The position numbers were made by a program, and so were the translations under genes. From Halichondria panicea (lineage: Eukaryota > Porifera > Demospongiae > Suberitida > Halichondriidae): DNA of 64,000 nucleotides. The stretch is taken from NCBI RefSeq assembly GCF_963675165.1, contig NC_087387.1, positions 5,606,990 through 5,670,989 on the forward strand, given 5' to 3'. Shown in pieces: positions 1 to 64,000 of the stretch. The notes beneath the pieces were generated by a model. That model was not told the origin of the DNA, searched no databases, and saw only the letters and a program-made list of their open reading frames with translations. Within the stretch, counting starts at the first letter, position 1. Each line of letters starts with the position of its first letter.

Positions 1-177
1 TGCAATTGACAGGATGTCACGTTACTTTGTGCACAGTTTTTGTGTAGATCTATCATACAGTAGTTTGACTGTTCTCTTCTTATGCACTTGCATTGCTATA
101 ACTTGCATGCATGCAGTGATCTGCTTGTTGTGGATATAATTATAGAGACCAGATTGCATTTATTAATGTTTATATAC

Positions 178-1966
178 CTTGGTTGGCCGTGATCTCATCA
201 GATTTCTTCTGAGAATGACAACATGCAAGACGCATATCGCAACAGAAATCTTGAATGGCTACGTCTGTATCTGCATGTGGAATGAAGTGCTAATTCTTTA
301 ATTATAATGATTCATTTACAGTCATACATTATAGCTCTGATAATTTCATTGCTCATTATGGCTATACTGTAACGGGAGGGACCATGCAGTAGCATACATT
401 CAGTATGAATACAGTGGAACCTCTAATATAACAGACTCTCTAAATAGCGGACCCCTAACTCTGTTATAGCGGACAGCATGCTTTGTATGTCAACTGCATG
501 CTAGCTAAAATAATGTATACTTGCAAGGTTAGGGTTAGGGTTAGGGTTAGGGTTAGGGTGCAACCCCGAATAGCAGACACCTCTAAATTCTGGACAACAA
601 ACGAGTTGTCTTGCACGAAAGACACATTTATATAGTAAAACTAACACAGGATGATATTGCAAATTCTGTGCGAGTTGATTACGTGCAATTGACAGGATGT
701 CACGTTACTTTGTGCACAGTTTTTGTGTAGATCTATCATACAGTAGTTTGACTGTTCTCTTCTTATGCACTCTTGCATTGCTATAACATGCATGCATGCA
801 GCGATCTGCTCGTTGTGGCTATAATTATAGAGACCAGATTGCATTTATTAGTGTTTATACACCTTGGTTGGCCGTGATCTCATCAGATTTCTTCTGAGAA
901 TGACAACATGCAAGACGCATATCGCAACAGAAATCTTGATCCATGGCTATGTCTGTATCTGCATGTGGAATGAAGTTAATTATAATAATTCATTTACAGT
1001 CATACATTATAGCTCTGATAATTTCATTGCTCGTTATGGCTATACTATAACGGGAGGGACCATGCAGTAGCATACCGTATAGCGTGTAATTTTTGTGGGG
1101 CAAAATATTCGTGGTTTTCGTGGTTGGAGGTATGACCACGAATATTTTACCAACGAATGAAGCGACCTTGCCTACCTTTACCTGCAGTGCAAGCTCCAAC
1201 CACGAAAATATTACCCACGAAATGTCTCAATATTGCTGAACCACGAATATTTTGTCCCCCGAAAATTACCCGCTATACGGTACATTCAGTATAAATACAG
1301 TGGAACCTCTAATATAACAGACTCTCTAAATAGCGGACCCCTAACTCTGTTTATAGCGGACAGCATGCTTTGTATGTCAACTGCATGCTAGCTAAAATAG
1401 TGTATACTTGCAGGGTTAGGGTTAGGGTTAGGGTGCAACCCCGAATAGCAGACACCTTTAAACTCTGAACAACAAACGAGTTGTCTTGCACGAAAGACAC
1501 ATTTATATAGTAAAACTAACACAGGATTGATATTGCAAATTCTGTGCGAGTTGATTACGTACAATTGACAGGATGTCACGTTACTTTGTGCACAGTTTTT
1601 GTGTAGATCTATCATACAGTAGTTTGACTGTTCTCTTCTTATGCACTCTTGCATTGCTATAACTTGCATGCATGCAGCGATCTGCTCGTTGTGGATATAA
1701 TTATAGAGACCAGATTGCATTTATTAATGTTTATATACCTTGGTTGGCCATGATCTCATCAGATTTCTTCTGAGAATGACAACATGCAAGACGCATATCG
1801 CAACAGAAATTTTGAATGGCTACGTCTGTATCTGCATGTGGAATGAAGTGATAATTCTTTAATTATAATGATTCATTACGAGTCACCTACCACTACTGAT
1901 GACAGAGGGTGCAGCAGATGCCATGGCTGCCATGGCAATGACGCTAAGTAGAATGAAGGTTTTCAT
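178..1966 (-). CDS. Secreted cysteine-rich peptide gene, left copy, 5' exons (3' end outside window)
   Basis: Exon 1 is 1966-1891: it starts at an ATG and encodes a 25-residue signal peptide (MKTFILLSVIAMAAMASA, then APSVISS), ending in phase 1 at a GT donor. Exon 2 is present three times, at 1831-1739, 958-863 and 270-178. Each copy has a cacatgcag acceptor and a CAAG/gt donor, enters and leaves in phase 1, and encodes 31 or 32 residues with the cysteine pattern CCDMRLACC. All three stay open with few changes, so they look like real, duplicated exons that could be used together or as alternatives. The cysteine-rich 3' exons seen in the right-hand paralogue (26209-27963) would lie left of base 1. 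A secreted role is inferred from the signal peptide. The function is unknown. Confidence 0.6.
527..558 (+). repeat. Interstitial telomere-type repeat (TTAGGG, about 5 copies)
   Basis: About five perfect TTAGGG units lie inside the 685-bp tandem unit. A shorter run of three to four units sits at the equivalent place in the third copy (1413-1433), so the motif was present before or during the unit duplication. Confidence 0.9.
1075..1280. mobile_element. TA-target inverted-repeat MITE (CCGTATAGCG family)
   Basis: The element begins CCGTATAGCG and ends CGCTATACGG, has long imperfect inverted arms (cgtggg..aaaatattcgtgg), and is flanked by TA on both sides. The equivalent place in the first tandem copy (around 391-402, gcatacattcag) has one TA and no insert, giving a natural empty site. 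Relatives lie at 35368, 37938, 53027 and 57043. The TA duplication suggests Tc1/mariner-type mobilisation. Confidence 0.85.
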
Positions 1967-2299
1967 CTTTGTTGACTATCTAAAAGCTTGATCAGAAATC
2001 GTTTGGTAGCCTGGAATGTTTTGCTCTAAGAGATAGCTGCTTATATAGCCTTACAGATAGAGCATCCTCGAGCCACAGGAAGTGTTTTACATACATTTCT
2101 ATAATAATTATCTCCGGGTAAAAGCAAGTTCAATAGCGCAACCAAGCAATTACTCCAAGCATCCCTAGCCCTAGAATCTGAAGAACCGTGGTTGATTGAG
2201 ATAAAGATCAAACTGTGCATAAATCAGAGTTCAGACTCTTGAATTAAGCTATAAATAGCTCAGTGGTTGTGCATTCATCTGCATTGGCAGGTATAATAT

Positions 2300-2438
2300 T
2301 AGCCTCGATCCCAGGACGAGTTTTCGCTTTTATAACGGTTAGGCGAATAACTAGTTGTTCGCCTAACCGAAATAAATAATATAAATAAATAAATATAAAT
2401 AGTTATAAAAGCGAAAACTTGGCCTGGGATCGAGGCTA
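2300..2438. mobile_element. Foldback element, TAGCCTCGATCCCAGG family
   Basis: The ends TAGCCTCGATCCC and GGGATCGAGGCTA are inverted, and the interior gttaggcgaac / gttcgcctaac also pairs. The flanks gtataatat and gtataataa suggest an imperfect 8-9 bp target duplication. Confidence 0.75.
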
Positions 2439-2626
2439 TAGTATAATAATTATGTCATTGAAATTTTATACACCTCGTGCATGGTGTCGTACTTCTTGTG
2501 AGCCTATAATTACATTTAACCGAAAGTAAATAATTATGGTAAGGCTCATTTTAAGGCTTTGTTTTGAAACTATAGATCTATATATACTGAATTGGATTAG
2601 GCCTGGCCTCAACACAACATAACTAT

Positions 2627-3032
2627 CAGGGGCGGATCCAGAAAAAAATGTATAGGGTGTTATAAAACAGAAGCGCATGTTAGCGTGCGCGCTAGCTAAA
2701 TGTTTGACCACGCCCCCTTAATTGAAATTAACATCATAGTAAATATGCACAAAGTATACTATTGTCTACTACAGCTAGGTGCCTTGTCATAATACATGTA
2801 CATGTGAATAGTATGTGTGGAATGAAAATTATTGTGTATTTACTACTTAGTGTGTCCAGAACTTGTACTCATGTCAACAGATACTACACTGTAATACTTC
2901 ATAGTTCACAGCTTGTAAGTTAACCACATTGTTCATTAGCCACAAGCAACACAAGTGTAGGTTGAACTAGTTTTTGTGAGTGTTTGGGGGGTTGCAACCC
3001 CTGAAAAACCTACCCCTATAGATCCAGGCCTG
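2627..3032. mobile_element. Possible hAT-like non-autonomous element
   Basis: The left end CAGGGGCGGATCCAG and the right end GATCCAGGCCTG are roughly inverted and resemble hAT termini. Only a 5-bp match (actat) is visible at the flanks rather than a clean 8-bp duplication, so the boundaries are tentative. There is no coding capacity. Confidence 0.4.
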
Positions 3033-3479
3033 ACTATACTGACTTAACCTGTTACCTGAACTGAGCTGCACTAATTAACACAATAAGTATTAACATGACA
3101 CACTGCGCGCGACTCTGTATAGTTGATGAAGAACAAACTAATTTATAGCTGGCAGTGCATGCATATAGAAGTATTAAAACCACATGTGTACATACTGATG
3201 CATATTTTAAATTTTTTAAGGCAAGATGAGAGCTGAGTCTCAGATCCTCCTTGAGTGCCAGACACAGAGGGTCGAGGATTTTGTCCTTGAGGCATGCATA
3301 ATATGATAGCACAATGAGTATATGAAGCATGCACATGCATTCAGTGATCCAAAGTGATGTGCAGTCATACATGAGATATGCATGGTACGATGATTAAGTT
3401 AAGTGTTCGCTACCTCCAAACATGCAGTGAGACTTAGCATTGTGAGCTCTCAGGTTGAATGTTGAGCCATGCATGCATG

Positions 3480-4770
3480 CAGTGTGAAAATGGACAGTAG
3501 TAGGAGAGGTAGGGGATCATCAACCACCATTGCTCAGACACCCACACCTAAGGAATGAGACGTGAACGTGAATAGTCAGGACCACCTCCACACATCTGTA
3601 TATAGTGAGGTCAGATATATACGTTGCTACTATATAATAATGTTGGAACAACTCATTGTCACATGCAAAGAGTCGTGTGTACAGTCCTGCAGGAGCACTT
3701 GCATGAGGAGATGGAGCATCTTACTTAGACTGGCGGCGACAGCCCCTCGCGTGCGTAGCGCGAGGGACTGGCAAACTGTGGTAGAGGCCTATATATATAT
3801 ATATTAAGTACTGGAGTTATCAGCAACACATGAATAAAAGTGTTGAGAGTTTGCTTCCTTATAATTATATACATATGGAAAATGCTCATATGCACTTAAG
3901 TAGTTAAACAGACACATGTGCATGTGTACACATTTTCCAGCCACCCACACCTATATAAGGAACGATACCTGAATTGTCAGTAACACACTACAATTAATAC
4001 ACTGTAAAGTGGATAAAGAACACAATAATAATAGCGAGGGGCCTAAGATAAGATTCAAGTCTAACACACCGAAGGTACGACCAATTGCTTTACCTCCTTC
4101 TGTTGATTGGACACACCTGCTATATAGGACCACCTCCACACATCTGGGGTGGAGCCAGAAATACGTTGCTATATGCATTGGGTAAACTTGATCACTTGTT
4201 ATCATTCAAATTAAGCACACATGCATGACTATAATTATTACAGACATACACCCACCTTTAGGGTTGTATATAAGCGCAATAACTTCAAACCCATCCATGC
4301 ACCTATAGGGTTGTAAGGCAAAACCACCCTGTTCCTCATGCTAGATTAGCTATGGAGTTGTAGGAGTTCTGTTGTCATTGTGGAGCAGAAAGAAAACACA
4401 CAAACTACGCTTGGACAATAACTGAGGGGTTCACTAAAGGAGCATGAGACATTGTTCCAGCCTCTAAAGCCATGCACCATGCAATCCATGAGTTGGGACA
4501 TGCACTGCATTCACTATATATATACCTCTCTAGGAAGGACAGTGCTTATATAATTTCCTATATAATAAAAGCCTCAAAATAAAGAATGATTCTAATTACT
4601 CCTATATAAATACCTCTGTGTATAAAACTCACCTTGTACTGCGACATCCCAGTTGCTATGCAGTTATCGGAGACTACTCCAAACTTTGATCCATCTCCCT
4701 TGACCCCTGCCCCTGTCACCACTGGACCAGGGCCACATTGCATGGTCACATGAGCGTTGCTGTCTCATTC
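3480..4770 (-). pseudogene. Partial duplicate of the last exons of the short-chain dehydrogenase
   Basis: Three blocks match the 3' exons of the gene at 28995-32853, in the same order and strand. Bases 4757-4632 match exon 6 (APGPVVTGAGV region) with in-frame indels. Bases 4116-4094 are identical to the 23-nt exon 7. Bases 3552-3489 match the start of the last exon (VWVSEQWWLMIPYL). Exons 1-5, including the nucleotide-binding and catalytic residues, have no counterpart here, so this cannot encode a working enzyme alone. It belongs to a larger duplicated block that also includes the secreted-peptide gene. Confidence 0.75.
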
Positions 4771-5144
4771 AACCAGTTTGTATCACAGCTGAGCAATCAA
4801 TTTGTAACTACCGGGAACACATCAAGCCTCAACAATTAACTACAGCCACCATGCACTGGGAGGAACACCACCCATGGGCCATCACGGTGGTGGACACCAC
4901 AGCTACCAATATCCGCATGTATATAGCCACATGACAGTTATGTGAGTATAACAAACGTACGGCTTACCGGCTATGCCTAGTATTCCATTCCAGTGGCCTT
5001 CTGTACCATTTAAGCACACCTATCCCATAATAATGTGAGCTTGTGGCCTCTAAAACAGCCTGTAATTAGTAGATCTACAGACAAACACAAAGAGGAAACC
5101 ATCCCACACATTGAATAGTTTTGATAGACTATACTAAACCTTTG

Positions 5145-6212
5145 ATACTAGACCCATGCATACAGCTGTTGGGGATCGATGAATGGAACATTTCCCATTG
5201 CCTTGGAAACAAAGTGCAGTATAGCTACAGCCCATTAATTTTTTTTGTTAAAGAATTCTCAGTAGCTATAGCTAATGGGATATTAAACCACCCACATTCT
5301 ATCTACAATTGATAGTTTGGGGGAGGAGAAGACGAATTAAATAAGGGGGGTGATCACCGGGGGTCTTACCTTCTGAAAAAAGCTTCCCAGAATGTAGACC
5401 CTTTCTATAGTTTAAATTAAGAAATTGCAGACTATATATTATAGTGGAGAGGGGGGGGGGAAGCTGAAGTGTTTGAGACAGAAGCTCCCCCCCCCCCCCA
5501 TATGCAACAGTAGGTATGCGCGAGGGCATGGCGTATAATAACCCACTTATAGCCGTGGTTATGAGTTTTGTATTTCTTAGTAGACCACATATGATTTCAT
5601 ACCTAGTTTGATACTGCAAATGGCCACAATATAAAAGCAATTGCAAGTACTAGGACGGTGAGTATTACTTTATAGGTCAGTGCAACTTTGGTCGATATCA
5701 GATATCTGCATGTCCTTGCATGACCACATTCTGGTCAATATCAGACGCATGTAACCAACCCTCTGAAACTGACCAGGACACCTCAATACGCAGAACACTT
5801 CCAATACTCCCATAATTATTTATACAGCAGAGGTTCTGTTCTATCCATTGGGGCAGAAGCTTCTGTCTCAAACACTTCAGCTTCCCCCGCCTCCACTACA
5901 TAGTCCATAAATTCTAAAACTAGATATAGGGTCTACTATCTATACTACATGTAAATGGTATTCAAAAACTGCATTTTGAGAAGCTTTTTTCTGAAGGGAG
6001 ACCCCTGGTGACCCCCCTTATTTAATTCGTCTTCTCCTCCCCCAAACCATCAATCGAACCTTAATTGGTGAGTAATATCCCAGGCCATTAGCTATAGCTA
6101 CTGAGAGCATCATAACAAGTGGGCTGTAGCTACTGCACTTCGTTTCAAATGAAATGTAAATGTTCCATTCATCGGATCCCCAACAGCTGCATGTGTGCAT
6201 GCATGCATGGGT
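5145..6212. repeat. Large inverted repeat, arms of about 350 bp
   Basis: The left arm, about 5145-5492, reappears in reverse complement at about 5852-6212: the cttcagcttcccc block, the gaagctttttt block, the gtcttctcctcccccaaa block and the gatcgatgaatgg block all match in inverted order. Part of the arm also matches 30150-30260, upstream of dehydrogenase exon 6, so it is an inverted secondary duplication of that segment. No gene is visible. Confidence 0.75.
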
Positions 6213-6534
6213 TTAAGTATGTGGAATTTTCTTTGCGTTTGTCTATCTAATTTGGCTGCAGTTGATCAATTAATTTATATGCTGCATGCTGTGCTATATA
6301 GACTATAAGAGATAGTATAGATCCATGCCTTTGGTATACTCACTATTAAATTTTTTTCACAAAACAAATGTTTTTTACACTTGTTTGTACATAGCCTTTG
6401 TTCCACCATAGATAATAGAGCACAGAAAGTAATATACGTATTTATAGCTGAGGTGATCCCGTACCAGGAACAATATGGAACAGGGTCACTCAAGTAGAAA
6501 GCTAGAATTATGATTGTTGCTTCTACCCACACAG

Positions 6535-7622
6535 TAGCCTCGATCCCAGGCCGAGTTTTCGCTTTTATAACGGTTGGGCGAACAACTGGGCCTGGTACTA
6601 GTTGTCTGCGCATGCGTCAAATTTTCATTGTATATTTGTGGTCGGCAAAAATATTTAATAAATCAATAATAGAAATTTGTACACAGAAAATGCACAGAGT
6701 GAGTACACAAAAGATGCACATAGGGAGCTGCTTCACAAGGGCCTGGGGAGTTGCCAGTTGTGCTGCAGCACAATTACAGTGACCCAGGGCAACTTCAGGA
6801 TGATTGAATGCCTTCAAATTACGTTTCAAAAAGATTTAGCAGGCTGCTGGACTTCTCTGATTCTAGGCCCCAACTCGTAACTCATTGCTTGAGAAAACGT
6901 AGATTCTCTTGATGTCTCTGAGCTACCCAGCAACGCTCGAATGAGCAGGTCATACTCCAGTCCTGTGTCTGTGAGTATAGGACAATATTAAAAGAAACAA
7001 AAGACGGTTAAACCCTTACCTCAAACTGTCCAGTCTCGTCCGTTAGTATAGCCAAGAGGAGCACTGTTGGGATAGCTGGATATTAGCCATTGCTCCTGTA
7101 CAGAGAAGTAGACATTTTAAATACGTGTAGATCTATACATATTAAATTTCTCGGTTATAGTGTCATTGTCGACGAGCTGATGATGGCAGCACCAAGTTCT
7201 CTAGCTCACACTCTTCACTTGATCCACCATATTAATGATGAAACTATAGTCTACCTACATTCTTGCCAAACATGAACAAGACTTGATAGCATAGCCGGCC
7301 ATAGGGCCCACACAAAAATATCTGACCTTAACAAGCTTGACAAAGCTTTATACCTCTTCCCTTGTTGTTCAGTCTTCAGAATAAGCTTCAGAGAAGAGAG
7401 AAGCTTCAGCTAAGAGCCATTCCAATCGATTCCAATAATGATAAAACGGGAACTGACTTCTAGTACACGATAGTACACGAATATAAATGTCACGAAAGTG
7501 AACGAGAATATCCATTAGTCAGAATCTGACGAACGATTGACGCATGCGCAGACAACTAGTACCAGGCCCAGTTGTTCGCCTAACCGTTATAAAAGCGAAA
7601 ACTCGGCCTGGGATCGAGGCTA
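6535..7622. mobile_element. Long-terminal-inverted-repeat transposon with 9-bp target duplication (Mutator-like)
   Basis: About 84 bp at 6535-6620 (tagcctcgatcccaggccga ...) is repeated in reverse complement at 7537-7622. The element is flanked on both sides by the same 9 bp, cccacacag (6526-6534 and 7623-7631). Nine-base duplications with long terminal inverted repeats are typical of Mutator-like elements. No transposase is seen. The interior has two spliced-looking open stretches on the minus strand (about 7081-7021, then 6971 downwards) that may be captured host sequence. Confidence 0.8.
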
Positions 7623-7992
7623 CCCACACAGGAGACATAATTATATATACCAGCCCACAATCTTGTTTTTTGAACTTTTCGTTGTTTTAGTCTATACTAC
7701 ATACATGTATAACATTAAAAAAGCAACACACAAAAAACAGGTATACCGCAAAATATGCCATGGCGATCGATCGAGAGCTCGAGGCATTATAATTATCAGC
7801 ACATGCAGCGCAGCTTGCATCACTTAGTACTGTACATACGTAATAATATGCAAATTTACAATGTGCGCAAAACATAATCAGTCAAGAAATTACGACATGG
7901 ATCACAATTGATCAGAGTGTGTGCATGGTAAAGTATACACTTAATACAAAATGCAGGAAAGTCAATAATCATTCTACCTAACGTTATAAAGT

Positions 7993-9767
7993 TCAGTCAG
8001 TATCGCTATCCTCACCAAAGTACTTGGTGCACGCTCCCAAGGCAGGTATGTAGAAGGAAGCATCAGACCACATCTTGATCTTGTGGAGGCCGTTTCTCAA
8101 CTCAAACAGGAAGTGTTTCGCTCGTAAAACAGGAAGTTCGATTCCTCGTTTAGGGAAGAAGCAGACATGACCCCATTCGGAATGGCAGTTGGTGCAGTAC
8201 ATCTTCTGGAGGCGAGAGATGAGCTTCGGTACTTTACGTGCTACACGCAATCGTTTTACAGATATCTTTTGTCTGAATTCGTAATGCGGAACAACATAAT
8301 TTTTAGCACCATCAATGAACAGCATGAAAATCTGGTTCCCGTGACAAACGTACACTTTACATTTCTTACAACGGAGAGAAATTTGATAAATTTTCGGCAC
8401 TTTTTTCGATTGTGGTTTTCGATGTGTGTAATGTCTCATGATAGTTGCATTTCGGCCAGTATACACACGAACCATATTTCTCTGCTGTAGCACCATTTGA
8501 CCTTTGAACTCATCCCCCTCGGGATCCGGCATGCTCGCGATTGCTCTCTCAAGAAGTGTGGATTGCAACGATTGACTGAGTTCTTGGACAGACTTACGTT
8601 TGTAACAAGATACCAGTGTTAGAATGCACTCCTCTTCATGTGAGTTGCGGGTCAATTCATTTCGTTGAGACTGCAGCCGGACAAAAAAATTGCAAGTTGG
8701 CAAATCGATTAATGATAAATCGTCAAATTTTTCGATCTCAAACTGAGTTACGAGTAACTTAGAGTCTTCTCTTTCAAAGCTTTCAATAATCTCGATATCT
8801 TTTCGCTTCTTGTTTAGTTTTGAGATTGAGATGTATTTGCCGGACAAAATTGTGGGCCTGGCGTGATTAACACTGCTGGAGATTTCGTCTGTCAATGGCT
8901 GGGGGTCCCTACTGGAGTCGATAAACAAGTAACCTCTCCATTGGTTATTCTTGGAAAATTTCTCCGATAGCATTCGAGCAACCTCTGTTTCCACGGTAAC
9001 CTCGTACTTGATGATGTCATTGTACTCTTTACAGACGTGATCATACGATTCAAGTGCTTTCTTAGTTGAGGTGTCATTTTGATCGAATTTCGGTCGATTT
9101 TCTTCCAAAAACGGACCAACTTCCTCTGGGCTTTGACGTTTACTGATCTCGACAGCTCGGCAGTAGATGGGTAGGAGGTCGTAAAGAGCGAGGAAACGAT
9201 CACGGTCGGGGTCATCTTGTGGCACAGAAGACCTCTTTTCCTGTGGGGAAAAACTGTATTAGAAATTGGTACACAATATAATTATACAGATAATAAAAAT
9301 TAAGAGGATTGATGTTGCATATGAACCATGTACATGTACAAGTCATGTAGTTTTACAGCCATAATTGTATTCAAGTTATGAAAAGCTTTCGCAAAAAAAC
9401 ATTTCCAATAGTCACTGTCAATGATTACAAGGATACGCGTAGATAAATTTTTTTTGGCCAATCTACATGTACTTAAAAAAATCCTTAATTATAATAATGA
9501 CCAGTTCATTCCCTGACCTCTGACCCCCACCTGTACAAAGCCGATGTAGTGTTGGTTCCATCTCTCCAGAGTGTAGACCACACCCACTTCACGTTCAATA
9601 CGACTCATCTCAACACAGAGGAGGGCGGGCACATCAAAACGTCGCCATCGAATATGAATAGTTGTCACGGCAACCTCTGTCTCCTGGCGCACAAACATCT
9701 CAGAATGGACCTGTGACACACAGAAAATGGGAAATATTTTTAGCACATCATAATTATAAACTAAGTG

Positions 9768-9846
<79 letters not shown>

Positions 9847-12800
9847 CTTTGGAGTGACTAGTAGCCCCCCGCTTGCCTCAGTGAGAGCACACACACTGAT
9901 CAGGTGGTCCTGCATGGAGCGCTCACTCAGAGCAAATATACCTACAGATGTGTGTATGCGTGTGTGTATGTGTGTGTGTGGGGGGGGGGATCAATGACAA
10001 GCAATGACAAGAGGTAGCATTGCAACAAGCATGTACGCTAGCTAAAATAATCGTAACACAATTACATCACTGCGTCCTTCATGGCTGTGAATTGTTCACA
10101 CACCACACAAGTACAGCCTATACAGTCACTGTACAAGTACTCCCTACTAATTTATAAGTCATGTGACTATTGTACGCCCCCCTATATACTAGTTCCTACC
10201 AGAGTTTGGTTGGCTAGTGAAGCCGACCATCTGGGGCTCATGTCTGCCAATCTTCTCCAGCCTTCTCGCTTCAGAGTACAACTGCAGCAGAGAGAGAGAG
10301 AACAGGTCAACATTATAATTATACATATCAACATAGTCTCACAAAAAATTGTATCTGGGACTGTATTTACAATAATTATTCACCTGAACGAGATCTTGTA
10401 GTGATGTTTCGTGGTGTATTCCCGAGGTCTCATCAAGCAACAACAGAGTGATGGGTTTAAAGGTCACCTTGCCGTCTTGTAGCTCGCTGAGAAGGCGGCC
10501 AGCTGTTACCATGGTAATGGTTGTCTGTGTATGCTTGAACTCCTCACTCACGGTGGAACTGTCAGCACCTGTCGGAAGAGAGGGAGGGAGTACACAGTTT
10601 ATAGTACATATATTTTATACGATGGCTTGTAACTTATAACAGTTTAGATTGTACGTGCATTTACGTAGAGTAGCTCTTTGGTAGCTGTATAGAGCACTTA
10701 GATCAACGATTGCTATTAATCTTAGCTTTTCAGTATTGCAAGAACTGTCAGTATAGGCAATATTGATGATGTATATAGCTAGGGTTTCATGTAGTGTGGG
10801 GCCGGGGGCAGGGGTGAACCTTCCCCCCAAAATTGTGTGGAATAATGACATCATCACATTAGTACTACATGATGACATCATCACAAAAACAATTGATTAA
10901 CTCAACTAAGCCAAACATTTTGCAGCATGCTTACGCGCGCCCAACCCCAAATTTTATCCTAGATGAAACCCGGCCTCCTAAATACATGAAACAAACCACA
11001 ATGATAACCTAGTACTCACCTGTGATGCACTTGATATCTCCGAGTGGCAGGAGCTCCTTCAACTCTGCATGCAACTGCCAGGCTCGACCAAACGTATTTA
11101 CCACAATGAGAATTTTCGGGGAATTTCTCGTATTCTTGATATGCTCACACAGCAACATTGCCATCAGCTTGCCATTTTCAGACGAATTCGCAACGTATGC
11201 TATGTAGCTTTTTTGCTGGAATCCTGGTCTAGTCAGCTCGAAATGGTGGCTGCTTAGATGCGCCTCTGTCTGGTTAAGGGAGAAGTTACCAGTGCCAATG
11301 AGAGGCACTGTTTTGGTAGAGGGTGGTGGGCTGGAGGGCGGAGTCACAAATTCATTGTCGTCCATTGCAGTACCAGAGAAATCTGAAAAAAATTATATAC
11401 AAAGGTAGTCGATGTAGTTAACTACAATTAACGAATAATTATAATAATAATATGCACTATTATATTCAAACTGTGCATATTGAGCATTCAGGATAGATAA
11501 TGGTGACAGTCTGGCTAACCAAATTCCTTTTGAAGCAACTCTTCATACATCCGTTCTCCCGACTGTGTGCGTGGGTGAGTGGGGGGGAGCAGTGCGTACA
11601 TGTACATTACAAGGTAATATTCAGTGTTAATTACTTTACATGTGTGTGACAAGATCTTTCGCAACCTATAGCTAATACACGTTACAGCTGAGTTTGGATC
11701 AATAGTTACAGCATCTGGTGTACACACTGCACGTACAGTAGCTAAAGACTCACTACATTTCACCCATATAACCTAGTAACAGACTCACGCTGGTCATCTC
11801 GTGCTATAGTACCCTAGTAACAGACTCACCCTGGTCATCTCGTGCTGCCCACATATTTCAACTCTCAGCACATTCTTCCCCGTCAACAAGCTCCTCTGAT
11901 TAGCGTCCAACGGCAAAATAAGACCCTTCAAAAAAACCGGCAATTGAAACAACATCACCATGACACCTCCGTTCATTTCAACACCAATCAGCAGGAGAGG
12001 ATAATGGGTCATTTTGAATGCAGTTGAAGCGGCCAATCGGAATGCTTCCAGCTCGTGGAGGGTGTGCTGCGAAGGATCCCAGGAGACGAAGATTCGCAAA
12101 AAAGAGAATCCATTTTTTCGCGGAGGATTGAGAATTCGAGGAGCTAATGTGATTGGACGCTGGTTGAAATAGTTGAGCTTTTGGACGTAAAACTGTTTGA
12201 CACTCGTGTCGCCATAGGCAACCAGAATATCAGTGAGAACGTGATACGTGAATGGAGTGAAGTACGGGTAGATGGCATCAAATATATCCTCTAGCGAATC
12301 GGAATTTCTGAGCGTGTCCAGTAGTTGGTCGTACAGCGGTTGCTTGGTTACGTCTTGGTCACCGTAGGGACGAGTTGCATCAATCTTTTCGAGGAATGCC
12401 AATAAGTTCTGAGAAAATAAATGTACAGTTTTATTTAGAGTTTCAACTTCATATTTACTACCACAAGCTTCAATTTCATCCCTAAAATTTTTCACCATTC
12501 ATACCTGAGGCTCCACCTTCTTGTAGCGGATCATACACAGAGCCTGTGTGACCAGTTGCTGAAACGAGTCAACCAACTCCTCGTACTGTCGCTGCAATCG
12601 AAACACCCTGAGGGGATTTCCCTCCGCGTTAGACGGCCCCAGGTAGGGGAACTCACTGAATACACCCTGAGGGGAGTAGGTGTGTATGAGGGTGTGGCAA
12701 GGGCAGGACGAGACCCCACAGCCGACGCCTGTGTGTGTGGGGGGGGGTCAGATAAAAATGTTGTACACGGATATCATTGAGTAGTTTGTATGGCTCTAGC

Positions 12801-13271
12801 TATAGTCAAATCTACGTAAGTACGACTAAAGCTTTAATTGTCCTGTTTAGGAGAGGTTGCTCACTGCACTGTCAAGGGAGTTCATGTAGATCTATATCAT
12901 TGGATGACATCCCTGCGTGCGCGTACCAACCCAAATGGTCATACTGGCCATGCATGGTTCAGGGTTCCATTATAATCTACGCCGGTACTGCTGTATTAAA
13001 GATAAGTGTGTACAGTTAAAGGTACCTGTTTCAAGATTTGGCGAGTCTTGGTAATGTTCACTCATAGGCTGGTCATCTAGTGTGTGTGTGTGTGTGTGTG
13101 TGTACATGTACATATGTGTGTTGTGTGTGCGTGCCAGTAGACTATACAGTAGCTCATCAATGAACTCAGGCATATAACATACAACAATAACTTACCCATC
13201 CTTAGCTCACTGTAAGCTGTAGCCAGAGATTCTGCTGTAGCATAGGTACGTAATAAAGATTTGTTGGTTGC
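7993..13271 (-). CDS. RIG-I-like receptor with degenerate helicase and novel N-terminal module (5' end not found)
   Basis: Eleven exons join in phase: 13271-13196, 13076-13026, 12728-12505, 12408-11830, 11562-11520, 11382-11020, 10568-10384, 10281-10200, 9941-9847, 9710-9531 and 9240-7993. Together they give 1041 residues plus stop. The first listed exon begins in phase 0 without a clear ATG, so the true start lies upstream. Order: a helical region (DSFQQLVTQA to NYFNQ), an alpha/beta region (RIFVSWD, TLHELEAF), a proline-rich linker, helicase lobe 1, an insert with an RWNQHYIGFVQ block (compare QKYEQW in RIG-I), helicase lobe 2, and a C-terminal RNA-binding domain. The last has two zinc-binding CxxC pairs (CKKC near 8359-8370, CTNC near 8184-8201), then EWGH and LPVLRAKHFLFE, matching the RIG-I/MDA5/LGP2 C-terminal domain. 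Helicase motifs are eroded: motif I reads NSSENGKL, motif II DETS instead of DECH, motif III FTSQ, and motifs V and VI are unrecognisable. Likely a cytosolic RNA sensor or regulator without ATPase activity. Confidence 0.85.
9771..9846. repeat. Microsatellite (CA)n with (CACG)n core
   Basis: A CA/ACGC run lies in the short intron just before the GT donor of the exon ending at 9847. The donor itself reads gtgtgtgtgt, so the splice site sits directly in the repeat. Confidence 0.95.
11770..11850. repeat. Tandem duplication of an exon end and splice donor
   Basis: The sequence taacagactcac-ctggtcatctcgtgct occurs at about 11777 and again at about 11818. The second (upstream in the gene) copy is the real end of the 579-nt exon of the RIG-I-like gene. 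The first is a decoy copy of the exon end with donor cagcgtgagt instead of caggGTGAGT. Confidence 0.75.
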
Positions 13272-13329
13272 CTAATCAGCGTTTACGCCCACAACTTCAT
13301 AAACTAGATTCATAGAACCACAAGAAGTG

Positions 13330-13373
13330 TAGCCTCGAATCCACGCGGATTAATCGGCGTGGATTCGAGGCTA
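13330..13373. mobile_element. Minimal foldback element, TAGCCTCGA family
   Basis: A 44-bp near-perfect palindrome (TAGCCTCGAATCCACGC ... GCGTGGATTCGAGGCTA) is flanked by caagaagtg and caagaaggg, a 9-bp target duplication with one mismatch. It lies just upstream of the first recognised exon of the RIG-I-like gene. Confidence 0.8.
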
Positions 13374-13439
13374 CAAGAAGGGATGATTGTCAGTTGCCAG
13401 CGAGTCTACATATCTATTCATCAATTCAACATGATTTTA

Positions 13440-15030
13440 CAGCATTAGTTAATGTTGAATCATAGATGATACAGTACTGACGTGGATGTGAAACGGCCTA
13501 GTATACGGAGGGGTCCACGGGAATTGTCTGAAGCTATCATCGTAACGAGCAGATTATGTTAGAAACCCTGTAACTGTCATGTTTATATAGCAACCAGAGC
13601 GTAGTAAACAGTGTTCCGTGTCTGAAAACTGGTGAAAATGACCGGCACACATTGATACTTGCAGTGGGCTTGTAGGTAAGACTAGTTTCTCTAAGCTCAT
13701 GGGAGAATATCATATTTTAGCATAAATTTTCCTGTAAAAATACTTTGTGTGAGATTTTTGGCTTGGACAGTAAATATTCAGGTTACCATTCAGTAGTAAT
13801 ACTTGAAGTACACTGTAAACTACGAGGAGAATCTATGTTTGACAACTGTTATGAAAGTTTAGGTGCTATAGAAAGGGCTAAAGCATGAGTTAGTTGCACT
13901 TTTTGCGTGAGATTATTTCTAAACCTGTTGAGCCTACTTTTTGCATATTTAGCTGATGAAAACCTTCGTGTATTGATGCAGCAGGAGAATCTATTAACTA
14001 AGCATACAGTAAAGTTATTGGAAAAATACAGCCTCAAGAAAAATATGTAAAATCCATGTACATGTACTGTTAAACAAAAATTAATGCTACGTTCTTATTA
14101 CAACTACAATTATGATTTCTATCAATAAGTTCACACGTACATGTACATGTCATTAACTTTCCAAATTGCAGTGTTGTCTTTCGCTGAGCTAAGATATCAA
14201 TTGCCAAATGTTAGCTAATTATACTATCAAGTGAAATTTATCCCAGGACCTACTCGAGTGCTACTTCTCTAGGCAACACCATCGGTGAAGACAGCATTAA
14301 CGTCCAACCTCTTTTCAAGTGCCGTGTATCTACACTTGTATATATAGGAATTTCGAACCGGCAAGTTGGAATGTGTCTCTCTCACAGCCACTTCGTAAAC
14401 GATCAAGAAACAGTTTATCGTGTACTATAAATTAATACTCTCAAGACTATTATAATAATTATTAGCATGTACACGTACACGTACACGTACAGATCATCAA
14501 CAATTTCACCCGTTTGCTTATCTCATGCTAGTGTTATGAGTCAGCCACACTTCTTTTGATCTACATGCATGCTACCAACATTGAGTGGCTTGCTTTTTGG
14601 ATATAATTACATGGGTACAGGGGTAGATCTACTATAAAATAATAATTATAGACTATTATTTTACTAGACTAATTATAGAATAGTTAATATCATCTTGCAC
14701 TGGACTGTGCTTCCTCTACTCATTCTACCTCCTCACAGTCACTACTACTGTCTTCGCTTAATACACTTGCAGCATCAATATCCTTTCTGTTAATACATAG
14801 ATTCTCTTTTACCTGTCTCTGGCCAGTTCTGCCAACTCACTTACACAGCTGCTTGGTATAACCTCGATAATTTCCTCGGCGTTTATTTGGATCAAATTGC
14901 CTAATTTACGGAAACTAGTAAATTACCTCGGATATGCCCGTTACTATGATAGCTTCAAGCAGAATACCGGAATCCGGAAACGTTTCACATCCACGTCAGT
15001 ACTGTATCATCTATGGTTGAATATTCAAGA
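13440..15030. repeat. Inverted repeat, arms of about 100 bp, 1.4 kb apart
   Basis: Bases 13452-13555 (gttgaatcatagatgatac, gacgtggatgtgaaacg, gaagctatcat) reappear in reverse complement at about 14930-15025. Both arms contain an open stretch; the + strand one runs on as a 76-codon frame at 14897-15127. The arms may be ends of a decayed transposon or an inverted gene fragment. I do not recognise the product. Confidence 0.65.
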
Positions 15031-15129
15031 GAATATAGCTCTAAAAGGTCGACTAAGCAACGCAACCACTATCACTAAACAAATAAATGCTATAAAAGAA
15101 GGAATAGCCCTTACTATGAAGTCGTGAGA

Positions 15130-16780
15130 GGTCAAGGCCCGTGGTGTGTCTAAAAGTATACTAAAGCAGTTTGAAGGACTATACTGCAAACGTTTATGAA
15201 CAGTAAAGCTTATCCATGGCATGAAACCATTCTATATAGGACTTAGATACATAATAACCAAGTCAAGCAATGTCTTTAGCTGTTTAGGCTTCGCAGCAGG
15301 GAAAGAGAAAAGTTGACATGGAGTAATTCAAGCTATACTCAACAAAAACTAAAAACAGAGTAAAGACAGCGGACTTAGACAAGTTAGAGCTTGTCAGTGG
15401 TGTAAACTTACTTCTCTAGAGTAACCTCCCAGCCTCTGAGTGATCGCTAGTGGATAGGAGAGCTAGAAACAGTTGAAATACAACCAGAGTACGGTGAAAA
15501 CAAAAATAATCGCGATCGCGAAATCATAACGCGGAGTGTTTCAACCATTTACACAGGGAGGCCTGGTCGTTTCCAATCCCCTTCCTTTTCAATCTATGGT
15601 TTGCCCAATGCATGTTTAGCAATATTTCACATATTTTCACTCATGTTCAAACTGTTCTATTTCTGCAGGGAAAGGCCACATCAAGAAACTGGCTGGACAG
15701 ATAGCCTTTTCTCTCTTTGTATCTCTCATTTCATAAATCCATGAACGTTGAATGAATATTGTCATTTTAAAAATTGCACTAATTCGAAGTTTCACCGCTC
15801 TTTGTCTGTCTGACTAAGTAAGTAAGTTTCTTGCCCAACATTTGCTCCAAGTACAGCTCTCTCCAGGATATTCTGCACAGGTTTTCTAAACGACTACAAC
15901 CTGGATTACAAAGCGCTTCTTCAGAGTTTACTGGTGGGGTGATGACCGATCCCTATATAATTATGTGCGGGCATATAATCATGTGATGAATTGATGTTCC
16001 TAATACATGCAGTGTTGAGCACAGGTACACATAGTCCATGCATGCGTAGGGACATGCACGGACAGTACTGGTGACCTGCATGGAATGATGTGGTGGATGG
16101 ATCCGAAACACAGTCTATATACTATGATGTAATGTATTGTACATGTTCATGATGTTGTAACGGATTAGAGTTATATGCTCTCATCTGATTTCTTATTTCC
16201 ACGCTTTTTGGTGGTTCCCCTGGCCAATTCTTCACATTGCAAATGTTTTTCTGGTGGGTAATATTAGAGTCTGAGATGTAGCTGGTCAAGACACATGTAA
16301 CACCTTTGTGCATGCATGCATGGCCATATAATTATATCAAAACCAATGGTGTGTGTTCATTCCGTCATGCACTATAAATTATATAGGTTACTGTCCATCC
16401 ACATGCATGGCTTCAGAATGAGCTATCTTTGAATTTTTGCGCAAACTGTTCACACTATCTCCAAACTTCCATATTGAACTAATTTTATATCTCCTAGCAA
16501 CAAGTTTTAGTTCAGTAAATGGTCTGTGTTATGAGCTTTGGAAATCCAGAAAAAAATCACCCTTCACTACAATCTGGCAGAGTTGTTGGTGGTGTCATCA
16601 TAAAACAATGTTTTTGTGATGTCATCTTTATGAATACCATTAAAATACTTGTGGTATGTATTTCCTGTCTCTTGTCTTGCAAATACTGAAAAGTTGGGGG
16701 TCTTAGGGCAGACTATTCTGAAAAGGCTGCAATGGTATTCCAAGTAAGCAAAAATAGGCCTTACTCAAGAACAAAGCATT
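15130..16780. other. No gene recognised
   Basis: Only short frames and AT-rich sequence are visible. There is no spliced coding chain, RNA gene or clear transposon. Confidence 0.5.
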
Positions 16781-16785
16781 ATTTT

Positions 16786-16938
16786 GCAAATCCATGATTA
16801 AAATCCAAGAAAACATGACTAGAAGCCTATATAGAAACTCTTACTTGCACTTCATTGATCCTTGAGCAGCTGTAGCAGTATACACAGACGGTTACACACA
16901 CACACGCACGCACGCACGCACGCACGCACGCACACACG

Positions 16939-16975
<37 letters not shown>

Positions 16976-17012
16976 CTGTATACCTCGCTTGCGCATGCAC
17001 ACCGAGGCATAA
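16786..17012 (+). repeat. Dispersed repeat with internal (CA)n, copy 1
   Basis: The stretch runs from aaatccatgattaaaatcc, through tagaagcctata, tgagcagctgtagcag and a long CA/CACG run, to tacctcgcttgcgcatgc and cgaggcataat. A second copy with the same order of blocks is at 23214-23400. The family therefore carries its own microsatellite seed. The copies share no terminal inverted repeats that I can see. Confidence 0.7.
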
Positions 17013-17816
17013 TAATGTTTTCACCTTCCATCCTCACCCTTCCCCCGTCACCCTCATCAGTAATCTTAAACCATTTGTTAACCCATAGACATTCCTTTTT
17101 TGTTAGAGTAATCCCTATCTGGAATTCCCTTCCCCTAAATGTTATCAGTATGCATGTAGAGAGAAATGAAATAATATGATGTTCATGTTGTTCACTAATT
17201 CGTCTGGTAATATTCGGTAATTAATCATTGAACACCATTCGTCATGTATATCATATACATGTATAGCAGGTTCCTAAGGAGTATTAGGGTCTGAGAGGCA
17301 GAGTGCATGACGTGGGCCTGACCCAAGATCATTTATTTTAATAGATCAAGATATCTTTGACACTGTTTCGTTGGTGGAGCCACTCTGGTTCTGCCCTTCT
17401 GATCTTAACCACAGCTATATAGGGCTCTGTGGCGACTATCATGCAGTACCATCAAGGGCGTATTTGCATGTAAAGGAGCTTTTCCTTTATAGCATGTATA
17501 CTACATAACTATCTAAGCTCTGTCTTCACCAGACTACCGTGAATGAACGTATATATGTCAGTGGACGTGGACAAGACATAATTAAAAATTGAAAGGGATT
17601 ATAAGTAACAAAACTAATATCCGTCTATCATGCAAAAAAAAACTCTTACTACTTAATCGATGACTTAATTTAATAACAGTTTCACGGACTGAAAAATATT
17701 TAAGACTATGTTAACAGTTGATTAGCAGTTACAGTTTGTGGATTTTTTAACTTCAAAAGATGCATGGCTTATCACTTGAATGTATCCCTAAACCGCTCCA
17801 CCCAGTACAACTAGAG

Positions 17817-20800
17817 CTAGTACAGCCAACACAATTTACTCACAACAGGTAGGACAACATGGAGGATCAATGATGAAGATGAGGACACTATAACTGTGAA
17901 CGGAGAAAAACAAAATGGAATGTCATTTCTATGAGAGCCATATATTATATGTACTTAATAACGATGAATCTGAAAATTAACTGCATCTACCACAATAGAT
18001 TCTAGGTCACTATCTTGAGCAGCTGCACAAATATTTAGGGTAGATATCTACGAAAATTGCAACAAAGAAAATGACTCATGCACTATAGGTATTTGTATCA
18101 AAATAATTTTTACTCGTTAAAAGAACATAATTAAGGTTTGTAACTATAATTATGTATACACATTCACCTTCAGTTTTGGAGCCTCTCCATCAAAAGCACC
18201 AGTAATGCTGCTGCCATCTACACTGCAAGTCCTTGAGTTGCTACCAACCAGATCAAACCCAGTGTCACAACTGTGGTTAGCCGTCACATTGAAAACGTAA
18301 TTGCCAAATCCATCAGTAGCAGCAGAATAGATTATAGTTCCGTTAATTGGATCGTCAAGAGGAGAACATGTTATTGCTGCAAAATTAGAAAGTGTATTTT
18401 ACCAAAAACAGAAGTATAGTATTAACCTTTGCATGATGGAGCCAATTTTTCAAAATCACCAATATAGTGCTACTGCCATCTCCAGAGCATTGCCTTGTAT
18501 TATTACCAACCAGAGCAAACCCAGAGTTGCAACTGTAGGTAGCCATTATATTGAAAGAGAAGCTGTTGTTTTGACCAGGCACATTCGAATAAGACACAGA
18601 GCCGTTGGCTAGATTGGAAAGTGGAGGGCAAGTTATAGCTGTATAATTATGTAGCAGAAATCATCAAATCTACAAAAATGAATGCATAATTATAGTCTAC
18701 CTTCACAGATTGGAACTAGGCCATCGAAGGCACCATTAATGCTACTGCCATCTCCTGTGCAAGTTGTCGAGTTGTTACCAACCAGAGAAAACCCAGTGAA
18801 ACAGCTGTATAGGTAGCCACCACATCAAAAGCATAGTTATACCGTTTTCATCAGCAGTAGAATTCTTGTATGTTACAGAACCATTAGAAGGAATAGTCAA
18901 GAGAGGGCAGGTGATAACTGTTGTATATACAGAGAATATGAGTGATTCAGCCTACAAGTTTAAAGTTGAAGCCATGTAACTCACGCTGACAAGTTGAAGC
19001 TGACTCATCAAAGGCACCAATAATACTGCTACCATGCATCTCCAGTGCAAGTCCTCCCCATGCAACCATGCAGAGAAAACCCAGTGTCACAGCTGTAGGT
19101 AGCTACCACAGCAAATACATAGGTGCCATTTTCATCAGGTGAGGCTCCACCAACGTTAATACTGCCGTTGTTTAGCATGGGCACACCAAGGCAGGTTATG
19201 ACTGGTGAGTGGGTGGAGTGGGAGGGGAGTTAAGAATGTCCAATAACAGAAGGTTGCGCTTACGTTCACAAGTTGGAGCTCCTCCATCAAAAGCACCAGC
19301 AGTGCTACTGCCATCTCCAGTACACATTCCCGAGCTATTACCAACCAGAGAAAACCCAGTGTCACAATAGTAATTAGCCACCACATCAAAGACATAATTG
19401 TTGTTTCCATCTGATGAGACTCCACCAAAGTCAATACTGCCACTAATTGGCGCTACCACAGCAGGGCAGGTTATAGCTGGAGAATAGAGTACAGTTGGAG
19501 AGGGGATAGGAGAGGGTTTACATACATGCAGTCCAGTGAAGAGCTAGCACTCACAGTCACAAGTTGGAGCCGTTCCATTAAAGCCACCGTTGACACTTGT
19601 CCCATCTCCGGTACAAGTCCTTGAGTCGCTATTAATCCAGTGTCACACGAGTAGATAACCGTCACATTGAACTCAAGGTTGCCATTTACATCAGTAACAG
19701 CTCTGCCATAAGACACAGAGCCATTGATTGGGCTCATCAACGGAGGACAGGTTATGGCTGCATTAGAGAAAATTGGTTAGACAGCTGAAACAGAACATGT
19801 TGATGGTCTCACTCACGTTCACAAGTTGGATCAACTCCACTAAAGGCACCGGTAGTGCTACTGCCATCTCCACGGCAAGTCCTTGTATTGTCCCCGACCA
19901 AAGCAAACCCAATGACACAAGTGAAAGTGGCCATTGCACCAAAAGGAATTTGAAATGGATTGTTATTAGCAGAAATAGCTCCACCACCATAGTCTACTTC
20001 ACCGATTATTGGGTCCCTTAGAGCAGGACAGATTATGACTGCATGGGGTGTTCAAAGGTGGAGTGGAGGACCTTAAGTCACAAGACTCCGGACAACAATA
20101 ATTATTGCATTGGATACTCACCTTCACAAGTTGGAGTTGCTCCATCAAAAGCACCAGTAATGCTACTGTCATCTCCAGTACAAGTCCTGAAGCTATTACC
20201 AACCAGAGAAAACCCAGTGTCACAACTGTAGATAGCTATAGCCTTTCAAACTCTAAATCACCATTGTAAACCACAGAACCATTGGCAAGATCGTTCACGG
20301 GAGGGCAGGTAATGACTGCATAGAGTAATGGAGTTTGGTTTAACATTATTCATACACTCACTTTCACAAGTTGGTGCCTCTCCATCAAAAGCACCAATAA
20401 TGCTGCTACCGTCTCCAGTGCAAGTCCTTGTGTTGTCCCCAAGTAGAGAAAACCCAGTATCACAACTGTATGTAGCCATGACATTGAAAGTATAGCTGTT
20501 GCTTTGACCAGGCACATTCGAATAAGAAACAGAGCCGTCGAGAGAATTGAAAATTGGAGGGCATGTTATAGCTGTAGCAGAGAAAAACATTTGCTATATA
20601 ATTTATAACTCGATCCTAGAATATTGTTTAACTTCCTATACCTTCACAGATTGGAGAAATACCATCAAAATCACCATTAGTGGTACTGCCATCTCCAGTG
20701 CAAGACCTTTTATTATCCCCGACAAGAGACAACCCAGTGAAACAGCTGTAGGTAGCCACCACATCAAAGGCATAGGTGTCGTTTTCATCAGCCATGGAAC

Positions 20801-22386
20801 TGTATACCACAGAGCCATTTGAAGGAACATTCGAGGGAGGACAGGTTATGGCTGTAGTGAAAGGAAGTAAACAGTAAATGACATCTTCTATTAAACACTC
20901 AATTTACCTTTACAGATGAATTCATCAGTTCCTGAAAATAATATTATAGCACCAAATCCATTCAGACAGCTACAGTTGAACTACTGTCCCATGTTATTCA
21001 AACAAATAGAATTTTGACCACAGTTGCATTGTATATGGGAGATAATCTCATGCCTCCAGGGTAACCGTAAGAATTGGAAAAGCTGAATCCATACACACTG
21101 AAACACCTAGAACTGCTGAGCTGTTTTGATGGCGGATAGAATGAGCTCCAGCAGACACACTCATTCTACTTATGTGGCCACACACCTCACCACTTGAACA
21201 TGTGATATTCTGCCAGTCAGTTACAATAGAATTGTCCAATAATATTTGTTCAATTTGAAAATACTCGGAAGGAACATACATCGTGACATAGTTGGATACG
21301 AAAAAAGGAAATGCTTCGACAACATAGTTATTTGTATACTGCTCAATTGGAGGGATTATCATCATGAATGGGTCTCCCACACCACCTTCACCACCATATG
21401 CATACTGAGCGACCAGTACTAGAGAAGTGTTCAATGCTACAGACACTTAATAGTGAGTACAAACTCTCTGAAACTTCCTCCACTCTCAGTCTGTAACTGG
21501 AATTCACTGACCAATACCCCAGTGACGCAGTTCACAGCTACAGTTGCTGCTCGGGCACTAAGAACACGAATACGTTCACCAGAAGACCTACCCTCGAGAG
21601 ATGCTACGAGGAATTTTGAACCCCATGTCACAGTCGGAGGCACTTGCTCAACCAGGTGGTCACAATAGCTTCTACCTGTTGGAACGTTAGCACAATCAGA
21701 TCCGCTAAACACAGACAAAGGTTTGGAGCTAGTTATTCTTGTTCCTGTGAGATCATTAGTACCACTTGCAATCAGATATGTTTCCATACTATTGAGTGAT
21801 ATTGTTGTGGAATGGAATTTGACAACAGTTCCATTTTCACAAGCTACCACCAAAATCACACTAGGATATATACTGAAAGTGTCATAAGAAATTCCATAAT
21901 ATTCGTATTCATCCACTGCCATTACAGTACAGGGTAATGCTAAGTAGGCATCTGCAGACAATTCTTCAAAAGAGATCCCAAACACGTTTACGTTTCCGTC
22001 AGCTTCAACAAGGATCCCCTTGTTCCTTTCATTGACAGACAAAACCTCAAAACTGATTACCGTATAGTTGAAGAGTTAGAAATATTCCTGCTCAGATCAA
22101 TTGGAGTGACCATAAAACTAACAGCACTTGACTCTGGGTTTGTAATGAACAAGTACAACTGATCTGCTGCCTCACTACCATTTATAGGGAAACCCACCAC
22201 AAATTTGTTGCCAGTTGATGAGGTCACATCTATAGGATCCATGCAATGAGAAATGTACAAGCATATAGATGTACAAGAATTCAGGCATGCAGTCTTACCT
22301 GTGACTTGGGCATCACAAAATGCTTTCTTGTGAGCAAATGTGATTACGATTATTGACAGGGTCAAAGTAGCAATCCTGTAGCTCAT
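17817..22386 (-). pseudogene. IgGFc-binding domain plus ten sushi (CCP) domains, surface protein with multiple frame lesions
   Basis: Exon 1 (22386-22299) gives a signal peptide (MSYRIATLTLSIIVITFA). Exon 2 from 22229 carries an IgGFc-binding N-terminal domain (SVFSGSDCANVP, CDHLVEQVPP, GDPFMMIIPPIEQY, YGYPGGMRL). A short linker exon (near 20938-20915) leads to ten single-exon sushi domains, mostly phase 1, at about 20852, 20571, 20318, 20037, 19759, 19474, 19200, 18919, 18640 and 18377. The last exon (17893-17817) encodes a serine cluster followed by a hydrophobic tail, like a GPI-attachment or membrane-anchor signal. Sushi domains 1, 2, 4 and 6 are intact. The rest, and the IgGFc domain, carry about ten frame breaks. 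Either this is a recent pseudogene or the sequence has systematic indels. Intact relatives would be adhesion or complement-like surface receptors. Confidence 0.8.
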
Positions 22387-22559
22387 TTTAGTAACTGGGT
22401 ATAATCTTCTCTTATTAATTTTATGGGCTTCTGGTATAACTAGTGTTCAAGCTGGCGCTGTGCTAATGCCTCTCGCCATGATTTGCTTTCGCTCAAAAGT
22501 ATAGAAGAGAAAGTATAGAAGAGGAAAAAGTGTATAAAATAATCTGTCTAAAACTGACT

Positions 22560-22925
22560 TGCAATTGTATAATTATGGTATCATTGTTGTGTTTTGTGGC
22601 TGCTTATACCAGGACCTCAAGGATCTAGGAAGCAACAAAGAAGAAGATTTTGTTTTCAATTAATTATAAGCGGAAGTGCATAATTATTTCATAAAGTTAG
22701 CTTATCTATATAAAGTCACTGAGAAGAAAAGACTTATTACATGCATCTATTGTTGTATTATGTGGCTTTAATACCAGGACCTCAAGAAAGAAGAAAATTG
22801 GATCTGTAGTTCATGCAGTGTATAATTATAATATTTAAGAAGAAAAGACTTGTGTACATACATATTGTTATCTATAGTAGTGTTTTGTGGCTTACCAGGC
22901 CCTCAAGAAAAATATGATTCTGCCA
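22560..22925. repeat. Three degenerate direct repeats upstream of the sushi gene
   Basis: The block ttgt-ttttgtggct..taccaggacctcaag..gaag occurs at about 22585, 22750 and 22865. Spacing is 110-165 bp. It lies within 550 bp upstream of the start codon of the minus-strand gene, so a promoter role is possible but unproven. Confidence 0.6.
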
Positions 22926-23213
22926 GGAGGATCTGGATCTGGGGAATGAGCGCGCATGCGCATTACATCCATAGGAATAATTAAAGGGTGTGTCCAAAGA
23001 GATCAATTTCACAAATGGCTACTGCTAGCTAGCTGTTTTAACAGGTATTTTCTGAGTCTTGTAGCTAACAAAAAGCTAGCGCTTTAGTGCAAGGCTAACT
23101 CATATGTTGAATAGAAAGTTTGTGCGGACAGATGATGCTATGAAAGATACTGAAGAGACTGCAACAGCCTTCAATGTGAGTCAAACTAGCCATAACTCGA
23201 GAAAGAAGCTTTA

Positions 23214-23400
23214 GTTTGCTAATCCACGAATCAAAATCCAAGAGAACGTGGCTAGAAGCCTATAGAAGCTGTTAGTTTTCGTCGCATTGCAACCGTTGAG
23301 CAGTTACAGCTGGAACAGACACACCGACACACAGACACACACACACACACAGTCAGCTTTACCGTATCCCTCTTGCGGCTACGCCTCGAGGCATAATTAT
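23214..23400 (+). repeat. Dispersed repeat with internal (CA)n, copy 2
   Basis: It shares with 16786-17012 the blocks ctaatccacgaatcaaaatcc, gctagaagcctata, gttgagcagttacagc, a CA run, and the end cctcgaggcataatta. Confidence 0.7.
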
Positions 23401-23934
23401 ACTGATTATGAAATAATTATAGTCTAATAATTAATTTTAGTGAGACAAAATCAATGCTCACTAGTTCTATAATAATAGCTACTATAGTGCACATTTATGT
23501 ATTGTGTAAAGTATATATGTCATTAATACGGGTAGGAGTGACATTGTTGCAAAGCACTATAATTACATAGATACAAGGTTTCCTGAAGCCTAGCCATTTC
23601 CAAGAATTCAGTTATAAATGTACACAGCCTGATGCCTAAGATTGTCAAACAGACAACTAAATCTAGAGCATAATAATTATAGTAGGGTACCAATCCATGA
23701 CGTAATTTGTTCCCCATGCAGATACTATTATTGGAAGAGATCCCTTACTAACGTCATTGCTAAACTGATGAAGAGTATAATAGTCAAAAAGTATGCGACC
23801 TTTACCCTGCCAGTTGTCCCGGTATAAGCACTTGCTCGCTATTTGTAGCTATATATAGCTGGTTGTATGCTGCATGTGATACTATTTATGAACATTGTAA
23901 TAGCTATAGGATCTTCAGCTATATATATATGTGT

Positions 23935-24020
23935 AGTACTAGCTAGCTTCCTTCACCGGCCTTCATAGAAAAGAAGTGGAAGTGCGGCCTGGGATCGAGG
24001 CTAAGTACTAGCTAGCTTCA
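23935..24020. mobile_element. Truncated foldback-family insertion between direct repeats
   Basis: One end of the TAGCCTCGATCCC family (gcggcctgggatcgaggcta, 23984-24003) lies between two copies of agtactagctagcttc. The left terminal repeat is missing. The 16-bp flanking repeat may include the original 9-bp duplication. Confidence 0.5.
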
Positions 24021-24029
24021 TAGTATGGG

Positions 24030-26190
24030 AGGCATGCCAGTCACTATAAGTAAGACAAGCTGGGAAATACACGCACTGCTTTAACTTCATTTTAGGGAAT
24101 AGCGGTTTCTCCAGTTTTATAGTAATCAGAACTATATTAAAAATGTAGTCAGCTAGGTGCCCAAGAATACAAACATTAACGGATGCATGTTTGTAAGCAC
24201 ATTTTGATAGCATGCATGCATGCATAGTGGTTTTTGTCCCAGAGAGTGGTTGTCAACTGTCAGTGTCTTGAAGATACGAGAATCCAGAGCAGAATCAGGA
24301 ACTCAAAGACTGAGTTCAACCATAATTGTTGTTGCAACAGTATAATAATGATATGCAGTGTGCATACCCTTTACTGGTCAAATTGTTGTACAACAACAAA
24401 GGAGCATGCTATAATATTGATCAATGTTGATATTGGATTGTGTGGTAGATTGGAGAGTGTCATGAATGCGATTATCCTTTGAAGTTAAATTGCCGAGCTG
24501 TTGAATTTAACATGGTTGTTTCTCCATGTAACCAATCCTAGATCTTGACACTGGATTGGCTCTGGAAGCAGCACTATTGATTTTGTACTTTTATTTCCTG
24601 GTAATCTTAACTGCTTATTCTCCTGTTTTGCCATTGTCTGTGGCTATAGCTACTGCTCCCATCTAGATCTACACAACCTTTAACTGGGATGCTAAGTTAT
24701 ACTTTCTCCAGACACAACTCATCTTTTGTGTGTCCTACTGTATCCCTTACCGCTCAAATTGAAGGTTTAGACCAGCTACAGCTTTTAAAGGCGACACATA
24801 CTTCCATCGAGGCAGCAGCAGGGCATAATTATAATCAACTGGTTAGTGTGTGTGCATGTGTGTGTGCGTGCGCACAACCATTGACCATAGGTTGGGCCGG
24901 CTGACCACAAATTCAAACTAAAATGATGACCCTCTTCGCAAACGACCTAGAAAGGGTTATAGTGAACAGTGAAAAATTAAATTTATACATGTACATAAAA
25001 ATCTGATTATTCCCCAAAATATGACATAACAAAATTAAGACAACACAACACCCAACTGACACAATACATCATGATGAGCCGGAGTCATTTAGTCCCTTTT
25101 ATAGGCTACTACCTCCTTTTGCACTATAGTACATAGTGGGAAGAATATTTACTAATGAATTCACTAAAACACATGTCTTTTATTACGGAAAAACATGGCC
25201 AATCAGAATTAAGAGTTTGATGTCGATTATTGTGCAACAAATTAGTTATTGCAGGCACCCTCAGTGGCTAGCCAGGATTTTGGGAAGGGCATGACGGCTC
25301 AAATCAGTTGAGCAGGGCCAGAGCAGCGCTGAATAACATGGAATTTTTACCTAGATTATCACTTTTCCTCAGCAGTCAGCATGCGCATTAGAAGGCCCTG
25401 CCCACATCTCCATTGAGTAACTATGCATAATTATAGCCTCAAACCAGGCCGCTTTCCTTGCGGCCTGGAATCGAGGCAAGCAATCATACAGTGCAGAACA
25501 CAAAAGGGGGGGGGGCTCTAGCCCCGTCAGCCCCCCTCTGCCTACGCCACAGGCACTGGCCCTTGTGCAAAATGCTATAATTATTATTGCACTGGATGAC
25601 AAAATGCCCGAGGGCCGCAATGGCATGTTGCACTCGTGCTGGACTATAACTCATACATGTAGATCTATTGTAGAGTGCAGTATAGTAAAATTATGGTAAG
25701 CAGGTGCTAATAGGCGTATCGTGACTGACTTCTTATGACAGCTGCCCTAGTTGAATGCTTTCCCCCCACACACACACACGCACACACGCACACACTCGAA
25801 TGGTTCTGCTTAGAACTTGAGTGCAGTATATAGTAAGCAGGTACTAATAGGTGTATCGCGACTGACTTAATTCTCATGCTGTATTTAGAAACCCTCTCAT
25901 GTATAATTATACAATGACATTTCATTATTAATGGCTAAATGGTAATTTATAGCTACAAAAATCAAAGAGGAACTCATTATGCTCTATGTATAATTATTAT
26001 ACTAAGTTTGCAGCAAATTTACGTACTAACTATAATTTATATGATATACAGTTCAAGTCTATGCATTAATTTTGCCAGTTCAACCGAGTAGTCTGGCCGC
26101 AACATCATGAGTCTCTATAATAACAAAAGTTATATGTTTTTAGCCTTGGCCATGCACAAGCCAATTAAAACAACTTTCTCAGTACAAGCT
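24030..26190. other. No gene recognised
   Basis: This is AT-rich sequence with many ATAATTAT motifs, a short foldback-family remnant at 25434-25486 (tagcctcaaaccaggccg / cggcctggaatcgaggc), and a CA/CG microsatellite at 25767-25796. Nearly identical 40-bp stretches at 25677 and 25824 (gtgcagtatagta...agcaggt-ctaatagg) form a local duplication. No coding chain was found. Confidence 0.5.
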
Positions 26191-26208
26191 CAACTTAGGA
26201 CAACTTAC

Positions 26209-27963
26209 AGTGGCAGGCCTTCACGGTGCAATATGGCTCCGGAGTTGTCCTGTCCTTCTTTACACATATGCTGCGGGAATTAACAGATTTAAAGTGTACC
26301 CACATTAATTCTCTCACACTGTACCATTTATTGCATTGGTCGAAGAAATATACTCCAACGGCATGAGTCACGCCGTTTACGATACATGTTGGCTCAGCTG
26401 GTAGAAAAATAATGAAACAGTATATCCCAGATTCATAATAAATTATTATGATTAAGTATTCCAATTAGACACTGCACAAATCCATTCAAACTGCATATGA
26501 CCTCACGGCCCCCTGCAGCTAACTGTCATGAAAGATCTACAACCAAACACTATGTAGAAAGGATTGCTTGGGCGCAATATGATTGAAAGGCTATAGTGCA
26601 TGTCAAAGCAAAGTAAAACGTGCACGATGTACAGACAAGCATGCCATGCTGGAAGACGATACTGTAACATAGGTATATAGGGCCTATAGGGGGGATTCAC
26701 TTTGCTCGCCCCAGGGAGATGCAGCATGTTCACATACACATACAAATATAATTTTCTATATACTATATATTCACCTTCTTCTTCCACTGCTGCTACCTCT
26801 GCATGATGGAGTAGGTGTGTATAGTTGCCATGGATACATGCATGATGGTTATATATTTATGCACGCTCAACTTAGGATAACTTACGCTGGCAGACCCTCT
26901 CGGTGCAATATTTGAACACTTCCGAATTCATCTTAAAACATATGCTGCGAGAACAGATTAAAGTATACCATAATTCAATGTCTAATTATTATCTCTCACA
27001 CTGTACCATTGATTGCATTCTTCGAAGAAATACTCATCAAGCTGGTGACCATCACATACCTCTGGTATAAGAAAAATGAATTGAGTAAGTAATTCTCAAA
27101 ATAAACTATTAGGCCATGCAAAATTAATTTGTAGTTTCTCAGTCCCTCGCGCTTGAAAATTAAATTGGAAGCTTTCCAAAAAAATTTAAATATCACATGA
27201 CCTCAAATTAAAGGTAAGAATAATTATGCATGGTTTTTTGTTACGCACACTTTCGCTTATTGAGGAAGTTAGGGGTCGGGGATTATCATTATTATTATAG
27301 CTTGCATGAGAAACTATACAAATTAATTGACTTTGCATAATTATGGCCTTATCTTCAGCACAATAAGTATTTGTTGTCTCACATGCACCAATATGGATGC
27401 ACTGTTTTGCCGGGTATAAATCTGAACATGCACATGCATTGCTGCTTGTATAGCCATAGCTTATGATTATAATTATAGCCTCGGTCTAGTCTCTCAGGCC
27501 AAGTTGTCTGACTATATAATTATGCTTTAATAATTATAACAGTATAATAATTATAGCCTATAATTATAATTATACAGCATTACATATACCGTCCATCGCA
27601 ATTGCATGTCAATCGTCTCCTTGAAGGCAAAAACTAAGATACAGCACTATATATATGTATAGGTGCATGCAGCAGATATATACCATGGCTGCCACTATAG
27701 CATAATTATTATATACACGAGTGTTCATATACCTTGGCTGATCGCAACCTCACCAAACTTCTTTTGAAGCATGGCCGTGGCATCTGCATGCGGAATGAAG
27801 CGATAATCTTATATGCAGAGCAGACTCAGTATATATAGCAGACTCATGCAGTAACCATTCATGCAGCCATGACAACAAATCACCCACCGCTACTGATGAC
27901 AGAAGGTACAGCAGACACAATGGCTGCCATGGCAATGACACTAAACAGAATGAAGGTCTTCAT
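26209..27963 (-). CDS. Secreted cysteine-rich peptide, two VWC/pacifastin-like domains, right copy
   Basis: Seven small exons join in phase: 27963-27888, 27783-27733, 27061-27007, 26944-26886, 26798-26775, 26397-26325 and 26270-26209. Exon 1 is a signal peptide (MKTFILFSVIAMAAIVSA). Exons 3+4 and 6+7 each make one domain of the pattern C-x(n)-F-F-x2-C-N-x-C-I-C...C-T-x4-C (EECNQC/ICFK and DQCNKC/ICVKK), joined by an acidic linker exon (VAAVEEE). Within each domain the donor is hidden inside the codon run aatg/gtacag. After exon 7 the protein either ends a few codons into the intron or at a TAG formed on splicing to an acceptor near 26120. The protein is about 120 residues. Domain spacing resembles small VWC or pacifastin modules, so protease inhibition or matrix binding is possible, but the role is unknown. 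Confidence 0.7.
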
Positions 27964-28443
27964 CTTTGTTGAGAGTCCAAATTCTTGATCAGAAGAGCTT
28001 TCAAATCTTTTGGTAACTAACATGCATTGCTTGTTACTTATATAGCCTACATGCTGTACACTATAAGTGTTGTATTATAATACGTAAATTAAGTGGGGTA
28101 AAAATAACAAATAAGTTCCATTCCAAGTGTATATAGGAGTAAACACACATGAGGTAACTGATTGGTTTTGATAGGGATCAACAACAATTTTTTGATGATA
28201 ACATGTGGGAGGTCTGCTTCTAATTGGACTATCATCGGAGGGGTACCAACCATAGTCATGTATGCTTGCTCATAGCCACGGATCACTGAAATTCATTGAC
28301 CCCCATTAGCATGCATTTCTTGGATTCATGAGTCTCAATTGAGCGCTATGAGGGGGCACTTCCAAAACTACTTTTGCTGATCTTTACAACATTATGCATG
28401 ACGTTATATGCGGCTATAGCCATGTCAATGAGTAGGGTTTGGT

Positions 28444-28495
28444 ATAGCCTCGATCCCAGCCCCTCTCAATTAAAAGTGGCCTGGAATTAAGGCTG
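28444..28495. mobile_element. Degenerate foldback element, TAGCCTCGATCCC family
   Basis: The left end tagcctcgatcccag and a decayed right end (ggcctggaattaaggct) are inverted. The flanks gggtttgg and gggtttca are similar. Confidence 0.55.
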
Positions 28496-28994
28496 GGTTT
28501 CATGGCACATCACTGTGCATGCATATTTTAATCAGCCTAGAATATGAGGCTAGTGCAGAACCAGTATATTAGAATAACCACTTTCATCTATAAAGAAGCT
28601 GTTCATAAATTTGTGGTGTGTACATACATGTCCATTCATTCAGGAAATGCAGCCGAAACCAAAAAATTCAATTACTGATGATGTAATTGTAATGCACTGT
28701 CAGAATAATCGAATAAGGACATCGATCGTTTTTAACAACAATCATGGTTGATCATTACCCACTCTTCGAGTTTCCTGTATGCAGCAAAATTATATGCAAA
28801 ATGTTGATCGTGTTATTAGTAGCTTTATGTTATGTAGCTTTGGACCTCCGAGGCATCAGGTGCTTCCATTAATCACACATCTATTCACTTATAACTGATT
28901 TCTACAATAAAATTAATTTGTAGTGGAATTCATAATGTGCATGTAATTAACGCAAAATAGGATAATATTATACAAACGCTATGATAGTTATCAG

Positions 28995-31056
28995 TCACTT
29001 GTCTTTCTTTGCTGCCTCCAGTTCCCGGCGTGCCCTCTTGGAGAGCCAGTGTGAGAGCAGGGAGGGACAGTAGTGGGAGAGGTAGGGGATCATCAACCAC
29101 CATTGCTCAGACACCCACACCTGCATGAGGAATGAGACGTGAATAGCCAGTATATATAACACTAGTAGATAAAGAAGTCTCCAGACACTGCAATAATCGC
29201 AAATTAAAGGGCCTCATAATAAGACAAGGTTTAAAATTAATGCCACTGAGAGGCACATACAATTATACGACCAACTCTTGATACGACCAACTGCTTTACC
29301 TCCTTCTGTTGATTGGACACACCTGTTAGGACCACCTCCACACACCTGAGTCATAATAATACATTGCTATAAAATTGGCAAACTCATGTACGTCAATTAA
29401 GCACACGTAAAAATATTATGTCACTACAGACACACCCATGCATGTGAAGCTGTTAACGTTATCAATTACAATGGCTTTAAAACCACCTAACCAAAACTAA
29501 TTGATGCTAGATTAGCTGGACAGAAGGAAAACACAACCTATAAGCATATGTAACACTCGGACAGAACTTCAGTTGAGCTCATTGATGTATATATTAGCGT
29601 AAACCATGGCCATGCACTACACAATCCAACAGCTGGGAGAAGCACTGCTAATCTACAAGGAACATTATTCACATACAGCTTAAATACATGTACAGCTTAA
29701 ACACAGCACACTCCTGTTATGACCTCTGTCTATAACCAACACAACAATGAGATAATAATAAGGCACCTTTGTACAGACATCCCAGTTGCTATGAGATTAT
29801 CAGAGACTCCGAACTTTGACCCATCTCCCTTGAGGGCATTGACCCCTGCCCCTGTCACCACTGGACCGGGAGCCACATTGGTCACATGAACATTGCTGTC
29901 CAGCATCTGTAATCACACATGACAATCATGTGGCTATAAAAGTAGCCGTATACACGCACATTTAGACCATGTCTACAATAATGTCCATATAAGTGCCTAA
30001 AAGGATTATTTAATAGTCCATTCCGTGGTCCTTACAAAACCTATCCCTTATACGTGTATGTCGCTTGTGTGGCCTCTAGACAAGATAAGCATGCAGCCTA
30101 TCAGTTGATTGACATTGACCACATGTTATTTGGTTTTTATGCCACATAGCTGCTAAGGATGGATGGAACATTTCACATTGCCATGGAAACAACGTGCAGT
30201 AGCTACCGCCCACTTGTTATGATGCTAAGAATGTTCAGTACTTAGCTAATGGGGGAGTATGGAGCCACAAAGCTGTATTTGAGATGATACCAGGTCATGG
30301 TCTACATGCACATACTAAGGCAACTTAATTTGGGGCTCATTAAACAGAGGGTGCATGACCACACTGGAGAAAAAAACATGTTATTGGTAGTTTAGTACAT
30401 CGTTAGAAATTACTCACTGCCATTGGTCATTGATCAGACATTTAATTAGAATGACCATGCATTCCTGTGTGTATGACCAGGCACATGCAAATTACATTTG
30501 ACCACACACACTGACAGCCAATTACATTTGACCACACCCACTGACAGCCAATTTCTAAAATAAGGACATCATATTTATAGATCCTCATTACCTCATATCT
30601 TATCGAGTCCATTAGAGCGATAAGTCCAAACTTTGCCGAGGAATAAGCCGAGCGGTTGCTAGGAGCAGCCTTGCCCCAGATGGACGAGATGTTGATAATA
30701 TGACCAAAACCATCCTTTATCATTTCTGCAGAGGACAAACGACACAGACGTAATTGAATGAGGTTTTAGCAATAATTATAAACAAGAGTAGTTCACCTTC
30801 AATGAGCCCGTGAGTGAGTATCCACGGTGCAAAGAAATCTATCTCCATCACTTTGCGATGAACATGCTCCTGAAGATCTCTGAACAATGCTCTTGTGGAC
30901 ACACCTGCAGGCATGTGCATGTGAGGGAGAGAGGAGGATACAACTAGATAATGCATTGCGTCAATTTTTAGGTCACCAAACATAATTTTTAGACTGAAGG
31001 TTATACCCTTTTTGCCTGTGGAATAATTAAAGGACTGGAATACTACCAGGGTTTCG

Positions 31057-31142
<86 letters not shown>

Positions 31143-32853
31143 TACTAGACCTAGATACAGGGCTACATGTAGCTTTGCTAGAGGATGATTGGTCATCATC
31201 TAGTCTTACCACAAATCTATCCTTAATATACAAGTGGTTTCTATCAAACCAGCATACCAAGTTACATGGAGTTGCCTGTCAATGCACACATTGCCAGGCA
31301 TCGCTAATAGGCACCAACAACAAACAATACAGGAGGTTGTGGTGATAGAAAATGGGCGTGGCCTCACATTTTTCACGCGGGCACGCGCGGTTCCTTTTCA
31401 AACTTCCCCTTAGAATCCTAGATGAAACCCTGACTACCTATCAACGAGTTGTTACGCGCATGACGAGTCTAAGGCAACCACAAGAATGCAAATGTCACAA
31501 GTACTCGTGTGCCACCGCCCACTTACTTACTATTACGGCACAAAGTACTACCATGCAGCCTTGAGTACACATATCTCTGTCGGCCTTAATCGAGGCTTGA
31601 AGTATTCACCCATGTTTTGTATACACACACACAAGAGGATATGCACACAGTCCTAGTGCGGTTAAGCATGCTTACTTTAATTCAAAAGCACTTGCCTGAC
31701 TGCACGCTGTAGGATATGCTGCTATGTATCCTACAGCTGTTGACCAATGAATGTAAGTGCATGTGGTATAAACACGTTTGCATTTTGCTGGGACAATTCT
31801 TTCTTCTTGCAAAGGGCGTGGCTTTCAGTCTAATAACTGTATACCTCACATGCATGACTATCATGTGACCTACCGGCGTTGTTGACTAGCATGTCCACTC
31901 GTCCAAACAGCTGACGTGCTTTGTCCACAGACACTCTGGTGGCCTCGGGATCAGAAAGGTCGACAGGGAGCACCCTGTAGTTGAATGAACCATAGATAAA
32001 CAAATATCCTTCTCTATTCGTTTATCTATGAATGAACCAACACTTTAGTTAGTTATTATGGAACCAGTTACACAAAAGTTTAATACTTAAAGGGCTACAA
32101 AATGCATATTTAGTTAACGAATGCATGGGCATCTTAACTTAACTTCCCAAAACTGGCCAGTTTTTGAAATTACAAACACACATCAATTAAAAAACCCCGA
32201 AGTTAATTTAGAGCAAAGTATATACAGTGTATATGATACGGTTACCAAAGAGCTACTAAAAACATCCTTTACTAAAACTCTGGATTACGCTCACTCCATA
32301 TTATATAGCTGCTTCGGCTCTAAACGAATTACCTTGCGTTTTCTGGATTATAGAGATTGTTCCTGACCTCCTCTAGTTTGTGCTGAGTTCGTGCAGTCAG
32401 GATTAGCTTGGCCCCAAGTTTTGAGAGCTGGTAGCACATCTCTTCACCAACTGTAGCAATGCGTGTACTCCGACAGATGCATGTGCAACCATCAGTAATA
32501 ACTTAGGACAAAAAAATGACACATCTAGATCTATCCTAATTGTAGGCCCGGGAAATTGATGCATATCAGGCAGTGTCAGAAAATTAATATTTGTGTTATT
32601 GTATTGTGGGAACCACTCTAAACCATAACTTCCACTGGTCTTCTATTTTTTACGTGTTACAGATCTCACTTCCAGAGCTAGCTCCAGTGATCCACACAAC
32701 TCTCCCATTGAAGTAACCTGGTTTCAATCGACTGCCCAGCACCTGGAGGTCAGCATCTGCAGTCAGTAACCTCACCAATCTGTGGAGGAGGTAGCCAGCA
32801 ATGGCTAGGTGAGCAAGAACCAGCAATAGCAGCCACATCTGATCTAAAAACAT
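28995..32853 (-). CDS. DHRS7-like short-chain dehydrogenase/reductase, membrane-anchored
   Basis: Exons: 32853-32670, 32450-32333, 31974-31874, 30904-30797, 30725-30592, 29906-29767, 29322-29300 and 29120-28995. Exon 1 has an N-terminal hydrophobic segment (MWLLLLVLAHLAIAGYLL), then the cofactor motif TGASSG-IG. Exon 3 supplies NNAG, exon 5 the ISS and the catalytic YSSAK, and exon 6 the APGPV loop. The C-terminus VWVSEQWW fits the DHRS7 subfamily, so the product is probably an NAD(P)-dependent oxidoreductase anchored in the endoplasmic reticulum. Exons 1-6 join in phase. The 23-nt exon 7 leaves the last exon one base out of frame, so an exon boundary here is wrong or the transcript skips part. 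Family length is about 310-340 residues and this gene fits. Confidence 0.85.
31057..31138. repeat. Microsatellite (GA)n, about 80 bp
   Basis: A nearly pure GA run lies in an intron of the dehydrogenase gene. It makes long spurious frames of alternating Ser-Leu or Arg-Glu. Confidence 0.95.
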
Positions 32854-33149
32854 AGAGCTGAAGTGATCCTGTACCCAGGAACAATGGAAAAGGGTCACTA
32901 CAATAGAAAGCTAGAAATTCTACATGTAGTAGAATTTGAATATTGCTGTCTCCGAGCATACATACTATAAATTTATAGTATCTATGCTCCGAGGGCAGGC
33001 TGTACATATAGCTACTAGTAGCTAGCTAGAACTCTGGAACCATACTTCTCTGAGACTTCAGGGTTCTTTGCTGTGATCCACAGCCGGTGCATATATCTAT
33101 GTATTTATGTACCACTATGTACCACTACACTACAGTTGTTGCTCCGGTG

Positions 33150-33300
33150 TGTGCACACGAGATCAACTTTCATGAGATCAACTCCCACGAGATCAATTCT
33201 TACCAGAGCAACTTTGCATGAGGTCAATTGTTAGTAGATCAACTCTCGTAGAATCAACTTTTCATAGGATCAACTTCATGTGATCAACTCAGTTTTACAA
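33150..33300. repeat. Short-period tandem array of GATCAACT units
   Basis: About eight copies of a (g)a-gatcaact core are spaced 17-20 bp apart, with variable spacers (ttcatga, cccacga, ctcgtaga, tttcatag). Not an open frame. It lies between the dehydrogenase start and the start of the ROC-COR gene. Confidence 0.8.
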
Positions 33301-33730
33301 AAAAACGTTGCACTTACAAATTTTACAGTTAACTAGCTGTGTCTGCTGTCTAGTTGGACCAGATTTAGCTAGATAATGGGGTAGAGAATAGTTGAGCGGT
33401 GCTGTGTGTAGCTTGAACTGTACTGGCTGGCAAGAATCTAGTAAGCACCCTATGCACTGATAACTCGTCAGAATGGAGGGTATGTTCTAGGGATCTGGAC
33501 AGCTGTACATCCAAAGGAGCCAGGGAGTGCCAATCATCTTCTCCCAGTCTCTGACACGCTAAACAAAACGAGCTGGAACTGGGAGTCCCAGCTAGAATTG
33601 CTAGCCGGATCTAGACTAATAGAATGACATGGAGGCGTGGTGAGGCCGGATCCACACTAATTGATCGACCTAAAGACGCTCCTGTTCCAGATTTCACGAA
33701 TGGCAAGGAAAGGGTTAAATCAAGTTCTTA

Positions 33731-33965
33731 CAGTGTCTAGAAGTTTAAAACGTTATTTTGCAGGGGGATCAAATTTTATTTTCGCCAATTTTGCTCAGAA
33801 GCTGAGATACAGCGTTGCTCTTTGTACTAGCCGCGATATCGTGAGCGGCTTGTTCTCGAGGTCACCGCACAGCTGGCTTTGATACTTATATCTCTGCTTC
33901 TGAGCAAAATTGGCAAAAATAAAATTTGACTCCCCCTGAAAAATAACGTTTTAAACTTAGACACT
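33731..33965. repeat. Foldback sequence, arms of about 80 bp
   Basis: The blocks agtttaaaacgttatttt, cagggggatcaaattttatttt, gccaattttgctcagaagc return in reverse complement at 33890-33965. The loop is about 75 bp. It is 210 bp upstream of the proposed start codon of the ROC-COR gene. Confidence 0.85.
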
Positions 33966-34171
33966 AAAAACTAAGCTTGAAGTAGTCTGCAAGAGAAGTC
34001 CAATTAGTGACCTTAATTAGCTAAGGTCAAGTGGTTCCAGCCTCCTCTGAAGGTCGCGCCGCCATGTTTTCCAGCTTACAAGTGCGCATGCGCAAAGTCA
34101 ACAAGGTACGCCCTCCAGCACCACAACATTTTGTTGGCTTCTTAAATATAATCTGCTGGCCGACGTGCAAC

Positions 34172-37131
34172 ATGGCTACTGTTAATGTTGGAGCCGGAGA
34201 CTCAGAGGATAGTGGAGAAGCATCGCCACTAGATGGTGAGTGTGGGGGCAAACTATTGCTAAATCTAGGAATAGTAATTACTGAACCTCTTACTAAAATG
34301 TGATACTTTAGCTAGGAACTGTACGTTTCATCCTAGTAAAACTATAGTTATTGTCCACTTATGATGCAGTAGATTATATACGGACCTAAGGTAGTACCTC
34401 ACCATGGTTTAGCTATTATACAAAAACAAGCTTGTGCATATAACATTAACACAGCCAGTGCTAATACACCAGGCAACTTTCAGGCAATCTACAATGATTG
34501 TAGGCAATAATTATGAATTGCCTGCATATTGCGTGCAACGAGTTGCTTACAATACTTGTACCCTGACCTTTAAAAATGGTGGTTAAGAGTATGTTATTAC
34601 TCGAGGCGAACGTGGGCGGCCATGGGTATAGTAGTACTTTGGTCTGTTTGTCTGTTTGTTTGTGATAATTATGTGAGTCTACTCACCTGGATGCCATAGC
34701 ACTGCGTTTACAAACATCGATAGCCTCCACACAACAAGTTATTAGCTTGCTTCGTTGTTGTATGAAAGCAAGTAAGAAGCTTGAACTTAAATTGCACGTT
34801 GCTACATAATTATTTGCAGCTGAAGTGATCCTTTACCAGTCTCTATTAAAAGTAGAACTGTAGGTTGTTGCTTCACTACTCCTCTGGTTTTTATATTCAT
34901 GTCAACAGCCGAAGGTTAGCACTTCAGTGCTTAATCAAAATAGAGTCATTTGGACTGGAAAATTGGACTTTATAATAAAAGCAGGATCTCTCTTCAATCA
35001 GTTCACTAACCTCTGCCACTCAAACAAATGGCCATTTTGATACACGTTCAGATAATTATGAATTGACAGCATGGGTAGCGTGGTTTTATGACAAATAAAT
35101 GATTACTGTGTTTCAGCTGGACTTCCAGCACACTCTAGCTACTCACAATCACTATAATTATATAGATGTAGCTCATGAATAATAAGCAAACGGTATACCG
35201 AGCACTAGCTGTCCCTTTGTATAGACAGTATAATGGAAACAGTAATAGAATCCGATGGAGAATATGAAAATGGCTCTGCATGCAGTGTAGGTCTATCAGA
35301 TCGAGGCTCTAGTTAGTGGCGTTATCATGTATAGATAGCTGTTACAATCATGAGTGGTAAATGACTACCGTATGGCGGGTAATTTTCGTGGGGTAAAATA
35401 TTCGTTCAACTCGAGAAACGGTGGTGTTCGTGAGTAAAAATTTCGTTTAGTCTCGTTGCCTGCACTGCATTCCTATGTTCCGGTAAGTTCCGGTAAGCTA
35501 CGCCTGCGTTAAAATTTCGTGGAGGTCAGCTTGCCCACGAAAATAACTATATTTTACCCCACGAAAATTACCCACTATACGGTATAGATGAGTATGTGAG
35601 CGAGCCCACTCAATTTTTTGTAGCTAGGCCTATATCAGTTTAACAAACACATTCCAAGAAATCATGAATATTGCCAGGAGTACATGAATAGGAGTAAGCA
35701 ACTACTATGTACACCATATAAATTCGTTATTATCTCAATACGTCACAAACACTTGTAATAGTGTAAACTGTGGTTACTTTGTGTACACATGACCATGTAT
35801 GGCTGCATGGTAGGCTCACTAGAAATTGTCAACAAGAGTGCAAGTGCATGTGCAGGCTAGGCTGAAACTATATACATGCAAGACTTAGAGAATAGCATAG
35901 ATCTAGATCTACTCAGCTAATATCATCTAGAGAATGCTTAACCTTAGAAAAAGACGGAATTGGGCTGTTCACCATGAAATTGGTAACTAATCTTTGCTGA
36001 ATAACATGTTTGATGCAAGGCAAAGCAGTTAGCATTGTGTGTGGTGCCGGGTTACCGTGTATAGAGAGAACTAAACTAGAGGTGTGACAAGCTGCTAAAG
36101 TTGCTCCATCTCTTACTTGCAATGGTTGACGTTGTTTCCTCAAGACACACAGCTTGCAATAGCAAGTTGTGTGTCTGAGGAAACAACGTCAACTAGACAC
36201 AGCAGTAACAAGAAATTAAAAGTAGGAGTTTCTTCATAGTCTGAGTCGATTGCTTGTGAGTCTTTTGAGAGCTTCATTTCTACCCCAGATGCAACGCAAC
36301 GTAGGAATTTGAAAATTTAAGTATGCATCTTTGCCTCTACACTTGATGTAAAATTGTTTGTATTGATTGCACAGGCGGTCTGCAAGCTTCACCAAGCCAT
36401 CATCCTGTTCCTTAGAGATTATATTAAAAACCTATTTTCTCTCAGGGTACATCTAGTTGTGGTAGCTTCTCTACTTCTTCAGTTAATTTTCTCACCAATG
36501 CTAGATTATTTTAGCAAGCTTTTTGGCAACTTCTATCACAGTTGCTTTGCTGTGTTCATGTTTCTTTGCTTTTCTTCATTAATTTTTGTGCAAGAGCTAG
36601 CCACCTGGACCTATTCTACCACATGCACAGTGCATGTAATTAACCACACTGTTTTGATGTTTTGATTGTGGTTGTAGGCCACTTGAGATGTGGGCGTTTT
36701 ACACATGTAGTATGACGTGGCATGACACAGTGAGATAACAACACGTTTGTATGGGCTGTATAGTAGTTGCTTACTCCTATTCATGTACTCCTTGATCCTG
36801 ATATTGCGTATACTATTGTTTTTGTGGGCATGAATCTTATTACTGGAATCATTACAAGATAAGGCCAAAGAGATAAGGCCAAGCAAAGTCGATTAATTGT
36901 TTCTCATCAACTTGTGATAAAAGTAGCTGTCATTGCTCTGACACACCCCTTAATTTCCACATGCTCTAAAGAAAGTGATGGGCCATGACTGTGCTGATGT
37001 TAAGAAAAAAATTTTCCTGTAATTTTTATGACTTTAATATAATGACCTCCCCTTCAGGAAGTGGCTGATAAGAAACTAATAATTTGCCTGGCCTAATGGT
37101 ACACGCACTGTCACACAGTGACACACACACG

Positions 37132-37186
<55 letters not shown>

Positions 37187-38243
37187 ATCACACACCGTTC
37201 ACATGCATACACACACACACGAATCACACACCGTTCACATGCATACACACAAGCACACGCAAATGCAAGTTTTAGGCCTATAGCTAACTTAGTTAACTGG
37301 TGTATATAGATTAGTTTCAGTAAGTGTATAGCTTCCTCTCTGGCTAGCAGTTCAAGAGCAGTGATGGTTGAACCACTGAGCTACTTGAGTCTGGATGGGG
37401 GTACATGCCCTATAAGCACCACCCTGTGTACGCCACTGGTGGTGGAATTCGCCGGATAGCCACCATAAAGAAACACACACATGCACTACTATTTATTTAA
37501 ATTGACAAAAGCCTGGAGCTAATTCTAAGAACCCAAATTAGAGGTTAATGATCTTCTTTAGCTTAACCATGTACCACATAGAGGAACCAACCCACTATCA
37601 GCTATACTACCACCACAAAACCTGGCCCAGACAATACAGTCCTGAGTACTTCATAATTATGGCCTCGGGTCAGAAGTTAGTTTGCACAACATGTACAGCC
37701 AAGCCAAGTAGCTAATTAAAGTATTATATATACAGCAACCAATATCAAGTCCAAGATAAGAAATAGCTTACAATAGTTATTCAGTATTATGTGACTTTGA
37801 ATGCAACAGATAAATGGGGAGGGTTGGTCAACCATTCTCTAATCTCAAGGTTGCATGGGCATCTACCTGTTAATTCCTGCATGTATGTCTTTCTGGTTTG
37901 AGTGTTAATTTTTGTTTTCACACATCTGCTCTACTTACCGTATATAGCGAGTATTTTTCGTGGGACAAAATATTCGTGGTTTTCATGGTTGAAGGTCTGA
38001 CCACGAATATTTTACCCACGAATTAAGCGACCTTGCCTACCTTTACCTGCAGTGCAAGCTCCAACCACGAAAATATTACCTGCGAAATGTCTCAATATTG
38101 CTGAACCACGAATATTTTGTCCCACAAAAATTACCCGCTATACGGTATAACTAAATAACATAGACAGGTTTCCACTAGTTGAGCATTCTGTGTTGAGTGT
38201 ATGCATGGTATACGATTGACGATGCATGGAAAGCCACTCTCTC

Positions 38244-38287
<44 letters not shown>

Positions 38288-41200
38288 GAATGTTATCAGT
38301 GATTTTCTTCGGTATGATTGCCTCACAAGGGTATGATTTTGTGCATGGATGAGGGTCCTGTTTTCGTGTGTGCATGTGTATGATTTTCTGGAGGGTGCAT
38401 GTCTAATTCTGCAACCTCAGCAACTTCAACGTCCTTTTGCAGTGTCAGCATATTTAGGGTAGAATTTTCTGGTGGGTATTATATTGTCACTGATAATGAT
38501 TATGCATGCACACAGAGATGTGTGATATGCGTACACTGTATGACAAACTTCACCCAGCTCGCACTGAATGGTTTAATATTGGGTTGACACTGAACTTACC
38601 AATCGAATCATTGAAAGAGATTGACCTTCTTCATAAGCAAGATCCTAAGACGTGTCTCTGCACAATGCTGACTAGAAGACTGGATGCAGGTCCCCTCTCA
38701 TGGGGGGAAGTGTGTGACTGTCTTCGATATCCAATCGTGGGTCGTAACAATTTAGCAGAGGCAATTGAAGAGTGGAGAAAAGGTATGGCATAGATAGCGG
38801 AAACTGATTATCTTCACATGCTTCTACAACTATTCACTAGCTTTTCCAATAGAAATGATGGGCAAAAAGCACTCTAAGACAACACCTGCTCAAGTTCCTT
38901 TTCCTTTATCAAAAGTAGTGACTGGCCATATGCATGGTAAGTACAGCCTGAGTTGGTTTACAGAATGTGTGTAATTGGTAAATTCAACACAGGTCCTGTA
39001 AATTATCACTCCAGTTTGGATGATCAAGTGGATCACCTGGAGACATCGTTTCAATGGCTAACGAATGAAGCATTTCGAAGAATGAAGATATCTAATGTTA
39101 GTGTTGACGATTTCTATGTCGCTATATCAAATATGAAGCTATCAATGAAATGTCTAGCTAAAAAGTATGTTGAAGAATGCTTTGAGAAAGCCAGTACGCT
39201 CCCAAAAATTTGGGGCAAACTAAATCATTTCTGGAATTTCTTCAACTATGAGCTTTTCCAACAAGTGGTTCGAGTCATGTTCACTAAAGCAGATGATCCT
39301 TTGCTGAGCCAACTAGCCGAATATGAGAATGAGATGAAAACATTTCTTTGTAGAACAAAACTTTGTGACTTTGTTGACCATTGGCCATTTTCAATTGCAA
39401 AACCAAAGAAAAAAGCAATAAAACAACTTAAAAGAATATTTGTTACAGTGGACAAAAAATGGGAAGACTGCACTTTACACGATGTGAAGAAAACTAAAAC
39501 AACATTTTCAGTAGGTTTTTCGCTACCTCAGGAATTTATGGTGCTGAAAGGTGCTGGTACCGGCAGTGTGTCAATCCTCTTACATGCCCCTCCATCTCTG
39601 GCTAACTCAATAGAGGAACAGGTGAAACAAGGAAAGGATGACTTCTTAGCAGACAATGGCTTTCTTTCCATCACCATCGATGGTGTCCAGGTCTATCCCC
39701 ACACTCCAATGAGGCAGGCCTCTCTACAAGGTACTACTTTGTTCTCTTGATGCACATAATATACCTGAAAACTTATTCCCATGATATGCATAAGTTATCA
39801 CAAGCATCATCTCTCTTATTATTGGGGGTGTCAGTTGTGAAACTTTATACAGTGTGTATATATATATACGGTGTGTTTGTGTTTTTCGATAAAGTGCCTC
39901 ACGTTCTTTTTTCGCAGTTTTAACAATGGAAACACTAAAGAAAGAAACTAAATTCACTGACGAGCAGCTGGACACAAGAGTAGAAAAAACTGACCTACCA
40001 CAATTATCGTCATATTTCGACAACATCTATGACGGCTATCTTGAGAAGCTGGGCCTCTCATCTGGACAGCAAACTGATGTGAGGAGTCATGCATTCGTAC
40101 ACGGTAGTCAGGGTGGAATGTTGTTAGCTCTGACATACTGGCTGGACAGAGTTGTTGCAGAGGGCACATTCAGAGCTCTGCTACTCATCTTACTCTCCCT
40201 GGGCAAAGAAGACGTTGCTATCAAGGTGGCACAGTACTTGTCAGCCAAGGGTGAGTGAGTAGCTACTAACACAGCGAGGGGTGGAGTGTTGTCTGTCATT
40301 AGTATGATGATAGATCCGTTGCCTATATAGCTTGCTCACTTTCTAGCTAGCTATTGAGGTGACAAAGACATCCGGTTAGTGAGTGGGGTGCATTATAATT
40401 ATAGATGCTATAGTACATGTATAGTTCAGTCTATAGAATATAAATTAACTTGATAATTGTTACAGGTTATTCCATAACAACATCTGAGCTGGATGCAATG
40501 GAGATCAACACCAAAGAACCTATTGAATCAAAAAGTAAGCTGACACCATTACCCCTTTATCTGAGTTAATTATACAGTATAAATTATATTATATAGCTGC
40601 ATGCATGCATGGAATAATAATAGGTGTACTCGATATTCAACAGGTGATGATCAAACTATCAACGAACACAATGCAATGATAATAAATATCCTGGAAACCA
40701 AGTACAATGTGGACAATGGTAAGTATAAGTTTTCCGGCAACAATAAAAATATGTACTGTACCGTACAAGTACTTTTTTCCTTTTGACCCTGAGGATATGC
40801 AGTGCCTCCTACTCTATTTATGCTAGTTAAGCAGTAACTTAAGTCATCGATTTCCTATAGGGGTCTAAGCTTTGTTCATTTGACGTCCCTGTTGGCTTTT
40901 TGGTATCTAAACCACGCCCACACCCCCGTGGAGGCTTAGCCACCTTCTTGTTGGAAAGCAGCTTCCGTGATTCTGCCATCGCTTTAGAGTGCCGCCAAGC
41001 AGGGCTGTTTGCTGGACAATTGAAAAACACCTTGAAATAATATTACGTGCATACCCTGGGGTTCGCTGTATGTTATAATTATAGCCAGGAGCGGATCTAG
41101 CAGGTAGCAGAGGGTGCTCAAGCACCCCCCTGACCTTGGACAAACTTGTGTCTCACTCATTGGCTGATGAAAGTCACTCCCAGACTTGGTACTAGCTATA

Positions 41201-44200
41201 TAGTTGAACCTCTAGAACACAGCATTGTATCGATATTTTGTTAGTGGTCCATTTCCTGCTATTTAAACGGCGTGATAACATGTAGAAATTAGCAGTAAAT
41301 GTACCAATTAAATAAATTGTTGTTCACACCTCAGATGCTGCAGTTCTAATCAAAGAGCTGACACTCGAGGATAACAGAGATGTAACAACAAAAATTAACA
41401 GTGAGATTCATTATTAATCGTACCACATGCAATGGCAGTCATTTACTGACTAGCATCATGCATATGCTCCTTTTGATACTATTATTAATCTTGGATTTAG
41501 CATAACAGTTGATCTAGTACTTCATATTAAGCCTACTGTTATATTAAGCCTACTGTTATTGTTTTCTCCAGAGAACAATCAACTTCTCCTAGCTTGCAAG
41601 TTTGGGTACACTGCAGTTGTCCGATATCTGATCAATAAATGCGATGTGGATGTTGATGGTAAGTGAGTTCTTTGTACACAACTATATAATTATAGATCTT
41701 TCATCCGACACATCGTACGACTATAATTATGTGACCTAATGAAAGCACCGCGGGTGCTGATGGGTGCTGATGCGTCGGTGGAGGTGCCAAAGCTATACAC
41801 ATCGTGATGAAAATTTTCGCATTAATTTTACTGCATGTCGGTATAATCAGGGAAACTCAAATAGTAAGTAATGATCAACCATAATGATCGATGCCAAAAC
41901 TTCAAGTCTAAAATCAATGGCTTCATCAGCAGAGCCTTGCAGCTCTCTTCTCACTCTAGCAGACCAATAGCTAGCGTTCTAGTGCAGAGATAACTACTAA
42001 GAAGAGTAGCAACACTCGGTGAACAAGTTTCCTACTGAATATATATAACGCACACTTGTGTCACATTTGGGTCTTGTAAACTAGAAATATTATGTCTTGC
42101 ATTTCTATAGCCAATGCATTAATGGGAGTATATAGGCAAATTTTTAATGCGTTCTAGTCATGAAGTGAGTAGTATTCAGGATGTTTTTGATGTCCACTTA
42201 CAATGACTCAAGTACAGTATATATATATACATGCCAGGAAAAGTGTTCAATATGAAGGCACTATATACAATGTACGGCCGTAGGTGGCTCTTGGTTACGT
42301 CAATTGATTGTCAATAAAGAATGGTACTTTTGAGACAATGTGTTGTGCATACTGTCAGGCTCACCACTATATATAGGAGCTGTGACCAGTGATGGGCTAA
42401 CTCCACTGGGAGTGGCAGTCAGAGAGGGGCACCTGGACACTATCAAGTACCTCATCATGGATTGCAATGTGGATGTCAGTGGTAAGTACACGCAACAATA
42501 ATCATGTAAATAAAGTACAGTACAGCTAGGTCAGGGGAAGTTTAATAGTATAATTACAATAGACTCTCACTGTTCCGGCCCTCTGAAGTATGTATATACG
42601 GCCACCTCGATATACCAGCCATTCGGTTTGGCACGGAATGCTAGCTAGATGTTTACTGCACAAAACTTACCCTGAAGTACGGCCACTCGCTATTCCATAT
42701 ACTGCATGGCCATTATACAGTACTGGCTGCCCCAAACAAGGTTTTCAACGTTTATTACGGCCGGATATGACGTTTTGAGTGTGGTTTTGGCAAATAGAAT
42801 TGTCTTAAATAGAGAGCAGAATAATTCATTATCCTAGAGGCAGAACCACAATAGATTCGATTCGAGATAAGGTCGTTTTTAAGTCGCGGCTATTTCCTGA
42901 AATACAGCCACCTCGCTATTCCGACCAAGCTGCACTGCCCCAAGGGTGACCGGATTAACGAGAGTCTATTGTATACTGTTGGGTTAATTCCCCCAAGTGT
43001 ATACATATATACGTATTATATGTCGTTTCTAAGCAACAAAACTTTTGATAAGCAAATATGCCCGTCATATCACGTTGGACGGCGCCAAAGACTAAGCATG
43101 TTTGCATGACATTTGAAATGCATGACAATTGAAATGCACCTATAGGAAGAAAATATGGTATTGTGTATAAAATTATTACATGGGTGATAGTGCGCATAAC
43201 GCTTTTTCATGTTCCTTAGCTGAATCTGGGGAATCCCCTTCTCTTTCGATCTGTTGTTGGTCGAGAAGGCTTGCACACTAAGTCTGAAGCAGAAGAGGCT
43301 CTTATCTACCTCTATATATGACTGTCTTACGGTATGTTTGTACAGACTATGGCAAGTTTGTGTGCTTCCTACAGCATGCTGCTTGTGAAGATAACCCAGC
43401 AAAGCGACCATCGTAGAGGTTATGAGAGCTTCTTCTGATTTCATACTAGTGTGTGCAAGCCACTACAATAAGCTAGGGCACAAGCCACAGCTATATGGAA
43501 CACCGTAATTGGCGTGTGAATTTTTCCATATACACGTGAACAATCTTTGACAATCGATCTGATTGTCGATTTTTGAAAATCAATTATTTTTGAAATAAAA
43601 TCGAAATCGCTTACAGAAATCGGATCAATGACTTTTGATTGCAAACTAGATACCTCATTCCAGGCCGCCCTCGAAACTCAAAACAAGCAAACACCTTTTC
43701 TGGGCTTGGGAATCAAGGCTCTTGGTTAAGCTATCTCACATGACTATAACACAAAAGCGAGACATGGTTTTTTGTGTAGAGAGCCTGAGGGAGAACCATT
43801 TAATAATCGCTACACATGTTCTTTGCCTGGTCTCTTTAATATTAGAAGGAGGGCCCTAAGTGACTATTAATTATACAGTATATGTAATGACTGTTCGTTC
43901 GGTTGGCTATCTTATTTAGTTCTTTTGTACACACATTTCTGAGTTGTATGCTTTCTCGCCAGCCTGTTTTTGGGTCATCTATTCTTGTGTGCTAGAGAAA
44001 GAGCCTTTTGGCATAATTCCAGATAACTGTAGGGAATGTGAATAGAGCCTTCAATTTCTTTATACAAAGAGAACATTGTAAAATATGATTTTGGTTTAGT
44101 ATCCTTATACCAAAATAGAAATAGCCGGTCAAACCTCTATAGCCTATAGCCTCAATTCCAGGCCGCACATAAAACAGGGAACAGCGCCTTTTTCCTTTTC

Positions 44201-47200
44201 AGTGGTTTGCTGTGAACACTATAGAACTAGATGGTTTCTTTTGCTTATAGCTAGACCAATTTCAATTCATCTGAGTGCATTCTCTTACCATTTTCACACC
44301 TGCTTTGGTTACCTGGTTATCCCCAGAGGTCTTGGTCTCATGAATCAGCCGCACCTCTCAGGGAGGGAGGTCTTCCCAAAAGAAGGGCGGCTGAGTCATG
44401 AGATTATAGGTTTATTCATGCATCCATGAAATGTTGCCTTGATAAGGTTTCACTAACCTCACGTGATACAGCTTCAGCAGAAAGAAATCGATCAGCAAAA
44501 ACAATTAATTGTCATCAAGACTATTAACGTGTAGACCGAAAATCAACTGCCAAAAATCGATTATAAGATATCGATCTTTAGTGGATGCACACGCCAATTA
44601 CTTTCTACCTGAATTTTGTCGCAAGCGGCGTTCATGTGCAGCGCATGCATATGCACTATAATATTATAATGGACACCATGCATGCAGGCCTTTCAATTAG
44701 GCCTTGGATCTAGGCATACAATGCACCCAATTATTATTACCCGAGGTGCGCGTGGGCGGCCACGGGTATAGTAGTCCGTTGGTTTGTTTGTTTGTCTGTT
44801 TGTAACGAGTATCTCTACTCACCTGGATGCCATAGCGCTGCGTTTGCAGCATAGATAGCCTTCACACAACATATCTTGCTTTAAATAGTGGCAGATTTCG
44901 ATGTTAAAGCTTCGTTGTCTATACAAAGCTAACAAAAGCTAGAACTTGGGCGTGGCAACTAGCAAACAACACGTGGCCTTTATTCGAGATACCCTACGTA
45001 TTTACAGCTGAGTTGATCCCGTACCAAGAACAATGGAAAAGGGTCACTACAATAGAAAGCTAGAATTGTGACTGGCCCTGTTAGCTAGCTGACTCTGATC
45101 TGGGATCCATGTAGGAGCAATACTTCTCTGAGACTCCAGGCTTCTTTGCTGTGATCCTAGTCCACAGTGCATATGTCTATGTGCTACTAAAACCCTGTTC
45201 TCAAATGTTTCAGCATGCCTCCAGTTAGTCTCGCGGGCCATACTCCACAATCTGATACTACGTATGGTGACTATTGCCAGGTTTTCGTGTACAGTTCTGG
45301 AATTTCGGAACGATGGCATTTCAAGAAATTCCACACAAAAATGCAAAAATGTACCGCAAGCATTCAAAAGGGGTGTGGTTTAAAATTGTTCACCATTGCT
45401 AAAAGTTGACAAGCTACACTGTACTGAGTCTGTTGGTTGTACAATCAGGCACTCTAAAGGATCAAGACTATCATTGTATTGCTTTCTTGAATATCTAGCT
45501 GATGGATAGCTGCAGTCAAGAGTGAAAAGAAAGATTAGGGAGCCCAAAAGTTGGCAAAACTATGGTTTCATTTATTCCAAGCAGAAATAGCCATGGCAAG
45601 ACCTCTTCTCCAGAGTTTAATACTGAACATGAGATAATGTGTGATATGGAAGCAGAAATCAATGCATGCAATAGACAACATTTTCTTGTATTATTTTGCA
45701 GCTCTACAGATCTAGATCTACAATTGTTGAGTATGAATCATCTATTGTCTTGATACTGAGTCTATGTTCACATGATAGCTTCTTCCATTTGAGATACTTT
45801 CAGTCGCTGTAGAGTATGGTAACATTATGGTTAATTGACAGGATATATATACATTCCACTGCGACACAAAAACCTGGCAATAGTCACCATACGTAGTATC
45901 AGATTGTGGAGTATGGCCCGCGAGACTAGCCTCCAGTCTGGTTTAGCCGGTTTTATTGTTCCTGAGTTTCTGTGCTACGACAGTTAAGTCATACACAATA
46001 ACATCACTACATCCACTGTATTTTATATCACTCTCTTGGTTTCTTTGTAATCATGTCACCAGCCGAGGGTTTGCACTTTAGTGCTCTAGTTGTCTTCTGT
46101 TATTTGTAATCACATCAGTGGTGTAGCCAGGGGGTGGCAAAGGGGGAAAATGCCCCCCCTTTATCTGGATCTCTACTCAGCTAGCTCAGATTAGTGTAGC
46201 CTGATTATCTTGCTGACACTCCCTTTCTTCCGAATCTTGCTGCAGTTAGCTAGCTAGTAGGCAAGCAAAATGATTTAGTCCCTAAACTGTGAGCTATTCT
46301 GGTCTAAATCTATAGATAGTTCTTGTTCTTTGCTAAACTAGCTTCTTCTATGCATCAGGCCACACCCAACTAAATAGAGAAGTCAATTATGACGTCATAA
46401 TTAAGAGGCGTGGCTTCCGGTCAACATTTCGGCGCTGCGCGGCTGATAAGTTTTGCCCCTCTTCCATAAAATCCTGGCTACGCTCCTGCACATGGTACTG
46501 AACGTGTTATTTCATAAGTGCAATTGTTGTTCTCACTTCAGATTCTGCACAAATAGTTCGTATCCTAGAGCTGACACTGAAAGATGAAGGTGATGTAACG
46601 ACCAAAGTTAACGGTGAGATTCATTATTAGGTGTACACTGAGTGGCGGTCATTATTTAGCAACAGCTATTTATATCCACCCCTCATGCACAATTTAGAGT
46701 AGGCATAGCAACAGTTGATCTGGTGCTTCATTATTAGCTACACAATATATTTACTTGTTGTTGTTTTCTCTAGAGAACAATCGACTTCTCCTAGCTTGCA
46801 AGTTTGGGTACACTGCACTTGTCCGATATCTGATCAATAAATGCGATGTGGATGTTGATGGTAAGTGAGTTCTTTGTACACAACTATATATATACCGTAT
46901 TTACTTGATTAAACGCCCTCCTTGAATAAACGCCCATCTCTTTTAAACGCCCAGGGTAAAAGCTCTGTCTTTGTCAATAAACGCCCATCTTAAATAATTG
47001 CCCATATATGGGGTGTGGTACTGTGGGTGGAGCTTAAATAGCACATGGAACCCGTTGCAAGCATGGCAGCATAGAATAATATGATGTATCGATGGCAGAG
47101 AGAAGCTGAGAAATAGAGACAGCAGCCCAAGAAGAGCACAATAACTGCTGCTGTGCAAGAGTTTTGGAGTAGACATAACAATAAACGCCCTCCTCGTTTA

Positions 47201-50200
47201 AACGCCCCCTCTAAAGACTTCCATCTGAAATAAACGCCCGGGCGTTTAATCAAGTAAATACAGTATATAGATCTTTCATCCGACACATCGTACGACTATA
47301 TAACATAATATTATAATGAAAGCACCGCGGGTGCTAATGCCTCGGTGGAGGTGCGAAAGCTATATACACATCATAGGGAAACTCGAAGAGTGGGTAATAA
47401 TCGACTATGATTGCTGTTAAAACGATTGATGCCAAAACTTTCAAGTCTAAAGTAATGGCTGCAAGTCAGCAGAGCCTTGCAGCTCTCTTTTCACTCTTGC
47501 AGCTAGCGTTCTAGTGCAGAGCTAACTACTAAGAAGAGTAGCAACACTCAGTGAACAAGTTTTGCTTCGCAATCTTCTAAAAAGGGTATTGTGTCACATT
47601 TGAGTCCTGTAAACTATAGAAACATGTCTTGCATTTCTAGCCAAATGCATGCGTAGGCAAATTAATGCATCCCAGTCTTGTTTTATAGTCAAGTGCATCA
47701 GGATACTTTTGATGTCTTATATAGACACCACTTATATATTTAATGACTTCATAATCATACAGTTGCAGTACATAATTGTAGACCAGGAAAAGTGTTCGAT
47801 GTGAAGGCACTGGGTGGCTCTTGGTTACGTTAATTGATTTTCAATAAAGATTGAGACTATGTGTTGTGCATACTGTCAGGCTCACCACTATATATACATA
47901 TAGGAGGTGTGACCAGTGATGGGCTAACTCCACTGGGAGTGGCAGTCAGAGAGGGGCAGCTGGACACTATCAAGTACCTCATCAAGGATTGCAATGTGGA
48001 TGTCAGTGGTAAGTACACGAAACAATAATCATATAAATAAAGTACAGTACATGCAGCTAAGTCAGTTAATATTATAATTACAGTAGAATCTCTCTGTTCC
48101 GGCCCAAAATGATACAGTTGCAATAATTATATACAGTTAACCCTTTCCCTGCTTTAATTAAAAGTGAATATTCGCATATTTTGTTTAAAAAATTTATAAC
48201 TCATGAACCGTGTATTAAAAACACTTGTAACAAAGTTCCACAGGTAGAACCGGACCTGTCGCATTCATGGAATCATCATTGTTGCCTAGCAACCAACCAC
48301 CACCCCACAAATAACAATTGTTAACAAAAATTCATAATTATGTACACAAACAATATTGTGTGATGTTACGAAGTGACTGAACACATAATATAAGTGTTCA
48401 GAATGTTCTCACGGTGACATGGCTGACTCAGGACTCAATCAGGATCTGCAGAAACTTGTATTTGAGGTTCTATCGGCAGACGCCCTTTTCCCGAGAAATA
48501 TTTTCTTCACCTACACACAGGTTTACAAGTTTAATGGTGGCTCATGATGTCCACTGTTGTACTAACTAGCCTAAACAAACCTATAGTGAAGCTATCAAGA
48601 CTACAAATGCTACTCTATAGTGACTTACCAGGTTCAGGAAGATGGTCCACCTCAAGTGCGTCTTCTTCAGGATTCTCAGGCTCTTTCTTTTTAGCTTGAC
48701 CTCTGAAAGGAAGCTTCTTACCTAGCTATGATCCCAGTCACTGTCCTCTCACTCTACAAGGCTATAGGCATCGATATTCTCACTCTCTAGCTTCCCTAGA
48801 ACCTCCCTGAGGTTGTACTACGAAGATCTTGTAGCAATTATAAAACGGTCACTTTTCTTTCGACAATTCTGATCGAACCGTACCTCGAAGCAAAATATTA
48901 AAAATACCACGAGGAAGAGCAGCTCAATGCACATGTGCTGGTACCTGCAGTGTGTGCATAGCTCCAACATAGCGTGCACAACGATTTTTTGAAATTTATC
49001 AGTAGCCATGCCGATTATAGTCGGCTAAAGCGGGGAAAGGGTTAATAATTATAGGCCAGGAAAAGTGTTCAAAATAAAGGCACTTGGGTGGCTCTTGGTT
49101 ACGTTAATTGATTTTCAATTGAGACAATGTGTTGGCAGACTGTCAGACTCACCACTATATATAGGAGCTGTGACCAGTGATGGGCTAACTCCACTGGGAG
49201 TGGCAGTTAGAGAGGGGCACCTGGACACTATCATGTACCTCATCATGGATTGCAATGTGGATGTCAGTGGTAAGTACACGTAACAATAATCATGTAAATA
49301 AAGTACAGTACAGCTAGGTCAGGGGAAGCTTAATATTACAATTATACAGTAGACTCTCGCTGTTCCGGCCCTCTGAAGTACGTACGGCCACCTCAATATA
49401 CCAGCCATTTTGTTTGGCATGGAATGCTAGCTAGATATTTACTGCACCAAACTCACCCTGAAGTACGGCCACTCGCTATTCCGTATACTGGCCAGTGCTG
49501 GCTGCCCCAAACAAGGTTTTCAATGTAATTTTATACGTTTATTACGGCCGGATATGACGTTTTGGGTGTGTTTTGGCAATTACACTTAAGTAGAGAGCAG
49601 AATAATTCATTATCCTAGAGGCAGAACCACAATAGATTCGAGATAAGGTCGTTTTTAAGCCGCGGCTATTTCCTAAAATACAGCCACCTCGCTATTCCGG
49701 CCAAACTGCACTGTCCCAAGGGTGACCGGATTAACGAGAGTGTATTGTATGCTGTTGGGTTAATTCCCCCAAGTGTATACATATATACGCATTAAATGTC
49801 GTTTCTTAGCAACGAAACTTTTGATTAACTAATACGTCTGTCATATCATGTTGAATGGCGACAACTTCTAAAAGACTAATTAAAATGGGTTTTTGCACGC
49901 TATAGGGAGAAAATACGGTCTAGTGTGTGGGTGATAGTGCGCATAACGCTTTTTCATGTTCCTTAGCTGAATCTGGAGAATCACCCTTCTCTTTTGATAT
50001 TTTGTTGGTCGAGAAGGCTTGCACACTAAGTCTGAAGCAGAAGAGGCTCATCACCTCTATATATGACTGTCTTATGGTATGTCCGTACAGACTTTTGCAG
50101 CTATACCAATAGCTATAGCGTTCTAGTACAGAGCTAACTACTAAGAAGAGTAGCAACACTCAGTGAACAAGTTTTGCTTCGCAATCTTCTAAAAAGGGTA

Positions 50201-53200
50201 TTGTGTCACATTTGAGTCCTGTAAACTATAGAAACATGTCTTGCATTTCTAGCCAAATGCATGCGTAGGCAAATGCATCCCAGTCTTGTTTTATAGTCAA
50301 GTGCATGAGTAGTATTCAGGATACTTTTGATGTCTTATAGACACCACTTACAAAATGATACAGTTGCAATAATTATAAATTATACAGTTAATAATTATAG
50401 GCCAGGAAAAGTGTTCAATATGAAGGCACTGGGTGGCGGCTCTTGGTTACGTTAATTGATTTTCAATTGAGACAATGTGTTGTGCAGACTGTCAGACTCA
50501 CCACTATAATTATATAGGAGCTGTGACCAGTGATGGGCTAACTCCACTGGGAGTGGCAGTTAGAGAGGGGCACCTGGACACTATCAAGTACCTCATCATG
50601 AATTGCAATGTGGATGTCAGTGGTAAGTACACGAAACAATAATCATATAAATAAAATACAGTACAGCTAGGTCAGGGGAAGCTTAATATTACAATTATAC
50701 AGTAGACTCTCGCTGTTCCGGCCCTCTGAAGTACGTACGGCCACCTCAATATAACGGCCATTTGGTTTGGCTAGCTAGATGTTTACTGCACAAAACTTAC
50801 CCTGAAGTACGGCCACTCGCTATTCCATATACTGCATGGCCATTATACAGTACTGGCTGCCCCAAACAAGGTTTTCAACGTTTATTACGGCCGGAATGAC
50901 GGCAAATAAAATTGTCTTAAATAGAGAGCAAATGATTCATTATCCTCGAGGCAGAACCACAATTAGTCATTAGATTCGAGGTGAGGTCGTTTTTAAGCCG
51001 CGGCTATTTCCTGAAATACACAGCTATATGGAACACCGTAGTTTGCGTGTAAAGATCGGTTTCTCCATATACACGTGAACAATCTTTGACAATCAATCTG
51101 ATGGTCAATTTTTGAAAATCAATTATTTTTGAAATAAAATCGAAATCGCTTACAGAAATCGGATCAATGACTTTTGATTGCAAACTAGATACCTCATTCC
51201 AGGCCGCCCTCGAAACTCAAAACAAGCAAACACCTTTTCTGGGCTTGGGAATCAAGGCTCTTGGTTAAGCTATCTCACATGACTATAACACAAAAGCGAG
51301 ACATGGTTTTTTGTGTAGAGAGCCTGAGGGAGAACCATTTAATAATCGCTACACATGTTCTTTGCCTGGTCTCTTTAATATTAGAAGGAGGGCCCTAAGT
51401 GACTATTAATTATACAGTATATGTAATGACTGTTCAGTTGGCTATCTTATTTAGTTTTTTTGTACACACATTTCTGAGTTGTATGCTTTCTCGCCAGCCT
51501 GTTTTTGGGTCATCTATTCTTGTGTGCTAGAGAAAGAGCCTTTTGGCATAATTCCAGATAACTGTAGGGAACGTGAATAGTGCCTTCAATTTCTTTATAC
51601 AAAGAGAACATTGTAAAATATGATTTTGGTTTAGTATCCTTATACCAAAATAGAAATAGCCGGTCAAACCTCAATAGCCTATAGCCTCAATTCCAGGCCG
51701 CACATAAAACAGGGAACAGCGCCTTTTTCCTTTTCAGTGGTTTGCTGTGAACACTAGAACTAGACGGTTTCTTTTGCTTATAGCTACATTGTAGACCAAT
51801 TTCAATTCATCTGAGTGCATTCTCTTACCATTTTCACACCTGCTTTGGTTATCTGGTTATCCCCAGAGGTCTTGGTCTCATGCATGAATCAGCCGCACCT
51901 CTCAGGGAGGGAGGTCTTCCCAAAAGAAGGGCGGCTGAGTCATGAGATTATAGGTTTATTCATGCATCCATGAAATGTTGCCTTGATAAGGTTTCACTAA
52001 CCTCACGTGATACAGCTTCAGCAGAAAGAAATCGATTAGCAAAATCAATTATCAAAAACGATTAATTGTCACCAAGACTATTAACGTGTAAACCAAAAAT
52101 CAACTGCCAAAAATCGATTATAAGATAGCGATCTTTAGTGGATGCACACGCCAATTACTTTCTGCCTGAATTTTGTCGCAAGCGGCGTTCATGTGCAGCG
52201 CATGCATATGCACTATATTATAATGGACACCATGCATGCAGGCCTTGGATCTAGGCATACAATGCACCCAATTATTATTACCCGAGGCGCGCGTGGGCGG
52301 CCACGGGTATAGTAGTCCGTTGGTTTGTTTGTTTGTCTGTTTGTAACGAGTATCTCTACTCACATGGATGTCATAGCGCTGCGTTTGCAGCATAGATAGC
52401 CTTCACACAACAATATCTTGCTTTAAATAGTGGCAGATTTCGATGTTAAAGCTTCGTTGTCTATACAAAGCTAGCAAAAGCCTACACTGTAAAAACTGTA
52501 GTGTGTTGCACACACCAAATAGGGTGTGCTAACAGTTTCCCAATACACACACTCTTTTAGGCGTGCTGTACACACCAAGCATGTTAGGTGTGACAGTCAC
52601 ACTAATGGAAGTGTGCTGGGCACACTAATTATAGTGTGTTACACACCCTACACCTGGTGTGGTGTGCTAACACACCGTACCACCTGCTTTCGCAATTTTC
52701 AATTCAAGACAAATTATTTTCAGACGATTAATAATAATATTGAATACAACAATCATCACAAAGTAATTGTATAAAGCAGCTATAGAATATGTTTCACTGA
52801 TGCGAATAAAAGTTGTTGCACCCTTTCGGGTAACATAATTATATCGAAAACAAAATATGCTGACAAAAGGGCAATGGAATGTCCATAATTTCAATCAAGC
52901 CAACCAACGTTGCTTTTGTCCGATGGCATCATCACAGCATTTTGTTTCTCTTCGATGACATCGAGTATACTGTCGTAATCCTGAAGGGCGTTTTTATGGT
53001 GACATAATTGGTATAATAACATACTACCGTATAGCAGGTAATTTTCGTAGGGTAAAAATTCGAAAACGATGATTTCACAAGTATAAATTTCAAATTTGTT
53101 TACCCCACGAAAATGACCTGCTACACTGTAAAAATTGGGGTGCTATAATAACACTGGGGTGTTACCAAAACACCCTGGTGTTCTTGCAGCACTGTTAGGG

Positions 53201-56200
53201 GTGTTCCGTGTACACCCTTGTGGTGCTCCAGCAACACTAACTGGGGTGCCATGAGATATATAGCTTCCTGTATAGAGTCTACACTATTGCCTCCTTGCGT
53301 TGTAAAATGTGAACCATATCGGAGCTATAATAACGGAGTGATTGAATGTTAAACTTTACTTGTGTGTGAGAATAAGCTTCTGAAGGAGTTAGAGACTTGG
53401 TATAATGGCTGCATTGTGCCTATAACTACTTCATGTCCTTATCATTTAATGTCTAGGTAGCTCTACATTTAATATACTGTGAATTATTATTATTAAGCAA
53501 AGTGTAAGACTCCAAGGTTCATGCATGTGCTGCACATAATTATATAATGCTACTATAATTTTAGACCTAATAAGCAACTGGCTGATCTACTGCCGCTGGC
53601 CCCTCCAGATGACATGCAAGGATTGGACACAACAATGTGCCTATCGTACTGTTTGTGCTTTTGTTTGCTATATGTGTTAAAAACTGATTCAATGCTCTCA
53701 CTGGATACATGGGGGGGTGGGGGTTATACGTGCACTAATGGGTGTTGTATAGAAACACCCTATAAGGGTGTCGTATTTGACACCACTAAGGTGGTGCCGT
53801 ATAGGCCGATTGCTTTTTGAACGCCCACTAACTACTTCCTGTATAGCTTCGGCAGTAAAATTGTGCTGAGCTGGCATACACTTTTACATTGAAGTGATTG
53901 TAAAATCAATGCGTTTTGCAGCCTCTGCACTCTGCAATGCATGCGCTATTATTCTAAAGAAAGGAAGTTTGTGAAATATTGAAATAAGAGCTATAATAAT
54001 GCTCAAGGATGGTGGAATATCTCCTCTACACAATTCTGCAGATGCCTACTATGTACAAATAAGATGTTCAATGTAAAAGGGTGTGCCAGCTCAGCACAAT
54101 TTACTGCGGAAGCTATACAGGAAGTAGTTAGTGGGCGTTCAAAAAGCAATCAAAATTCCAGGCTCTTAAACGAATAGGACTATTGATTGACACTCCTTTT
54201 TGGTGTTATCATAACACCCCATTTCTTTACGGTGTATACGGTATACTAAATACTAAAGTAGCAAAAAAATGAGAGTACCTACCTGAGCCACTGTATCGAT
54301 ATCCATCTTGTATCGAGAATCAGGCAGTAAGGATGGCAGGCAATACAACAGCACAGCGAGTTCAATATTGCCTATATGAAAAGGAACAAAGAAGAGTAAA
54401 GAATATACATGCACATAATTAATTATAGATTGTTACTCTTAACCATGTATGAAAATGTTGACAACATAAAACCAGCCAGACCCGCACAAGGCATGGTCAC
54501 TGGACAACAGAAAACAAAACACACAAAGCCAGCCAGACCCGCACAGGGCATGGTCACTGGACAACAGAAAACAAAACACACAAAGCCAGCCAGACCCGCA
54601 CAGGGCATGGTCACCGGACAACAGAAAACAAAACACACAAAGCCAGCCAGACCCGCACAGGGCATGGTCACCGGACAACAGAAAACAAAACACACAAGGC
54701 CAGCCAGACCCGCACAGGGCATGGTCACCGGACAACAGAAAACAAAACACACAAGGCCAGCCAGACCCGCACAGGGCATGGTCACCGGACAACAGAAAAC
54801 AAAACACACAAGGCCAGCCAGACCCGCACAGGGCATGGTCACCGGACAACAGAAAACAAAACACACAAAGCCAGCCAGACCCGCACAGGGCATGGTCACC
54901 GGACAAAACACACAAAGCCAGACACAGGGCATGGTGACTAAAGTACAGAAATAAAGGAAAACGATTTTTAAACCACAACATTTCCAAAAAATTACCTTGG
55001 AACTGGACTCGAGGGCACTTGAACTACTTTGCTGGATTGTCATAAAATTTTCGGCGCTATCTCTCTGCAGTAAAGGATTGTCTTCGTCCATTTTTCCCAC
55101 AACCCACTCAAATTAATCCACCAGCTACAGAAAGCAAAATTAAAGTGAGTATAGGATTATGATACAGCCACTTTTATACTTACATGGTCGAAAAACAAGC
55201 TGTTTAGGTCCAACGTATTCTTAGTATTTCCAGTCTTCTCATTTCTTCATCAATGCATCCACCACTTGCTGGTTTTGTCGAGATTTGGGCTTATTGTACT
55301 CAGTCTGTAGAGCCTAACATGCCTATTGAACGAGGTTTCCTTTTTTCCGTCATCAGGAACAGGTGGAGGGCATACAACCACAGGCCTTTTCTTTTAGGTG
55401 AAACTTTAATAGGGTTTGGAGATCTCTTTGTTGGGATTCTTCGGAACTCCTTTCTGTTATCCAATTAGAATCAGTCCAGATCCAGAAACATTCAGGTTTA
55501 TTACTTTACTTCTTTCATTGAAGACACTATAGGGTGACGCCATACACTTTACTTTTCTCTGACTACAAAATCAAAGCTGTCTGAACACGAGGTCATATGA
55601 TGCGCATGCGCACATGGCAGGTCATAGTTCAAGTTTAAAATAAAGCTTCTGTGTATGACATCACTGATGGTAGGATGAGTTTAGATGGGCGTGGCCGTCC
55701 TGCCTTTTTCAAAAACGGGCCACGCCCATCTAGTGTTGAGTGTGATTCACACACCAACTTGTATTCAAATGGAGTGTGCTATGCACACTAACTGTTTGTA
55801 TTTTGGTGTGGTTAGCACACCAAAATTCTAGCACACTCATGGTGTGCTGATGTTTTAGTGGGGACAACACACCACCGATTTTACCGTGATCACGCCACTT
55901 CCTAAACCAGGCCCTTACTTTTTCTTAACTGTACCCCAATTTCTTTTTTGCATGCTGCCTTATTTTGCTATTCTTTTTTGCTATATACCTTCTATTTATG
56001 GATGAACAACGGCAAGAAAAAAAGGCCTGCGAACGAGGCTAAGATTAGTGACCATTTAATAATGGCTCCAATATCTTCATAGTACAACGTTCTAGGGCAG
56101 CTAAACAACGATGCTTATAATTATTGAGTGAGAGGACAGTGACTGGGATCATATAGGAATCTACTTTTCAGAGATCAAGCTATAAATAAAGAGCATGTAT

Positions 56201-59200
56201 GGATAGCCAGAGGAAGAAGCTCCTGAGCATATAAATTATAGATTAAGTCTCCTGGACCTTGTAAGTAACTATATAGAACATCATAATTATGTGGATCATA
56301 TAGCTATAATTATAGGTATAGGAATCTATACTTTTCAGAGATCAAGCTATAACATGGAGAGCCAGAGGAAAAAGCTCCTGAGCATAATTATAGACCAAGT
56401 CCTGGACCTGTATAGAATATCATATAATTATGTGGTCTTGATATAGCTTAGTCCAGTTAGTACACAAATAGACGTGAAGTGACAAATGTCAGATTATATA
56501 TAGCACAAAGCGGTCGGTCAAGAAGTTGAAATGTGCAGTCCTTAATTCTCACTCTAAAGTAGCCACAGTAGCTTGTCACTCCATGACTAAGTTGGTTGCT
56601 ATGAAATCGTATTATTGAAAAAACGCCGTTCAAAGATGCCCTACTCCATTAGTAAGCCTATAATTATTTTGCGTTTTTTAACAAAATTCTGAGGTGAAAA
56701 TAGTTGGATTTAGAACACCAGACTTCACATAAGATAGTAGAAAGGCTATAATTATAGATACTTATTAGCTTATAAAACTAAATTCATCACTTTGCACTCA
56801 AGGTCATATGAATTCGCCTTTGTCTCAAATTAAACATCTAACCCAAGTGGTCCCTTTTCTCAGATTGCATCACAAGTAATATATAGAAGGACTCTGTAAA
56901 ATAATAGGTATGCTGTTATATACATTGTCCAATGATGCTGAGAGTATGTGAGACATGTTATAGATGAGGTGTCTTAACCTTTTTGTTTGTTCCATGCAGT
57001 TCCTGGTCAATATGAATTTAAAATTACTATTATGATAGTATACCGTATAGCGGGTAACTTTTGGGGGCAAAACATTCGTGGTTGAGCAATATTATTTTAG
57101 TCACTTCGTGGATAATAATTTTGTGGTTGCTGCAGGTAAAGGTTGACTGATACAATACCTTGCTACACGGTAAAGCCGACTGTGCAAATAACACAACTAT
57201 CAACGTCGACTTCTATAGGTTACTAGCCATGTTTTCTTGGACTTTGATAATGGATTTGCATGTTATGGCTAATTTTACTTACAGTAACCGCTGTTGCAGT
57301 CTCTTCAGAATCTTTCGTATAGCATCATCTGTTCGCACAAAGTTATTAGTTACCCTTGCACTAATACGCTAGCTTTTTGTATTAGCTAGTCAGTCAGAAA
57401 AAAACCTAGTGTAGTTACATCACATTCCCAATAATTAGAGTCTAGTTTTGTGTTTCATAATACAGTTATAGTACATGTCACTGCTAATACTATATACGTA
57501 GTATGCATGTATAGAAGCATAACATATACTGTGCAAGTCAATTCATGATCAGGAGATATTCCATGCATGCATATACTTTCCTCTGTCCCAAAACTAATTA
57601 TAACGCACACTAACTGTAAGTCAGTGATTTGTTATTCCTGCCACAGATGGCATCCTGACAGATGGTGCACTATTGTTAGCATGCAAAAGATCCGACGCGG
57701 AATTTGTTGAGTATCTTCTGAATTTCGTTGGCTGCGATCCCAATATCAAAGATGACGATGGACAGACACCACTCTTTCATGCAGGGAGCAAGGAAGTTAT
57801 TCTACTCTTGTTGCAACACGGAGCTACTGCTGAAAATGCATATTCCCAGCATCGCAAAGCTCTTGGTAAAGTATTTTCAAAGGATCTGCTGAAAAATCCA
57901 GTGAAGATACTTGTTATCGGTCACTGTGGAGAAGGAAAGAGCACTCTTATTGAAGCAATGGAACACGAGCCAACTGCACTCACATCTCTAGTCAACATCT
58001 TCTTCGTCTCTCGTAAAAAAGTCGATGGAGTCAGCCAGAAAACAGCCGGAATCATCCCTCGATTATTCAAGAGTCGTGTCTTTGGAGATGTGCTGGTCTA
58101 TGACTTTGCTGGTCAAGAGGTCTACTACAGCAGTCACGCTGCCATTATCAAGTCAGCAGTTGATGCATGTCGGCCCATTATTGTCCTAGTCCTAGGGCTC
58201 CATAAAGATGACACCTACACCACTCACTCTGTCTCCTATTGGTTGGGCATCATTGCCAACCAGTGTGCCAATATGGAGGGCAAAGCACCACTCATTGTAG
58301 TAGGTAGCCATGCTGATTGTTTAACTGACGAACGGAAGATTTCGAGGAAAGAAGAGATTGTTTTGGAAGCTGTATCGAGATATCCGACCCTGGATCTGCT
58401 GAAGTTCATTCCCATGGATAATCGTACTCCAACTCTAGTGGCATGAAGATACTGCGAGCCACTGTCGGCCATGCTTGTGCCCGCATTCGATCAACGTTGG
58501 CTGTTTCTTTAAATGCACACATGTTTCTGATTTACCTTCTTGGCAAGAATGAGATTGCGTTATCACTGGAGAAAGTTCAGCAACTAATAAAAGAGGAATC
58601 CAGTCAAGTCCTCTCTAAGAAGCACAAAGAAGTTGTACCATTCATTCCGACAACCATTCCTCGTCTTGTTGAAATCTGTGTTCAGCTCAATGACAAAGGT
58701 CACATCCTCTTCCTACACAACACCAGCTCACCAGAAAAGAGCTTCATTGTCCTCAAGAAAGAAGAGCTCCTAGGTAAAATTAATGGTTCCATATTTGCTC
58801 CAGAAGATTTTGATCAGCACTGTCAACTCTCCACCAGTACCGGTGTTGTACCTTGCTCCAAGCTGGCTGCTCACTTTTTTGACTTGGACACTAACATGCT
58901 CACTGGATTCTTGATTAATCTAGAGTTTGCTGTGCCCATTGAAGACCCGGAAGTCCTCCGTCTTATCAATCAGCATCGAAGAGGTGATGGAGAATCTGTA
59001 ACACCTGACGAGAAATATCTCTTCTGCCCCGCCCTCATCAAGTTAGAAGTTGATAAAACCATTTTCAAGCATCGAGACGACCTTGCTTATCATTTTGGTT
59101 GGGTGATGTCATGCTCTCACAAGGACCAGTTTCTAGACGCTCGATTTCTACATGTTCTTCTGCTTCGATTATCCCTCTCGCTTCGTCTTGCTCCGGTGAT

Positions 59201-61043
59201 CAAAGCTCATATCCCCTCCCCCTCCCTACAACATCACTGCTCGGTCTGGAAGACTGGTGTTTGCTGGAGCACTGATGACGGTATCAAAGTTTTGGTGGAG
59301 GTCATTGACAAGAAAAAAGCAGTCGTTTTGATTCAAGCTCACCATCTCTCACTGGATCTCTTCAAGCTGCGCTCTACTGTGATGAAGAAAGTTGTTGACA
59401 CCTCCACTGAGTTATGCTCTACTGTAGTCACTGAGGAGGCCCTCCTTCCTCCTCACAGTGTGACCTACCCTCTGGAAGATACACACGTCTTTGATCTCAA
59501 GTCCCTCGCTAAAAGCGTAAGCAACCAAAAAATGTTTGTCGTATCAACTGAAACAGCAAAGAACTTGCGATTGAGTGATCTGGTCCAAGCTGAAGTGTAC
59601 GCTGATCTCGGTGAGAATAATCTACAGCTTCTGTTCAATCCAGCACACAAAGAACTGTCTGCTCGATTCATCTCGGCCCTTGCAACTTGTTTGAACAAGA
59701 ATCCTCGACTGGCTGATATCGTACGTACAGCTATTACTGAGAATGCCAGCGCTGCATTTCAAGACTGCAATAATCTCGATGAAGTTCTAAAAGTCTGGAA
59801 AAGCACCGGAGATTCCAGTGGTGAAGCACTGAGAAGAATTCTGGATCCACTTAGTGTGTTTGCTGGACGAAACCCTCTCGTGAGTTGAAAGGATTGCTTG
59901 GCTACGTTGATGTGTGCATCGCAATTAATCTTTTCTTGCTGCATGAGGTATTGAATATTATTGCACGCCTGCATATATAGTGTTTCGATTTGCTAATTAT
60001 TAATTTTGGTCTCTATAATTATAGGAACTGGCTGGTGTTGCTGCTAAGGAGATTTGTGATGATCTACTACTAGCCCACAGACCATCAGCAAACTGTCCAA
60101 GCACAGGTACTGCTGAATGTATGTTGGAACAATTTTTACTTGGTGCATGTATATAGGATGTTTAATCTGAAGTCCACATTGAGTAATTAAACACCTCCAA
60201 ATAGCTAGTATACGTCCATATGTACTTGGTTTGTGGAGTGACGCTAATTAAAGTGCTTGTAATTATCCTTGCACAATAATAAAATTGTGTTCACTATGAA
60301 AATGTACACTCTCTATATAATTATACGCCCAGCCTCTCTCCCTGTGGTGGCTGGAGCAGCTCCAACCATTGAGGACTGGTCAGTGAGTGAGGGGACTCAA
60401 GTCAGAGAAGCAGTCACCCAAACCGCACATACTGAAGGTACTGCTCATAATTATACAGCAACAGCTGATCATGACAATAATGCACATGCTGTACTAATTA
60501 ATGTGTATTACTTGTGTATTTATGTATTATATTAACTACTCGTCATAGCTAGGTTATATAGGTCGCATTGTTTGTATTAATTGTCAGTGCATGATGTCAT
60601 TGAGTTGCTAATTTTTAATACTTCGAGTTTACATGCATTGTTAGTGTTATAATTTGACCTTCGTTTTTTCCGCCCATATATCAGGTGAATCAGTGGTGAG
60701 TGGTCTAACACTGGCTGCTCTAAAGAGGAGGACTGGAGTCAGTGACACACAGCTGGACACTGAGGTCATAGAACACGACATTTATATCCTAGCCGGCTAC
60801 TTCGATAATCTAGAGAACTATCTCGACCAGTTACGCTTGACTCCCGGCCAACAAACTCACCTTCATGATCTAGCTGTCAAACGAGACATTCAAACTGCAA
60901 TGGCGAAAGCTTTGAAGCTGTGGCGTGCCCCCAACCCTCTTGTTGCCACGTTCCGAGCTCTGTTGATCATCTTACTGGATCTCAAGAGAGGAGACGTGGC
61001 TGTTAGGGTGTGTCAGTACATTGTCGACAGAGTTCCACAATAA
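34172..61043 (+). CDS. Multidomain receptor: death, novel module, death, ankyrin repeats, ROC, COR, death
   Basis: Nineteen exons join, nearly all phase 1: 34172-34235, 38516-38782, 38853-38936, 38993-39730, 39918-40250, 40466-40534, 40644-40718, 41335-41400, 41572-41658, 42377-42481, 46542-46613, 46774-46860, 47904-48008, 49165-49269, 50518-50622, 57647-59879, 60025-60106, 60333-60437 and 60685-61043. Exon 2 is a death-like domain (EWFNIGLTLNLP, LAEAIEEW). Exon 4 holds the helical plus alpha/beta module shared with the RIG-I-like gene (RIFVTVD, TLHDVKK). Exons 5 and 19 are related helical death-type domains (QLDTRV/QLDTEV, TFRALL). Exons 8-15 encode ankyrin-type repeats (GLTPLGVAVREGHLDT). 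Exon 16 has a further ankyrin repeat, a ROC GTPase (P-loop GHCGEGKST, DFAGQE, GSHAD) and a COR region. The product is about 1712 residues if one frameshift near 58435 is discounted. Likely an intracellular signalling GTPase of the ROCO class. Exon 1 is joined on phase alone over a 4.3-kb intron and is less certain. Confidence 0.82.
34595..34900 (+). repeat. Dispersed repeat (gtgggcggcc / tgtttgtttg / ctggatgccatagc)
   Basis: The blocks cgtgggcggccatgggtata, a gtctgtttgt run, ctcacctggatgccatagc, cacacaac, and then agctgaagtgatcc also occur at 44750-45065 and 52283-52475. The final agctga-gtgatcc..accagg..ggtcactacaatagaaagctaga block occurs alone at 6443-6510 and 32860-32915. Confidence 0.75.
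35368..35582. mobile_element. TA-target MITE, CCGTATAGCG family
   Basis: The ends ccgtatggcgggtaatttt and aaaattacccactatacgg are inverted, with flanking TA. It lies in intron 1 of the ROC-COR gene. Confidence 0.85.
36126..36192. repeat. Hairpin, arms of about 32 bp
   Basis: gttgacgttgtttcctc ... gcttgc pairs with gcaagttgtgtgtctgagg ... cgtcaac with only one or two mismatches and a 2-3 base loop. No matching copy is seen in this window. It could be an excised or minimal foldback element. Confidence 0.85.
37120..37262. repeat. Microsatellite (CA)n with a duplicated 40-bp tail
   Basis: About 60 bp of CA is followed by two copies of cgaatcacacaccgttcacatgcata joined by further CA repeats. Confidence 0.95.
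37938..38145. mobile_element. TA-target MITE, CCGTATAGCG family
   Basis: It is highly similar in length and interior (gcgaccttgcctacctttacctgcagtg) to the copy at 1075-1280. It is flanked by TA. Confidence 0.85.
38246..38285. repeat. Microsatellite (AC)n, about 40 bp
   Basis: A pure AC run about 230 bp upstream of exon 2 of the ROC-COR gene. Confidence 0.95.
43488..44940 (+). repeat. Segmental duplication, copy A (about 1.45 kb)
   Basis: The sequence from acagctatatggaacaccgta to gatagccttcacacaaca and on to tacaaagcta is nearly identical to 51018-52478. Differences are a few substitutions and short indels. Both copies lie in introns of the ROC-COR gene, so the duplication probably travelled with the ankyrin exons. 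Confidence 0.92.
45210..45945. repeat. Inverted repeat, arms of about 70 bp
   Basis: gcctccagttagtctcgcgggccatactccacaatctgatac..., at 45212-45282, is repeated inverted at 45870-45945. The arms enclose about 600 bp without a recognisable gene. This may be a non-autonomous transposon, but no target duplication was identified. Confidence 0.7.
46112..46490. mobile_element. hAT-like non-autonomous element
   Basis: The left end cagtggtgtagccaggggg and the right end cctggctacgctcctg are inverted and have the CAG..GTAGCCAGG form common in hAT elements. A clean 8-bp duplication is not visible. It lies 50 bp upstream of exon 11 of the ROC-COR gene. Confidence 0.6.
46895..47263. mobile_element. TA-target MITE with TTTACTTGATTAAACGCC ends
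   Basis: The ends ccgtatttacttgattaaac and gtttaatcaagtaaatacag are inverted. The motif aaacgccc is repeated inside. The flanks are TA on both sides. It sits 34 bp after exon 12 of the ROC-COR gene, and the paralogous intron after exon 9 lacks it. Confidence 0.88.
48141..49041. mobile_element. piggyBac-type non-autonomous element with TTAA target
   Basis: The 901-bp insert starts CCCTTTCCCTGCTTTA and ends TAAAGCGGGGAAAGGG, with TTAA on both sides (48137-48140, 49042-49045). The paralogous sequence at 50352-50405 has the same flanks around a single TTAA, an exact empty site. The interior has an exon-like frame at 48419 (MADSGLNQDLQKLVFEVL...) ending at a GT, but no recognisable transposase. 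Confidence 0.88.
51018..52478 (+). repeat. Segmental duplication, copy B (about 1.45 kb)
   Basis: Near-identical partner of 43488-44940. Indels relative to copy A include catg (making catgcatg at about 51881) and cattgta (making ctacattgtag at about 51784). Copy A has an extra ta at about 44220 (ctatag). Confidence 0.92.
52483..52682. mobile_element. ACACTGTAAAAAC-end element with internal GTGTGCTAACAC repeats
   Basis: It begins cacactgtaaaaactgtag and contains several copies of the motif gtgtgct-acacac on both strands. A relative occupies 55736-55890 (gtgtgctatgcacac ... ttttaccgtga). Confidence 0.55.
52891..55091 (-). CDS. Small unknown protein, three exons
   Basis: Exon 1, 55091-54996, starts at ATG and encodes 32 residues (MDEDNPLLQRDSAENFMT ...), ending at AAG/gtaatt. 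Exon 2, 54371-54283, reads NIELAVLLYCLPSLLPDSR then YKMDIDTVAQ. Exon 3, 52980-52891, reads DYDSILDVIEEKQ and ends SNVGWLD before TGA. Exons 2 and 3 join in phase. Exon 1 to exon 2 is one base out, so a boundary is wrong or a small exon is missing. The gene lies wholly inside the large intron before exon 16 of the ROC-COR gene, on the opposite strand. Its first intron contains a 57-bp minisatellite and its second a transposon. I do not recognise the family. Confidence 0.5.
53027..53128. mobile_element. Short TA-target MITE, CCGTATAGCG family
   Basis: It begins ccgtatagcaggtaatttt and ends with aaaatgacctgctacactg. It is internally deleted relative to the 206-bp copies. Its right end merges with the next element. 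Confidence 0.65.
53121..54238. mobile_element. CACTGTAAAAATTGGGGTG inverted-repeat element
   Basis: The left end ctgtaaaaattggggtgctataataacac pairs with the right end gtgttatcataacaccccatttctttacggtgt. Inside is a second inverted pair (53806-53900 and 54066-54150: gaacgcccactaactacttcctgtatagctt). There is no transposase frame. Confidence 0.7.
54472..54950. repeat. 57-bp minisatellite, eight copies
   Basis: Units beginning ccagccagacccgcacaggg start at 54472, 54529, 54586, 54643, 54700, 54757, 54814 and 54871, followed by a degenerate ninth. The period is 19 codons, so frames stay open on both strands (KPARPAQGMVTGQQKTKHT on +). It lies in intron 1 of the small minus-strand gene. Confidence 0.95.
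55736..55890. mobile_element. GTGTGCT / AGCACAC element, second copy
   Basis: Repeated gtgtgctatgcacac and tggtgtggttagcacacca motifs, ending ccgattttaccgtga. It is related to 52483-52682. Confidence 0.5.
56150..56460 (+). repeat. Tandem duplication of about 160 bp
   Basis: Both halves contain taggaatcta..cttttcagagatcaagctata, agccagagga-gaagctcctgagcat, and tcctggacct..tatagaa. The copies differ mainly by small ATAATTAT-like insertions. Confidence 0.85.
57043..57170. mobile_element. Short TA-target MITE, CCGTATAGCG family
   Basis: It begins ccgtatagcgggtaac and ends ttgctacacgg, with TA flanks. It is internally deleted to about 128 bp. Confidence 0.6.
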
Positions 61044-61374
61044 TTATGGACACTCAACACTTTCCTAGTATAGCCTCTCCTGTGTGTTTAGTACCACACT
61101 CACACATCCTGTTCTAGTTTCTGTACTCAATTATGACACTTATATTCACAGATTGATTTACTCTGCACACAGTTTTAGATTGTCCTGTTTAGTACATGTA
61201 TACGTACAAACTCACACAATAAAATTATCCTTTAATCCTGTTCACACCTTCTAGTTTTTGCACTCAATTAGAACACTTATAATTATTAATTTTACAGATA
61301 ATTATTAAACTTGTTATTCTGATTTACTATGTGTACACAGTTTTAATAATTATTAGCATCATGATTGTATTAAA

Positions 61375-62450
61375 CGGAAGGGGGGGGGTGTCTTTCAACA
61401 GCTATATAACTTCAGTGCAGTTGATCCAATCTCACCCCCCACCTTGCGTTTAATCAATGATTTTGGGAATCTTTCAGCTTCCATAACTTGAATTCTGTGG
61501 ATCGAAAATCCGAAATGTTATTGTTTTCTGAAAGCTTAGAAAGAGACCTTTCAAGTGATACCATCAAATTTGAGATAAAAGTATTTGCCAATTTACCATG
61601 GTCCGGGTCGAAAAATGACAAATTAGGGGCGCGACAAAATTTTGAATTGCATTTGAAAGGAATTTTTCTAAGCTTTCAGAAAATCATAAAAATATTGACA
61701 CATTGGATCAACTGTACTGACATTATGTGTTTCAATCCAAAATTTCGTCATGACTCTGATTTGTCATTTTTCGACCTCGGACCATGGGCCGACAATAATT
61801 ATTGGCAAATAATTTTATCTCTCCAATATTAACTTTGATGGTATCATTTGAAAGGTCTAGATCTCTTTCTAAGTTTTCATAAAAATTAATCTGTATTCAT
61901 TGATTTTCGCTGGCAGCTGAAAGATTCCTGATTAAACACAAGGGGGGGGGGGTGTCTTTCAACAGCCATAACTTCAGTACAGTTGATCCAATGTCAACAT
62001 TTTTATGATTTCTGAAAATTGCTTTCAAATGATGTTTTTCAATCCAAAATTTCGTCACGTTCCCCGTGAGTGGGTTCAATTCACCTGCAATAGTTTTACA
62101 TTCCCGTGAGTGGGTTCAATTCACTGGCAATAGTTTTACATTCCCGTGAGTGGGTTCAATTCACTGGTAATATAGTTTTACGTTCCCGTGAGTGGGTTCA
62201 ATTCACTGGTAATATAGTTTTACGTTCCTGTGAGTGGCCTTGGGTTCAATTCACCAGCAATAGTTTTACGTTCCCGTGAGTAAATTCGCAAAATTCGCAA
62301 ATACTTTATCTCTCGAATATCAACTTTGATGGTATCATTTGAAAGGTCTCTTTCTAAGCTTTCAGAAAACCATAACATTTTTTTGATTTTCGATCCACAG
62401 AATTCAAGTGATGGCAGCTGAAAGATTCCCAAAATCATTGAACAATTTTG
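61375..62450. repeat. Inverted repeat complex
   Basis: Bases 61455-61575 (ttttgggaatctttcagct, gaattctgtggatcgaaaatc, ctttcaagtgataccatcaaa) return inverted at 62320-62440. Further inverted or direct copies of gatggtatcatttgaaaggtct and ggggggtgtctttcaacag occur at 61838-61975. It lies just 3' of the ROC-COR gene stop and may overlap its 3' untranslated region. Confidence 0.85.
62056..62283 (+). repeat. Minisatellite, 46-51 bp unit, about five copies
   Basis: The unit is ttcccgtgagtgggttcaattcac-ggcaatagttttac(g/a). Copies start at about 62059, 62102, 62143, 62185 and 62226, with a final partial copy. Confidence 0.9.
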
Positions 62451-63177
62451 AGTTATAAAAAAGTGATTTCTTAGCAAATGAATACAAAAGGCTAAGTATA
62501 TAATTATAATTATATAGCTGCATAGAATCATCTGTGATTGTGATATGCATGTGATGAGCTTAGTAATTACAAAATAAGATCATGATACTAGAATCACTAG
62601 ATTGACTGTCCTATACTCTTTCTCTGGTTTCCATTTGTACTTGCTTACACGCTGTCGATTATTGTACATGTAATTAACTTTCCATTAAAGCTTTCGTGAT
62701 CCACGGAGAATGACTTGAAGTTTTTTACAAGGACTGTGGAAATTATTAATGCCATGAATTAACACTTCTTGGCAACAGTCTGAGTGTATAAAGATCTAGT
62801 AACGCATCTGATATACCGTATTACTATATATTTTGCGGGTGAAAAACCTTTGCGAATGAGCCAAATCAGCAGAAAAGTTTACCCTTTGCGATCTAACTAT
62901 TGCGTTCTGCCAAGGATCATGTGTATTTACCAGTAATAATTAATTTAGGTTTTGCAGATTTTATTGATCAACCCTGCAAAGTTTGCAATGTTTGATGCTC
63001 ACAAAACATTCTAGTAATACGGTAGATTACTCTCAGCCAGCTGCAGGATACATTCGGTACATTCTGACATCCTCAAGTCATATTTGCTATATAAAGAGAA
63101 GTAACAAATAGCTATTGTATAACAGTGAAATAAAATGAAACGTTATAGTACTTACGACTGTTCTGCATGGTAAAGCA

Positions 63178-63274
63178 AGTCGGTCCCAGGCCGATTTTTT
63201 TTTAATAGAAGGAAGTTGAAAAATAAGGCGACCTAGCGTTCAATTGGAGACGGATCGGCCTGGGATCGAGGCTA
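63178..63274. mobile_element. Foldback element with 9-bp target duplication
   Basis: agtcggtcccaggccgat pairs with atcggcctgggatcgaggcta. The flanks are ggtaaagca on both sides (63169-63177, 63275-63283). Confidence 0.85.
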
Positions 63275-63820
63275 GGTAAAGCAATATTTAATCTTGCTTT
63301 ATTGTCTGTGTCTCTGCACTTACAGTTTAACAAAACAAGAGATGGCACTGCATGTATATTGTGTGAAATTGTGGCATGACTGGGCTAGCTAGTCGACACC
63401 ATGCACGGGATATGCTAGCGCACTGTAACGTTGGAACTGACTCAGCTCTATATATAATTATAGCCTTAGTCACAGCTTCATCTGTTGTTGGAGGTGCCTA
63501 ACGATTAATAGCAAGTGATGGCTCTAGCAGTGGAGGGTGTGGGACAATGGTAGTTCAGTAAGTGAGCCCCGCCCACTTATTGAACTGTGATGACTAAGCA
63601 TCACTAGACTAGTTTTCTCGAAGTTTTCTTGTTTAAAGCTGAGGATTACTCTTATTTAGCAGTAGTTTCAAGCCTTTTCAGGCTTGCTAAGCCTTTATTG
63701 GAGTTTAATAATCCAGCTCAAGAGCAGTAACCTTGAAAATCCGGGATATCTGAGGTGAATAACAGTTTCTTTTAGGGACAGGGGTGCTAGATCTAAATCT
63801 GGGACAGTCTAGGCTAGTTT

Positions 63821-63881
63821 TAGCCTCGATCCCAGGCCGAGTTTTCGCTTTTATCGAAAACTCGGCCTGGGATCGAGGCTA
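63821..63881. mobile_element. Perfect 61-bp foldback element with 9-bp target duplication
   Basis: TAGCCTCGATCCCAGGCCGA ... is a near-complete palindrome with a loop of only a few bases. The flanks are ggctagttt on both sides (63812-63820, 63882-63890). It is the minimal version of the 1.09-kb element at 6535. Confidence 0.92.
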
Positions 63882-64000
63882 GGCTAGTTTGGGACAGTTG
63901 GCAAAGGTTGATGCATGCACAGATTGATTGTAGATAGATCTAATACTTTTTTTAAATTGTGCTCATTTTCCTGTTCACAAAATTGACATGCTGAATTTTT

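Follow-up and report, generated by a model that had tools for sequence, protein, structure and literature searches.

We have identified a two-part module that is shared by an RLR-like gene and a ROCO gene in the window (the whole stretch of 64,000 nucleotides of Halichondria panicea DNA that was analysed). With a probability of about 0.85 it represents the unvarying adaptor part of the TRADD-N repertoire of sponges, in which a DED-like helical bundle and then a TRADD-N domain are carried by many receptor and switch proteins. The N-terminal helical bundle consists of about 110 residues, the RRM-like TRADD-N of about 95. A preliminary description of this DNA treated the module as unnamed, yet it very probably corresponds to the dyad of Death-like and TRADD-N domains that has been in print since 2021, in the main text of Kaur et al. 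(PMC8195603).

Judged from sequence, the RLR and ROCO copies are homologous in both halves. That one two-part module is common to the two genes had been proposed in the preliminary description, and profile–profile comparison bears this out. A profile of five RLR-type sequences aligned with one of eight ROCO/NLR-type sequences over 208 columns (hhalign probability 99.2, E 6e-20, one comparison). Larger groups of 17 and 16 sequences gave a probability of 99.6 (E 5.5e-24), with all of the controls, eight column-shuffled and one reversed, at 0.6 or below. The helical halves alone (98.6, E 7.1e-16) and the alpha/beta halves alone (98.0, E 2.3e-13) also aligned group against group. A profile F, built from 17 family members with the window sequences excluded, matched just two of the 1232 open reading frames of the window, the RLR exon (9.1e-17) and ROCO exon 4 (2.2e-15), and aligned with the window RLR copy at 98.2 (E 3.2e-14). 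A profile that left out the ROCO copy still recovered the ROCO frame at 7.1e-94 and the RLR frame at 1.9e-9. The kinship is visible to profiles only; BLASTP between the two modules as single sequences found no match, Pfam with just the two window modules and NCBIfam gave nothing useful for the module, and PDB profile searches with it gave no meaningful match. The motifs SFQ-x-L, RIFV-x2-D, TLH-(E/D)-(L/V) and L-x-(I/V)-x-I-x-G, noted earlier, are exact in both copies. The aromatic block is also present, better written as L-x2-I-x6-(Y/F)-(F/W)-x2-F-x-Y, as is the glycine block, for which G-x-V-x3-L serves better than the original G-x2-G-x-V-x-L.

The RLR-like gene lies on the minus strand and was modelled as nine exons with GT-AG borders, giving a single reading frame of 978 residues that is uninterrupted by stops; the splice sites were chosen by hand, all GT-AG and keeping the frame. 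The exon at 12505..12666 (acceptor CCCCTCAG, donor GTATGA), which was aligned to family members, hosts the FPYL motif and the first module helices, and that at 11830..12408 the remainder of the helical half together with the complete TRADD-N half (about 12123-11830). The module, placed at 12728-11830 in the preliminary description, is spliced (12666-12505 plus 12408-11830), which makes 12728-12667 a probable intron. A linker exon (11562-11520) is followed by the exons of helicase domain 1 with degenerate motifs I, II and III (11382-11020, 10568-10384 and 10281-10200), and by those of the helicase insert, domain 2 and the C-terminal regulatory domain, or C-RD (9941-9847, 9710-9531 and 9240-7993). 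The C-RD itself, at 8038..8379, matches PF11648 (E 6.8e-17) and has all four zinc cysteines.

The window RLR looks catalytically dead, and ordinary ATPase activity of its helicase is unlikely. The DEAD match reaches 27.0 bits (cut-off 26) over profile positions 33-157, with the P-loop part unmatched. In place of the intact ATPase motifs of an SF2 helicase the predicted protein has ANSSENGK for APTGSGKT, DETSGIHH for DECHH and FTSQP for LTASP, and motifs V and VI, lost from domain 2, are not recognisable. This alteration of motifs I, II, III, V and VI is what would be expected if the gene were a decaying copy that, through disuse, had lost its helicase motifs along with the turn residue of TRADD-N. 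The turn fits too, as the window RLR is one of only two among 41 copies without Ser/Cys there, the other (L036) being cut short at that point. We nevertheless regard decay as unlikely, because the nine GT-AG exons keep a frame of 978 residues open, the helicase scaffold can still be aligned, at 25% over a length of 571 residues (E 2.5e-40), and the C-RD aligns at 35% with its four cysteines kept. A possible though doubtful reading is that of a dead sponge RLR that is expressed and selected, whose C-RD reads RNA ends without ATP hydrolysis and which signals or blocks via its DED-like half and a TRADD-N without Ser/Cys, alongside Death-type RLRs with an intact DECHH. With ordinary ATPase activity improbable and the turn Ser/Cys absent from its TRADD-N, the RLR copy probably works differently in detail; for the protein, a role as an ATP-independent RNA-end receptor, a scaffold or a negative regulator is more likely than that of a standard RIG-I. 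LGP2, which has a regulatory role, is similar in that the CARDs are absent and the C-RD present, and different in that its ATPase motifs are kept; to our knowledge it has no adaptor module.

Four other RLR loci in the genome keep DECHH, and both of those whose upstream DNA was examined (L107 and L108) have a Death-type exon upstream and no CARDs. The preliminary description saw the module as a replacement for CARDs. It does occupy the CARD position of vertebrate RLRs, but the comparison is misleading, because these two loci have a Death-type exon and RLRs of the Death type are reported for Amphimedon too (PMC8998645). Like the window RLR, the type A1 receptors of Amphimedon have a helicase and a C-RD and no CARD; they carry a Death domain, as does the L107 gene, where the window RLR has the helical and TRADD-N halves instead (PMC8998645). 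RLRs with the module as a class were considered and rejected, as only one of six C-RD matches in the genome has a module locus nearby on its strand (3.4 kb); for the rest the nearest same-strand locus, among 151, is at least 550 kb off.

The C-terminal half of the module is very probably a TRADD-N domain, as indicated by several profile comparisons. When 41 members were compared with Pfam, the family matched most often was PF20694, TRADD-like_N (6/41, best 5.7e-4, below cut-off). Genome-wide, its eight matches at E<=1 all lie inside module loci, which make up 0.067% of the genome, and begin 0.65-0.71 along the locus; none of the eight reaches the curated cut-off (best 20.7 bits). Consensus F matched PF20694 at 5.6e-5 (residues 146-206, 23.3 bits, short of the cut-off of 23.7) and PF13820, NCOA6_TRADD-N, at 0.017 (residues 144-208); a genome search with the PF13820 profile found nothing at E<=1, and no control matched either. 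With the all-member consensus PF20694 (0.025) came third, after Rsd_AlgQ (0.0062, helical part) and LIF_OSM (0.0096, residues 105-166), with the C5-group consensus it came second (0.046) after FRP (0.008, helical part), and with the ROCO/NLR-group consensus it was absent at E<=1. A bacterial TRADD-N profile (20 sequences, 14 cyanobacterial genomes) aligned with the tail of F, the FPYL group, in register at the IE-G-(S/C) turn and with a score of 28.5 (p 1.2e-4; best of 60 shuffles 18.5), and with the tails of 39 members, window copies excluded, at 24.7 (best of 60 shuffles 17.4). The ROCO/NLR-group tail scored 18.4, under its best shuffle of 20.7. As this group has no PF20694 or bacterial TRADD-N signal of its own, its TRADD-N assignment depends on its being homologous with the other group.

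The best of five AF2 models of the RLR C-terminal half has the beta-alpha-beta-beta-alpha-beta (RRM-like) order that the TRADD-N superfamily requires, with strands at 6-15, 43-48, 54-60 and 85-96 and helices at 22-37, 62-65 and 74-81. Its confidence is modest (mean pLDDT 63.4, pTM 0.51, from two input sequences only); two of the five models exceed a mean pLDDT of 60 and the other three lie at 36-42. An AF2 model of the entire ROCO module, made from a single sequence, was of unusable quality (pLDDT 41.8). A tiny residue, Gly or Ser, precedes Ser/Cys at the beta2-beta3 turn in 39 of the 41 members (24 Cys, 15 Ser), including the window ROCO copy with GS. The window RLR copy has NGGV there and would belong to the superfamily by homology only. 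That every Pfam TRADD-N match is below cut-off, and that the ROCO/NLR group by itself gives no such signal, would suit an independent domain, RRM-like or ACT-like, with no more than a resemblance to TRADD-N, and the module would then be a new adaptor pair. We think this improbable, given the coincidence of all eight PF20694 matches with the module, two TRADD-N models that hit the same residues of consensus F, the conserved turn, and the 357 TRADD-N proteins of a single sponge, mostly behind Death-like domains, that are reported in the main text of Kaur et al. (PMC8195603).

For the helical half our assignment, DED-like, is a weak one. Fourteen sponge DEDs scored 18.3 and 22.0 against the helical halves in hhalign, with probabilities of just 4.4 and 15.8; the shuffle maxima (60 each) were 13.4 and 15.5, and the reversed DED gave 13.9 and 11.9. 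None of the 32 genome-wide Pfam DED matches falls in a module. A Death domain was rejected, as two sponge Death groups scored 9.0-16.0, weaker than DED, with 4 and 5 sequences compared to 14.

In the ROCO gene, on the plus strand, the module sits between two Death-type domains, as first described. Exon 4 (38993..39730), whose borders agree with AG and GT, encodes the DED-like half from 39007 and the TRADD-N half at about 39421-39702. The first Death-type domain (38500..38783), which resembles those encoded upstream of two other RLR loci (phmmer 1.7e-6 to L107, 3.9e-7 to L108), has no Pfam match. Neither has the second (39918..40250), with relatives at L006 (2.7e-16) and L022 (4.2e-14) that themselves match Pfam Death at 0.001 and 0.0023, both below cut-off; the relatives of these flanking exons were found by pairwise phmmer. 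Ankyrin repeats and the Roc GTPase follow at 57628..58443 (Roc about 57904-58317, 29.2 bits, cut-off 27), then a putative COR region at 58422..59885 (COR-B E 1.8e-4, with 21.8 bits against a cut-off of 27). A third Death-type domain (60645..61040), a paralogue of the second (pairwise phmmer 1.7e-24), has no Pfam Death match.

It is quite improbable that the fusion in the RLR-like gene is a reading error, with the module exons and the helicase/C-RD exons belonging to two adjacent genes. The model was read from genomic sequence alone with hand-chosen borders, and frame agreement over one junction has a chance of one in three; both sets of exons are on the same strand, however, 267 bases separate the GTGAGT donor of the module exon from the next acceptor, and the frame is open across all nine exons.

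The module is not peculiar to the two genes on which the preliminary description focused. At least 151 loci were counted in the genome, NLR-type frames included (rows were copied by hand, leaving out those already covered and, in one search, those above E 0.001), and the module presumably spread by duplication and exon shuffling. Among five module frames that were picked for length and scanned, four run on into NACHT and one into LRRs, and at L053 the module is followed by a kinase frame of equal strand. Eight hand-picked Roc matches of 141 include three with a module within 1.5 kb and two more within 6 kb, on either side; as these were hand-picked and only part of the candidates was scored (150/354 for Roc, 102/265 for NACHT), we claim no rate of association. 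The common adaptor function suggested earlier is plausible. That the module itself senses a ligand for both receptors, the other half of that suggestion, has no support and is very unlikely, as it adjoins Death-type domains and parts whose own role is that of a sensor or switch (C-RD, NACHT, ROC-COR, LRR, kinase).

Vertebrate TRADD and DEDD2 are not known to share a chain with a sensor or a GTPase. Both couple TRADD-N to a Death-superfamily domain as adaptors, TRADD in the order TRADD-N then Death, according to the main text of Kaur et al. (PMC8195603). The same text describes a very large expansion of the Death-like and TRADD-N unit in the sponge Amphimedon queenslandica and proposes bacterial roots for the system. 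Its NCOA6-clade proteins have the layout seen here, in which one or more Death-like domains precede TRADD-N and the C-terminal part behind it varies (ankyrins, SH3-LRR, kinase, caspase and others), although no RLR, ROC-COR or NACHT partner is named for Amphimedon in the main-text parts of PMC8195603. Those parts do describe fusions of the unit to an RLR-like RNA receptor in the DEDD2 clade of cnidarians and brachiopods, i.e. in other phyla and another clade, whereas the RLR here is from a sponge and has degenerate helicase motifs.

By analogy with TRADD and with the proteins discussed in the main text of PMC8195603, engagement of the receptor part (an RNA-binding C-RD, ROC-COR or NACHT) would cause the receptor to change shape or cluster. 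The helical half may then recruit partners via homotypic contacts, and the TRADD-N may free flanking domains or dock a downstream partner (TRAF2 in vertebrate TRADD), with an inflammatory or cell-death output.

With the module named, one adaptor system connects a sponge RLR with a ROCO GTPase, with NLR-type proteins and with a kinase, and a common downstream partner thereby becomes a testable question. The results also suggest that the RLRs of one animal genome can carry at least two non-CARD kinds of signalling head, and that one kind sits on a receptor whose ATPase is apparently dead.

The preliminary description had proposed that the RIG-I-like receptor (RLR) gene and the ROC-COR (ROCO) gene encode a common two-part module, a claim that profile comparison bears out. 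The window corresponds to C11:5606990-5670989 of a 131 Mb assembly, and the genes it holds are consistent with a sponge. Among the six-frame ORFs of the window, the RLR module exon falls in 11797-12498 on the minus strand and the ROCO module exon in 38941-39747 on the plus strand. BLASTP of one module against the other gives no match, and Pfam scans of the single copies return nothing worth naming. Relatives for both profiles were drawn from the same 131 Mb genome assembly, where the RLR copy finds 15 matches at E<=0.001 and the ROCO copy 47 at E<=0.01 (the query counted in each case), with one locus, C4:4069029-4069625, matched by both (1.3e-4 and 4.7e-8). In a single comparison, the profiles of RLR-type and ROCO-type relatives align over 208 columns with probability 99.2 (E 6e-20). 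For larger groups, the FPYL-type (F, n=17) and the ROCO/NLR-type (N, n=16), the probability is 99.6 (E 5.5e-24), against at most 0.6 for eight column-shuffled controls and one reversed control, and each half is homologous separately between the groups (98.6 and 98.0). Profile F, built without any window sequence, matches only the RLR and ROCO ORFs out of 1232 ORFs in the window (9.1e-17 and 2.2e-15). Significant profile-profile similarity was found where its absence would have spoken against a shared module, and therefore the observation stands: as judged from sequence, the two modules are homologous.

The arrangement of strands and helices in the C-terminal half pointed to an RRM-like fold, hence TRADD-N was taken as a hypothesis and then tested. 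When 41 members were scanned one by one, PF20694 (TRADD-like_N) was the commonest family (six members, best 5.7e-4). Across the whole genome PF20694 matches eight times at E<=1, each time below its cut-off; all eight matches lie inside module loci, which cover 0.067% of the genome, and start 0.65-0.71 along them. The F consensus reaches 23.3 bits against a cut-off of 23.7 and matches NCOA6_TRADD-N over the same residues (0.017); in the all-member consensus PF20694 (0.025) ranks third, behind helical-part and linker matches, and the N consensus has no PF20694 match. We also compared bacterial TRADD-N sequences, 20 of the 22 matches found, from the 14 cyanobacterial genomes with matches among 36 searched. 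These score 28.5 against the F tail, with the IE-G-(S/C) turns of the two aligned (maximum of 60 shuffles 18.5), 24.7 against 39 mixed tails (shuffle maximum 17.4) and 18.4 against the N tail, which is under its shuffle maximum of 20.7. An alignment of the RLR and ROCO tails, using window sequence only, models as beta-alpha-beta-beta-alpha-beta, with a best pLDDT of 63.4 and three of the five models poor. Of the 41 members, 39 retain the Ser/Cys in the turn between beta2 and beta3, a residue that is conserved in TRADD-N and makes the TRAF2 contact in TRADD (Kaur et al., PMC8195603).

The helical half appears to be DED-like, an identity less certain than that of the C-terminal half. Compared with the two helical halves, a set of 14 sponge DED sequences scores 18.3 and 22.0, with hhalign probabilities of only 4.4 and 15.8; these scores exceed all 60 shuffles in each case (maxima 13.4 and 15.5) and the reversed sequences (13.9 and 11.9), and two smaller sponge Death-domain groups score lower (9.0-16.0). 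None of the 32 genome-wide Pfam DED matches falls in a module locus. The position fits a DED-like reading, because in the proteins described by Kaur et al. (PMC8195603) TRADD-N directly follows Death-like domains, which are often DED. At G000:C10:2919173-2923384 (minus strand) there are two Pfam DED matches, 3-4 kb upstream of same-strand module fragments; DED and module may belong to one gene here.

The module is not confined to the RLR and ROCO genes. Three additional branches of the family, used as queries on the same genome, matched 49, 125 and 72 times at E<=0.001, and at least 151 loci, some of them fragments, remain once the E<=0.001 matches of all five queries are merged (same strand, within 1.5 kb). 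Five module ORFs, picked for length, were scanned for partners: four run on into NACHT (L014, L015, L018 and L021; Pfam E 8.9e-11 to 3.3e-17), with a sub-threshold NLRC4_HD2 match in three of the four, and L017 leads into leucine-rich repeats. The L053 module is followed by a same-strand ORF for a protein kinase, and the modules of L006 and L022 are each preceded by an ORF that matches Death below cut-off (0.001 and 0.0023); in all three cases the module and its neighbour probably form single genes. With this many loci and partners, the module is a unit in wide use rather than a private link between RLR and ROCO. The stretches 3' of the module at L064 and L022 share a GLAII-type segment with no Pfam match at E<=0.01, which we take to be reminiscent of caspase-like folds.

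The ROCO gene, read domain by domain, has the order Death-type, module, Death-type, ankyrins, Roc, COR (below cut-off) and Death-type. Parts of its ankyrin region (41342-42524 and 46555-48051, plus strand) are duplicated some 5.2-5.5 kb apart, with 78-97% identity in four repeat families. Within the gene span, 54464-54906 is a minisatellite with a 57-base unit (7.8 copies, 98% matches); several of its frames are open, on either strand. ORFs at 19202-22075 (minus strand), between the RLR and ROCO genes, carry Sushi repeats and an IgGFc-binding domain, and are perhaps one gene.

The window RLR can be read through nine exons and 978 codons (counted from a provisional start, with hand-chosen borders), with GT-AG at every border and no internal stop. 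Its C-RD is clear (6.8e-17, all four cysteines), and over 571 residues its helicase scaffold aligns with another RLR of the genome (25%, E 2.5e-40). Helicase motifs I, II, III, V and VI are nevertheless degenerate (7993-11562, minus strand): APTGSGKT has become ANSSENGK, DECHH DETSGIHH and LTASP FTSQP, motifs V and VI are unrecognisable in the translation, and the Pfam DEAD match begins at profile position 33, past the P-loop. The turn Ser/Cys is missing from its module as well, and from just one more of the 41 rows, which is cut short at that point. The gene may be decaying, or its product may be a receptor that has become independent of ATP. We tentatively favour function over decay because of the open frame and the conserved C-RD.

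The genome has six C-RD matches, and only that of the window is close to a known module locus. DECHH is kept in all four RLR helicases read (L039-L042) from the other five C-RD loci, and the P-loop APTGSGKT was seen in one (L107 with L039), where a Death exon lies upstream (Pfam Death 0.0013, a sub-threshold match). Another Death-type exon, L108, stands right ahead of the helicase ORF that belongs with the C-RD at C1:9508308 and ends about 2 kb short of this C-RD. Both exons are related to the ROCO gene's first Death-type domain (38500-38783; pairwise phmmer 1.7e-6 for L107 and 3.9e-7 for L108), which on this similarity is a second domain common to ROCO and RLR genes.

The Death-like plus TRADD-N unit is already in the literature, as is the very large number of copies it has reached in a sponge, and TRADD-N fusions to RLRs have been reported from cnidarians and brachiopods (PMC8195603). 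We found no sponge RLR fused to TRADD-N stated in the sections of that paper drawn on here, its source data aside. What is new is this member, the set of fusions in this genome and an RLR with degenerate helicase motifs. In TRADD, TRAF2 is recruited through TRADD-N, whose turn Ser lies at the contact, and the Death domain pairs with Death domains of other proteins; Kaur et al. propose that TRADD-N, placed between a constant and a variable part, reshuffles contacts on activation (PMC8195603). The ROCO, NLR and kinase fusions would use one adaptor unit for reaching common partners, and the window RLR may feed or damp this adaptor system.

Follow-up and report, generated by a model that had tools for sequence, protein, structure and literature searches.

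The window analyzed here is a 64,000-nucleotide stretch of the genome of the demosponge Halichondria panicea (contig NC_087387.1, positions 5,606,990 to 5,670,989). It contains a gene for a RIG-I-like receptor (RLR) on the minus strand and a putative gene for a ROC-COR protein on the plus strand. As initially annotated, both encode one shared two-part module, a helical half followed by an alpha/beta half, which is located on the N-terminal side of the RNA sensor and inside the ROC-COR protein. The features of the RLR gene are the following:

12505..12666, minus strand: exon 1 of the modelled part; first module helix from ~12600 down; AG/GT borders, phase 0; family HMM match
12121..12408, minus strand: exon 2, 5' part; remaining helical half, a predicted death-effector-like bundle (AlphaFold model and alignment)
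11836..12120, minus strand: 3' part of exon 2; alpha/beta domain, TRADD-N-like; turn reads GG, not G/S-S/C
11520..11562, minus strand: exon 3, short linker; AG/GT borders, phases 0 to 1
11020..11382, minus strand: exon 4; helicase domain 1 without Walker A (alignment with a canonical RLR)
10384..10568, minus strand: exon 5; motif II, DETS in place of DECH
10200..10281, minus strand: exon 6; region of motif III, with TSQP where TASP is canonical
9847..9941, minus strand: exon 7, from splice phases
9531..9710, minus strand: exon 8, from splice phases
7993..9240, minus strand: exon 9; helicase domain 2, which has lost motifs V and VI, plus the pincer and the RNA-binding C-terminal domain of RIG-I type (CxxC...CxxC)

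Those of the putative ROC-COR gene are as follows:

38518..38782, plus strand: death-type exon ahead of the module, death-like by eye only; 51 to 56% identical to the exons preceding four paralogous modules
39016..39354, plus strand: module, helical half with six predicted helices
39409..39699, plus strand: TRADD-N-like alpha/beta half of the module; turn motif GS; ferredoxin-like matches over residues 133-227
39918..40250, plus strand: second death-type domain, after the module; 40% identical to 60645-61040 (compared as 39893-40255)
57628..58443, plus strand: last ankyrin repeats and ROC GTPase domain (PF08477 Roc, E 1.2e-6, 29.2 bits, cut-off 27)
58422..59885, plus strand: COR region (PF25497 COR-B, E 1.8e-4, 21.8 bits, under the cut-off of 27)
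60645..61040, plus strand: C-terminal death-type domain; 40% identical to 39893-40255 and 34% to the L044 exon

The RLR gene can be read as nine exons from 12666 down to 7993 on the minus strand, with 978 codons open to the stop, AG and GT borders at all eight introns, and consistent phases. Neither a start codon nor an earlier exon was found upstream of 12666, and the true start lies further upstream. The module stretch given in the initial annotation as 12728-11830 is real; it is actually split by a 96-base intron into two exons, 12666-12505 and 12408-11830 (minus strand), and position 12728 lies upstream of the acceptor of the first of them. Another open frame on the same strand, 18153-18398, encodes a Sushi/CCP-like domain, recognized by eye only.

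The module exon of the ROC-COR gene, 38993-39730 on the plus strand, was delimited correctly, with AG ahead, GT behind, and one open frame shared with the death-type exons on both sides. The putative gene continues through ankyrin repeats, ROC, COR, and the last death-type domain to 61040; the order of ROC followed by COR, which defines ROCO proteins, is present, with Roc above its cut-off and COR-B below. The placement of the module between two death-type domains is weakly borne out, as neither flanking exon matches Pfam at E≤0.1. PDB searches with both of them, including 38518-38782, returned nothing. The exon behind the module shares 31% identity (E 2e-14) with one from a further module gene, and that other exon has a Death match (0.0023) below the cut-off; the C-terminal domain at 60645-61040 itself has no Pfam Death match. 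The ankyrin part of the gene (window positions 42330-52481) sits in segmental tandem duplications, in which 43486-44939 is repeated at 51019-52481 with 94.9% identity and further copies show 86 to 89%. A minisatellite follows at 54464-54906, with a 57-base unit, 7.8 copies, 98% matches, and all three forward frames open.

Direct BLASTP comparison of the RLR and ROC-COR modules yielded nothing (E 1.3), so that this pair alone would not show homology. The evidence comes from profiles of 20 A-type and 13 B-type sequences that were aligned separately and compared by hhalign, with a score of 119.7, an E-value of 8.3e-17, and a probability of 98.8; 60 column shuffles reached at most 22.5, and reversed controls 18.3. 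With the RLR copy left out, the score was still 113.1 (control, 21.8), and each half was matched separately: 57.9 for the helical halves (controls, ≤19.9) and 63.2 for the alpha/beta halves (controls, ≤16.6). On its own, the RLR copy matched an intermediate family of 15 sequences at E 1.1e-5 (score 42.0 versus 18.3 in the control) and the B family at E 0.0022 (28.5 versus 22.5), and one family member, used as the query, reached it directly at E 3.4e-5. The tyrosine of the last helix is invariant in all 58 family rows, five of which repeat a place. AlphaFold models of the two copies agree in the succession of helices and strands where their coverage overlaps; that of the RLR copy (md04218000c69) has helices in residues 26-82. 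These sequence comparisons show the RLR and ROC-COR stretches to be divergent copies of a single module, homologous in both halves, with the RLR copy a remote member of the family.

This module, initially described as unnamed, fits a unit that Kaur et al. 2021 (PMC8195603) described, Death-like/DED plus TRADD-N: it is predicted to consist of a death-effector-like bundle of six helices ahead of a TRADD-N-like domain. The case is strong for the alpha/beta half and moderate for the DED-like helical half. The alpha/beta half is predicted to adopt the RRM-like beta-alpha-beta-beta-alpha-beta fold of TRADD-N, and a tiny residue followed by Ser (or Cys) occupies the beta2-beta3 turn in 53 of 58 rows (48 of 53 distinct places). 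TRADD-like_N was the sole Pfam family matched by more than one of 24 such halves (9 at E≤1, best 1.9e-4), and it was absent in reversed controls. The two copies in the window had no TRADD-like_N match, and a search of the genome with that family gave one weak match (20.7 bits versus a cut-off of 23.7) and none above the cut-off. Other searches were uninformative: single-sequence Pfam searches with both modules and a PDB search with the RLR copy gave nothing useful, PDB profile searches with the whole module and each half gave only coiled coils and chance matches, and hhalign against human TRADD-N gave nothing. Foldseek found no match at E≤0.001 for either model; TRADD was absent among the 50 matches listed for the ROC-COR copy, and no DED was among the matches listed for the model of the RLR copy, from which exon 1 is missing.

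The family could be real while its alpha/beta half represents some other ferredoxin-like domain of the RRM, ACT, or SEA type that is no relative of TRADD-N. This is unlikely in view of the recurrence of TRADD-like_N alone among the 24 halves and never in reversed controls, and of the family-wide turn motif. Moreover, in the available part of PMC8195603, TRADD-N domains are described as having the same structural neighbors, ACT and dystroglycan. Within the TRADD-N assignment, the turn reads GS in the ROC-COR copy, GG in the RLR copy, and GS in a relative 66% identical to the latter; the lost serine speaks against a wholly standard TRADD-N contact in the RLR copy, as judged from its sequence.

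The module is not limited to the two genes, since at least 151 places in the genome match it. As single genome queries, the two modules of the window gave 78 matches in one search and 53 in the other, both at E≤1 and with overlapping lists. One family member gave 119 matches at E≤0.001, representing 117 places, and the union with 39 matches of another search at the same threshold comprises 151 places; a third member gave 113 matches and, by eye, two extra places, making 153. These counts are exon-based lower bounds, and the places are candidate genes. Among ten ORFs scanned, a NACHT domain follows the module in four (L007, L039, L041, and L043), leucine-rich repeats (LRRs) are present in one (L006), a CARD-like match below the cut-off is found in one (L025), and one, an ORF neighboring the module at L002, encodes a kinase, with three uninformative. 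Ten neighboring ORFs comprise two with ankyrin repeats (L013 and L015), three with weak Death matches (L011, L044, and L051), and five uninformative ones. In L025 (positions 838-2178), the CARD-like domain (E 0.0017) precedes the module in a single open frame. Contig C8 carries, at 6.71-6.76 Mb, a tandem cluster of 13 module matches on one strand, one of them with internal stops.

The ROC-COR copy has 11 close relatives, 62 to 88% identical, that include those in the NACHT ORFs L007, L039, and L041, so that modules of this sort are found on receptors of several types. The initial annotation implied a dedicated signaling axis joining this RLR and this ROC-COR protein, and the two modules do lie less than 28 kb apart. 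Such a special pairing was rejected as highly improbable, given how widespread the module is and that the ROC-COR copy is near to 11 copies elsewhere but far from the RLR copy. Of the initial reading, a common adaptor role is the best fit and survives; the RLR-ROCO pairing does not.

The state of the RLR helicase was not remarked upon in the initial annotation. The spliced exons 4 to 6 are 30% identical (E 6e-21) to a canonical RLR encoded elsewhere in this genome, whose Walker A sequence, APTGSGKT, has no counterpart in the window RLR. Helicase domain 2 has an insertion in motif V, and its motif VI lacks the QxxGRxR pattern. The protein still matches the DEAD fold (27.0 bits, cut-off 26) but has degenerate versions of motifs I, II, V, and VI that characterize RLRs as DExD/H helicases, and the label RLR is used here by descent, not for a working helicase. 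Judging by these motifs, it probably lacks ATPase activity. The RIG-I C-terminal RNA-binding domain, on the other hand, is readily recognized (PF11648, E 6.8e-17) and has all four zinc cysteines (CxxC twice). No CARD was found in the modelled protein (exons from 12666 down).

The deviation of motifs I, II, III, V, and VI from the canonical forms, together with the lost turn serine, might suggest a decaying pseudogene in which motifs and module are debris. However, the 978 codons are open and consistently spliced, and a relative retains the module exon at 66% identity. The predicted homologues P0027 to P0029 (62, 44, and 49% identical) all share the insertion in motif V and the loss of motif VI, seen in none of three aligned paralogues, and they retain the four zinc cysteines. 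The C-terminal domain is the best kept part (73, 58, and 61% identical, versus 61, 38, and 47% for helicase domain 2). P0026, 99% identical, was omitted from this count because it is probably from the same species; P0024 and P0027 to P0029 are separate protein predictions, and the linkage of module to helicase is known from this genome alone. A pseudogene was therefore rejected as very improbable. Whether the gene belongs to a conserved ATPase-dead lineage, in which RNA would be recognized by the C-terminal domain alone and signaled through DED plus TRADD-N instead of CARD or Death, without ATP proofreading, is an evenly balanced question.

Four other RLR loci, L062 to L065, retain motifs II, III, V, and VI, and Walker A is present in each of the three for which the upstream part was read; L067, a fifth locus, is fragmentary. 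Module HMMs found no match in those three upstream stretches, two of which contain an exon that matches Death (E 0.0013 and 0.0087, both below the cut-off). Given these weak matches and the published sponge RLRs with an N-terminal Death domain, the module seems to stand in this genome at the place of a Death-like domain, rather than replacing CARDs as had been proposed, and the loss of a CARD was rejected. The RLR matches on contig 1 come in close pairs (6459371 and 6466376; 9504371 and 9508308), each with one of each of two types, one of them fragmentary, which suggests that a block of two genes was duplicated. L063, a canonical RLR on contig 10, runs in two frames across helicase domain 2, where it is either spliced or broken.

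Taken together, both stretches are quite probably divergent copies of a single DED-like plus TRADD-N-like module that likely serves as a plug-in adaptor, coupling different sensors to shared death-fold signaling assemblies. In the RLR, where the RNA-binding domain is kept and the ATPase/helicase motifs are degenerate, signaling would have to proceed without the motor, and RNA binding by the C-terminal domain would be an ATP-independent switch, releasing the module or making it cluster. The corresponding switch of the ROC-COR protein would be its GTPase, acting in a GTP-dependent manner. Homotypic contacts of the helical half could then bring the TRADD-N face to a downstream partner, which would be recruited through that face.

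On the current view, RIG-I-like receptors distinguish self from foreign RNA by hydrolyzing ATP. If the proposed reading is true, the sensing of RNA need not be coupled to ATP-driven discrimination, and a conserved motor-less RLR, with its RNA-binding domain kept and a TRADD-type adaptor at the place where its relatives have Death, would offer a direct test of the role of TRADD-N outside vertebrate TRADD. That the module also accompanies NACHT, LRR, ankyrin, and ROC-COR parts supports the idea of a shufflable common signaling bridge in early animals.

Among known systems, the best PDB match of the last RLR exon, from helicase domain 2 to the C-terminal domain, is LGP2/DHX58 (E 6.6e-12), which in the alignment retains the Walker A and DECH motifs that the window RLR lacks. 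LGP2 is not known to have an N-terminal signaling domain. A literature search of titles and abstract openings, with most subscription journals outside its coverage, returned no degenerate sponge RLR and no TRADD-N with ROC-COR in animals. In the available part of PMC8998645, two Amphimedon RLRs are described, both with N-terminal Death; that of PMC6723221 adds nothing further on such sponge RLRs. The window RLR shares with the poriferan A1-type RLR of PMC8998645 the phylum, the helicase, and the C-terminal domain but differs in its DED-like plus TRADD-N module and degenerate helicase motifs, whereas two other RLRs of this genome resemble the A1 type.

The closest parallels are in the available text of Kaur et al. 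2021, eLife (PMC8195603), which describes expansions of TRADD-N, including 357 NCOA6-clade proteins in Amphimedon, N-terminal Death-like domains in most architectures, and a DED-TRADD-N dyad in oysters, and proposes that TRADD-N keeps flanking domains inactive until a signal arrives. That text names neither an animal fusion with ROC-COR nor a fusion with a sponge RLR, such as the genes of the window encode. The Amphimedon proteins resemble the module genes in having one or more N-terminal Death-like domains, TRADD-N, and a variable C terminus, as well as a large lineage expansion with ankyrin and LRR partners. The fusions of TRADD-N to RLR-like receptors that the same text reports in cnidarians and brachiopods are placed in the DEDD2 clade and, like the window RLR, join an RNA receptor to a TRADD-N or TRADD-N-like domain.
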